Made by a program: the position numbers and the translations under genes
Notes under the pieces: model-generated
Seen by the model: the letters and a program-made list of their open reading frames with translations, nothing else
Databases searched by the model: none
What the model was told of the DNA's origin: nothing
Source of the DNA: Pomacea canaliculata
Taxonomy: Eukaryota; Mollusca; Gastropoda; Architaenioglossa; Ampullariidae
Assembly: GCF_003073045.1 (NCBI RefSeq)
Contig: NC_037592.1
Location: forward strand, 19,549,844-19,613,843
Reading direction: 5' to 3'
Length of the DNA stretch: 64,000 nt
Shown: positions 1 through 64,000 of the stretch, in pieces
Layout of the letters: every line of letters starts with the position of its first letter
How positions within the stretch are numbered: the stretch's first letter is position 1

Positions 1-129
1 AAATACTGTACTGTAAGTGCTGTAACAGTAATAAACAGTGTACGACGCTAAACCTCGTACGTTGGAATGAGCGCTGTGGTAACCACGAAACGATGTAACT
101 CGAGACCATCGTAACCCGAGGACTACCTG
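1..129 (-). mobile_element. pogo/Tigger-like element, truncated by window edge
   Basis: This is the terminal part of a DNA transposon ending in GAGGACTACCTG followed by the TA target dinucleotide. The same end closes the fuller copy at 62962-63469, which has a Tigger-type helix-turn-helix on the minus strand, and a shorter copy ending at 8661. The other end lies outside the window. Only non-coding terminal sequence is visible here, and it has diverged from the 63-kb copy by scattered substitutions. Confidence 0.7.
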
Positions 130-1102
130 TACTTTCAAAGTTTTCAGTTGCTTCGTCTTATGTTTACATGTACTACAATCTTAGACATACTGCAACCATA
201 CATGAATCCAAACTGTTTTGATAAACACATGCCATATGTGATCTGTAAATAAACACCTTGTTATTCACATTTGCCTCATAAATAAAAGGACAACAGAAAC
301 ATAAAAGGTAGAACTTACACTTGCTTCTTTCAAAGATTATGAATTCAAATTTGTCTCAGGCATGTTTTGACCTTGTAACAATTGGTACACAGGTGCTTGC
401 TACCAAGAAATCAGGGTCTATAAGTAGCAATGTAAAACACTTTTTTTCTGAAAATGCAGCTTTCACTAGCTTATCTTAGTGGGAAGGTCTTTTATAACAG
501 TTTATTAAAAAGATACAAGAAATATACAAGAAACAAAGGATAGTAACAAAGAACATCAAAGCATGTTAAAATAGTAATATCAGATCAGAAGCAGTGCATG
601 CCCACAAAGCATGCATGAGAGATGAGGCAGGGAGTATGAGGAAGAGGTAAATCTACTAAATGAAATAATAAATATTAAATTTGTGATTTATATAGGTATG
701 CATAATCACATTCATGAAGGAGCATGCTCTCAGTGCTTAAGTAGGAAACATGGACAGCATAAATTATGAGGGATGGAAGAAGAGGCAACTATGCAGACAA
801 ATAAAAGACAAACACAGAAGAAATAAAAAAAAAAATGAGGGAGCAAATAGTAAGTGAAGGAGAGTGTCATAAATTTGCAGAGGAAGACTGTTAGGAATGG
901 GGGAGTTGTCACCTCTGTCTGCTCGAAGGCAGAGATTATCACCTTTAAGGTGTGCTAGCTGTAATGCGTGGAATGGCTGATATGGAACAGATGAGTTCCA
1001 CTGTTTTGCAGCACAGTAACTAAAAATTGACCTGTGTGCCATCCCAAACAAAGACAAGCAGAAAGACAAGTTAATTGACTATAATCACAGCTTTGACAAC
1101 TA
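130..1102. other. AT-rich DNA, no gene recognised
   Basis: Nothing with coding character was found on either strand. Open frames are short and of low complexity. The stretch lies downstream of the last MED25 exon I can place and may be intron or 3' flank of that gene. Confidence 0.4.
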
Positions 1103-1816
1103 CAGTTGAATCTCGCTACTATGCCACTCTCGTTATTATGCCACTTTTGCTCGGTCCCGACTATAAATTCAATGTAAAATAAATTTACTATGCCACCTCC
1201 TACTCTCGCTACTATGCCACTATTGTAAAGGCACGAGTTGTGAAATTCCGCGAAGCGCGTCGCATCTGGCGGGTCTTTCACGATGGAGGAGATTGCAGAG
1301 ATGCTGTGCAGGGAGGAAAGCGAAGAGGACGAGATCGAGGAGGAAATTGTTCCATTCGAGGAAGCCCAGCTAGCTTGGAGCACCGTTCTTACAACAGAGA
1401 AGCAGGAAGCCCGGTGTGATGCAAGCGTGCGATCAACTAGACCAGTGGTTCTCAAAGTGTGGTCCGCAGGCATGTCAGGTGGTCCGTGGCTGACAGTCGT
1501 CATATGTCAGCAAAGTGATGTTTAAAGTGATGCTTTCCTCGCATTAATATTTTAATTACAAAGAACGAGCTTGGTGGCCCGCCATAATTTTTACTTAAGT
1601 AAAGTGGTCCGCGGTCAGAAATACTTTGAGAACCACTGGACTAGACAACGAGATGTATGAGATCCGCCGAAAGAACGACGATTCTTGAGAGCTTTAAACT
1701 GACAGGTAACTTGAACAAATAAAGCTGTTTTTATGAACCCTCGCTACTATGCCACTCTCGCTACTATGCCACTTTTGCTCGGTCCCGGTAGGTGGCATAG
1801 TAGCGAGATTTGACTG
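1103..1816 (+). mobile_element. pogo/Tigger-like relic with TA target duplication
   Basis: Terminal inverted repeats (CAGTTGAATCTCGCTACTATG at the left and the complement of CAGTCAAATCTCGCTAC at the right) are flanked by TA on both sides, as in the pogo/Tigger group of Tc1/mariner elements. The motif CTATGCCACTTTTGCTCGGTCCC occurs inside both ends. A plus-strand frame from 1283 encodes an acidic peptide beginning MEEIAEMLCREESEEDE, which fits the C-terminal tail of a Tigger/CENP-B-like transposase, and an AATAAA follows near 1718. A hAT MITE at 1443-1638 interrupts it. A second copy with a different interior lies at 27047-27603. Confidence 0.8.
1443..1638. mobile_element. hAT-type MITE nested in the Tigger relic
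   Basis: The 196-bp element begins CAGTGGTTCTCAAAGTGTGG and ends with the near-complement CTTTGAGAACCACTG. Its flanks are AACTAGAC (1435-1442) and GACTAGAC (1639-1646), an 8-bp target duplication with one mismatch, as expected for hAT insertions. It has no coding capacity. It splits the acidic transposase-tail frame of the host Tigger element and so inserted later. Confidence 0.82.
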
Positions 1817-3518
1817 TATGTTGATTGGTGTAAGGAGTAATGCTCTTTGAACAAATGTGCTTGAGGTGCACGGTTAATAGATTTAATGGTAGGTAGATGG
1901 CTGTTTTGCAGCACAATAACTAAAAATTGTGATTATGACATAGTGAGAAGATGATACAGAGAAAACTAACTGAATAGAGTAACCTATTAACTGGATCAGT
2001 TGTTGATCGTTGAGAAAAATATGTTAGAGGAAGGCCATGAAGGTAACAGTAATGCATGTAGCCATTTCATAGTTAATGCAAGCACAAAAAAGAAGAACAG
2101 AACTTATTTATATGGCAAGAGACACAGCACAATATTTCTTAATGATGGTCCCCACTTACTTGAAAAATGTCAATCACACTCACAAACACACACAGTCTCA
2201 CAGATGCCACTACATGCACTACTATATGTACACCTAAGAAATGAAATGCAAAAGAAAATAAAAAAGAAAATTCTTCTTCTCAATCCAGTCCCACACATGC
2301 AACTTACACCCCTTCTGCACACGCGAATATGCATGCACATCATACACACTCACTTTCTTGCATACACTATACACTATCCACATATTTAAGTTTCACCACT
2401 GACTGTATGCACACACTCAAACACACATGCCAGCATCCACACATGGATGCTCACTCACACGCTTGCACTATATGCAGTCTCCATAGAGTTCAAGGAGACA
2501 TGGCCCTAACTCATGCCAGAGAGGAGTTCAGTGAGGCCATTTCATTAGCATAAAAACTGTTTCTCAGGTTGGATGTTCTGGCCTTTACATGTTTGTGCCT
2601 GACCCTGATGATGTGACAAAATAAGCCATTGGCTAGGTGTGATTCATTAGCCACAATCATACATGCCCTTCACAAACAGTACTGGGCACAGATCGTGCCT
2701 ACAGAGAGTAGGTCAAAGACAGTACTTCTGCTAGCTGCATGCATCAGCTGCTCCAGCTAAACATTACCTTTCAGTTGGTTGTGCCATACCAGACAATGAA
2801 AATGTCACTGCACTCTCCATCACCACCCAATAACAACTGGACCATAATGTCCCTCCAGTAACCAGTCCAGTTAACATAAAAGAAGTGAACATTTACAGAA
2901 ACAAACATGAGCAACAATGCTTTGTGCTATAAAGTTGAATAAGAATGTATGAAAAAACCTAATGAAGAGTTAAACTCAAGGAAAACTCAATCTAAATCAA
3001 CGCTTTAGTGGAATCAACTGCAAAAGAAAAGTCTTCTAAGGGTGATTTTGTGAAACTAAAGGAAAATGAAATAGCAACATGCATAGACAGCTAGTCGAGT
3101 TAGACAAAAGATTTTGATCAGAGAAAATTGTTTGCATGAAAATACATGCTGACAAACTTAAGTTTCTAGGTAGAGACTAATGGAATGATCTGTGTTGTCA
3201 TTATTCATCATGAATTTATTAACTTAATTCACTTACTCCATGCATGCCTGCATACGTTTATCTGTATGTATAGCAACAGCAAAACAGAATACATGCATAC
3301 ATATAACTGGTGTTTGTGTCTTGGATAAACACATAGGCAAAATGATTAGTTATATAATTTTACAAACTGCCTAATAAAGCAAAGCAAAACAAAATAAAAG
3401 GAAGATTGCAAATTGAAATCTTTTTTCAAAATTAACCGCATGAGTGGTGATGGCAACACAAAGAGAATTGGGGCTAGATGACAATTTGCACAGGAAACAA
3501 GTTTTTGCATAGACTCAC

Positions 3519-3589
3519 AGGGCTGGCTGGAAATAACTGTGGACGGGACTTTGAACTGCGCATCAGGAGGTGCCAGTGAGGAGGCAGGA
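3519..3589 (-). CDS. Candidate MED25 linker exon (weak)
   Basis: A minus-strand segment is bounded by an AG acceptor and a GTGAGT donor and reads a Pro/Ser/Ala-rich peptide (PASSLAPPDAQFKVPSTVIS). The linker of MED25 after the von Willebrand domain is of this composition. The entry phase does not match the donor of the preceding exon I placed (4588), so another exon would be needed between them. It could be chance. Confidence 0.3.
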
Positions 3590-4408
3590 CTGTGCACTGA
3601 GAAACACATATACAAACATTTCACTGATACTTTGGTAATCACAATGCACAGAAAGAAACACACTCACGCGCACAGGCACACATACAAACCCGTGGTATCT
3701 AACTGCAACACAATGAAACACATTAATCTGCATGTACACACATATGCATAGACCCACACAAAAATGCTTCTGGAAACACAAACACAGATACAAACCCATG
3801 CATACACATTTAGTGATAACCGTCTCATAACTAACCTCTTAACACCAAAGAAAACAGCTTACTTAGCACTACACTGAATGTGCAACACTGTTAGAGTAAT
3901 GTGCAGCACTACCAGCTTTGACTGATAGACGAAATTACAAAATGCTTTGAAGTGCAGTAGTTCTTTGTTTCTGATTGTTTTTTGGAATTCATTCACAACA
4001 GAGGAACAAAAAAGGTTCAGCCAGTGAGATAGATCTAACAGTGTCATGAGAGTGGGGCATATGAGACTCTGACAACATCTTTCAGATTAACTACATGATT
4101 CAAAGAACAAGAGATCAACTATACAGCTAAAGCCATATTTTGTTTATAAAAGTTATTTTGTCAAAACTTGTGGAAACCACTTCAGTCTACAGAAGATAAA
4201 ATAGTACTTTTTCTTTTTAAACAAAACACTTCACATCTTTCAGTCACAATACTGCTGTATGACTGTGAAGCTAAAATTAACAAATTCCACCCAAAAAGGT
4301 AAAACATCCTTATAAGGCTCTCAGCCAAGGAGATATTCAAGTATCTTAAACCACATCTCTCAACAAAAGCTTTCAAGGATGAATTTTCTTTATTTTTTAG
4401 TTAGGTAG

Positions 4409-4467
4409 ACATACTGACTAACTGTTTGCTGTTAAAGCCATGATGGTCATTATTTTCATCTGCTCCC
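4409..4467 (-). pseudogene. Decayed duplicate of a MED25 vWA exon
   Basis: This segment aligns without gaps to 6311-6369, the 3' half of the MED25 exon 6423-6303, at roughly three quarters identity with many transitions. The minus-strand reading is GADENNDHHGFNSKQLVSM, against GAEESNDYRGFNSEQLASM in the real exon. A stop follows at once and there is no donor at the position corresponding to 6303. It lies in the intron after exon 4653-4588. The simplest reading is local duplication followed by decay; an unrecognised alternative exon is less likely. Confidence 0.6.
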
Positions 4468-4587
4468 CTATAGCCTCATGGACAATATTAGTGAAAAGTT
4501 ACATACTTTTTGTAACTTCTAAGGAAGCAAGAGAGTTCCCATTACTCATAATAAGCAAGTGTACAGAAGTTGAGCAAAAATGCTCAC

Positions 4588-7500
4588 CACTGTGTCCAGT
4601 CAGCTTGACCTCACTCTGCTTGTCTTCCTCACCTTTCTGACTATGAGACTGCTCTGGAATACCAATACAAATTAATATAGCATTGATAACATAGTATTGT
4701 AGCTATTTCATAAAAGTCCACTGAAATGCTAGTAATTAATTTAAATCAGCATGCACTATGTACAGAAAACATAACTCAGTTGTAAATTATCACATACAAA
4801 AATTCAAAGACTAATTTAATGCAACTGATATATCTCTTACATCACTTTGTATTTTTCAAAAATAAAAACCCCTTCAAAGCTACCTGGTTCAGTCAGAAAA
4901 GGTGCATTTAAATCAATGGCAACAATATTCCTCTTTGAATAAAGGAGGCTTCAAAATATGGGAAAGGAAATGGAGGCTATTGTTTCACCATTAATAAACT
5001 CTTTCTTACGTTACAACAAAAGAAATGTCACTAAAAGAATACCTTGCAACTGATATCCATGAAGCAAAACCATATGTCTAGGGTCTGTGGTGTAGTCTTT
5101 CTGAGGATGAGCTGTATATGTTCCCTGCCCAGCTCCTGCCTAACAAAGTACACTTAATAATAATTGGATTTATAAAACACATTTTCCCATGTGGATATGA
5201 GCTCAATGTGCTGCACACAAAAGACTACAAACTAACTGACAGTCATCCATACAATAAACATAAGTGTCAGTAAACAAGTAACACCATAGAAAAGTGTTTA
5301 TCAAGAACTGAGAAGTGGGCAGAACAGCACTCTTGATTATGCATATTCTTTCCCATGCATGTTACAGCAGGAAAGGCATGCACAGGAAAAACATATTATC
5401 ACAGTCTAACATGTGGAAATCTTTGAAGATCAGAGCCATTTAACTATGCATCCCTGTGATTAATGCTATTTTTAAATTACAGGTTTAAAATTAATTTTTA
5501 GCATTAGTACTTGTGCAAAATGTGAAAGAATAGCAGCAGGACAATGAAGTTAGTTTTCAGGACAATTATGGGTTTCATCAATAAAACAGACCTGAAAATA
5601 AAGAGAAAATATTTACTGAAATATTTATCTCTTTCCTTGTAAGCAATTTTAACACTACCTAATCTCTTACACATTTACCACTGAATCATATTTCATAAAG
5701 TGGTTTATAAGTTCTAGAATGTTTCATTCTTAAAAAGTGTTCCGGATTAGATTTTATCTTCAGGCTGTAACAGGTCTGTCAAGCTGATGATCGCTATCCT
5801 GAAAACTGCAATGTACATACCCATCGTAGGCATGTAACTATTGCATCTATGATAGGTTCTTGTTTTGCAGGAAAGAGGTCGTCTGACAACGTAACCTCCA
5901 GACTACAAATACTATTCTAAAATTTTTTTTTATTAAATTGTTATGAAATGACTAATTATAATTTTTTCAAAAAAACAAGTATTTAATAATTAGGCATAAA
6001 AGAAACTTTCATACTCACAGCATCAAACATTTTCTGAAGCACTGGAATCTTTCGAGGAGAGATAATGGAGAAGTGAATTCCACGCTGTAACAAGTGAGAT
6101 GCATAAATGATGATTTATGTGATCTCTCTAGCACCACAACCACAAAGATCAATATGGAAAGACTGGATTAATGAATTAACTGGAATAAAAAGTGGCCATT
6201 CAAATATCCTATATTTAAATTATCCACAAACTTAAAAGCTGACAAGCACAAAAACCCTGGACTGTATGGCATCTGTGTAAATAACGTAAATATTCTTTTT
6301 ACCTTTCCCAACATACTGGCAAGCTGTTCACTGTTGAAGCCACGGTAATCATTGCTCTCTTCTGCTCCCATGTGATATGGTGGTGAATTGCACACAAGGA
6401 TGCAGTGCCGCTGAGTGGTGACTCTGCATGAACAGAATACAATGAGAAATAATGACTTGGTCTTCTACACAGTGGTACATTTATTTTTACTTCTTTAGCG
6501 TGTGAGACTAAAGAGGTCTTTAAAACAAATTAAACAAAGAAACTCTACAGAGAATATGTTGTGTAATAAAGAAGAGTAGGTTAAGTGTTGTACGCAGGTG
6601 GAATTTGGTAGCAGTTCACAAATACATTACAAAAGTTATGCTTTACCAATGCATTAAAGAGATTTTTGTGTATGATTATATGAATTCATAAAAAATATAT
6701 GCACGAGACATGTACCCATGAGAGAAACATTGCTTATGTTGCCTCTTCAATATAAAGTAACAAAACAAGCCCCTATGCTCCTCAGAGGAGCAACAAGGAA
6801 CAAACTAAAACAAAGCCAACATGGTTTTCAGTGTCCTGTTTTTGAAAGGGCCTAAAGGCCTCTTACCCTGTGTATCGTATGGTCTTGATGTTATCAAACA
6901 CCTGAAGAGCTGTACTGAGTCCCTCGGCAATATGGCTGCTTCCTTGTCCAGCACCACCAACAAGTCTGAAGATGCAATGCCTTCAACTTAACCATGGACA
7001 CCTTAATCTCTAAACTGCACATGCATGTACATACTTTGTCTGATATAAATTTAAAATCTTAAAGACCACATCCGAGCTAAAAATTGATAGCGATGGCAAC
7101 AAAGAATGACTTCACATGACCTCATGGTAGGTAAGACAGATGTTTGTCTAAGGCTGCAAGCATATTATTGCTATCTGTTGGTAGAAATTGGCTCTAAGCG
7201 TAGGAAAGACTAACACCAAGACTAAACATTATCCATAGTTACCGATTATCATCGATGTCTAAGACCCTAGACTTATTTGTAATGCAAAAAACGTTAACCA
7301 TTCAGGTTGGTCTTTAATAAGTCACTATACCTAAGGATAAAACATGCCAGTTTTTTTTATAAATAATGATAATATGCTTTAAACTGTTAACTAATGGCAC
7401 CATTATTTTTTCAACCAAAATTTCTAGCTATATTCTATGCCTCTGTCAACCCTTTTAAAAACAAAGTGTGAAGCTGAGCATAAGCATCATTTTATTTAAT

Positions 7501-10500
7501 GGTGAGCTGCTGGAAAACTATACATACTCAAGACTCTGCAAGTAGGTGATTAACTCATGGATACTGGTAGTTGGAGAAGTACAGGTAGCTGCAGGTTCTG
7601 GGGCAATGTCCCCTGCATTAAAGGTCACCACACAGTACAATGTGCAGCTGTACTGTATACAAACAAAAACAGGATGAAACATCAACTAATTTTGCCAAAT
7701 GATAAAGTAGATTGATATTGTTACTGTCTTCCTTTGACCAACAATCATCTCTAAATGCTTTAAACATTGTGTTCTCTTTATAGTTATAACCAAAGAAAGT
7801 CCAGGTAAATTCACACCTGGACCCACATGCATGTAGACCAGAGAAGGGGTTTAAACGAATGTAGCGCTGATCAGGGTGAATAGCAGCTAAAAATTTGTAT
7901 GCATGGGAGTCCGGAGAACCTCTCCAGCCTGGCAGATTGCGTTTAAAGTTATTGGTGCTTTCAGGGCAGAATAATTCGCTACTTGAGAGGAAACATGGCG
8001 ACCCTCATTGTGTTCAGTGGCAACAATGCCTATTGTTGAGACGAAACCGGGTGTTTCAGGATAGATCACACCTGTCTGAAGTGTTTGACGACTTAGAATT
8101 GCATTACAAAACTCATTTTAGACGAGAAACATTCTAGCACTGACCGCTGAAGTGGCATGCAAGATCGCTGTCACCAATCTGCAAGGTACACTAACATCTT
8201 TACTCCAAGTGCTTATCACTCTACATTATTTTGCCACATCAAGCTTTCAAGAAGTGTGTGGCGAATTTACTGATATATACAAATCGATTATTAGTCATAC
8301 TGTGGCAAGAGTCACCAATGTTTTGTATCAGCAAGCGCCTAAAGAAATTTTATTACCGTATCAAGGTTGTGCTGAAAAGACAAAGATGCAGACACACCAG
8401 GGCTATGAATTTCCAAAAGTAATGGATTTATCAACAGTAACTTGAGTAACTTGAATTCAGGCTCCAACTCAAAATAAATTTTATTTCGGATGTGGGGTGG
8501 AGGGAACAAGCACTGTTAGTGGTACCCACTGCCCCAAACAAGCGCTCCCGTGACGTTTACAACACAAAACCACTTAAACAAGGCTTTATACAGTAAATGG
8601 GAGATGTGTCATAACCACGAAACATCATAACTCGGGACTGACGTAACCCGAGGACTGCCTGTATATACATAGGGTGTGTGTGTGGGGGGGGTCATATATA
8701 TGTGTGTGTATGTGGCTTATACATATATATACAAATATATGAGTATGTGTGGTGGTGGGGGGGGAATTTTATATATACACATATATATATATAGAGATAT
8801 GAGTATGTGTCGGGGGGGGGGGGTATATATATATAAGCAGATATGAGTCTATGAGTTTAGGGGTTAAATCTATGTAAATGTCAGGGGTGGGGGTGGGTTT
8901 AACTTTATATATATATATAAGCAGATATAAGTATGCATGTGGAGCATGGGTAAATATAAATATAAGCAGGTGTATGCATAAGGGTTATATATATATAAGC
9001 AGATAAAAGTATGTATATATATGTGCATGCATCTGTGTTTAGGTAAGAATAGCATAGAGGGGCAGAAACATCTCCCTCCAAAACTTTTCTTTTGTTTACA
9101 TGTTAATATACTTTGATTTATTTGATTACATATGCAGTGATGTGATACGCATTAAAAGGCTAGAAGAAGGAAAGAACAAATGAGTGAGGCAAAAAATTAG
9201 CTTTTAATGTATTAACTGTTTCAAACTCACCAGTGAATATGTGTGTAGGTGAGTGAGGGACATTGCATATAAAGATATACAGTAACACGTGTGAATGTAT
9301 ATATATATATATTTTTAATATCTCAATTCCCTTTAAAGGATGAAAAAAATTAAGATTCTTGAATCATAAGCTTCAGAAAGTGATGACACCCTGAAAAACA
9401 TGAACTATGTGCATGAATACAGACGTAAGGGATGAAACAAGCACTGCTAGATTACACAAAATATTTCTTCAAGAATTCTTAAAGACTAAGTAAAAGGTTA
9501 TCAAATCAAATTCCCACAAATACAAACACTGGTTAATGATAGGAACAGTTTGAACACTATTGCCCATGTTAGTTGTAAGATCATTGGCAAGCCTTACGCT
9601 ATGCCACAATGCAGAAAACTTAATATATACAAAATCCTTTCCTTTATCATTTCAACTGCAAAATAGTAAGTGAAAGGTGTGTATGTGTGTGAAGGGTATG
9701 GTCTTAGATGTAGGATTTTTTTTTTACAAGCCATTCTTTTATGATGTACCACTTTTTTTTATAACTGAGCACTTGCTTTGTAACTTAGCAGACTTATAGT
9801 TAACCTAATAATTATTTAATAATGCTTGTCATTTGTCAATGACATTATATTTTGTGTGTTCAGATCACCATGTTCAGTAAATTTATTAAGCAGTTGTCAA
9901 TATATACTACAATGTTGCCCTCTCCAAACGCCATTGTGTGTGTTTAGCATGTGTGTAGACACTCTTTAAATGCCATTAACTCCTCCATCGAGAGGTGTGT
10001 ACTAGTCACTTGCTCTCAACTGTTAAATAATGCATCATCTGGGTTATCAGTGTAATGATGTAACAAATTTAATACAAGCTTTGACTGAACAGGCTATATT
10101 TGTAAATATTTACATTTCAAGGCTCTTCATTTATCTTTGCATTCAGGAGACTTCTCTGTGCCAACCCACAAACATTCACCTTTTGCGTGATGACTCCCCA
10201 TGAAATCTCTTTTTTTTTATGTTGAATCAGTGTCACCATGATTACCAAATAAAACATAGTGCTTGAGGGAGATCTCCACAAGCAATGTTGAAACACTGAA
10301 GTTAGCATTGCTCACATGTTTATTTAATAAACATTTTAAATTTTTGCACATTTAATATCGTCATCTGATGCAACTCGCTTTTGTAGTTGACTTATCACAA
10401 ACTCATCTACTCTGAGAATTCCTTTTGCCAGCTCCTTTGCTTATTTTCTTCATCTCCTATGCCGCTCTAGTAATTATGCAATCACGCCAGGATCGACTAC

Positions 10501-12575
10501 AATAGGGTCAAATACCTAACATTGAGACAATCACTTCCTAATTAAGTATCGACGCCTCGAGATGACAGCTCGAAGGAAGAACGAGGTGACAATAGGAAGT
10601 AGTTAGCCTTCCTTTACCTTCACTGACATGCCATTGGGTTTTCGCCACTTCTAAAAATAGTAGAAGTCCCCACTGCCAGTCGCGGAAAGCTAATGGAGAC
10701 CGATGAGCTCTGTGCATGCGGAATCTGAATAGGCGAATAGGCCGTAAGTGCAGCTAGCACTCCACGAGTAGCAGGTAAATGGAGTTGTCCTCGTTCAATT
10801 TACATGTATACAGGGCCTGAGTCACTAACTGTATAGGACTATATGCAAGCAATTGACAAAGATGTGCCAAATAAAGCTATGTATAGAAGGCGATGTGCTA
10901 TTAACCATAAAATCTCATCTCCATACATCTTAGATTATTGAGGTTGTCTTAACTCTGCAGAGGGGATATGGACAGCCAAGAGGCTTCAGCTGGTTTATAA
11001 CAAGTGTCAGCACAGCTGTTGACATTGGACAATGGGTACCTGACTCTGCAGAGGTTGGGGAAAGTAAGTTAGTGAGGGAGAGAATGTGGGCTCAGCCCTC
11101 ACAGAAAAGTGACTCCAAGAAAAATGCAGTAATACCTCACACTTCAATTATCAAAAGGTTATGGGATTATCTTTCCATTTTACCTACTGTCACAGATCTG
11201 ATTTTTTTTTTTTTTTTTTGAACATTTGGATGGGAAAGGAACAAGAAACAAGAAAAGGTTGGTGGACAGGGAGTGCTTTGGGTGAGAGAGTTTGTGAGCA
11301 GATATAATGTAGTCACTGAAAGGCTCCATTAATATAAATTGTGATTGTTAGAGCCAAAGCCATTCATTTTAGCTGCTGTTTTATGTTTTGTTCTTGAGTA
11401 GTCTACCTCTAGACAAGGTCAGGAAAACTCATTGTAAGTCTCAACCAGACTTAATTTGTGAAGTGAGGTGTCTGCAACAAAGAATCTTTATTTTCAGGCT
11501 GATGTTTTTTTTTAAAGTTTCTGTCAAAAGGGTATATCATGCAATGTAAATTATTAAATGGGTATATTTTATGGGTAGTATCATAAAGCTGAATGATTGT
11601 TAGATGCTGAAGGCATTTTTCTGTTGAGGTTTATATTGTTTTTGTTTTATTTCACATGTTGGTACACTGGATCTTGCTAAGGCTTTGAGAAGGCTTCAAT
11701 TGGAATAAAGACTGTTATGTGTGCATTTGTTCATATTGGAGCTCTGGTTCTGGGGAGGAAGCTTCAAAGAGAACATTCAATAAAAGGGCTAGTCTGTGTT
11801 TTATGAAGGAAAATATAATTTACTTTAATGTATAATTGTAGTTGTACTCAAATCATTTTGTTTCCTCAAGAATTTTTGATGATAAACTTATTTGTTTTAA
11901 TTTAGATTTTGTTGGTGTTTTATCTCATCTGAAAATAACTGTTGAGTTGCACGTTACACTGACTGAGCTTATACAATGGGAGTGGACTTTGAAGGAATGA
12001 CCATAGTTTTAAACTGACTACTATATTTTCAAAATTTGCTAGCTAGCTACTGAAGGCAGCAGCAGTGCTTCTTGTGACTTGTGAAGCAGTGTCTTAGACA
12101 AACACAAATAAAATTTGTTTTTAAATCAAAATTAAGCCATGCAAGCGACATAAAATAACTTTAACGATTAGATTGCATTATTATCGACATACATCATGAC
12201 CATAATCTGTAGGATCAGGTGGGCCATTGTTGAAGTATCTGCAATAACAAAAAAATCTGTAGATACCAAAACGTTTTATCACTTAAAAGTCAAAAATGGT
12301 ATCGTACTAACGGCAACACAGGACATTATAGTAAATATATATCCTATGGCAAATACCTTAAAGTGTTTTTATTATTTAATACAGAGTGATCGATTAATGA
12401 TAGTGTTATATGTCTGACTGTACAACTAATCAGCACATATTTCATTTACTTACTCAAGCGTTGGCTGAACGTACGACTTCATAAGCAAGTCGAAGTATGG
12501 CACAAGATTTGCCGTCTTTTCCACCACAAAAACAACATCGTATACAGGAGACGGGTCAGCGTCTTTAGCCACCAT
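4588..12575 (-). CDS. MED25: Mediator complex subunit 25, N-terminal exons (3' part not found)
   Basis: Mediator bridges transcription factors and RNA polymerase II in the nucleus; the N-terminal vWA domain of MED25 anchors it to Mediator. Exons with matching phases are 12575-12454 (ATG, VYDVVFVVEKTANLVPYFD), 12238-12193 (EYFNNGPPDPTDYGHD), 7652-7528 (CVVTFNAGDIAPEP), 6965-6867 (AEGLSTALQVFDNI), 6423-6303 (CILVCNSPPYHMGAEES), 6084-6019 (RGIHFSIISPRKIPVLQKMF), 5139-5043 (DPRHMVLLHGYQLQ) and 4653-4588 (acidic, Lys-rich). These follow human MED25 in order through the vWA domain and the DPRHMVL segment. All junctions are GT-AG. The PTOV activator-binding domain and the stop were not located. LIN7 starts head to head 211 bp away. 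Introns hold Harbinger and Tigger relics. Identity of the vWA part is very secure; the last exon is moderately so. Confidence 0.92.
7895..8430 (+). mobile_element. PIF/Harbinger transposase relic
   Basis: Plus-strand frames read LLLRRNRVFQDRSHLSEVFDD, then, after in-frame stops near 8135-8150, LQVLITLHYFATSSFQEVCG and a segment on to LLPYQ. The order (RxxRVFxDR, acidic D-D-L, then LxxLRFxATGSFQEVxGD) is that of the N-terminal half of HARBI1-like transposases. The catalytic half, the second ORF and clear terminal repeats were not seen. It lies antisense in the MED25 intron between exons 12193 and 7652. Confidence 0.72.
8575..8661. mobile_element. Tigger-like terminal fragment
   Basis: The segment with CATAACCACGAAACATCATAAC, ending CCCGAGGACTGCCTG then TA, matches the right end of the element at 62962-63469 and the fragment at the window start. 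No opposite end was found, so this is a truncated copy. Confidence 0.65.
8662..9035. repeat. Degenerate TG/TA-rich minisatellite
   Basis: Loosely repeated units combine runs of G, (TA)n tracts and the phrase AAGCAGATATGAGTATGTG, recurring about every 70-90 bp. The array begins directly after the Tigger fragment. It has no coding content. Confidence 0.6.
9060..12190. other. Large MED25 intron, nothing recognised
   Basis: AT-rich intronic DNA between MED25 exons ending at 12193 and beginning at 7652. A less AT-rich island at about 10470-10750 could be an old transposon but shows no coding motif or terminal repeat. No RNA gene was seen. Confidence 0.4.
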
Positions 12576-12786
12576 TGTAAAACAGTTAAATAAATGAGTT
12601 CAGGCAGATGTTCACGGGGGATAAGGAAGAAATATTAGAACCAAGGCATCGGTTCACAGAAAGCAATACCGCCTTGCTATCTGTAAAGTTGTCTTCTCCT
12701 TCGTCTAAACCAGAGCCTCGTTCTCAAAAGGTTGGGAAACCACCCAGAGGCTGCGAGAGTCAGCGGAAGTAATCGTAACATTGAAG
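12576..12786. promoter_or_regulatory. Shared MED25/LIN7 divergent promoter region
   Basis: Only 211 bp separate the MED25 start codon (12575, minus) from the LIN7 start codon (12787, plus). Both 5' untranslated regions and the core promoters must therefore lie here or extend into the neighbouring gene. The stretch is less AT-rich than the surrounding introns and no TATA box stands out. That one bidirectional promoter serves both genes is inferred from geometry alone. Confidence 0.55.
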
Positions 12787-15700
12787 ATGGCCTCCGTTTG
12801 CGAACCGCTTACTCTTGAAAGAGGTTTGCACTAAGAGTTTTTAATTTCTTTCATGCAGCACTGTGCTAAATTTAAGGTTTTGAGGGTTTACTCCCCCAGA
12901 GTGCATTTAATCTTAATAAATCTTCCAGGTAAATATGTGATTGTAATGCTATTTACGTTTTTGGACATCCCCTTCCTTTTCATCTCGATTTCCGGGTTTT
13001 TGTTGATTTTAGCGTATCTAGCTGTAAATAATGCACAATCTGCTAAGTCCAAGAATTGCAGACTACGCTTTAAATTTTGAGAAAAATTTTTCTGCTTACA
13101 GGAACAGGAGTTTTTCAGTGTTCAAAAATACCACACCTGATACCTCATCGAGAAATTAGGAAATACTGTCACTAGATGAGAATTCTTATCTGTGGTAGCC
13201 ATCACTAAATCAGTAATTTGAGACGTGTAATTTCTGTAGGGAAGGCAAGCTTTGCAGTCGAAAGTTACGGTACAAATGCGTTACGATGACCATCCCCGCT
13301 TCCACTTACCCTTTTCATCAGTTAATTAAGCCAGACATCCCGCATCGAATTCCACCCACCCCGTCCCTGAACGCCCACAGTGCGAAATTGCCTTTATATG
13401 GAATTACGTCTCCAACAGCTCAACAAAAACAATGTAATAAGGCGATTCTTTAATTTCTGGTCTGCTCAGTCAATATAACATGTGTCTTGTGGCTCCATGC
13501 TTCAATAAATGTTACTGATTCTTTTACAGATATCATGAGAGCTATTGAGTTGCTTGAAATCTTGCAGAAAAGTAAGTGTTTATATAATTTTTTAAAATTC
13601 AACTATTAATAATAAGCACATCATTGAGATATACATCTAAAAAGTGTCAAAAAATTTCAAAGATAATGTCTTTTGATTTTATGACTTTATTAACTTGATG
13701 GAAAGGGTTATTATGATTGCAGATTTATTAGATCCTCTGACTGCATGATTGTTCAGATACACTTATTTGTGTGGGTGAGTCAACATCAAATCATGACTCA
13801 TCCAAAGACAGCTTTACCCTTGCAGGACCAAACTGATACTATGCCAAAAGAAAAATGAATCAGCAATGACAACACTCGTTATTAATGTCAGATATTGCCA
13901 ACAAAGCCATATTTTGTTTGAGGTTACCTTTCTTTGGTAGCTTGACCAGGTGGCCTAGTTTCCAGTCTGTTGGTACTAGCTCTTGTTCCCAGATCTTAAA
14001 AGGGGCAGTAAAAATGTTGTTGCTGTTGTTTCTGGATCTGCCGTTAGTGCTTTGTGTATGCCATCCAGGCCTACTGCTTTATCACTTTTCATGCTTTTGG
14101 TACCTTTGATGATTTCTGTCTTAGTTGGAGGGCTGGTGTTGATGTGAAGTGCAGTTGCTGGTGGCATGTCAGGTAAGGATGGTGGACGAGGTCGATTCAA
14201 GATCTGTTTGAAGTGTTCCATCCAGCAGCCTCTTTGTCCTGTATCATTTGTTATGGTCTTGCCATCTTTGTCTTTCACTGGCTTGTTCGGTTTAATGTTC
14301 TTGCCTGACAACAGAGTTTGTGTTATTTCGTATAGTCGCTTCATGTTTCCCTATATAGCTGCTGTCTCTGCTTCTTCTATCAGTTCATGGGTGAAGCGTC
14401 TCTTGTCCTTCCTGACAGACCTCTTCACTTGGCGGTTGGGTTCCCAATATTCATCTCTGAGACCTTCCTTCTCTGGCTGATCTTGACGCTGGTTGAGCCT
14501 CTGTTTCATTCCCTTTCTTAATTCAATCTTTGCCCAGGTCTCTGGAGTCATCCATTCCTTGTGTTTTCCAGGTCCCTATCCTGGTTCTTGCCTTGGTCGT
14601 CAAAATATGAGTAGGCGAGCTGGCTTCCTTAAGGCTTTGACCAAAATATGTCCTAAGCTCTTCTAGGGCAGAATCTTCCTGACCAGGCCCTTGTTGTGGT
14701 ACTGTTTCAGTTTCTGTAAGAGCTTTATTTTCCTTTTTACATGAGTGTGTGGCTAGCCCAAAGCAAAACCCACAACCTGGAGGGCCAGGATGTAACATTT
14801 TAGTCTGGCCTGTCCCCTGACAGACCTGGGGCTGTAGTCACATCGCACTGACATTTTCCTCGTCGCTAAACCTCTAACCCCCTGAGAGCTGGCCGGTCGC
14901 CAGGCGAGCGCCATGCGTGCGAGAAATGTCACCTGTTTGACCGCAGGTCAGCAATCTGGCCGTCGTCACCCCAACCTTGATGGAATACCAAGGGAACTTC
15001 AAGTGTCTGCATGCGCGAACCAACTTGTAGTACACGCACAGGTTTTCCCCAACAATCGGAGGAGGACAATTTAACATCTTTTCACATCGCGCTCTTGATG
15101 CAAAGCTGAAATACGCATCATTTTGTGTGTATGGTATATAAAGTATTATGTTCTATTAAAATCTATTTGATATGTTTCCGTTATCTTCAGTTTTTTTGGC
15201 AAATAGTATTTGAGAAGGCATCCAAGTCAGTATCGTTGACAGTGACTAGCAAGGGACTTAAACTGACTGAAAAAGAACCAAGTGTTTGTGAGAAAGGCTC
15301 GTGAGTATAGCGTACGAAGTCCTTAGTCTGTAGATAAAATGACAACATTGGTACTGCATACCTTTTTTTATTTGTGCCGTTACAATTCAGCTCAAATAGG
15401 CCACACATTTCTATGTTTATGTCATTGTGAGCAATAGGAGGGAAGAAAGACGAAGATAATATACCACCATATAAAAAGCTGAGAAGGCGAATTAAACAAA
15501 TATACTAACTAGCCTGATACATGCTGACTAATGCATTGTACAACATGTATTAGATGCAGCATCAGTGTATACTGCTCCTTCTTACATAAAACATTTGTGT
15601 ACAGGTACTTCCTGCTTTTTATTATTTGTGCAGATATGCCTTCAAAGACTGACCCTAGTGACAGCGGAACTTGTGTCAAAACTAAGCAACTGTCACTGGA

Positions 15701-18700
15701 GGCTTTGTATTTTCTTCAGTTTCTCGTGACTCGGTTAATACTGTAGCCAGCCGTTCTTTGGGAGACGCCTGCTAGATCAGCACACACACACTACACACAC
15801 AGATAACACACACAGACACACACACATTCTGAAAGGCACCAGTTACATAAAAACAAAGGGCAAGACACACTTGCAATGTCGGTGTAACATTGCACCCCCA
15901 ATTTGTAATTACTAAGTCCGCTTGTATGTCATTGACAATCTCCAGGATGTCATCGAAATGTTAATCGTTGATAGAGGGCTAAATCATCCCATGCATCAAT
16001 GGGATTAGTTTGATCGCGAAATATTCTGTTTCTGCGAATCTTTCTGTCCGCGTCATACAGCATTAAGTGTACAGCAGCCATCTTTAGCGAGCCCCACGTG
16101 AGTTACAGGTGCCAAGGGCCATCTCTGCACTTAGGGGCGGAACCACCCGCTAGCGCAGTTGAAAGAGGAGGCATTTCTCGGCCTTTACCGCACATAAAGG
16201 GTGGGTGGACCTTTGATGGCCCCTAAGTGACCTAGCGGCGCGACGTGACTACGGCCCCTGTTCAGCTTGGTTAGATCTGCCAGGAGCACAAGGCTCCTGC
16301 CAACATAGCTCTGTGAATTGAAAAGCCATGCAAACCACCACACCACTACAATGTAAGTTGCACCAACTTGTGGTGGATGAAGGGATATAGATGGTAGTAA
16401 GTTCAGAGAGGTATCAAGGACCACTACCAGGCACAGCAGGAGAATGTTTATAGGCTACAGTATATGATTAGAGACTGTTAGCTGCTGAAGAGAGTGAATG
16501 ATGTTGTTATATGCTAGATCTAGAGGATCTGCAGATAAGCAGCATTTTTCAGCATCCTTTGAAGTCTGACAAAAAGATATTTGAGAATACCTCCCAAAAG
16601 AGAATTATAGTACAGTCGGACCTCAATAAGTCGACCTTCCCTAAGTCGAAAACCTCCCTATATCGAATTAATTGTTAGTTCCCAGCCAAATATCTGCACT
16701 TACTACGCCATTTTCCCTAACTAAAAAATTCCGTAAGTCGAATTTTTTGGGGGGTCCCTTTGAGTTCGACTTATTGAGGTCCAACTGTAGTTGATTCTGA
16801 AAAGGACTCAAAAATCACCTTGGGTGGTAGCTGATGCCGTGGCAGCCAGAGAAGGAACAAACATCAAAGACGGCTGGTCATCCTGGACAGGAATGTTTAC
16901 TTTTGCCCAAAATAGGCAAGAGTGGCGAGCCCTGTCAGCTGCCATGACTTCATATGCTTCTCTCAATGTCAGGTGCTAGTCAGCGGACAACTGATGAGTT
17001 CACTGTGTCACCATTCTGTTCTGAATCCTCTAGGTCTTTATGTTGAGTCAAGGTCAAAATGGCTGGGTCACTGTGATTCGGGGTTGATTCTAGTCTTGCC
17101 CCCTGTGGGTACTGATATTTGTATCTATTCATGTCCATTTGTGCTTTTCAGGTGGGGATTTTCCAACACCTAAGCTTCAAGCTTTGCAGAGAATCCTACA
17201 AAGTGATTTTCTGCATGCTGTTCGAGAAGTTTATGAAAATATTTATGAGACAGTAGATATCAGTGGCAGCCCTGAAGTTCGAGCCAATGCAACTGCTAAG
17301 GTAGGCTTATGTGAGATACAGCTAAGCTGTGTAAGTAGTTTGGCACTAGGCATGCTAGACATTAGCATAATGTAGATGGCATTCCTGTTGATTGATGTAT
17401 GAAAAGTCAAGAACCAAAATAACAAAATTAGTTTGCTCTGTGAATTTTGTTGAAGAAAGATCAAAATTCTGTTTCTGAAACTGCAGGTTGTTTTATAAAT
17501 TTGATGTTAAGCATAGCAAGCTGTAAACAATTGTTAATAATAAATGGGCAATTTACAGGAATGGGAAGTAGCTGTAGTCTAGTTAGAAAGTAAAAAGTAG
17601 CTTGGCTACATTTTGGCTACTTTCATGACCATTCGTCAATTTGTGTGTACTTTGATATTTGTGTATATTGCTACAGCCAGCTGGGCACAGCTAACTTTTT
17701 ATAACATCAGGCTTTTAAAAGTATCCAAAAAGAAGCTGACTGCATTTTAAAAGTAGCTGGCTACTTTTTGGAAAATTGTAGCTGAGTGTAGCCGGCTACA
17801 TTTTGAAAAAAAGTAGCTGTAGTCTAGCCGACTACAAATTAAAAGTAGCTTGCCCAACCCTGGCAATTTATATAGCATAGAAACATAATCCAATAGAAGC
17901 AGTCACTAAATGCTTGCTGTGAAAACTAGATTAATGTGTAGTACCTGAACAAAACAGTGAGCAAAAATTTAAATTAAATAAAAAGACAATGACAATACAG
18001 AAGTAACTGACACTAGCAACAAAGAGTTAGCTAAAAAAATAACAGGCTACTGACAGAAATCTAATAATGTAAAGTGGAGAAGAGAGAACAGGTTAGTAGT
18101 GGGCTGTTTAGGAGGGGTGTTCACAAAAATTATGTCTGTTTAATGCACATTTAAAGGATTCAGTGTCTATTGGAAAACCATCTCAAGGCATGCACAAATA
18201 AATTTTAAATTGATTTTTTTTTTCCTTATATTCATGTACCATATAATAATGTTTTGCTTTTTCTAATTTGCTAGGCAACAGTAGCAGCATTTGCAGCCAG
18301 TGAAGGTCATGCCCACCCAAGAGTTGTGGAGCTGCCCAAAACAGAAGAGGGTCTAGGCTTCAATGTGATGGGAGGGAAAGAGCAAAATTCACCAATTTAC
18401 ATATCTCGAATCATTCCTGGAGGTGTAGCTGACCGACTTAATTGCCTCAAACGTGGTGATCAGCTGCTCTCTGTTAACGGAGTGGTATGTGCTGTACCAA
18501 TGGCTAGACGCCTAGTACTTCTGCTATTTCTTTTGTCAATATCTAGCAGTATTGTCAGCCTCTAGTTCATATGCAGATGGGTTCAAGATAAGTGTACAAA
18601 AAGGCTCATCAGTCTGAATGTCAACATTCTGTATGAGAAATAATACCCGTAGGCTTTGTAAATCTTAGATTTTACCGAAGATCACCATTCAAAAGCAACA

Positions 18701-21700
18701 TAAGGGGAAGAAAGGAATCTTCTTTTCTACTATAACAATATCTGTTCCTGCAGTACTTCAAGAAAACAAAATCAAACATCCTTTATTTTTATATTTTCCT
18801 TATGGTAACAAGGCTGAGGGTGCTTGTGGTCTGTTTTTTGTGTTTGGGTGAAAGCTTTGTGATATTCTTGTCAAGATCTAGGTCTGTGTGACTATACTTT
18901 TGGAAACATGAACTAATTTGATTTTAATGCAGTAACATCCTGCCATTTCGTTTACATTAAATTTATTTATTTCAGCAATCATCATTTGTTACATCAGTGC
19001 CTTTAATGTGATCAAGTAGTGCTGTTTGTTTGGCTTCTCTCTTCTTTTTGATGCCACAAAAATATAAAAATTCTGTTCAGATTTACACCCTTACTGTACA
19101 TGTTTCAGAGCTAAATACATGATCCAGATATAGTATACTATCTTCCTATTCGCAAAAGAAATATTCCTGCCTAATATTAAGGATCAGACAAGGGATGTGG
19201 CTTAATATAGGTATCACTTAGAACCCTACGGACTCACACACTGAACATGATTTATAAAACTCATGTTGCCTGGGTGCCTGTCAGTTAGTCAACAGTCAGT
19301 CAGCACCACAGCAAATAACAACCATTTTTCATCAAGGGGGTAATAAATGTTGCCGGTTTTCTCTCTCTCTTACTGACTCATTTCACTTACTTTCTTGAAT
19401 AGAGGATCTGATGAAATAATGTTCATGTAAAATTTTGCTCAGACTATCAGATTTGTTCTAACTCCAAGCAGGATACTTACTTTGCCCACTTGATGTCTCA
19501 TGACAGTGTGCACTGAGTACATAGCAAATCAAAGGACAAGGGGCAGAAGAAAAGAGTCACATCCCCTTGCCATTTTGTGAAGGGAGAAATAATTCTTTGT
19601 AGTGATGCATGCCGCCATAAAAGTTGCTGGCTTCACCCCTTTCTTCCTCCTTTGTCTGTTTCTTGTCTCACAATAGAGGCAGGTTGTAATTGATTCTCTG
19701 TAGAGGACATTTTTTCCATTTTAGCCATCAGTAATATTTAGAATGTATACAAAAATAATAAAAATAAGCTTGCTGAAAAGGAAAGGAATATTCAAGAAAA
19801 AATTTTTTTGAGATTTGGTGGATTTTTTGAATAATTCTCATCAAGAACCTTCATGCCACACACCTGCATATGCACATGCTCTACTACACTTTCCTTTATA
19901 TATATATAAAGATACAGAACTGTGGTATTAAAAAATGTTCATAAACTCTATGTGCAGTCAGTTGAGGGAGAATACCATGAGAAGGCTGTAGAACTGCTGA
20001 AGCAAGCCCAAGGTGAGTACAGAACTATTTGTTTGAAAATTATTTCTTATCGGATTTCTTTTTCCCATTGGATGAAGATTATTTTACGTAATTGTAGTAT
20101 TTTTCTGATATTTTTAATTATTGTTTTACAAGCTACTTCTAAAATAAACATAATTGCACATGTTTGTGTCTGTTTCTAGGTTTGAGTTTCTTCTTATTTT
20201 TTGTCAAAGACTTCACCCTGTACCATTGTGGTGTTTGGAAAAATGTCTCCAGATTTCTGTTAATTTTTCCCATACTGCTATGAAGGTATTAAGTTGCTCT
20301 ACAAATGGTATAAACGACATTTTCCTTTTTTACTGCATGGTTGGAAGGACTTTGCAGTGATTGAGAATGAAATGAAGTCACCTCAGTAACCATTCTTGGA
20401 AAAAATGCTTAGTTTTTCATTGAGCAATGGTTTAGCTCATTTTTACTGTGTATGTTATCATGCACAGTTGGTGGGATGAGCTATGTTTGTTAACCATATG
20501 TGGTTTTGAATCAGTAGCATTTGTCAGTAACATTCATTAGTTTATTTTCCTGCAGCCAGCATCTGATTTAATGTATCCTATGGCAGTTTTACAAAGTACC
20601 AGTATGAGCGAAGTCTTGAGTATTTTCTTGTGTTCCTTGGCCATGCAAAATGCACTGTGCCTCACTGTTGTTCACTGCCAGGCTCAGTGAAGTTGGTGGT
20701 GCGCTACACACCTCGTGTTCTTGAAGAAATGGAGGCCAGATTTGAGAAGCAGAGGGCTACAGGCAAGAGACTTCAGAGTGCAAAGCACCACACTTAAATT
20801 GGTAGTGACGTTTATAAGCAGGTGATCAGCTGCTAATGGTACTGATGACTCAGCTTTCTGCATGGATTATTTTAAACATTGTCTCCCTCTTCTGTTTTCA
20901 GTGATAACCTAAGTCACAAAAGACTGTGCTGTTATGCCTGGATAGCTTCTTGCATAACCATTGCAATTATTTTACACCCTGTATCATCAACCTTGCAACA
21001 TCAGCTGTAGCAGTGCCATAGCTAAAGTCCTTTTTATGTTTAGATGTATGTGCATGCACACCCATGCATGGCACGTGTGTGTGTGTGTGTGCAGTACAGG
21101 ACTAGAACCAGGAGTCAAGTATTTAGCAGTTCTCAGTGCCTGTGTATGTTTTTTGTTCAGTTACTGAGTGTACTTAAATTTGGTTTATTGGGGCTATTCT
21201 TAAAACAGCTTTGTGGACCCAACTGTCACCTATGCTTTCTGCATATTGTAACAGATTTATGTCTTTTCTGTTGATCACTATTATTTTCCTATTTTTAGAA
21301 CAGTGTGTGTGTATATATATATATGTGTGTAAGAGAGAGAAAGAGGATTTAGGTGTTTCGGTGACAAAAACGCATAACTTCATCCCATTCAGTTTTGTTT
21401 GAATGCAATAGATAGAATGTATTTAATTAATTTTTTTTTTTTTTTTTACAAATATTTGGATATAAGGTTTGCATTTGCCTTGAATTTCTATAATAATATG
21501 CTTGTACATAAAGGATTAAAGTAAAAAGTGTTGGGGCTTTTCCCATTTGCTATTGCTACTTTTTTTGTTCTGAGTTATTTTTATTCTTTCTTTGTATTAT
21601 ATATTAAGCATGAAAAATGCATGCAACATTTTTCTGTTATCACCAGCTGTTAGAATTAGATATCATATGGCTTATTACACCAAATGGAGTAATATGTTTG

Positions 21701-22747
21701 ATGTGATAAGATGTGCAACTGCTGCGAAAGAAATTAAAACAAAATTAATGTGACCTGTAGTTCTTAACTTACAACCAGGTTACATATTGACTGACATAAT
21801 TTGATTTGGACCTAAGTAGTTCTGCATTTATACATATTCAGTACATATATGGGTAAAAAGTTTAGGATTTTCAGTCATATCTCTGCACATACACATCAGT
21901 TCTGGTGGTTTAATGAGAAGATCAACATTAGACTCTTTGGCAACATTTTTAATGTTTGGAGTTGGAATTTTCACAATAAAGTTATTGTGAAGTACAGAGG
22001 ACACTCTCTGACTGTTACATATATAAAACTGATGAGAGAGGATAGAAATGTGGGTAGTGAGTGCGTTTAATGGCCAGGCAGTGCATGGGGATGTTAGTGT
22101 GTGTCTAAGAGAATGAGGAACACATGTGTTGCTGAGTTGTGCCAAATGTACCACATTTATTTTTTTCACTACTTTATAGTGCATGAATAATAATAAGGTC
22201 AAAGTGGTCGTAAGTCAAGAACTTCCTTTTACTGATAAAATTCATTTTGTATAATGGCAAAAATATTTAGAAAGAGGCTTAAACCATTTGTGTTGACCTT
22301 GAAGGATGCTACATTACATTTCTTTAAAACATAAAATGCTGCGTGGCTCTGTTTGGTTTATGAGATCAACGCAGTTGATTTTCTGTAATTTGGTTTACTT
22401 AGGCTATCCAACACATTGAGACATACCTTGTGTCTGTAAAAAAAAAAAAAAAATCAGACTACAATCAAATTGGCTGTGCAATCCAGTTAATAAATGTTTT
22501 GAAAGTTCATTTTCATGTGTGTTAAATGATAAAAAAATTTTCTTCTTAAGTTGTCCCTTTACTGCAACCACAGTGTTTGTCCTTGAATGACTAGTATTCT
22601 GGCTATAGATGATGAAAACTAGACAGGATGAAGTAAACTGATGAATTGCGTGTTGCAGGGTCTGTGAAATTGATTGTTCGTTACACCCCGCAAATTCTGG
22701 AGGAAATGGAGGCACGATTTGAGCGACACAAAATGGCTCGCAAATAG
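12787..22747 (+). CDS. LIN7: LIN7 (Veli/MALS) L27-PDZ scaffold protein
   Basis: LIN7 is a small scaffold at cell junctions and synapses; its L27 domain pairs with CASK/LIN2 and its PDZ domain binds C-terminal tails of membrane proteins. Exons with matching phases: 12787-12823 ([12 protein letters not shown]), 13530-13571, 17152-17300, 18275-18484, 19958-20012, then either 20682-20798 or 22659-22747. The product is about 202 or 193 residues, close to the usual 200. L27 covers about residues 10-75 ([20 protein letters not shown]). PDZ covers about 93-175 with the carboxylate-binding GLGF loop and [29 protein letters not shown] differs slightly from the common ADRHGGLKRGD. All introns are GT-AG. 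The large introns hold LINE, Harbinger and MITE insertions. Identification is essentially certain. Confidence 0.96.
13880..15080 (-). mobile_element. Non-LTR retrotransposon relic (RTE-like ORF2)
   Basis: Three broken minus-strand frames line up in order. 15077-14874 and 14798-14523 are 5' pieces. 14551-14351 is basic ([16 protein letters not shown]). 14344-13976 reads [27 protein letters not shown], and a K..KAVGLDGI motif. That is the linker between endonuclease and reverse transcriptase and the first RT motif of RTE/Jockey-type LINEs. The polymerase core is missing. It lies antisense in LIN7 intron 2. Confidence 0.75.
15870..16081 (-). mobile_element. Second PIF/Harbinger transposase relic
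   Basis: From an ATG at 16081 the minus strand reads [20 protein letters not shown], then [13 protein letters not shown]. This is the N-terminal signature of Harbinger transposases (RRxRIFRDRxNPxD..DDxELYxRFRF). The frame then breaks, and TLQVCLAL of the following helix is seen near 15870. It is independent of the copy near 8 kb, as orientation and preserved segment differ. Confidence 0.7.
16613..16787. mobile_element. TA-flanked MITE (pogo/mariner type)
   Basis: A 175-bp element has inverted ends CAGTCGGACCTCAATAAGTC and GACTTATTGAGGTCCAACTG, flanked by TA on both sides (16611-16612 and 16788-16789). It is non-coding and lies in LIN7 intron 2. TIRs of the form CAGTxxxACCTC are typical of pogo/Tigger-derived MITEs. 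Confidence 0.8.
17556..17862. mobile_element. hAT-type MITE with perfect 8-bp duplication
   Basis: The 307-bp element starts CAGGAATGGGAAGTAGC and ends GCTTGCCCAACCCTG. It is flanked on both sides by GCAATTTA (17548-17555 and 17863-17870), a perfect 8-bp target duplication. The interior repeats the phrase AGTAGCTGTAGTCTAG several times and contains AAAAGTAGCTGGCTAC. It is non-coding and lies in LIN7 intron 3. Confidence 0.85.
20682..20798 (+). CDS. LIN7: LIN7 alternative last exon A
   Basis: After an AG acceptor the exon enters in the phase set by the donor at 20012. It encodes the end of the PDZ domain ([20 protein letters not shown]) and a tail ending QSAKHHT before TAA. Its tail of about 15 residues is longer than in exon B. 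No AATAAA was noticed close behind it. Confidence 0.85.
22659..22747 (+). CDS. LIN7: LIN7 alternative last exon B
   Basis: A second exon with the same entry phase encodes [20 protein letters not shown] followed by FERHKMARK and TAG. It is homologous to exon A but shorter. An AATAAA at 23021-23026 gives a plausible polyadenylation site. The two exons each carry a stop, so they are mutually exclusive ends. Confidence 0.85.
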
Positions 22748-23020
22748 GCCATCTGAATCTCTACATCATATTTTTATTTAGTGGTTTTTCTCTCACCCTT
22801 CTTCATCAGCCAAGGAGGATTATAATTATCATGTTCTAGTTTTTATATCAAACTGGGAGATAGCAGTTGGGTACATTTTAGAGATTTCTTTTTAATGATT
22901 CTTGATGTTGAATAACATTTTCACTGAAAATTTTTTTTCTGTAGTTGAACATCTTTCATAACCTTCTATAACATTTCAAGAACTGTAAATTTTGAAAATT
23001 GGTTGTAAATGTAATGTCTG

Positions 23021-23026
23021 AATAAA
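23021..23026 (+). terminator. Polyadenylation signal of LIN7 (exon B end)
   Basis: AATAAA lies about 270 bp after the exon B stop and is followed by a GT-rich stretch (GTCTGTGTTTTT). Confidence 0.6.
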
Positions 23027-23625
23027 GATTCACACCCACCTACAAGTCTGTGTTTTTATTCATATTGCCATTTTGCCTGTATTCAAATTGCTTATGCTTG
23101 GCAAGAAATCAAGCAAAGGCTCTTAGCTTTCTTAAATGCATCCTTCAAGTGGGAAAACAGAACACTTGTTTTAATATGGAAAAATGTAAGCTGCATCATG
23201 TCAATTCAGCATAAGGAGTTACAAACCGGCTCAAACTTCTGTTTTTCTATTCTCATTCCTTCCCCTTGTAGTTTAAGAAATCGCAGAAAGAGGAGTATCC
23301 CTGTCACGACACCGCGTAGCATCTCATGTTCACACTCTACCGAGACACCGAGCACACCAGCGGAGTTAGACAATTGCGCGTTCTTTCTCTCCAATAAAAA
23401 AAAAATGATTCACCTGTACGAGTCTGCCTATGTTTACTAATCAAAACAAACAAACAAAAATGTCCTAACTATGAAAACACAGTCGAGGAAATCAATGCAA
23501 TTCAACAACGGAAGAACAAAGTTCGTATCTGCAAGAAGTATAACTGTTAATGAAATTTTACTAAAGCAAATTCTGCGGGGCTAATAAATATTATTTTTAT
23601 TAATTTTATTGGACACTCACTTTGA

Positions 23626-23853
23626 TTAATGAGAAGGTTGAGCCTGCTTGCTGTTGCATAGAGAAGCGAACCTGGGTGCGATGTTCGTACCCACTGCTAA
23701 TCGCAGCTCAGCCTCTGCGTCCACACGATTTCTGTATTGAGACTTCAGTGCTGCCAATGCTGAAAATCCTTGCTCACACATATACGAAGTTGAAAATGGC
23801 AGAAGAACTTTCATTGCTTTCTCAGAAAGGAGAGGATATTCACCTCCTCTCAC
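23626..23853 (-). mobile_element. hAT transposase C-terminal relic (ZBED5/SCAND3-like)
   Basis: The minus-strand frame reads YPLLSEKAMKVLLPFSTSYM, then CEQGFSALAALKSQYRNR and VDAEAELRLAV. This is the C-terminal dimerisation segment shared by hAT transposases and their domesticated ZBED5/SCAND3/FAM200 relatives (SxxxLKVLLPFxTxYLCExGFSAL). The rest of the transposase is absent, so it is a fragment. Confidence 0.8.
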
Positions 23854-23969
23854 CCTTTACTCTCTCTCCCCCAATCTCTTTCATCGCTGACTCTTCTCTC
23901 CCTCTCCAGTCACACCTCTTTCTTTCTTTTTTTTTTTTTTTTAACATCTTAAAGACGCATTCAGGAAAC

Positions 23970-24177
23970 TTAAGGTGACCAGACGTCCCGCTTTTGACCT
24001 CGTGTCCCGCCTGCTCATCGGGCAGGACGCCCATGTCCCGCTTTCTGGCTTTCTGGCAAGTCCATCAAATGTCCCGGTTGTCTTTAAAAATCAGAATTTG
24101 ATTTGGGGTTCTTTGACGGTGACGACACCAGCATCGGCACGTGTCCCGCTTTCGCCCTCGAAACGTCTGGTCACCTT
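23970..24177. mobile_element. Short inverted-repeat element (MITE)
   Basis: About 208 bp with complementary ends TTAAGGTGACCAGACGT and ACGTCTGGTCACCTT. The interior has several copies of GTCCCGC/TGTCCCG. AGGAAAC is repeated directly at both sides (23963-23969 and 24178-24184), with 8 bp possible if one mismatch is allowed. The size of the duplication suggests a hAT-type origin. It is richer in GC than its surroundings. Confidence 0.7.
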
Positions 24178-24184
24178 AGGAAAC

Positions 24185-24592
24185 GTCCATCATTCAAACC
24201 CTTTCATCCGTATACGTGCGCTCAGTCCTATAGTACTCTGACTAGGTCCCTGACACTCGCCTGCACGTCCCACTACGACAAAGATATGGACAGAGGTCTT
24301 TCTCCTTTTAAGCCCCATCAACTTGGAACGGATTACCCATCAGCCTTTGTCATCCCTTACCACCTTTAAGTCTAAACTTGAGACACATCTTTTCAAAATG
24401 ATTTCACTGACTCTATCTTGACCATGAGCATGCATAACGTGTCTGTAATTGTGCATGTTGCAGAAGTGAGCGTGTCTGTTATATGCGAATGTGGGTTCAT
24501 GGGTGATGATTTAGTCTGTGTATGATTTATGTAAAGCACTATGAGCAAATCTTTGGAAAGGCACTATATAAATCCTCATTATTATCATTAGG
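24185..24592 (+). mobile_element. LINE 3' end (CR1/L2-like)
   Basis: Broken frames end in the typical reverse transcriptase C-terminus: a LPSAFVIP-like segment, then TTFKSKLETHLFKM. The untranslated tail contains GTAAAGCACTATGAGCAAAT and GGCACTATATAAATCC, then (ATT)n. Such 3' tails are characteristic of CR1/L2-group LINEs. It is truncated at the 5' side by the MITE just before it, or by the original insertion. Confidence 0.65.
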
Positions 24593-27046
24593 AAAAAATT
24601 TCAGGGTTCATTAGTGTTGAGACAAGAGTCTAAAGACATTGCACCTTCCATCCATTAGGTGTCATTTGAAAAAGAATTGCATATTCATGCATTATTGTCC
24701 ATCAGCAAATCATGTAAACTTCTATTACAATTATCTACTAGCTTTCACAGTTCAGCAGCCTGCTAGATGGAGTTGTTGGCTAAATTTTGTATCAGCTGAT
24801 TGAAATAACAATAAAATTCATCATAAATAGTACTATTCTTGCTATAGGTAACATCATTTTCAGTCAAAATAGATTGTATGCTTGAGGGAGGGTGTGGATT
24901 GGTTGGGTTAGTGTGTGTGGTAGCACAGGGATATCTCTGTCTTGGTCCAAGCAAAAATGTCTGAGCCTCCATTGTTTTATTTTTGCGAAGGATGTAAAAT
25001 GGGTTGTGCTTTTGTTAGGAAAAAAATTTGAAAGCAGGGACAAAAAAATTATTTGAGACAAATCATTATTTTTTTTTTTTTTGTTACAGGAATGTTGTAA
25101 TCTAAGAATTTTAAAAAATCATTCAAAATTGATAGACTTTTTGCAATATATGCTTACATCTTTTTGACAAAGGTAAGATGCATGTTCATGTTTGTAGTGT
25201 TTAAGTGAGCAGCTTTGAATATAGCATCAGAAAAACAACAACAAAAAGTTGAAATTGTTGATCTTATAAGATGGTGTGCAACAAGAAATTAGCTTTCTGG
25301 CAGTGAACTTGGTACAAGGCGTAGCAGATTTTCTACATTTTTTTTAACACCTAACCTAATCTATGAGAGTACAGCAGCTTCAAACATTGTATCACAGAAT
25401 TTTTTAATGCTGGGCCAGCAGGTATAGTTGTTTAGCAGTGATCTTGTTTCGCTAACTAGTTGGAAATGTGTTTTTTAGCTGCAGGATTTTTTTGTGAAAG
25501 TGGACAGCTCTGTCGTCTGGAGGCACGCTCAGTAGGCTTTTGCTTTATTAATTTTTTTATGTTTTCATGATCCGCTCTTGCATTAAATATCCCAATCAAA
25601 TCTGAAATAGCATTGCTGTAAATAAGTGCATAAACTGTAGAGGGAGTGACCGCATAAGTTGTTGCTAAGATGTAGACCCATCTTCCCCTTGTAGGTCAAT
25701 CCCTATTCGTTCATCAGAGACAATTTTCCGCTAAATAATGGGTCATGGGAAGAAGCATATGGTGTTGCTGATAATGAAAGGTGACTCTCATTTTAAACAG
25801 GCAAGACATGATGGACGCTCTGGCTTTTTGGTGGCTGACCTTTTTCTTTTCCTGGCATTGTATGTTTTTACATTTTATTTCGCTGCATAAGGCTGTAGAT
25901 TTTAAAACGCAAGCTATTATCCATACAAGCACTTTTTAAATTTGCACCTTTTGTTAAATGGAAATTATGAGAAGTGAAAATTTTAAGCCTCACTAAGTAA
26001 CCATGCGTGTATATGTATTTCATTATTCGTTTCGCATACTGTAGTTCTTCAACACTTTCGACCCGTTTATTTTTCTCATAGTGATAAAGGCCGGGCGCCC
26101 TGCGCCCTCTGCAAAAAATCAAAATATTTACAGCATTTTGGAAAGATTATTATCGGTAAAAATTCGTTCGTTTTGGCAGTTTGTTAGGCATTGCCACATG
26201 TTATTAGACACAGCATATTACCTTTACCGTAATGGTCAATCCGTGGAAGGGCTGCGATGTACAAATTTACGTGTCTCCCTGTGTCAGCGTAAAGTGCTGT
26301 GATGTACAGGTATCGACACACTTCAGTGGACGTCTAACATCGCGGATCGAGCAGTAATCCAGGTTTGTCTCAATGATAGTGTCACTCTTCCGTGGAACTT
26401 CACTACTGACAGTGGCGAGACGATTCAAAGTATTGAGTGGTATTTTCAGGTATGGTTTCACTGTCTACCGCCGCTTGGGCGAACATACAAATATAAACCG
26501 TAATGATCTGAGAAAGTAGATTGGTGGGCTTAAGAAAACAAGAAATGAGCCGAAAATGAAATAGCTTGCAATATTTAGATATGTTTTATATAAATTGGCT
26601 AACTAGTTCAATAAGTAAACAAGAAAAAATCGTTCGTCATCCTTTGTTATGTACGTACTACCTGCAACAATGAGATTACAAACTTGCTATCTGTACTTAA
26701 AAATTAATATATTGTACTATACGTAGATTTTATTATTAATTAATACTTTTATTATTGTGGTATATGACTCGTAATTTATACGAGAGGTGTCTTCCAGATA
26801 TCGAAGAATCGCGAGTATTTTAAAAATTGTTTCTATTTAACCAGCTTTGCACTTGATTTTTGTTGTTGTTTTTTATTATAGTAATGACTAGCATAAAAAG
26901 TTCATAACAGATTTTTATTTTTATTTTTCGTATTTGCGCCAATTCACTGTTCGCCGTTCTCATATCGAGGAAATTCTTTCAGCCTTTGTTTTGAGGACAC
27001 AACCCTTCAAGCCTGCTTTAAAAGTCAGTTGAACCGTTTACCCCTA
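24593..27046. other. Intergenic DNA, nothing recognised
   Basis: AT-rich sequence between the LINE tail and the next Tigger relic. The small open frames have no recognisable domain or splice context. A GCCGGGCGCCCTGCGCCC stretch near 26090 stands out by composition only. Confidence 0.4.
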
Positions 27047-27603
27047 CAGTCAAATCTCCCTACTATGCCACCCCGCTACTATGCCACTCTCGGTATTATG
27101 CCACTTTTGCTCGGTCCCGACTATAAATTAAATGTAAAAAAAAAATTTCTATGCCACCCCAGACTCTCGCTACTATGCCACTTTTTTGTGATTGTTAAAA
27201 GGCACAAGTTGTGAAATTCCACGCAGTGCTCGATTATTATACTCTAGGGTAGTGTGGGACATGGCAGTTAGGTGGACGGAACCTAGCACGTACACAGGGA
27301 GGGTGGAGGCTGGCGATGGGGGGGGGGGTGGTCGCTGGCCGGGTGACAGTCACGTGACAGGAGGGGGTAGACTAGCGACACGATGCAGGTGCGAGGATGT
27401 GGTTGGGAGGGGTGGAGGATGAAGAGGTGAGGGGGAGAATGAGAGAGACAGCTAGTGCCAGCAGACGATTCTTGAGAGCTTTGGACTGATGGGTAACTTG
27501 AGAAAATAAAGCTGTTTTTACGAACCCTCGGTATTATGCCACTCTCGCTACTATGCCACTTTTGCTCGGTCCCGGTAGGTGGCATAGTAGGGAGATTTGA
27601 CTG
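27047..27603 (+). mobile_element. Second pogo/Tigger-like relic
   Basis: The ends CAGTCAAATCTCCCTACTATG and its complement are flanked by TA at 27045-27046 and 27604-27605. About 150 bp at the left and 130 bp at the right match the copy at 1103-1816, including an AATAAA followed by the second TATGCCACT block. The interior differs: it has G-rich sequence and no acidic peptide. It is an internally deleted or rearranged copy of the same family. Confidence 0.8.
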
Positions 27604-28002
27604 TATATCCCTTTGTGAGGGACAAAATCAGACTGTGGATACTCACTTCTGTCAATCGTGATTTTATTGCTGATTTATAACCAGAAATCGTTTATGGTTA
27701 CAAATATTAAGTAGGGCCCCTGCTACAAAGAGACAACGGAAAGGAACTGACATAGCATTTAACAGAAGCTCAAGGGTGGTTTTTGTGCAAATCGAATTTT
27801 GCATTATTTACACATGCTTAAATATCGTGATTTCTGTTTACAAACTATACCACCTATGATTTTAAATTCGCATAGTTCGGACACGCGTAAAATGCGACTT
27901 GCGACCACACACACACACATCGAACTTTCACCTTTCGAAATCCCTCATGTAATTGCAATTACCGCAAACACCCATCATTCAAAGCTCGTCTTGTGTTGTT
28001 AA

Positions 28003-31000
28003 GTGGACTGTCTGCACTAGTTATAGTAAATTCAATTGCAAGGCACCTTGTCCCTTACTACCTTAACTTTACTGGCCTTTGGCAGTCCCCTGATGAGGAA
28101 GCCCACCTTCTGGCTCATACAGAGGACCCCGATGGTCGTTTTGTCCTCGATACTCCGACTCCAGTGCAGCTTGTCGACAAGGCAGGCCTCTTATTGTCAA
28201 GGGTAACAACCAACGACACCGGTAGATACAGCATTGTTGTGAATTCTGTTGATATCAAGGGTACTGTGACGCCTAACACTCAAAGTGCACAAGTGGACAT
28301 TGAAGGTAGTATTAAACAAACTTAGGTTCTTTGTACATTGTCAAATTAAAAATAGTCAAATAATGAGGTGTTAAATGTAGGCTATGCACATTATAGTTGT
28401 CCTGTCGTAACTTTACGTCGTTGCTATTTGTTGTAACCATTTTTGTCGATCTTTGTAAACAGTGCCTCCCAGTACAACAAATGGCCAGCTGCAAGTGCAA
28501 GTCGTACATCGCAGTATGGCGCAGCTTATACAAGGCGGGACCGGGGAGCCGCAAGTACAGCTGAGCTGTGGGCAGTTCCTGAGTCGCGGACATCCTGAAG
28601 CTGACGTGGTGTGGACAGTAAGTGGCAGAACGGAGACACCCTGTTGTACACACCACACAATGCACACACTATACGCTTCTCACCGTCCTGCTCTCGTGAC
28701 GTCATGTTGAAAAGACATGGCCTAACTGATGAATAAGATGGAAAAGACCATCGCTGATTGCTTAATTGCTCAATTTGTACGTCACTTTTCTCTTATTAGA
28801 TTCCTTCAGGGCAGGAGGTATCCAGTACAAACTACACAAATGGTTTCTTCTTACTGACTCTGCACGACCCTGTAATGAGGGGCAACTACTCCTGTCGTTT
28901 GTCACTCAACTTCTCCGCCATTCTGTGTCTGATGGATGCTTCGCCGTTAGTGGAGGGGATGTTGCTGATTGGCGATGACCTGACCACTAGAGTGGCGATT
29001 GCGGAGGCCAGACAAGACTGGCTGATATTGGAAAATGCAAGGTTGAGAGAGCAGCTGATGCAGGAAAGCGCCATCTTGAACAACATGACGAGTCAGATTG
29101 AGGACCTAAAATCAAAACTTACGGAACAAAGCAGTCTTGTAAGCCAGGTACACAACCTGCAGGTGGAAGTCTTCAACCAGTCTGTCGCTCTCCAAAAGCT
29201 CACCTCAAATGTTGAAGGTGCAGTAGTCTTTATTTGTGCATGAAGGTCCAGTGCTAGAAACTCAAGTGTGTCTTGTGTTTATCCTATAGGTCTTCTGAGG
29301 ACAAAACAAAAAAATAATAAAAAGGGATGTTTGAGGGTGGGGAGGGGAGGGAAAACCGTAAGGAAAAAAAAATTAGGTCTTGTAGTTCAAATAGAAAACA
29401 GTAATAGTGGCTAAGATTCCCCCCTCTAATATGATATTTACAAATAAGGTGCGAATAAACAAATGAAGAAGGACGCAAAGGAATGTTATTCAGAAAGGTT
29501 GGATAATTACGATGAAATAAAGCAAAACATTGTTCCAGCTGTCAGAAACTGCCGCGACGTACAGCTTGTCAACAAGAGCAGCGGCGTCTATGACATTCAG
29601 CTCCCTGACGGGGTCTTCTTCAGCGTGTACTGTGATCAGACCACAGACGGCGGCGGCTGGATAGTGCGTATACGCGCGCACACAACCCACCACCACCACC
29701 ACCACCACCACCACCACCACCACCACCACCACCACCACCACCACCACCACCACCAATCTGTTTTCATGTAAAGAAATTGTGCGAAGTGTAGATGTTGAGT
29801 TTCTAAGTTAATTTGTCACTTGTCAGGTATTTCAAAGACGAGAGAATGGCGACGTTGACTTCTATAGGAACTGGGAGAACTATGCGATGGGATTCGGGAA
29901 CTTAAATGATGAATTCTGGCTTGGTCAGTATTAGATTTTCTTATACGTATTACATTTTCTTATACGTGTTTGGTTAAGGAATATTTTTGTTACCCTTTTT
30001 TTCTCTCTCTCTCTCTCTTTCCTAGTCCATGCAAGTATATTTGCTTGTTCTCACTTGTGTGGACTGTCTAGGGAGGGTCCATACACGTTCCTATATGTCT
30101 TTCTTTTCATATCTGTGTCTCTGTTTACTTGTGCATATTTGTGAAGTAAATCTATTGTGATGTTTGTGTATGTTTTCTTTCCCATATGTGAGCAGTAAGT
30201 TTCTTTGTTGATGCATCTCTTTCTTTATGGAGTATGTATCTTTATTTTGCTAGACTAACAGGCTTGACGGTGACGCCATTCCATCACATTTCACATTTGT
30301 CCGTTGATCTGCGTGAAACTTTGTGTCTCATGTTTTACATTTGCTACGTTCCTGGATGGATTTCTTTGTCCGAGCTACTTTTCATCTTTTCTGTGCCATT
30401 TTATTAATTTCTACTGTCATCTTGTGAGATTTGCGTATCGGCAGTGTCGACTTCAAACTGATTGCCTTGCTCCAGTTTCTTCAGAATGTCGAGCTATCTC
30501 AGCAAGCTTTGCGTGGAGTACAGACCAGTCTGCAATGATTGACATCATGTATCTCCAGGAAGCTCGGTGAAATATGCCGCTCAGACCACGAATTTGTATT
30601 ACTAGACTGCTTGCAGACTATTTTTTCCAGTTAACTACTAAAACGGGACTGGTTTAGTCACATTTCGCATTAATTACTAAAACGAGGTAGGTGTTTACAA
30701 AGCTTCCGGTTTAGTCACATTCATTGTATAGACTCGCCGAGACTAATAGCGGAGAACTTCGTAAGAGGCTAAGCGTTGGTCTCGGCAGACAGACAGCAGT
30801 CCACCTATAAACTATACACGTCAGTGCTCAGACTAATCTGACATGCTGGTGCTGAAAAAGGCAAACTTGCTTTTGATGCCTTTGACTTGACTACTGTACT
30901 TTTGTCTTTCTTAAAACTAGTAGCTGGTAAACAGTGACAAGAGGTTAAAGAGAGACAAAAGTTATGTCAGACAAATCAGTGACAAAGCTTTGTGCTTGTT

Positions 31001-32425
31001 CCAAATCTCAAATGTCTGCAAGTCAGCCAAACGACATCACCTTCCCATCACTGTCAGAAAACAAGGTGACGATCATTCTTAACATCAATGAGTCATCATC
31101 ATCAGAAGTGGTCATCATACAGTTTGAAAGTGTTGCCTGTATCTATCAGCTATAGACTGTGATAGGCCAAGGTCACAAATATAGTGATTCTACAACTGTT
31201 TTTGAGACCAGCATCCATTCTAATTATATTTGTGTGTTTTTCTTTTTAGTAAAACGCTATGAGTCCGCCTTTAATGGTGGGGAAAAGAGCTATACAAATA
31301 AATAAATTATTTCTTCTTCTTCTTCTTCTTCTTCTTCTTCTTCTTCTTCTTCTTCTTCTTCTTCTTCTTCTTCTTCTTCTTCGTTCCTATTCGCCCCCAG
31401 TGGAGCATAGGGCCGCAACCACACGCCGCCATCGGACCCGGTCCTGGGCATCCCTTTATTTATTATTATTAGTTATTATTATTAATAATTGTTGTTATTA
31501 TTATTATTAATAATTGTTATTATTATTCTGTTAACGAACCACGAACAAATGAGTGATTTCCTCTATGAAGAATTTTTGGTCCTTTCACACGATGCTTCAC
31601 TTGCACATCATGCAGTCGTCACTAAAACAGAACACCTGTAAACAGTACACATCACACAGACACCATTGAAACAGAACACCTGTAAGCAGCACACAAATGT
31701 GGGAGTCACTAGGAGATGGTCACTTTTTTTGCTGTCCGTCTGTCCAGGCCTGGACAACCTGCACGTTCTGACGTCACAAGGACCGCAAATGCTTAGGGTG
31801 GATATGGAAGACTGGGAGGATAACCACGTCTACGCCACCTATACGAATTTCGCCGTAGGAGACAGTGGTGACAATTACACCCTGCACATTGGAGATTACA
31901 AAGGGAATGCTGGTATGCCATTCCACACCTCCTAAATTTCTGCACTTTTTTTATATATCCATAAATCCAATTGCTAAACATTTATTTTCTGAATTTCTTC
32001 CTTTCTCTCTGCCTGTCTTTTCTTGTTTTTCTTTATTATGTAGCCCACTAGCTCTAGTCATCTATAGTTATCATGCCCGGTGTAGTGTTTTTAAAAGAGG
32101 CTGAATTTGTCATTACCCACATGTATCTGTTCCCAACCCCTATGAAATTCATCAAATCACTTGCCTGTGAGCAGGGGACAGCCTGAGTTTCCATGACAAA
32201 AGCCCTTTCTCCACGTGGGACCACGACCACTGGTTTCCGTATTTTGAATATTGTGCCTCGAAATTTCACGGCGCCTGGTGGTACAACGGGTGCCTGCAGT
32301 CAAATCTTAATGGCGACTATAAGCACAACTCTAGCGCTCCCGATTCAGATGGAATCAGCTGGGCAACGCATTACGGATCATTGTATTCGATGAGGTTCAC
32401 AGAAATGAAATTTAGACCACAGTAA
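28003..32425 (+). CDS. Fibrinogen-related protein (FREP) gene, Ig + coiled coil + fibrinogen
   Basis: FREPs are secreted lectin-like immune proteins of gastropods. Exons with matching phases: about 28003-28305 (cysteine-free Ig-like, [10 protein letters not shown]), 28463-28617 and 28800-29217 (second Ig, VQLSCGQF to GNYSCRLS, then a coiled coil [15 protein letters not shown]), 29494-29663 (start of fibrinogen domain, [18 protein letters not shown]), 29827-29923 ([16 protein letters not shown]), 31748-31912, and 32175-32425 ([18 protein letters not shown], stop). The fibrinogen domain is complete. The calcium-site region reads DHDHW rather than the usual DxDND, and the residue before GAWWY is His rather than Tyr. 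The signal-peptide exon was not found, so the 5' end is open. An AATAAA follows at 32529. Confidence 0.88.
29688..29755 (+). repeat. (CAC)n microsatellite in FREP intron
   Basis: About 22 uninterrupted CAC units begin 24 bp after the 5' splice site of exon 29494-29663. If the intron were retained it would read as a long His run. Confidence 0.95.
31240..31381 (+). repeat. LINE/SINE-like tail followed by (CTT)n microsatellite
   Basis: A short segment with GTGGGGAAAAGAGCTATACAA, then AATAAATAAATTATT, resembles the 3' tail of a retroposon. It runs into about 23 CTT units (31311-31381). The array lies in the FREP intron between exons 29923 and 31748. Confidence 0.65.
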
Positions 32426-32528
32426 ACTTTGTGTCACTACAATCTTCGCATGGAAGTAAGTTAAAGAACTTTACAAACTGTACGCACAAAAGCTCAATAC
32501 AATTCAACCATATTGAAAAATGACTATG

Positions 32529-32534
32529 AATAAA
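32529..32534 (+). terminator. Polyadenylation signal of the FREP gene
   Basis: AATAAA lies about 100 bp after the FREP stop codon and is followed by TTTTGTATAATGTG, a plausible GU-rich element. Confidence 0.6.
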
Positions 32535-32859
32535 TTTTGTATAATGTGCGCATGATTATTTCTATGCTATGCATATATATTTAAATGCAACATCACCTAC
32601 GTATTTGGAATTAAGCATAATGCATGGTATTGGCAGTATATTTATGTATCACCATGAAGCTGACAAATTGCATATAAAACAGATATCTTAACGTGTAGAC
32701 TTGAATTCAAAATAGTACAGAAAAATAATATGCTGGTCATTCTGATCTTTTCTGACTTGGTCTTTGCTAAAACTGTGAGACACTGTACCTTGAATGCAAA
32801 TTCCCGAGACAGTGTGTTGGGCACTCAAGGATCCATCAGTGCCCACCGGCTGTCTCACT

Positions 32860-32965
32860 TTACTATCAGCACCATAGAAGCCTGTATTAACGACGTCAAA
32901 GACTGGAAGGTAACAAACAAACTTAAACTCAATGATGATAAAACAGAAGCCCACCTATGTTTTAA
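32860..32965 (+). mobile_element. LINE reverse transcriptase snippet
   Basis: The plus strand reads ACINDVKDWKVTNKLKLNDD followed by KTEAHLCF. This is the conserved RT segment (xWMxxNKLKLNxxKTE) that follows the catalytic YADD in CR1/L2/Jockey LINEs. It is bounded by unrelated sequence and there is no continuation on either side. Confidence 0.7.
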
Positions 32966-33540
32966 TTCCTTTGCTGGCACTGTCGCGTAACGCGATCGGG
33001 CATCGCGGGACTTGCTCCCTCACAAACACAGACAAACTTCCACGCGGCCGACTCGAGCAAAGAAGCCAATCACTCCTCAGTGGACACAAAACGCGCACAC
33101 GAAGTTACAATACAAAACTGAAGTTAATTGACGGTCGCAGATGGAAAGAAGTCTGCAGCCATCATGCCCGATGAATCGCTAATCTCAGAGAGCACCAATA
33201 GATATTTCTGGCCTAGCTCTAAAGCAGACTCCACCTGGGTCAAAAACACAAAAAAGTCAGGCCCGAACTGGGATATTTTCACCTACCAGCAGATAATTAA
33301 AAGCACAAGTTATTTTCTCTTTGTGCTCATTTGATTACTCCTTTGTTAAAATTGTTTTTAAATTTCTTCTAATTTACATAAATTGAATATAGTACATCAC
33401 AGAATGTTTGAAAGAAATTTAGTATTTGGTACTTTAGATATTAAATAATCAAATATAAGTGTGTGTAGAAAATCTATTTTCTACTTTTAGTGTGTTTAGT
33501 TACTTTGTTAGGGCAAAGTTTTGATTAGAGCTGTAGGATA

Positions 33541-35510
33541 GAGACAATACATCGTGAACTGGTCAAGCTGGCAGCACATCAGCCCAGCTGATGCGCCAAC
33601 CATCTGGCTGCCCCATTCAGCAACCGGTGGCCAGTCGGGGCTAGCAAAAAATCGACGTAAGCGACCACATTAAAACGTACGGCAAGGGGAGATAACTGTG
33701 TAACAGTCCTACCCCTTATTGTCCAGCTGAAGGCTGGGTATCACCCAAGGCGACCAACGCCCCTTAAATATTGTCTTTAGACCCTTTCTGCATGGCCAAG
33801 GTCACCGGGAGGACGATACACCCAACGGAAGGGAGAAATGAACAAAGTCTGGTACAGGGGTAGAAACGTCACTTTTCCGGCGGCTGGCTAGTGAGTGGGC
33901 GACAGAAGGTCCCTCTTATAGAAGGGTGCGAGGGACTTGGAGTATTATATGGTGTATGAAGAAGGGAATGCTTAGCATTGGAAGTAACAGTGAATTGTGA
34001 ACTTTGGTAAACTTGTGAACGTTGGAATTAACAGTGAGTTGTTATCCTTAGTGAACTGTGAACATTGGAATTTGTGAGCTCTAACTCGGGAGCCCCCGTA
34101 GGCTTCTAGTGCTGTGGTTGAACACCCAGACTTTCTCTTGCTGGGTGAAAAAACTGGCCTACCCCATTTTCTTATGCTTTTCCTTTTTTGTCGCTTACAT
34201 GGCCCTTTCATCTATATTCCTTTTCAAATCGAACATTTCCCTCTTATACTTCAGTTTTACCCTTCCTTTCTTCTGATTACACAGGTCTTTCTCTTGTTTT
34301 TCCTTTTCCTATCATGTCTTTCTTTGAATATCATTTTCTGTCTACAGTCTTCTTTATACCCCCTGCGTTTGCCGTGAAGGGCGACCCGTGTTGGGGAAGG
34401 ATGGGATCCTGGAGGTTGAGGTCCCTGATGGGTTGCGGCCCATCATACCAACACACCTCTTTGGTCCGGACTTCCCCTAGAAATGAGGTTGGTGTATTGC
34501 CCTAGATTTGCTAGAAGGCTGCGGCTGGGGTCAATCTGGCCTTCATACTTGGAAGGCCAGAGTATATTTCTTATGTAGCCCTTGTGCGACCCTGCTGGAA
34601 ATGCCGCTCGGTCGCATCCCCTCGTTGGACTCCATGGTGGCATAAGGAATAAAACATTTTTCTTTATATCATGGCCAAAAAAAACAACAACAACCAAACC
34701 TAGAAAGCGTATTAGAGAAGATGATTCCACAGATAGCGAAGATGAGGTGAGGGACAGAATTGAAGGGGCCTGGCCCCGTTTCCTGGTGGTGAAAGGCGCA
34801 GAGCAGGCCCGGCCGCTCTCGTCCCTATCACCTTTTGCCAAAGCGAAAGGTTTTAAAAACATCTCAAAAATTTTTCTGCTGTAAGACGTTTGCGCTCTGG
34901 ACAATTCCTTGTCCAGTGCGCAAATCAAAAACCTTCTGAAGCCCTACGCCGATGGGACGGGAAACAATTTGTTGATTGCCCCATAGAGGTCATGCCGCAC
35001 CGATCCCTCAACTCCTCGAAAGGGGTCATTCGTTGCCCTGACCTTGCTGTGATGACAGAGACTGACATCAGGTCAGAATTGGCATCTCAGGGGGCTTCAG
35101 AAGTACAAAGAGTCATACTAAAGAAGGACGGGAAATCTATTCCCACCAACATCTTATTCTTAACCTTCTGGCTACCCAAAATACCCGACTTCATTGAGGT
35201 TGGGTATTTACAGGTTAACGTTTCTATATTTATTCCATCTCCATTGCGCTGCTTCAACTGCCAGCGTTATGGTCACGGGGCTAGCTTCTGCAAGTCCCAG
35301 GCCTGCTGCTTTCGCTGTGGTGGTACAGGCCATGCGGCAGCTGACTGCTCTTCAAGCGCAAAGTGTGCAAACTGTGATGGATCACACGTCGCATCTTCTA
35401 GAGACCGCCCGAAGTGGAAGGAAGAGGAAGCCATTCAACGTGTACGCGCGGAATCTGACGTCTCGTACGCTGATGCTCGCCGTCGCGTAGTGGCTGGCTC
35501 CTTCTATTTC
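33541..35510 (+). mobile_element. LINE 5' region and ORF1 with CCHC knuckles (I/Nimb-like), truncated
   Basis: A GC-richer 5' leader (33541-34580) precedes ORF1. A first frame (about 34670-34884) encodes a basic N-terminus (KKTTTTKPRKRIREDD) and LSPFAKAKGF. After a frame break the next (34890-35510) encodes RSGQFLVQCANQ, then zinc knuckles CFNCQRYGHGASFC and CFRCGGTGHAAADC plus a degenerate third. This is the gag-like ORF1 of I-clade LINEs. No ORF2 follows, and coding similarity ends about 370 bp before the large transposon starts at 35880. Confidence 0.8.
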
Positions 35511-35872
35511 AAGTTCCATGTCTTACTCAGCAGCAGTCATAAAAAGGTTTCTCAAAACATCCAAATTGTCGCCATTAGGATGGAAAGTTCCAGAAAATGC
35601 ATTTGAAATTTGTTATTTTTTTTTTAAATTAAAAAATTTTTTTGTTTAATTTTTTAAAAAATTTCCCCTCCTGAGTACTGAGTTTTACTATGGAAGTCTA
35701 CAATAGTGTATGAAACTGCATCAATCAACAACATTCATTGTAATCTACAATTTATTATCTTCTTAAGTCTGTTTATCGCGAACTTCTTCCCATCAGTCTT
35801 CATTCGATGAATGCTTGCGCCTTATACTCAATAAGGTTTGATTCTAAGATCTGTGGACAGTTAGCAGCCTGA
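35511..35872. other. Short spacer before the giant transposon
   Basis: AT-rich DNA including a T/A run at 35600-35660. No feature is recognised. It is the left flank of the KDZ element insertion site. Confidence 0.5.
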
Positions 35873-35879
35873 TTGTAAA
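35873..35879. repeat. Left target-site duplication TTGTAAA
   Basis: TTGTAAA directly abuts the left terminus CACCCGGTT and is repeated perfectly at 63946-63952, immediately after the right terminus. A perfect 7-bp direct repeat exactly outside matched inverted termini supports a single insertion event. Confidence 0.8.
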
Positions 35880-36029
35880 CACCCGGTTCGCATCATACTG
35901 AGTATACAGAGTTAGTTGTTGAAAGGGCATACTCAGCATGCTGCAGAACATGTCCTGATGTTCCAGTAGTCTGTTCCCCGCATACTCAATATGCCAAGAT
36001 CTACAATAACAAGGGATTTAACTCTCGAC

Positions 36030-36810
36030 TCGTTTTCCTCTCTCTCTCTCGCTCTCGCGCTTGCACCACAAGACTCATTTTCCTCCCTCTCTTTCGCTCG
36101 CGCGCTTGCACCGCACACTCCCTCTCGCTCGTACGCACGCAAGCGCACACATGCACACTCTCGCTACGCACTGTCGCTCGTACGCAAGCGCACACCACAC
36201 ACATACTCGAACGCAAGCACACACACTCTCCCTCTCGCTCGTACGCACGCAAGCACACACGTACACTTCTCTAGCTCGCACACGGAAGCGCGCGCACACA
36301 CACACACACACTCGCAAGCACACACACTCGCTCGCACGCAAGCGGACACACACACACTCGCTCGCACGCGCAAGCATCCAAGCGCAAACACACACACGCT
36401 CGCTCGCACGCGTACGCACGCAAGCGCGCGCACACACTCTCTCACTCGCACATGCAAGCATGCAATCCCACACACACTCTCTCTCGCTCGATCGATCGCA
36501 CGCGCTCGCACGCAAGCACTATCGCTCCCACGTGCACACACGCAAGCACACACACTCGCTCGCGTGGAAGCGCACGCAAGCCCAACACACACGATCTCTC
36601 GAACGCGCAAGCATACAAGCGCACACACACACTCTCTCGATGGCTCGCGCGCTTTTGATCTCCACGTATCGATCGTTCTCCTCTCTCTCTCGCTCTCTCG
36701 CGTGCACGCCCACTCTCTTTCTCGAATGGGCACATTATACCTTCTCTCTCTCTCGCATGCGCATGTACACCATATACTAACCCCCTTTCTCTTGAATGTG
36801 CACGCACACA
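36030..36810. repeat. Subterminal CA/CG-rich tandem repeats, left arm
   Basis: Irregular units such as CTCGCTCGTACGCACGCAAG and CGCACACACACACTCTC repeat through the arm. They produce several overlapping long open frames rich in His/Thr/Arg/Leu on one strand and Cys/Val/Arg on the other; none looks like a real gene. The right arm has the same kind of array at about 62850-62950 and 63471-63790, interrupted by a Tigger copy. Arrays beside the termini may be transposase binding sites, as in other DNA transposons with subterminal repeats. Confidence 0.75.
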
Positions 36811-37320
36811 CATAATAAATAAAAAAGAAAAAAATAAGATTAAAATGAAGAGATGAAGAAACACGTGCAGTATTAAGAAAATAACAGAAATTACCTCCAT
36901 AATTTTTTGTGGTTTCTGTGGTCCAATTTACTGAGCTACGTGCATTTAAGTATATTTATTGAAAATCTATTAACAAAAAAATCTACAACAAAAAAAAAGT
37001 TAAGGTATTTTCTTGCTCTTTTTTTCTTAACTCGTTCTCTATTCTCCTTCTCGCGCACGTACAGATCTGTACACACGCACGCACTCTGTCATTTGCAATT
37101 AACAGTAGTTAAAAATGAAGTTAATAACGTCCAAATTTGGTGTAGTCAAATTAAACTCCGAGGTTGAATTGATCCCAACTGGACCCTTCAACTTCAGCTG
37201 AAAACAAACAATTAACGCTCCCTCGTCCCGCCCTTTTCAGGGGAACTAACTACTTCACAGTCCATTTGCAGTTCCGTGGCGCGGAAATATAACCAAGAGG
37301 CTGTACGACATACTTGCTTG

Positions 37321-37342
37321 GATCTGTTCAGTTTGGTAAGTA
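37321..37342 (+). promoter_or_regulatory. Splice donor at inner end of left arm (5' leader exon of companion gene)
   Basis: TTCAGTTTG|GTAAGTAGATG is a strong consensus donor, with the exon ending at 37335. The next acceptor in the inward direction is CTCTGTTCAG at 38043-38052, directly before the first coding exon. The promoter and untranslated first exon of the plus-strand gene therefore probably lie in the arm. The same donor occurs in the right arm. Confidence 0.55.
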
Positions 37343-38055
37343 GATGTCACATTAATGTAAGAAAGTGTTGCTTACAATATTACCGCATAAATTGGACATA
37401 TACATGGTAATGAAAAATGGTTTGATGCTTAGGACGGCGCATGTGTTGATGCTTGAGTCATGTCCGCAAATGTGAGAAAAAAAAAAAAAATAGAGATTTC
37501 AGGGAAATTTAAAGGATAATGGATAGGTACGTGTATTTACTAGAAGACATATGGTAGAAAGAGAACTAGTGTGCATACTTTCATGACACCCAAGTCTGGA
37601 TTGATAATGCATAAAGATATATTTAGGCCATTTAATTCTATAGTTGATGTTTTTATTTTAATGATATTTGATATCAGAGTCAAATCTCCAATGTAAAATA
37701 ACACAAATTGGTGTCAATGCAATGTGATCATGAAGTGTTACAGTCATGAGCTGATTTCTCAGAAATTTTTTATCTGTTACAAACATGTCTCATCTTACTA
37801 TTATTTGAGAATGAGAATCAGAGCAAATGTAGAAAATCAATTTAGGATGTACTTTAAACAGATCATCATGCTAAAAAATTGCACAGTTCCACTTGACCCA
37901 AACTTCTGAATTATAAATGGTGTAAATATAGTCGAGCTGCATGAGTACTCTGTTTTGATAATAAATTATATGCAACATTGCCATATTTCATGAGAAGAGT
38001 ATGTTTGATCTTTTCCTCACTTCTTGCATTCTATCACTTTTTCTCTGTTCAGATC

Positions 38056-41000
38056 ATGGAGCTGACGAAAAAAAGAATTACTGCATTTAATGCCTTTTGC
38101 AGCCAAAAGCAAAAGGGTATGTTAATTTTTTCTCTGTGCTTTGAATCCTCTTATAATATGGTGATTTTCTTCTTATAATTCTATATCATTATGTAAAAAA
38201 GTAGAGATTATTATAGATCTTTTGACTATGTAACCTTTTCTGGTGAGAGGTTTTAATTTTCTATACCTGTTGTGCCTATTATTAGGCACTGCTATTGCAT
38301 CTATTGTATCATAACTGTTTAATTGTTTTTCTTTTTGCTAGATGATCCCCAGATAGGTCTCGGCTGCAAACTGTGGTCGAGAGAATGGCGTAGCATGGGA
38401 CCTGTAGAGAGGGAAGATTACCAAAAAATAGCCAAGGGTTTGTCCTTAAAAGGACTAAGCCCGGATAAATTTTACCGAAACATAGTAAAACTGGTAGCTC
38501 TCTTATTACTCTTATGCTTTATGTCAATGTTGTAATTTTTCATAAAATTGTTGATGTTAGTAATAGATGCTAATAAACTTTAAAATGACAAAACTAATAA
38601 TTTATGGTAGGTGATTGTCTATAAGTTTAAAGCATTACCATATAGTCTGAATTAGTGTACAGTATGAATTTTGATCAGTACAATAAAAGAATGCTAATAA
38701 ACTTGTACAAATACTAATATTCTTGCACTTATATAGATCATTCAGCACTTAAAGGAGACAGTAGATACTTTTTAGTCTCTTCTTTATTGATTACAGGTCA
38801 GACGTGTCATTTTATTTCTTGTATTTGAAGCTGTTTCTACCTGTTGGAATTGTGAAGGCATGCTGAATTTTCTCTGTGTTACAGATAAAAGAACTACAGG
38901 AAATGCCAGACTCACAGTATGAGTCTGTGTGCGTCCTCAGATTGCAAAATAATCAATTCTCTTGCAAGGGATTTGGTCCACTAACACATATGCTAGATGA
39001 CTTCGAAACGAATAGAACGATCTTTGGTTTTGTTTCTAGAATAAGTGAAAAAGGCAAGTATTTTATGTAGCTGTTTCTATTTGAACAGTTGTGTATATAT
39101 TCCTGTTAACAGTAAAACCTAAATGAGCTAAAGCCATTAACAAAGAGATTATACACCTTCACAGTGTGATCCTGTTAGTTCTGCTGTCTGAATTGAAAGT
39201 TGGTGTCTAGGTCACTTTGTTCTGGCATACAGCCAAAATAGCAGTCTGATCGATCACTAATTACCAATGAACCATATACCTTCTTGGAGCCATACAAGTG
39301 GCCATCTTAGGTCAACTTTTCTTATTGCTTAAATTGTCTCAGCCATCCTTGCAATCCATCAAAACTGATGAATGTGGCTTACATGTACTTTGCAGTCTTT
39401 CTACTTCTTAATTCACCTGTATCCAAATGAATCATTTTTTAGCATTTCATACATTTCTTGGTCCATTTTGGCAGTTTCTTGTTATCATAGAAGACAACTT
39501 TTATTTCCAATCAAATTTATGTTGTTATAGCATGGAGTAAAGGGTTACATACATAAAAAAAAAAAAAAAATACAGCTGAACCGCAAAAAGTAAGGTGGTC
39601 ATTCAATTGTTTTGCAAGTTTTAAGTAGTATTTTTATAATGTTTTATTTTATGGAAGTGTGCTATTTGATCTTTCTTTTTTAGCTAAGAAAGAGACTGTA
39701 ATTTCTCTGAGGGGAAAAGTAAGGGAGAAGCTGTCAAAAATTGCTAGTAAGTGTCTTCCGTCATTTCACATGTACCTTCTCACATTTTCGTTAATGTATA
39801 TTAACAACTTATGTATAGTTTCATAATTTTTTTGATGAAAACAACTATTTTTATAATAGGCAAACATTCCAATAAGAATGATAACCAACTGTATGTGGTC
39901 CATTTGCTAAAATTCTTTAATGATTATAGAAAAAAGTATAAATTCTTTTAGCTGTTTGTATATCATGCTGCTTTATTCAGTGAATGCTTTCATTTCTTTC
40001 ATCTGAAGCTCATGTTTCTGTCATGTCAAGCTTATAAAGCATTCAAGTGTCATTGATCTGACAGATGTAGTGTTTTTGAGTTTACATCAATCTGCTAAAC
40101 ACGTTTTAAATCTATAATTGTTTCATTTAAAGGAAACAGTTGTAACTGATTAAGAAAATTGTTAAAATGATAGTGTGTTAATGCTATTAGAATTGTTTAA
40201 CTAACAAGTCAAGGAATACAGGGATTTATAGAATGTTGAGATATATACGGATGTTTGACGTGTTTTCAGAACGGGATCTTGGCCTAAATCAGTTTCCATA
40301 CAAAAGATTACAGCGGGGAGAATTTGAGGTAGAAGGAGTACCATCATCTCTTTTGCCTCTGAAGCCCCTTTTAAAGATGAATAGCTTGGAATTAAAACAG
40401 CTCATGGACAGCGCTGTATCAATCAAGAGGTATGATTACTTCAATTACTGTGTTTTAAAAGTAATCTCTTAGATATGATGGTCTTCCCCCAGCATCCCCA
40501 TGCACAGTTTTAGATGAGAATACTTGTGCATACCATATATCGTACTGGGTAGATAAATATTTTTATATTTCTTATCACCTTTATATTGCTTGAAAGCAAA
40601 TAAGCTGTGAGTTAAATTGAGTAAATATTAATTTCACTTTACAGTGACCTTTCACTACGTAGTGGTCTGACATTGGAAAAAAATAACTCACCAACATGCT
40701 ATTGCACATCAGGTCTTTACAGATAATAAACATTATTAAGAAAACAGTTAAAATTTGTGCTAAGTTCTTGATTGGCATACACATAACTCTTGCAGGATAT
40801 CTGCAACACATCTGGCAAGTCACCATCATCCCCCTGAAGATGCAACAGAAGAGACACACCATACACCAAACACAGTTACACAATACATCAGATAGACCAC
40901 AATAAACACACATATGACACAGTGCAGCAGAAAGACCCCATTGATATATCACATCCCATACCACACACTGTCCACCACACAGGCATAATGCAGGCACAAG

Positions 41001-43135
41001 ACAAAGAGAGCAGAGATACATCACAGGTTCAGATGCAGACAGGTGACTTGAGGTAATATCAAGTACAATTTTTTTTAAATGTTTGTATTAGCTGTAAATA
41101 AATGTAGTTTAAATGTTGTTGATGACAGATGTTGTACGTTGTTAGATGACAGAATTATCTTAAAACTGTCTTAATCATATAGTCTCACATGTGTGATGTG
41201 TCCGTCACACATAAACAATGTTAGAAAGTGGTGCACCCAATTTATATTGTTAACTGGTATTAGGAGCAGAGCAAAATTAAGGACGAGGATAGCGCAGTCA
41301 ATTTTTTGGGGGGTAATGTTTTTTAAATAGAGATCCCATAGTGTTTTTCTGAGTTTATTTGACCCTTCTCAGCCATTGTGCTTTCCTTTCCCTTTTTTTT
41401 GTTCATTTGTGTGTTATTGTAGATATTCACTGAATTTTGATATTTCACGGTCAACATACAATTGTGCATGTACTATGGATTTATTTAAAGTTCAGTATAC
41501 CTTCCCATGAATTCCTTTAGAGAATATAAAATAGATTTTGTTTTATGTTTTCAGCAGGAATTTCACATTGGAGTCTTCTGGTATATTTTCTTTTATCTTT
41601 AAGTTTAAAGTCAATACCTTTTTCAAGCTTTAATGTTTGTTTTTATCAGAAATCATACATCTGTTATGCTTATATTTATAAATACTTTTGAATTCATTGT
41701 TGGTAAATGTTACATCTGATAGTATTTCCTTCCTTCTCACTGATTTTCATCATTAGCATATCTTAGGCAATTATACATTTGTTTATTGTCAACATGGAAT
41801 AGTTAAGTATTTGAACAGATTTAGCATGAAGCAAATAGCTAGTCAGTTGATCCAATGGCCCTATTGAATGCCATCTTTAATGAATACATTAAGACTGCAG
41901 CAGTAATTTCATTTCAAATGCACTTCATTTCAGGTGGTACTCAGCAGCAGACTGCTGTTTTGGGTGACTCTGGCGAGCTTGTTTCAGGCTATACAAACAA
42001 AGAAAATGAAAGTAAGTCTAAAAGACAAATTTTGTCACAGAAGTTTTGTCTTTTATTTTTGCTTTCAGCATTATTAAGCTTTAGAAGACTGTCAAATATT
42101 CCATGCTTGCCGTCTGCTCCTCAGCAGAAAAGAAACTAAACATGTTTAGTACACACATGAATTTTTACAGTTATATTTCATGGCTTTTATAGGCATTGAG
42201 GTGAATGTTACTTTTCTTCACTTAAATATATTTTCTTCGGGTTATTGCTTCTACCTATTTGTATTGCTTCTTTTCTTCTTCCACTGTTGCAAACTATGTT
42301 CCGCCAGAGTATTTTGTGATAATGATTTGTTTCCTTTCTTGTCCTCCTCTGATATTTTATTATGTGGATATCCCTTTTGTTTAATGCTTCATTTCTGTCA
42401 CTTATGTGTCTTTACTGCTTAGTTGTACTTCATTATCATCATTGGCCACCTGTTTATGTTGTACAGATTAACCTTGTAGACGCCCAGGTTGCATGCTTCT
42501 ATGTGAGCAAGATTATGTCTGTATAAACTGTACACTATTATTATTATTTCAGGTGGAAATCTCCAGCAGATAACAGCTTCCATTGTACATCTTGGTTCAA
42601 CCACAACCCAAGTACAACCCAAGCCTAAAAGTAAGGGTAATCGAGCACTGTATATCATATATAGCTTAGGTTATGGCTTTCAATGTACTGTAGGTTTTGC
42701 TATTTGCATTGCTTATTGTCTTCTTTGACAGAGTTCCATACAAAGTACCTTGCTTTTTAGCTTCTAGCATATATTGCACCAAACAATTGGACCTGACACT
42801 AGTTACACCATTAGTGTAATCCTTTCCTATGTAGGTTATTTTAGTTTGTTTCTTTGTCAATACATTACTATGAAGGTGCTGATTGTAACATTTTCGAATG
42901 TTTTGCAGGGCAAAGACTTAGATGGAACTCAGAGGCACTGACAGTATTAGAAGATAGCCTTGGCCCTCTATTTGCTCTGGATGGTCCCTTACCTGGATCT
43001 GACCGCCTAGAGCACATTAGAAATAGTACGCAAGTTTTACAGAAATATAGTGTACAGCAAATATATCAAAAGCTCTTTAAGATGATTAACAAAAAGAAAA
43101 AACAAGAAGCGAGTAAGACATTTGGACAGAACTAA
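38056..43135 (+). CDS. Companion protein of the KDZ element (HMG-box-like N-terminus, SANT-like C-terminus)
   Basis: Coding exons: 38053-38116 (ATG 38056), 38342-38493, 38885-39053, 39684-39746, 40270-40429, 41934-42011, 42553-42630, 42909-43135 (TAA). Phases agree at every junction except between 40429 and 41934, so an exon was probably missed there. The N-terminus (KRITAFNAFCSQKQK, then LWSREWRSMGPVEREDYQKI) has the pattern of an HMG box. The C-terminal exon (RLRWNSEALTVLEDSLGPLF, then an Ile/Lys-rich helix) resembles SANT/Myb-like modules. The middle (LGLNQFPYKRLQRGEFEVEG) is unassigned. The intron after 39053 uses a GC donor (G|GCAAGT). A candidate polyadenylation signal lies at 43638 and another at 44262. 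A DNA-binding cofactor of transposition is inferred from location; an unrelated captured gene is possible. Confidence 0.7.
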
Positions 43136-45269
43136 AGCTAAGGAAACTTAGCTAAGGAAGCTTTCCCATCCACAGCAACAGAAAATATTGGCTTGTGACA
43201 TTATTGCATATGTAAACATTTTTATATCACTTTTATGGATGCTTTAATTTTGTGAATGGATGTTTTAAATACATTGTGAAATATTTTAGGAAAATTTTGA
43301 GTATACTGATAGCCACTCAGTAGTTGAACTGTTAGATAATGAGACTATGCTAACAACCTAAGAATCTCAAATATATACATAATGATTTCAGTTTTAAATG
43401 AACGGTAATCCTGATTAAATGTGGTTGTAGGTGCTTTAATCATCTATTTGACTTTTGTTCAATGATATATGTATTATTCTAAACTGTTTTTATTTAAAAA
43501 CGAAACAGGATATGGAAACAAAGATGTTTTAAGGCTGTATTAATACATACAAAATTAACAGAGTAATAAGTGCTATAGCTTCATTAAAATGCAGTTAACT
43601 TGGCGTTAAATAAGACAGAGGGGGTGCCTCGAGATTAAATAAATTTGTGAATTTCTGTTATGCAAACATTCCTACATAGTGAGGGTGTAGTTACTGTCGT
43701 GCAATGACTAGACCGAACAATTGTTTTCAGCTTTTTTTCTAAAGCTTTTTCCTACTTTTGATATATACATTTGCTGAACTTGTGTGAAAGATATTTTTTT
43801 TTTTTTTTTTTTTTGTACAAAGGAGAAATAAGTTTTTTGTGAGAACAATATGGCTGCAGTTTTTGTGTCATTCAAATTTTGATTTATGCTGGAACAAACT
43901 GCACATTTCTGGAAATTGTTTTGCAGTCTGTGGTATGCAACCAATGAAGATGGAGGTTCTTTGTTAAAAAATTTTTGCAATCACAACAGCATGATTGAGT
44001 CTGCACTTTGAGTTCTCCTAGCTTTTATTGTAATCTAAATACTTGTTTTGCTAGCCCTTCAGCCAGTAAATCAATCATTCAATGATTCATTCATCATCAT
44101 CCTCGTAATCATCATCACTATGTGTAACTTGTACTAATGGACTGCCTGCAGGCAATTTCTTTTGAATTTCTGGAACGAACGAATGACTGTTACCTTATGT
44201 GTATATGTTTGTATTATATTGCAAGATACTGTATTTACTATTTCATGTATTTGTGAGACAAAATAAATGTTTTAAAAAAAAAAAAGACCGAGGGGGGAAG
44301 AAAATTTTGTCTGACTGATGCTCATTTGCTGCCTGAAAAGTGGTATTTTATGCTTTTCATTACATGCATGGATGGTGTCCTAAGTGTTCAAGGTACACAT
44401 AAATGTGTTACAATATCACATTGTTTTAGCGGTATGGACTGCAAGAAATTTGAGTTGTTGGTAGACTTTTCACTGGACTTTTGCACTATTATTCATCCAA
44501 ACACATGAACACTTTGATGTGTCAATAAGAAATCCTCATTGTGTTGACAGTGTGTCGATACAGTTGGACACAATATTATTTGTCATTTTCTCTATCAAGG
44601 CCTCAAAAATGATGAGCAAATATGGTAATCGCACATAGGAGCAAAGGGACATTTACAGTTCATAGAAACATTTGTTCCCAAAGATACCACTGCTTCTTAG
44701 TGATAACAGAGTAACCATAAGAAAATAAATTTCCCATCCTGTAACACATTGAAAAAGAAGTGAAACTGTTAACAATTTGATGAACTTTATAATAATAATC
44801 ACATTGTCACCAAACAGAAACAGACCTAGAATGTTCACCGAAACAATGGCAATATATCTCTCTATGTGTGCTTCTTCTCTTACAAGTAGAATCTCATATT
44901 AGACATTACTAGTCTCCTCCGACTGTTTCCTAGTAGGTAGGGCACCCACTTATGCCAGGTGCAAAAGATGTAAAGTTCTTTCATTTTATGTTTCCGTCAT
45001 GTGCACTTTTTCTCACACTGTCTTCTTGCTTTTGTAATCAAAGCGCATCTCCAAAGTTGTGTAGTTTTCAGTTATTTAGCCGTGATACTAAACGCCATAC
45101 GACGGTCCGGCAGTGCACCACTCCTACCCCACTGAATTAGGTTTTTCCCACGAGAGTGGGCGTTCGCCATGGCTGTCCCCTATCATGCATGATGCCCTTC
45201 AGGACCACAACATCTTTGTGTAACCTGGAGGGAGGTCGACATAAGAAAACTATGCTTTACCAATGACAC
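43136..45269. other. 3' region of the companion gene and spacer
   Basis: Holds the presumed 3' untranslated region, with AATAAA at 43638-43643 and 44262-44267; the second is followed directly by an A-rich run. No further gene is seen. From about 45,090 short LINE-like pieces begin. Confidence 0.45.
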
Positions 45270-46037
45270 GATCTGATGTCCGGTAACAAGAAGGAAGATT
45301 GTAATAGACAATCAGTCAAACTTAATGGCGTGAGTGATCAGGACTTGTCAAATGTTTTGAAAAACTGTTATGCACGTTTTGAGAATCATGATTTTTCTGA
45401 TAAAGTTAGGGCACTTGTCCCTAATGATAACAGTAATTTCTCAAGTCGATGTGACAAAACTGCTTAAGCGGGTTAGGGTTAACAAGGCGAAGGGCCACAT
45501 GGAATATGTGGGCGAGTCTTGGATTGGTGTGCTGTTCAACTAGGTGGAGTGTTTCAACACCTCTTTCAATTCTCTATTGACTCAGGGCACATTCCTACAC
45601 TCTGGAAACTCTCTAACATCATCCCACTCGCCCAAAAAGCTAATCCTAGTCAACCTAATGATTTTCGGCCAATAGCACTAACCTCCCTCATAATGAAAAC
45701 CCTTCAGAAGATTGTCAAAAATCTCATCCTAACATCAGTAGAGAGTAAATTGGACCCACTGCAATTTGCTTATAGGAAGGGTAGGAGTGTTGATGACGCC
45801 AAGTTGTTTATTTTGAACATGCTGTATAAACATCTGGAAAAGCGCAAGACACATGCCAGACTACTTTTCGCAGATTTTATTTCTGCATTCAACACAGTGC
45901 AACCATACCTTCTAGCTCTGAGACTATCTGGTTTTGACCTACCACACCAATTGGTCTTATGGATAGTGGATTTTTTTACATGCAGACAGCAGAGGGTGTA
46001 TGTGTATGCCCTGTTTCCAACAAATATTTTTAGATGA
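45270..46037 (+). mobile_element. LINE relic with reverse transcriptase (Rex1/CR1-like)
   Basis: Plus-strand frames give SDQDLSNVLKNCYARFENHD (linker) and, from 45519, the RT fingers and palm: LWKLSNIIPLAQKANPSQPN, DFRPIALTSLIMKTLQKIV, QFAYRKGRSVDDAKLFIL, LLFADFISAFNTVQP. Alignment to the LINE at 59.4-60.6 kb (VDDAKLFTLHTLIKHLE, LLFTDFSSAFNTIQP) shows the same family. It ends at an A-rich run near 46037 before the YADD motif, so it is 3'-truncated or rearranged. Confidence 0.8.
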
Positions 46038-46079
46038 AAAAAAAAAACAAAAAACAAATGCACACCTACCCATCACACA

Positions 46080-46700
46080 AACACACACAGCTGACAGTTC
46101 ATCTGTGATTGAGTAGCTGGACTGCTGATGGCACAAAAGATTTCAGATGCCTATTGCTTTTGCATACTGGCATGGCATAGCTGTTACCTGAGATTAATAC
46201 AAATTCTCCCGCTAGCACATGTTCAGGTATGGACAGAATGCGGGAAGCTTTCCTAACTAGTTGTTGATCACAGAAGGAAGTCGAGTACCTCTGTTAAATA
46301 CCAATTATCTTGGAACAGACGTGGACAATGCTATTCAAACTGTTCCTATCATGGACAGATAGATTACGAAACCATGATACAAATGAGAAGGATAAAAGAC
46401 TCTCAATAAAAGACTGGTAGAAACAACCTAAAATTGCACTGCTAACGGAGAAACTATTTAACTTCCGCAAAAGGTACATTCTTTGCTGGCCACGTTTGAC
46501 AATGTGTTCAGTGTTTAGAGTCCATTTAAGCTGGCAATCTTAAACAGTTCCCAGGTACCTGAAAGAGGTAACAGTTTCAACAGGTTTGCTATGTATCACA
46601 AGCCATTCAGAGTAATGAAGGTTGAACTTCATTGAAAGATTTCTTAGTCTTTACATATGCGGATGTTACACCTCTTGTTCATTTTGGAAGGGAAGGTGCT
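46080..46700 (-). mobile_element. LINE relic, C-terminal part, opposite orientation
   Basis: The minus strand reads FRYLGTV, QQRMYLLRKLNSFSVSSAIL, FYQSFIESLLSFSFVSW, NSLNSIVHVCSKIIG. This is the region after the RT catalytic core, homologous to the end of the LINE near 59.6-60.0 kb (LFLLRKLRSFSV, FYRSHIESVLSFSF). The order and orientation relative to 45270-46037 do not fit one simple insertion or a twin-priming inversion, so it is probably a separate insertion. Confidence 0.7.
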
Positions 46701-47451
46701 TCCACCTTAAGGTGATTTCACAATGTAGCAGCTCAGTTGTTACTGAGGCTTGTAGATGGGGGAAACACAGAGCTGGGGCGAAATGGCAGTTGTTCAGTGT
46801 CATGTGTAGTAATTAGTAATGGTTTTTATGAACATCCAACCCGTTTAAAGTTGTTTTAGATCTTTTATGCACTTCAGTCCAACTTTCAGCTTGAAGGAAA
46901 AATAATCTTTCAATCTTCTTTGGGGATATCTGTACTGGAGTGAGTTTTGTCGCAAAACTATTTCGAAAACATCTAAAACTAGCCTTCACGACATGTGATT
47001 TTTTCCTTGAGGGTAAGGTTGCAACCATTCAAAGTCTTAATTTATCAGGATGCATTTGACTTAACAGTTTGTTAGTATAAAATAAGATGGTTACCATTAT
47101 TATTTAGTAGTCAATAATGCATCTAAAACTGTTTACGCTTTTAAGGAAGATGATTAAATGATTTTTATAATTTTTTTCTGCAGACGGACACAAAAAAGTC
47201 TAGAGGGACAATAAACAGAAGGGAATAATAGCTATCAGTTTCATATCAATAAAACATATGCCAGTGTTCCACCCTGAGTACAGGAGACATGTGGGTAACA
47301 CGGAATGTTTACTTAATTACCATCCCCATCAGAATCTTCATCGTCTGTGTCAATGTCACTAAACATATCTATTACATCATCAGAACAATTTAGAAGAAGT
47401 GTCGGTTGATCCTTAGCTGCCGACAGTAAACTGCCAATGGAGCAGTCAAAG
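46701..47451. other. Spacer between convergent transposon genes
   Basis: No coding exon was recognised between the LINE relic and the transposase stop codon at 47452. It probably includes the 3' untranslated region of the transposase, but no clear minus-strand AATAAA stands out. Confidence 0.4.
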
Positions 47452-50400
47452 TTAATTTTTTTGAAATCCAGGGTGATGACACAAAGTGCCCTGAAGCAAA
47501 TGTAACATGTCTTCCACTATCATCTTGCTGAATGACTTAACATAATTCAGTCCAAGATGATATCGAGTGTGATCAGTCAAGTACTGCACAGGTGAGATGT
47601 TATAATGCACCAGCCACTGCTGCAGAAGGTCTATATCTTCGAGGATACGTTTCTCTTCTTCTTCTGCACAGCAGCATTCGGTAACAGAATTGGCAGCTTG
47701 GACTTGCTCTCTACACAAGTTGTGATTGTTGTTTTCATATACGGCAGACTTAGGGTTTGCAAGCTGTGCAAATAAAATATTGATGCCCTTCTCTCGTAGC
47801 TGGTTGCCAACAGCCTGTAGATTAGTGGTGTTGAGATGAAGTCTTTTTGTGAGTCGCATGGCAATTTTCTGACCATCTGCACAAAACATTGTAAGGTAAG
47901 AGTGACCCAAAAACATTCTATAGAGAAAATGGTCAAACAGTACTTATACAATATTATGCATGCTGCCTATATGCAACCATCCCAAGAAAAATGTCATAAC
48001 TGAAACATGAATCAAATGATTATTCAACAACAAGCAGAGTATATAATCTTACTGTATATGCCTTGAAGGTAAAAAAAAAATTACAGTTAGAATGCAAACT
48101 ACAGAGTTTTCTTATGGGAATAATGCCTCAGATGACTGCAAATATAAAATAACCCCTTAAGTCATGCAGTGTATGATAGTGCAATCTTGTATATTCTTAA
48201 TGGAACTGTATGATTAATTAATTAACTAGAAGATTTTAAATATTTCATACAATCCTTGCTGCCCTGAAATGTGAAGGAATGACATTTTACTTGAACATCA
48301 ACCTGTACAAGAATTACATTTTCAATGATAATGAATTTAAAAAAAATAAATACAAACCAGCATAGCGCTTCTTCAGTCCCAGCAAGTGCTGACGCTCTGT
48401 AGAAAGCTTCCTGGCCTTCTCAATCAGTGGATCAGTCCCTACAGCAAATCAAATGGTCAGATCACAACAAGCATCAATATATGTTATAATAAAATGAATG
48501 ACAAGATCACTCGTGGTAATGATAATCAATAAAATTACTGCTGGCATGCAGTCTTCTTACTATCACATGGACAATAGTGAATTATCATTTTTGAATGTTT
48601 TAATTAACTTAATTTTTTGGTAGCTTCTGCTTCAGAAAAATTGCTTTGCTTGATTATTCCTACTTTTACATATCTTTTGTTCAGCAAAGGTGAGTCTCCA
48701 TATGACATATATCTTAGTCCTAGAGCCTGTACTTGATATCACAAAATGCTGCAGCTATCATCATATCACATGCTCATTTCTGTGTTTGAAGCATTAAGAC
48801 AACTGACAATAGTTATTGTGCGGTATAATCTCTTTTACATTGTTAGTATGTGTCTTACATTTTGATGTTTGACATACCTCTTTGATCATCATTTGTCACT
48901 AGAATCTGTGTCAGTTGATGAAGCCAATCCACAGCATTTCCATCATCTGAAGTTAAAGGCAGTTTCCAACAAAGAAAAGCACAGCAATGAGGGGCACAAA
49001 AATCAAGGTGCTTAAAGGGACTATTATCTCTGGATTTATGAATTCTTTTTGTTTAGGTGTCATACACAGGCTTCGGTTTCTCTTACATTTGTTGTGATGG
49101 TAGAAATATATTACAGAGAGATACTAATATTAAGCATTCTATTCTATCCTGTATTATTCAATAAGTGTTACTTACACTTTCTTTCCACATCACTGATGAA
49201 TACCTTGGAATTCACTTGAATTTGCCTTGCTTTCTTAAGCCTTACAGAAAATGTCTGAACTGAAAGGAAAAGTAGTAATGCAAAGTCATTTGCAAAATTT
49301 GTTAAAAAAGCACCTTGAAAAAAAAACCAAATATAAAATAAATAACTATGCATGATACTTGTCAACAAAGACATTGCCCACAAAACGATCAAATACACAG
49401 TGGATCAAAAGTACCAAAGAAATAAACAAATATGCTGCCAATTATTTTACAGTAGTTTTCAGTTGTTATGATTATATATTATACATGATATAATCACAAC
49501 ACACATGTATAATGGGCTGCTCCATAAATTACCAATAGAAAAGAAAATTCTCCGTCCATAATTAAGTAGAGCACTGCTTAGAAGATCCTGTCTATTCGGC
49601 AGTGTCATCTCCTTGCTCCATAAAAATTTTCGTAGGAAGGACCACAATCTTTCAATGGCTTCTCCATCTATTAGACCGGTTCCTTTGCAGTATCGCTGTC
49701 CAAATGTCATCTACAATAGTACCATAGAATCAATCGTTGAAAATGAAATGTCTCTAATAAACAAATTGCATCTTTGTATATTTCTTATTCTTGGTTGTGC
49801 ATTCTGCATTTATTTGTATCTATATTTATGTGTATACAATAACACTATAGCAAATAATTGTATTATTATTAATCACTGCAGATAACTAACCTGACACCTT
49901 GTGTTGTGAGCAAAGCTATGGAAAACAGGAACAACCAATTTGAATCTCTCTGCAAGTTGTCCAGTCAGTTCTGGACACCTCTGTTGAAATAAAACAATAA
50001 GGCTAAATATACAAAGCTACAGCTCCAACTCAACACATTTTTATCACACCTTAAGATATATGATGTAATCATTCAGTAGTACATATTTATAAACTCTGTC
50101 TTCTCCAAAATAAGAAACCAACTAAAATAGTACATAATAATCATCACTTAACCTTGGTGTCATTATACACCTGGTGTAAACCACCATGCAGGTGGTTTTT
50201 TTTATAAAACCAATACCATGCTACAGACAATACCAATAACATACAAAACAATGTCAGTTTATTTTATCTGAAACACCTAAGATTCAACTGGTGTTTTACA
50301 TACCCCAAGATGAGCTTGCAGTCTACAGGCAATATCATACATGACAATCTGCTTTTCATTTGTAGCACCAACCTGCCTTGAAGCAATCTGCTTCATAATA

Positions 50401-52481
50401 TAGACTGGATATGCAAATCTGAAACAAATTCTAAAATTAGTAACATGTTATATACTAGATCTATGTGTGCTGTTACATTCATGACTAATATTCATAAATT
50501 ACCTTTCTCCATGCTCCATGTTCACAAAATAGAGGGGAAATCCATGGTGACACACAGAGCCAAACAATCCTTTTATATCCAGATTTGCACTTTTATTTTT
50601 AGCCCTAACCATGTCACCAGCCTGAAAGTCTGAGCACTCCTGAAAGTAAGAACATTGTACATAAAATAATAATGTTGATATTCATAACAGAACAACAACA
50701 TTCATATTATTAAAAATAAACATTTCAGTTGATAAATTATCACAGAAGACAATTATCTGGTTTATTTGAACTTATCATTGATAGAAACTGATAGAAACCT
50801 CTTACATATCAATATGTAATAATGGTAAAAATGTTACTTCTTTCATTTTATGTTAGATTGGTTGCTACGCAGTACTGTTAACTATACTGTTTTAGCAACC
50901 AAAATTAAATGGAACTAAAATACTGCACTCACTGATGATTCAGGGACAGATTTTGAAACTGCTTGGCAGTGATTATTAACGAAGTCTCTGACACTGTCAT
51001 CTGGACAAAAGTCCTGGTCCAGACCCAGAGTGCAGTTTGTGGACAAGTCCAAAATTAGCGTCCATAGAGACGACAGACCTTTCAGGTTTCTACCATAAAT
51101 ATATCATTAAATGGTAATCTTGATATAATCATAAATGTATCTGTAAAGCACCAGTTCTTGCTATAGGCATTCATGATGCATAATTTTGCGAAACTGTTAA
51201 ACACATGAGCAACATCCACCCACACATGGAAGCAAAAAAAAAAATGTATGTTTTACTAATGCTTTGAAGGCAGTCAGCATAGAATTCTAGCAAATATAGT
51301 GGCAGAAGTCTGGTTAGAGGAATGTACAACCAGAGAGAGAGGAGAAGATAAAACCAGACCGTGTGTAGATGTGAACTGAGATAAATGTTTTGATGGGGCC
51401 AGCACTACTGAGCCACTTAAAAAGTTAATTGAACATAATGATCAGTATCTACCTTTTTTTTTTTTTTTACATTTCCCTAAATCCTGCTTTAATGATTTAT
51501 TTTAAACAGATGTCTGCCTTACTAAAAATCTAAACCCATAATGATTAAAAAAAATCTTGTAGCTAGCAAAGCAGTTGAAACCTAAATGCAAAGAAATGTG
51601 TAATAAATCCTGTTTAAGCAATGACTTATTGGCACTAATACAGACATCTAGCCGACAGTTCAGGAGTACACATACCAATGTACATACTGGGCAGTTCTTG
51701 CCCACAATGTCTGGAGAATGTGCCATCTCAAGGCACGACACTTGATGATGATGGAATTCAGTTAGTGCGTTTCCTGAAAACAATATATTTGCAAACTAAA
51801 ATACTTTTTCTTGGCACTTAAACTAACTGCAAATATCCAATGACAAGCTTCAAAAAATCAGTCAGTGGTATAAACACATTTGGCATCCATTAATTTTCAG
51901 TACAAATGACACTATTTATAAATGATAATGCAGTTTCACATAATGTACTACATAAATTATTACCCAGTGCCAGGTAGAGGTTTCTGCAGTCAGTTGTGTG
52001 AGGAGGCAGGAAAGTAGTTCTTCTTTTTAAGGCAAAGCAAAACTTTTGCAGAGATAATTGACCTTCAAGCTGTAGCATTCGCCCTAGCTCCATCAGTGTT
52101 ATCGTGAAGGCTGTTTCTGGCTGTTCGGGTGTTGCTGGCCATAATCCCCTTCTAACTAAGGTAACAGCTTCTGGCGGGGGGAGGGGTGAACTGTGTTCAC
52201 GAGCTGTGCGGACGCTTTTTTTCCACGCTCTTCAATACAAGGTGTATTTTGCCTAGTTTTACGGAAGTTACTCATCTTTGTGGTGTATTGTGCAAAAAAT
52301 ACTGATCTCCCAATTACAGGCTGCATAGAAAAGTAAATTTTATGCGAATATTCAGTCAAATTAGTTGAATTTTAAAAAAATTTATGAAAGAAGCCAGGTG
52401 ACCACAGTGTTCAACGGAGCGTGAACAGCACGGCGGTAGCCTTGTGTGATTCGTGAGTGTGTGACACCTCCACTGGACGCT

Positions 52482-53756
52482 ATGGCCCGCTCCAACAAGA
52501 GTAAAGTCTTAACTGATATCCAGACACTACTCAACAAACAAGAGGAAAACATTAAACACCACATAGACGAAGTTAGAGACGAACTGAGACTCTTCAAATC
52601 GGCCATTGATAAACTGTTTATGGAGTTACAGCAAGTTAAACAAAGGCAAGAGTCACTCGAGCAAAATACTGAGAGACTAAAATATCATGTAGACCAGTCT
52701 CTCCAGGTCTTTTACGACAAGCTCAACAAGCTCGAAGGTTTCTCACGCAGAGACAATCTGAAGTTCTTCGGGATATCAGAAACTGGAGATGATTCATACG
52801 AAACCTGTGCTGCTATGATAATAAACCTCCTGCAAGAAACAATTCCGGGGAAAGTGTGGCAAACTACTGACATCGTGCGAGCGCACAGAGTCGGTAAGAA
52901 AATTGTGCCAGCAGGACATACCCAAAACAGAGAAAACAAACCACGTCCCATAATCGCTAAGTTCACTCGATGGTCTGACAAGTTGGATATACTTACCAAA
53001 GCACGAGAGAAACTGAGAGCAAAAGGTGTATCTGTGGCTAGTGATCTCACAGAAAGAAAAACGTCGATCATAAAGTGTTACAGAGATAGCGGGGTGCGTG
53101 CGTTCTACAGGGGAGACCGGCTCGTTGTTGGAGGACCCTTACATCAAAATACGAACAGACAACAGGAAGAGAGGGAGAAACCCCGAACCAACGCAGACAG
53201 CTCCCCCTCCCAGCACCAGACAACCCTGCAGCACCAGACTGATGAATACACACTAACAACAGCGCAGCGGAACAACGGAGTCCGACAGCACCGGAGCAGT
53301 CAGTCTTACTTACCTTTGGAACCGCTATCTACCTCTGCAATCAACACAAATGCTGCTACTGGCAGAGGGGCAACAGTGGAAAACCGGCATTCCAAGAGAA
53401 TTCAGTGCACACCGACCACAATAATACACGCCTTAGGCAACATTAGCAACAACCTACAGATGATTCCGACTGCTATCTTGCCTACTAAATGCCCTTCTGA
53501 ATCCAGTATTACCAATACATCTACCAGCGACAATACAAAGGGGAAGGACACACATCCATACACCAGGATAACAGAGGCCAACAACAGCCAGACAGCCGAT
53601 GTCAGCAGCGGGTGTCCACCTGACAGCAATGTGCAAGTATCGTCCCCACACCCCGCATCGGTGTCTTCGGCTAGTCGTGACCCAGAAACCACGCACGGGG
53701 TACCCGTGCTGACTAGCCGGGTAAGGACCTGGGCTGCGGTGCATAGGCGGTCTTAA
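52482..53756 (+). pseudogene. LINE ORF1 protein (coiled coil, RRM-like), C-terminus interrupted
   Basis: The ATG at 52482 (MARSNKSKVLTDIQTLLNKQ) starts a 424-residue frame; an upstream in-frame ATG at 52446 is possible. Residues about 15-95 form a coiled coil. Residues about 95-215 hold an RRM/L1-ORF1-like region (NLKFFGISE, VRAHRVGKK, PIIAKFTRWSDKLDILTKAR). The rest is Thr/Ser/Gln-rich and low in complexity. At about codon 417 the frame runs into the inverted repeat of the nested DNA transposon; beyond 57181 about 28 codons of the original frame continue (ASGYAEEVKGTQQLMRDD) to a stop. ORF1 proteins bind the LINE RNA. Confidence 0.8.
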
Positions 53757-56700
53757 CTTTTCGTCTTGCTTAACTCGCTTTTCGTCTTGGCTAAGTTCGC
53801 GGTCTCAAGCCTGTTGCATGAGCGATCTCAGCCCCTTGCTTAGCTGAGAACCGGGTCAGGTCAGCGCGGCGGTCGAGGTCGGCGATATAAATAAATTCGT
53901 TTGGGAGCGGCCTTGCCAACCGTATATTCCACCAATGAAAACTGCGCTACAGCGATGGTGCCGAGCCGCGAAATTCGTCTGCGCACCATTACTGAAACGA
54001 AGTAGGGATGTGCGACAGCGAAATATTAGTCTTAATCGAGGAGGTTACCAGGGAGAAGAAGAGGCTTTACCAGAAAAAAGAAAAAGATGAAATAAGAAAG
54101 ATATGAGCGGATTTAAGATCTTCCATAATTTCATTTCGATGTCGTCAGAAACATCCATCAGCGGACAGGGTGCCACCAGAAACACCCGTGATGAAAGGAG
54201 AAAGTGATAAATATTTTGGTAGATGATTTCAGAGAACTGATGGAAGGCATAAACATCGAAGGTTGGTCTTTTTGTTTACCTGTGTAGACTTTTTTTTTAC
54301 GTCTGTGTCATCCGCAGAAAAAGCTCTAGATACCGAGAGAATGCAAATGCAAAGCCTATAGTCAGCACACAACAGCCAGTTTGAAAATAAGTATTTCCAT
54401 CCGAAATACATTTATTTAAAATAACTAGATACATTTCTGATTTAGTTTTTGTTACAGGTGGTGAATCATTTAATATGCTGGTTCCTCCAGAAGTTTTTCA
54501 TGATAGGGGAGAGTAATAAAAATAATAATATTGACATATATAGGAGGTGCAATATAGAACACTCCAGTTCAATCTTCTAATTCAACAATGGAGATGCTTT
54601 TGCTAGAAGTATATGCAGATTTATTATTTTCATGCATAACAAACAACAATGAATTGAACATTTCAGATGATGATGTTTTCAAATGGGAAATTTTAAAAAT
54701 GTACTTTATATCAGATATTCCTGATGGTATTTTTGAACAAAACATGAAATATTAAGGAAAAGCCACCAAGGTTTTTGTACTTTAGAGAGGGCAGCTACAT
54801 ATAATTTTCCACAGCTGGCTTAAAATTATAAATTGTTTAATTCAAGTGCCAAACACAGACTATGACATAATTTGGGAGATGTACACAGCAGGTTTGTCTT
54901 TACATCCACAGTCAGTTTGGACATTTAACAAGTTTTAACTACAAGTCTAATGCATGTTACAGTACCAGTGTTCTACAGTTTAGATTCCAGTAGACACTGA
55001 TCAGCTTCTGAATGACAGATTTGCAGTGTCTACATTCTTAAACAGTTGCAAATAAGATGTTATGAAGTTCTGAAATGGCTACACCTGAGTCCAGTGAAAA
55101 GTGCTAAATATTAACTCTAAAGAGAGAAACATGTCCTTCACAATCCTACTAGTAGCATGTAGTAAATATCAACATTACTGCTTTTTATAGTTACTTGGCA
55201 TCACAAAGAATAACAAGCAACACAATAATCTATTTATATAGAAACCTTACACAGAAGAGTAATTCAAACAATACCTTTACGTAACCTAATGCGATGGTAA
55301 GTACTCAGTGCTCCCAAGTAGAAGTGTCATGAATCAATTGTTCTAAGAAACATTTCTTTCGCGCAGCATCAAGACCACACAGAGAGCCACACAGCAATAT
55401 TCAAAGCCATCAAAGCGGCTTAGGCCTAGACAGCTGCACATTTCTGAAAAAATCTTTTTGACTGTCAGATAAAACACACAAGGTGATGTACCAAGCAGCC
55501 AGAATTCCATCCGTCAACTGGGTCACCCGAAGAAAGCAAATACCTGATGATACAAAAGAATGCACAACAAAGATAAGAGAACGAAAAACTTTGTAGCTCC
55601 TGGACAGTGAACTTGAATCTTGTTAAAAAAGAATTGCAATTCATGGAAATCAAAATAAATCTGGCACAGGCTGAGGTAACAAATACTAGACGGAAAAACA
55701 GATGGAAATGGATTGGTAATGCCAGCTGCTGAAAGTGTTCACCATCTGATTGGGGTGGATGTTGCTATTCAGGCAAAGTCAAATTGAATAATAATGTGAC
55801 TATTCAGTTAGAAATTATGACAGCACAATGGAACACATGATGATTTTTGCTGTTTTGGCAGGGATGTATCTGAAGTCACAAATATATTCTGAAGCATATG
55901 ATATTAAAGGGGAGGAGTTCTTTTCCTTGTCTGCATTTAAAAAAAGGGAAACTAAGCCAGTCCCTCAGCGGGTAGCCACTGTCTCCCATATTCATCCCAT
56001 GTCAATGCCGTCAGCCACTACAACTTGCATTATGCTTGTAGCATAAAATTGTAATGCCACCATCACCTGCAAAAGACATAGGAAATATTATTGACCTCAA
56101 GGATTTATATATTTTAGTATTCACATCTAAACAAAACTGTCCATTTTTAGTTAAAAAGGACGATGATAACATTAACCTATTATGATTATCTATCTCTTGA
56201 GCCACATGCTTACAACTTGAGACATACTGCAAGGAACTGCCTGTCAAATTGATAAACATGTATTAAATCAAACTATATAAGAGATTCTGGGTGCTCTGCT
56301 ACTTTATTCTGTGTTGTTTTACTTAAATACAATGCCATCAATTTTTTAATAATGTTTACATACTCTAAAACAACACTCGGAGCACAGTGGATGGGCCAGA
56401 ATTGTGCGTCTGCTCATATAACCCAAGTACAGCAAACTGAAATTTTTTGGATTATTGCTGTCACCAGAGTGAAAGTAGAAAATTTTTATTACTTTTATTG
56501 CAAAGTTCAAGTTTTTTCCTTTCGAAATATGTATAAGTTTTGTGGTCTCATGTTTACCTGAGAGCAGCAATAATAACAACAAACATCACCCACTGTCGTC
56601 AACACCGTCTTAAGTTCTACGCCATTGTTTTATTGTGTAACTATATTTTGATGTCATTCTAACATTATTAAATATTTTTAACGTAATGCTGTCAATTACA

Positions 56701-57180
56701 CTTATTAATTATATATTTATATAGTGGTGGTGACTGTAGTCTTACCTGCAACAAAGGCGGAATAGAGTCTTTTCGTTGAAAATGATGGTCGAAATCATTT
56801 TCCACTGTTATGTTCGCTCGACGGAATCAAAAACGATGAAACAAATCGACGTCATACATTTCAAATGGATTTGATCGATCCCTGAAGTAGTCAAAAATCT
56901 GTATTTGTCAATGGTATACGCAGGGCAACTCAGTAAACAACACGATCAAGCGCCACTGTTACTACGAAAGCCGCCGTACGGTCATGCGTAAGCAGCGTGT
57001 CGCGGTTAAGCAAGGAGTTAAGCCTGGGGGGGACCAGTCTCAAATTTTAAGACTAAGACCGCTTGCTTAGCGAGTTGAGATCGCCCATGCACCGCGCTTA
57101 GCAGGCGTCTTAGGTTAAGACAGCGTGCTTGGCTTAACTGCGGTCTTAACTCGAGTTAAGACCGCCTATGCACCGCAGCC
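53731..57180. mobile_element. Nested DNA transposon, 3.4 kb, class uncertain
   Basis: Inverted ends GGCTGCGGTGCATAGGCGGT (from 53732) and the exact complement at 57161-57180 continue for 27 bp (through CTTAACT). Next to both ends lie many variants of GGTCTTAA/TTAAGACC and CGCTTAGC, and GGTGCATGGGCGATCTCA recurs near 57080. No clear target duplication was found and no intact transposase; a short Lys/Glu-rich frame near 54040-54090 is all that looks coding. The GGGCTGCG-type end is reminiscent of PIF/Harbinger elements. Confidence 0.7.
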
Positions 57181-59444
57181 AAGGAGCACGGCGTCCGGAT
57201 ATGCTGAAGAGGTCAAAGGGACGCAACAGCTGATGAGAGATGACAGTACATGTACACCCAAATAGCGCAAGAATAAGAACGGAGGAGCAAGCGAAAAGGG
57301 GAAGAAGCAAGGCTCTCTGGATAGCTATATAAGTGACAAGAACACCTCAGATAGTGCAACAAGATCACAACCCAAGTGGAAATAGGAAAAAACTGGCCGT
57401 CAGGCAAGGCGTTTGACTTGTGTTAACTATAATGTAGAGGAGATAACTTGTTGGTAGATTATATCACGTCATTTGACTTTATTTGTTTAACAGGGACGCA
57501 CATGGAGATACTCTTAACATCCTGCCAGAATACATTAAGATTTATGCCCCTGCAAGAAAATTGTTTAAGCAGGGCCGATGGTCAGGTGGGGTTCTTCTTA
57601 CGGTAAAATGCTGTTGGTCACAATATATAAAGGAAGCAAGATTTGATTCAACCAATATAGTTACACTGAAAATTGATAAAAAAATTAATGAACTCTGACA
57701 AAGATGTTATCTTGATATCATGCTATATGGTGCCAGAAGGCAGCCCTTGTTACAATTCATTAGATATAAAAGATGGCATTCACCTATTAGAGGAAAGTGT
57801 ATTGCAGTATATATAGATAAAGATGAATTCTACTAAATTTCATGTGGAGGACAGGGTCCGAACAAGTTAGTACAGATGATACTGTAAATTATTTTCCTTC
57901 TATGCTGCATTGTGTTACCACTATGTATGTATCCCCCCCATGTCAAAATGACTATATGAGTTACTGACATTAAAGATCTCGTACTCGTACTCGTAACAGC
58001 TTCTGGCTCACACTGGCAGAAATGGGATTTTATTTTATGCTGTCTCCCTGCAACAACATATCATTTATCCAATAGTCTGAATAGGATCATTTAACTGGGC
58101 CAACATACCTTTATGAAAGCATTTTACCACTCTAGCTCCTTGTTAAGTATGATCAATCCTTTCCTACAAATGCAGTCTTCAATAAGGTGAATGCCATTGA
58201 AAAATCATTTCCTGAGGCATTGAAGATACCATTGGAAATTATTGGTTTAAACACTAGAATGTCATATATTGTATATTGTAATGTTTGCAAGGAGTCCTTG
58301 AGGGACCTGATGGCATAAAGGAACTTTTTTGAGAAACAAATAGTTCCTGGGTTTGCTTTTTTTTCCCTACATAATGTACTTCTTATACTGCTGCTGCTAA
58401 ATACACATACCCAATGCATCAAAAACTCTTATTTGACGAGAGTATATGCTGTCACATGAGTGTTCATGGATGAGGGTTGTTTCTTTAATAAGGGGCACAA
58501 ACATATAAACATCCTGAAAAAAAATTAACATAAGCAAATTATCAGATAGACAAAAAATAAGATATGTTCTGTAACTGCAGGAAAAAATAAGTATACAACT
58601 ATGCAAGCTAATTTAATATTTTCAATGTAGCAGTTATCTGTGTAGTGTTTATTAATATTTGAATTAAATTTTAAGCATACACAGTGCTAACAGTGTAATG
58701 CATTCCAATAGGCTAAGATTTTGAATAAATATACTTTCACTAATTTTATACATTTAGTACTTACATTTTTCCAAACATACGCCTGATGGTACATTACCAT
58801 GCGGTGGATATTCTCATTACACATCATGCAATACAGAGTGTTGGGTCCACAGTCAGGACACCATATGATTTCGGGAACCTCAGAAGAGCCACATGAGGAA
58901 CATTGATTTGAAGCAGGACAAAATCCTTCCATCCGGGCAACAACCAGATCAGATCGTATTTTTCTCCATCCTTCTGCCTCGTTTACTGCCCTTTTTTTTG
59001 TGGCTGCTAGGTTCTGCCACCTCAGATTCATCTGTTAATAGTGCATAGTTAATAGCACAGGTAAAATATAATTTAAAAGAGCACCCATTAGAACAGATTG
59101 TCAATCTCTTCAGTGCTCTACATCCAACTATAGAAAATTATTCCACTTGGAAATAGTTCTTAAATAAATTTGCATGTTCAAAGCACTGTTGATCAAAATG
59201 CTTATGATATATCCTACTTACGCCCAACAACTGACAGTTGTTATGTGACAGCATTGCATTTTATTCTGCCAACTTTTATGAATTATTATGCAGAGCATCA
59301 TCTAATATTACTAACAACTGTTATACCCCTCAGTGTAAGTAAAAATTCTATACGAATCTAATTTATATAAGTATTAATAATGTTCTATGAATATTTGTGA
59401 CTAATAAAGTTTACCATACTTTTATTATTCTAATTTAGAATAAG

Positions 59445-60635
59445 ATAAGATAAGATAAGATAATACTTTATTAATCCCTAGAGGGCAATTCAGTTGCAGC
59501 TCGATTATATATATTAAACCCCACAGGCAGTCGAGTTGCAGTCAATCATACCAGCTCGATTAAAGTCATACATGATCGCATGCATATCACATTCATAATC
59601 CATTCAAAAGTCTGACGGCTGAAGCAACAAAAGACAGCCGCAGTCGGTTTGTCCTGCATGCAGGCATACTATATCGGCGACCTGATGGGAGCTGGACAAG
59701 TTCACCCGACAGAGCATGCCTGTCATCACGAAGGATGGCAGACACTTTCAGAAGAGTCCTCCTGTTATACAGATCCTGAAGAGAACTCTGGGTGGATCCA
59801 ACGACTTTGGAGCAGGTGGATACCACACGATGTAGGCTGCTCTTGTCCTTCACCGATAAACTATTATAGAAACAGATGAACGAGAAGGACAGCACGCTCT
59901 CTATATGTGATCTGTAAAAAAGCTGAAGAAATTGGGGGGAGACAGAGAAAGACCTCAGCTTCCGTAGGAGGAAGAGGCGTTGTTGAGCCTTCTTCACGAC
60001 AGATTGAGTGTTGACATCCCAGCAAAGTCGCCTATCGAAGATGGTGCCCAGGTATTTAAAGCAGAAACAATTTCCACCTCCTTGTCATGGATGACACAGA
60101 CGGGACACGGTGGAGAATTCCGACGGAAATCAAAGACAATCTCCTTCGTCTTACTCACATTAAGTTCTAGAAAGTTGTCATCGCACCAAACAATGAATTC
60201 TTCCAAAGCATCACCGTGAGTGTGCACCGGCCCGCTAAGGAGAGACAGCAGTGCAGTGTCATCAGAGAATTTAACAAGATAGTGACCCTCATGACTACTG
60301 CGACAACTGTTGGTATACAGGATAAACAGAAGCGGGGATAGAACACATCCCTGAGGTGAGCCGGTGCATGTGGTGGTTAAGTCGGAAAAAGTGCCATTGA
60401 CAAGAACTCGTTGCTGCCTGTCGACCAAAAAGTGAATTATCCATGACACTAGCTGATGATCAAGGGAAAACTCGTCGAGGAGTCTTCGAGCTAGGATATG
60501 TGGCTGGATAGTGTTAAAGGCCGAAGAGAAATCAGTGAATAATAGTCGAGCATGGGCTTGAGGATTCTCCAGGTGTTTGATTAAAGTGTGGAGGGTGAAC
60601 AGTTTAGCATCATCAACACCTGATGATAGCTAAGG
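59445..60635 (-). mobile_element. LINE 3' half (Rex1/CR1-like) in a KDZ intron
   Basis: The minus strand starts at VDDAKLFTLHTLIKHLE (near 60630) and continues LLFTDFSSAFNTIQP, GSPQGCVLSPLLFILYTNS, FSDDTALLSLL (catalytic FSDD in place of YADD), then LFLLRKLRSFSV and MPACRTNRLRLSFVASAV. The 3' end reads TTAATAAAGTATTATCTTATC in repeated units (59445-59480), a microsatellite-like tail. It is 5'-truncated and frameshifted at about 59995. It is the same family as the fragments at 45-46.7 kb. Confidence 0.85.
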
Positions 60636-61221
60636 TTGTCTGTCTCTGTCTCATTTAAATAAACTATGACTTCCAATACATCACTGAGAAAATACAATAA
60701 ACTGGCTCTTTGTGTACCAGATTACCATGTGTCATCCATTGATTTATGCTTTAATTATTCATGCAGATGTAGCTATGGAATGATAAACATGAGAAAATAC
60801 AGCTATGGATGTAAAATACTCTGGTGTGAGGAATATGCAGGAGGTATTTTACTTATTAAGTATACTATTCACCGAATACATATATTCAATTAACATATAT
60901 ATATATATAGTGCAATTATTGACATTCCTAGTTACAATGGTAATTTAGTTTTTCACATACTGGTTTCAAGTGGAAAGGTTACACTGGGTTCTTGCTCCTC
61001 CTGTTGAATGATTCTGGCTTCATGCTCCTCCTGTTGAATGATGCTGGGTCTATTGCCTTGTAGTGAGTCTATAGACCTCATGAGGTCTCGGTACTCCTTT
61101 ACAGAACATCGCACCTTACGGGACTTACCCTTCCTTCCATTGTCTTTGATAGTACAAACACTACCTAACTGAACACATTTTCCTCTTCCACTTCTACGCA
61201 TTGTTGATTACAGATACAAAT

Positions 61222-62245
61222 CTGCAAAATGACAAAAATACAGCACAATAGATAACTTTTGAGTCTAGAATTCCAATTTTTCATTTGGTCTGAACTTAAA
61301 TATCATTTCTCAAAGGATAAATACATATTTATCCTGTCTACAGACTCTTAGAAAATAGATCTCAGTGATAGAAAGCAGCTGGAGCCATTCACAAAATTGA
61401 TCAGATGCAAAAAATTACAGTCCTCCACTCCCGTTTTGTTGCTGGTACCATCAACATGCAATAAGACTACCCACCAAACACAAACCTCACAAACCCTTTT
61501 GAGGTTTGTCAACCATACTGAGAAAGACAATCCAGTGGAATCTCAGCACTTGAACTGCTCGGTACTAAAATATTTTGGTCTTTGACAATTTTTAAAAATT
61601 TATTTTTGGTGCTTAACCACTTGCTTGGCACTCAACCATCATGCTAAAACAAGAATGAATACCATGTTTAAGTGGTGATTAAAAAGCATCACTTTGTGTG
61701 AATTATTTAAAGAAATAAGCATATTCCTTTGTACTGTTCATGATTTTGTACTTTTAAAGTATACATATATGCAAACAATTATACATTCAGTCATTGTGGT
61801 ACCACAAACTTTATTTAGTGCTAAATGTGAAGAAACAGGAAAACAGTAACAATAATTTTAAATAAAAAAGGAACAGTGAAAAGTATGAGAATGGTATAGG
61901 TATGCTTTAAAGTAGCCATTCACTATGGATATCGACAATATTAAAACATGAGACCATTAATTAAGTTAGATGAAATAACGAAAGTAGCAAAAGTGGTAAA
62001 AAAACAACAACATATTTAGTTCTATATTTATAATGCTATAATAACTGAATTTATTTTTTAAATAAAACATTCAAAATATGCCTTACTTATCATGTGTGTA
62101 ATTGCCATGCTTTATAATGCTATGACTAATATACTGGCGATAAAACATATTCAATGCATTTACACTAGTTCTTAGTGGGGGTTGGAGGGGGGGTAGGTGC
62201 TAGGCAACACTTCTTACAATATGGATTAATTTGATAACACAGCTG
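61222..62245. other. Intron between the right-arm donor and the first KDZ coding exon
   Basis: No exon is recognised. On the minus strand it runs from the donor at 62256-62255 to the acceptor TTTTGCAG directly before 61221, giving an intron of about 1 kb if the leader exon in the arm is used. Confidence 0.45.
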
Positions 62246-62250
62246 CATCT

Positions 62251-62270
62251 ACTTACCAAACTGAACAAAT
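62251..62270 (-). promoter_or_regulatory. Splice donor at inner end of right arm (5' leader exon of transposase)
   Basis: On the minus strand TTCAGTTTG|GTAAGTAGATG repeats the left-arm donor, with the exon ending at 62257. The next inward acceptor (TTTTGCAG, 61222-61229) directly precedes the exon with the transposase ATG. Both genes of the element thus appear to be driven from the same arm sequence. Confidence 0.55.
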
Positions 62271-62961
62271 ACCAGCTAGTATGTCGTACAGTCTCTATGA
62301 TTATATTTCTGCGCCACAAAACTGCAAATGGACTGTGAAGTAGTTAGTTCCCCTGAAAAGGGCGAGATGAGGGAGCGTTAATTGTTTTTAACTGAAGTTG
62401 AAGGGTCCAGTTGGGATCAATTCAACCTCGGAGTTTAATTTGACTACACCAAATTTGGACGTTATTAACTTCATTTTTAACTACTGTTAATTGCAAATGA
62501 CAGAGTGTGTGCGTGTGTGCAGATCTATGCGTGCGCGAGGAGAATAGAGAACGAGTTAAGAGAAAGAGAGCGAGAGAATACCTTAACTTTTTTTTTTTTT
62601 TTGTTACATGTACATGTAGTATAAAATTTAAGTGATAGATTTTCAATAAATATACTTAAATGCACGTAGCTCAGTAAATTGGACCGCAGAAACCACAAAA
62701 AATTATGGAGGTAATTTCTGTTATTTTCTTAATACTGCACGTCATTCTTGGTTTTAATCTTATTTATTTCTATGTGTGTGTGCGTGCACATTCAAGAGAA
62801 AGAGGGTTAGTATATGTGTGTACATGCGAGACAGAGAGAACGTATAATGTGCCCATTCGAGAGCGAGAGAGAGAGAGGAGAACGAGTGGAGATCAAAAGC
62901 GCGCGAGCCATCGTGAGAGTACGTGTGTGTGTGCTTACGTGCGTGTGAGCGATACAGTATA

Positions 62962-63469
62962 CAGGTAGTCCTCGACTTACGACGGGGATCCGTTCTTAAC
63001 GCGGCGTCGTAAACCGAATTTCGACGTAAGTCGGATCATACGTTCATACAGTACTGTAGCATAATAACAGTACAGTCCTGCAAACACTTAGCCTATCCAC
63101 ACACCTATCCTAACACAGCAACCTACATAATTATCAATAAACATAAGTACAGTAAAATATTGTGCAGTACACTACGCTTTGTTGTCACTGTCGCTTTCAT
63201 AGGAGCAGATCCTGTCACGTGTTCAAGGATGTGATCTTCATCTTGATAATCGTAGCGACAGTCGAGCGACTAAGTCCTAATGACCTGCTAATTTCTGCTG
63301 CTGTTTCCCACTTCTCACATTGCCTTATGACTTCCGCCGCACGTGGAATGAGGATCACGTACAGTTCGACTTACGCCGCTAAACCTCGCAAGCCGGAGTG
63401 AGCGTCGTTTACAGTGTCGTAACCACGAAACGACGTAACTCGAGACCGTCGTAACCCGAGGACTACCTG
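62962..63469 (-). mobile_element. pogo/Tigger-like element inserted in the right arm
   Basis: The inverted ends CAGGTAGTCCTCGACTTACG and CGTAACCCGAGGACTACCTG are flanked by TA at 62960-62961 and 63470-63471. The minus strand around 63220-63360 reads EISRSLGLSRSTVATIIK, preceded by QCEKWETAA: the N-terminal helix-turn-helix (CENP-B/Psq type) of Tigger transposases. The frame stops soon after, and the DDE domain is deleted. The left arm has no copy at the corresponding place. Confidence 0.85.
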
Positions 63470-63945
63470 TATGTGTGCTTGCGTGCGAGCGAGTGTGTTT
63501 GTGTGCGCGTGCGAGCGAGAGAGTGTGTGTGTGTGCTTGCGTGCGAGTGTGCGTGCGTGTGCGCTTGCGTCCGTACGAGCGAGAGTGCGCGTGCGAGAGA
63601 GAGAGTGGTGCGCTTGCATGCGTACGAGCGAAAGAGTGTGTGTGTGCTTGCGTGCGAGTATGCGTGTGCGTGTGCGCTTGCGTACGAGCGAGAGTGCGCG
63701 TGCGAGAGTGTGCATGTGTGCGCTTGCATGCGTACGAGCGAGAGAGAGAGAGTGTGTGGTGCAAGCGCGCGAGCGAGAGAGAGAGAGGAAAACGAGTCGA
63801 GAGTTAAATCCCTTGTTATTGTAGATCTTGGCATATTGAGTATGCGGGGAACAGACTACTTGAACATCAGGACATGTTCTGCAGCATGCTGAGTATGCCC
63901 TTTCAACAACTAACTCTGTATACTCAGTATGATGCAAACCAGGTG

Positions 63946-63952
63946 TTGTAAA
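63946..63952. repeat. Right target-site duplication TTGTAAA
   Basis: Perfect copy of 35873-35879, directly after the right terminus AACCAGGTG. Confidence 0.8.
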
Positions 63953-64000
63953 TATCAAAGTTACGACGTTAAACAGTTAAAGGGAAACAGCTTCCTGGAA

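Follow-up and report, generated by a model that had tools for sequence, protein, structure and literature searches.

KDZ transposons are widespread, yet to our knowledge they have scarcely been described in animals. The platyfish element Zisupton was reportedly described originally by Boehne et al. in 2012. The passages available for Cryptococcus neoformans give KDZ1 as an element of ~11 kb with 241-bp inverted repeats and an 8-bp duplication, and KDZ2 and KDZ3 as elements of ~9.2 and 10 kb with 139- and 169-bp repeats and 4–8-bp duplications; the transposases of these elements have a CxC1 zinc cluster (PMC12810828). According to the cited passages on fungal Kyakuja elements of Laccaria, these make 7-bp duplications, have CA..TG ends, lack inverted repeats and carry TET/JBP, and Zisupton and a Dileera element make 8-bp duplications (PMC12730594). 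The fish Zisupton protein has a CxC7 domain (PMC12062965), and the nematode Zisupton-like genes have up to 31 exons and inverted repeats, with no duplication found in the portion of that work cited here (PMC9297572). In molluscs and other animals, RAG-like transposons make 5-bp duplications and encode a RAG1-like transposase, as summarized in the passages cited (PMC7204232).

We analysed a window of 64,000 nucleotides from the apple snail Pomacea canaliculata (contig NC_037592.1, positions 19,549,844 to 19,613,843), in which positions 35,880–63,945 (28,066 bp) are one KDZ-superfamily DNA transposon that shows both of its termini and its target-site duplication. The left terminus, CACCCGGTT, starts at 35,880 and its mirror image, AACCAGGTG, ends at 63,945, so that the element runs from CACC to GGTG, that is, CA..TG. 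A 26-bp pattern derived from both ends occurs at two places in the window, one per strand, when up to three mismatches are allowed (mean of 0.00 in 100 shuffles), bearing out the matched termini of the original prediction, which was made from the letters alone. That prediction had also placed a perfect TTGTAAA repeat exactly outside both ends, and it lies there, at 35,873–35,879 and 63,946–63,952. TTGTAAA is a common 7-mer (19 occurrences in the window against a chance mean of 25.7), and two random places in the window carry the same 7-mer in 45 of 400,000 draws, or ~1 in 9,000. No similarity beyond TTGTAAA was detected in the 40 bp outside each end. Extended in either direction, the repeat of this one copy differs at the eighth base, and 7 bp is the simplest duplication length, since one of 8 bp would call for both a mismatch and asymmetric ends. 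The concern that 7 bp might depart from an expected 8 bp or hide a mismatch falls away, as published KDZ elements make 7-bp or 4–8-bp duplications, a range that includes TTGTAAA in the passages cited (PMC12810828, PMC12730594).

The inverted arms have the predicted lengths of 1.47 and 1.70 kb. The left arm spans 35,880–37,346 on the plus strand (1,467 bp, beginning CACC) and the right arm 62,246–63,945 on the minus strand (1,700 bp, including a nested insertion of 512 bp). Their outer parts are identical at 187 of 191 bases and their inner parts, 36,856–37,346 and 62,246–62,749, at 453 of 484 aligned positions; a variable and lengthy stretch of CA, CG and CT runs separates the outer from the inner parts, and weaker similarity reaches ~30–60 bp further inward. 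The arms differ in length because of the 512-bp element in the right arm and because the simple-sequence tract differs. These runs occupy several hundred bases per arm (36,027–36,650 and 63,468–63,800) and show a strong strand skew; GC skew reaches -0.375 at 36,001–37,000 in the left arm. Alternating purine–pyrimidine DNA of this kind can take up unusual structures.

Close to each terminus lie three imperfect 15-bp palindromes, found by pattern search at 35,893–35,907, 35,927–35,941 and 35,980–35,994 on the left and, in mirrored order, at 63,831–63,845, 63,884–63,898 and 63,918–63,932 on the right. The end-derived pattern GCATACTCARYATGC, which was picked after the ends had been seen, has 16 matches in the window at up to three mismatches, where shuffles average 6.5 and reach a maximum of 15. 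Twelve of the 16 are both strands of the six end sites, three per end in mirror order, as are all ten matches with two or fewer mismatches; the remaining four, with three mismatches each, lie at 8,935, at 25,523 (both strands) and at 38,858. We regard the six palindromes as candidate binding sites for the transposase or for the product of the second gene described below.

The transposase gene, gene B, occupies 47,455–61,221 on the minus strand, with an ATG at 61,201 and ~15 predicted exons. It comprises a zinc cluster (58,768–59,031), a CxC2-like part (51,953–52,174) and the KDZ core (51,089–49,518). Joined, its exons match PF18758 with 124.3 bits (cut-off 26.6, E 7.5e-36), and one lone exon passes that cut-off by itself at 31.7 bits; the KDZ-associated N-terminal cysteine cluster CxC2 is also recognized in the joined exons (E 1.2e-8, 35.5 bits against a cut-off of 27). 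Pfam searches gave no CxC7 match up to E 5 for the relative P0003, nor up to E 0.1 for the joined window exons, which form an incomplete gene model. The annotated protein P0001 (LOC112560919 isoform X2, P. canaliculata) is 100% identical to window exons over 28, 23, 27 and 142 residues. A frameshift, apparently a short deletion, falls at 51,010–51,036 in the exon carrying SMDANFGLVHK, and the motif itself is intact. Pfam thus upholds the diagnostic KDZ motifs that had been read from the sequence; the element encloses two genes, however, and not the one foreseen.

The second gene, gene A, is spliced and lies on the plus strand at 38,056–43,135, so that the two genes converge on the middle of the element; it was traced through protein relatives and profiles. 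Its product would consist of an HMG-like part (exons 38,056–38,115 and 38,341–38,490), a GTF2I-like part (39,683–39,757 and 40,263–40,429) and a homeodomain/Myb-like part (42,911–43,132). Protein relatives are also on record from other contigs. Ten in-order segments of one such record, P0017 (425 aa), match window positions 38,056–43,132 at 79–100% identity, the lowest-identity segment appearing to extend past its exon, and relative to P0017 the window copy carries an exon frameshift at 40,868–40,880. P0018 is probably the same gene as P0017; a third contig carries P0020, a paralogue with 33% identity and the same layout. In a search restricted to proteins sharing 5-residue words, four relatives of gene A emerged among 374 candidates, all from Pomacea, and a two-sequence profile returned the same four among 6,173.

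The middle domain of gene A aligned with the GTF2I repeat in HHalign at 95.4% (score 43.7, 58 repeat columns), and none of 200 shuffled controls reached this score (best, 17.7). Searched as a profile against the PDB, the domain gave E 3.2e-4, and GTF2I repeats were also its top structural matches. The full-length two-sequence profile of gene A gave no GTF2I match in the PDB, and neither Pfam nor single-sequence comparison linked P0017, P0020 or the two domain slices to the GTF2I family. For the N-terminal part, Pfam HMG_box stayed below its curated cut-off (best E 0.0034 for the P0020 slice and 0.21 for the P0017 slice), and the PDB profile search gave a best E of 0.039, with HMG proteins making up 16 of 21 matches; we therefore speak of a resemblance to the HMG box. 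Residues 52–82 of P0017 also show a weak match to Pfam FYRC (E 0.0031, below cut-off).

Both arms contain an identical splice-donor junction, GTTCAGTTTG followed by GTAAGTAG. Under a simple vertebrate-like score, this donor (5.02) ranks in the top 0.6% of the 7,535 GT sites in the window. On the same score, the acceptor 3 bp ahead of the gene A ATG ranks in the top 0.4% of 7,839 AG sites, and the one 20 bp ahead of the gene B ATG in the top 0.14%. The gene A acceptor is also used by the annotated model P0019. Clear similarity between the arms stops 11 bp past the donor junction, with a weaker continuation beyond. We predict that a non-coding exon 1 of gene A ends at 37,335 (37,260–37,335, plus strand, donor TTTG/GTAAGTAG; only the last part is given, with an arbitrary left coordinate) and that its mirror in gene B ends at the identical donor (62,257–62,332, minus strand, intron from 62,256; exon-start coordinate arbitrary). 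The shared donor and the strong acceptors ahead of both genes suggest that the gene reading inward from each arm probably takes its promoter and exon 1 from that arm.

This copy has decayed, with both genes frameshifted and further elements nested inside it. The 512-bp element in the right arm (62,960–63,471) has inverted ends CAGGTAGTCCTCG..CGAGGACTACCTG and adjoins TA; positions 41–131 of the window are 81% identical to its end, so the 512-bp element is itself repetitive in the genome. Fragments of LINE reverse transcriptase lie between the two genes (45,483–46,037, plus strand, RVT_1 E 2.3e-13) and in an intron of gene B (59,994–60,629, minus strand, RVT_1 E 7.7e-18), and a 438-codon ORF at 52,440–53,756 (plus strand) is perhaps an L1-type ORF1, with a weak match to Transposase_22 (E 0.018, below cut-off). 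These four pieces total 3.0 kb. The original element was therefore shorter than 28 kb, though it would have been longer than 20 kb unless further unrecognised insertions sit inside it. The unusual size, arm length and layout noted at the outset hold in that arms and length exceed those of the Cryptococcus elements, with the qualification that part of the 28 kb came later.

Annotation of this region mixes element and host. P0019 is the window's own copy of gene A, which the annotation fuses to upstream host exons: model C0Q70_05398, labelled as a fibrinogen C-terminal domain protein, joins host exons at 31,789–32,972 to gene A at 38,050–42,629, and 41 residues of P0019 match the flanking exons 31,789–31,911 at 100%. 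The fusion reflects either a genuine exon-trap transcript or an artefact of annotation; if the latter, C0Q70_05398 would distort counts of snail fibrinogen-type lectins. Two annotated gene models of Pomacea, LOC112560919 and C0Q70_05398, thus consist wholly or partly of transposon sequence. Upstream of the fibrinogen-model exons, ORFs at 27,891–29,243 include a possible coiled coil, with all Pfam matches below cut-off; we presume that they may belong to one fibrinogen-related lectin gene. Elsewhere in the flanks, two copies of another repeat (1,114–1,819 and 27,074–27,606) share the 17-mer CTCGCTACTATGCCACT and pieces that are 85% and 93% identical, and perfect trinucleotide runs occur at 29,687–29,755, (CCA)23, and 31,311–31,382, (TTC)24. 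A 249-codon ORF (34,857–35,606), ~270 bp beyond the left terminus, weakly matches a CCHC zinc knuckle at E 0.0069, short of the cut-off, and is perhaps a retroelement gag or ORF1.

Taken together, we consider it highly probable that the locus is a KDZ element with two inward genes read from twin arms, which inserted as one unit with a 7-bp target duplication and later decayed. The ends, the duplication, the KDZ domain and the aligned arms all support the earlier view that a single unit moved whole. Such a transposon would have entered the apple-snail genome in one piece, duplicating 7 bp of target, and its mirror arms, each with an identical set of promoter, non-coding exon 1 and donor, would drive expression of both genes inward. 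The product of gene B, in which acidic residues are conserved in the motifs SMDANF, YDIAC and DGE and which perhaps has an RNase-H-like core, would pair the ends and carry out cut-and-paste transposition. The gene A protein may bind element DNA, perhaps at the three palindromes of each end, and with its HMG-like, GTF2I-like and homeodomain/Myb-like parts could aid the assembly or regulation of the reaction. Afterwards, both genes acquired frameshifts and at least three later elements inserted.

An alternative is that a one-gene KDZ element, carrying only its transposase, captured gene A from the host as passenger cargo in this lineage. The restriction of gene A relatives to Pomacea in our word-limited searches fits such a capture, as does the cargo of known KDZ elements, which in the cited passages is a transposase with, in fungi, TET/JBP and no mention of an HMG–GTF2I protein. 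Against it, a near copy of gene A is annotated on a second contig, a third contig holds a diverged paralogue of the same layout, and the left-arm splice donor stands upstream of gene A in mirror image of the transposase arrangement; we judge capture improbable. It is very unlikely that two separate short elements in opposite orientation happen to bracket a KDZ gene and other genes: long arms (~1.2 and 1.5 kb once the insert is discounted) with internal repetition might suit a pair of solo elements, but the 26-bp terminal sequence (three or fewer mismatches) sits at the two outer ends and is absent from the inner arm edges, the duplication lies outside both outer ends, and clear arm similarity fades just past the splice donor rather than at the end of an element. 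An inverted duplication in the host, surrounding a KDZ-derived gene that was retained and flanked by TTGTAAA through coincidence, agrees with the annotation of both genes as uncharacterized snail proteins but is hardly credible given the ~1 in 9,000 chance of 7-mer identity at two given places, the Kyakuja-like CA..TG ends (in the cited passages of PMC12730594) with their ordered palindromes, and the frameshifts in both genes.

As a KDZ element with two inward-reading genes, the snail copy offers a two-gene layout, arms that possibly double as mirror promoters and first exons, and ordered end palindromes, all of which are directly testable. Its surprising part is the GTF2I-like domain, a lead on the possible origin of the repeats of the Williams-syndrome transcription factors. 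We put forward tentatively, and as more doubtful than likely, the idea that the TFII-I (GTF2I) repeat derives from, or has long been shared with, an accessory DNA-binding protein of KDZ-type transposons, the snail element keeping the transposon form, in which an HMG–GTF2I–homeodomain-like protein is expressed from a mirror copy of the transposase promoter and first exon. Among the matches listed from the open-access literature, none reported an HMG or GTF2I protein in a KDZ element, and none gave an account of the origin of GTF2I repeats. Mammalian GTF2IRD2 has a fused hAT transposase domain, which in the passages cited is a fusion to the gene and not a source of the repeat (PMC10641963).

Set against these described systems, the gene A middle domain resembles the repeats of GTF2I, GTF2IRD1 and GTF2IRD2 (PDB 2dzr, 2dn5, 2eje and others) over 58 columns, whereas those factors carry multiple repeats and the snail transposon protein has one such domain, with HMG-like and homeodomain/Myb-like neighbours. 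With RAG-like transposons the element shares a layout of two convergent genes, a transposase and a partner, between inverted repeats (cited passages of PMC7204232). It shares an animal host and a KDZ transposase with platyfish Zisupton as outlined in the cited sources; its 7-bp duplication, seen in one copy, differs from the 8 bp of Zisupton in the strict sense, and the CxC7 domain of the fish protein is not among the Pfam matches of the incomplete window gene model. With Cryptococcus KDZ1–3 it has in common a KDZ transposase with a CxC1 zinc cluster, terminal inverted repeats and, within the range given in the passages cited, a 4–8-bp duplication (PMC12810828). In contrast to the 9–11 kb and 139–241-bp repeats given there, the snail element is ~28 kb long, its arms measure 1.47 and 1.70 kb, and it adds a second convergent gene, an animal host and many introns. 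Kyakuja, as the cited passages describe it, shares the 7-bp duplication, the CA..TG ends and the KDZ transposase; unlike Kyakuja, the snail element has inverted arms of 1.47 and 1.70 kb, and those passages make no mention of a gene A. On this comparison with the cited accounts, the transposase domain places the snail element in the KDZ superfamily, and the element pairs a Kyakuja-like duplication with long inverted repeats.
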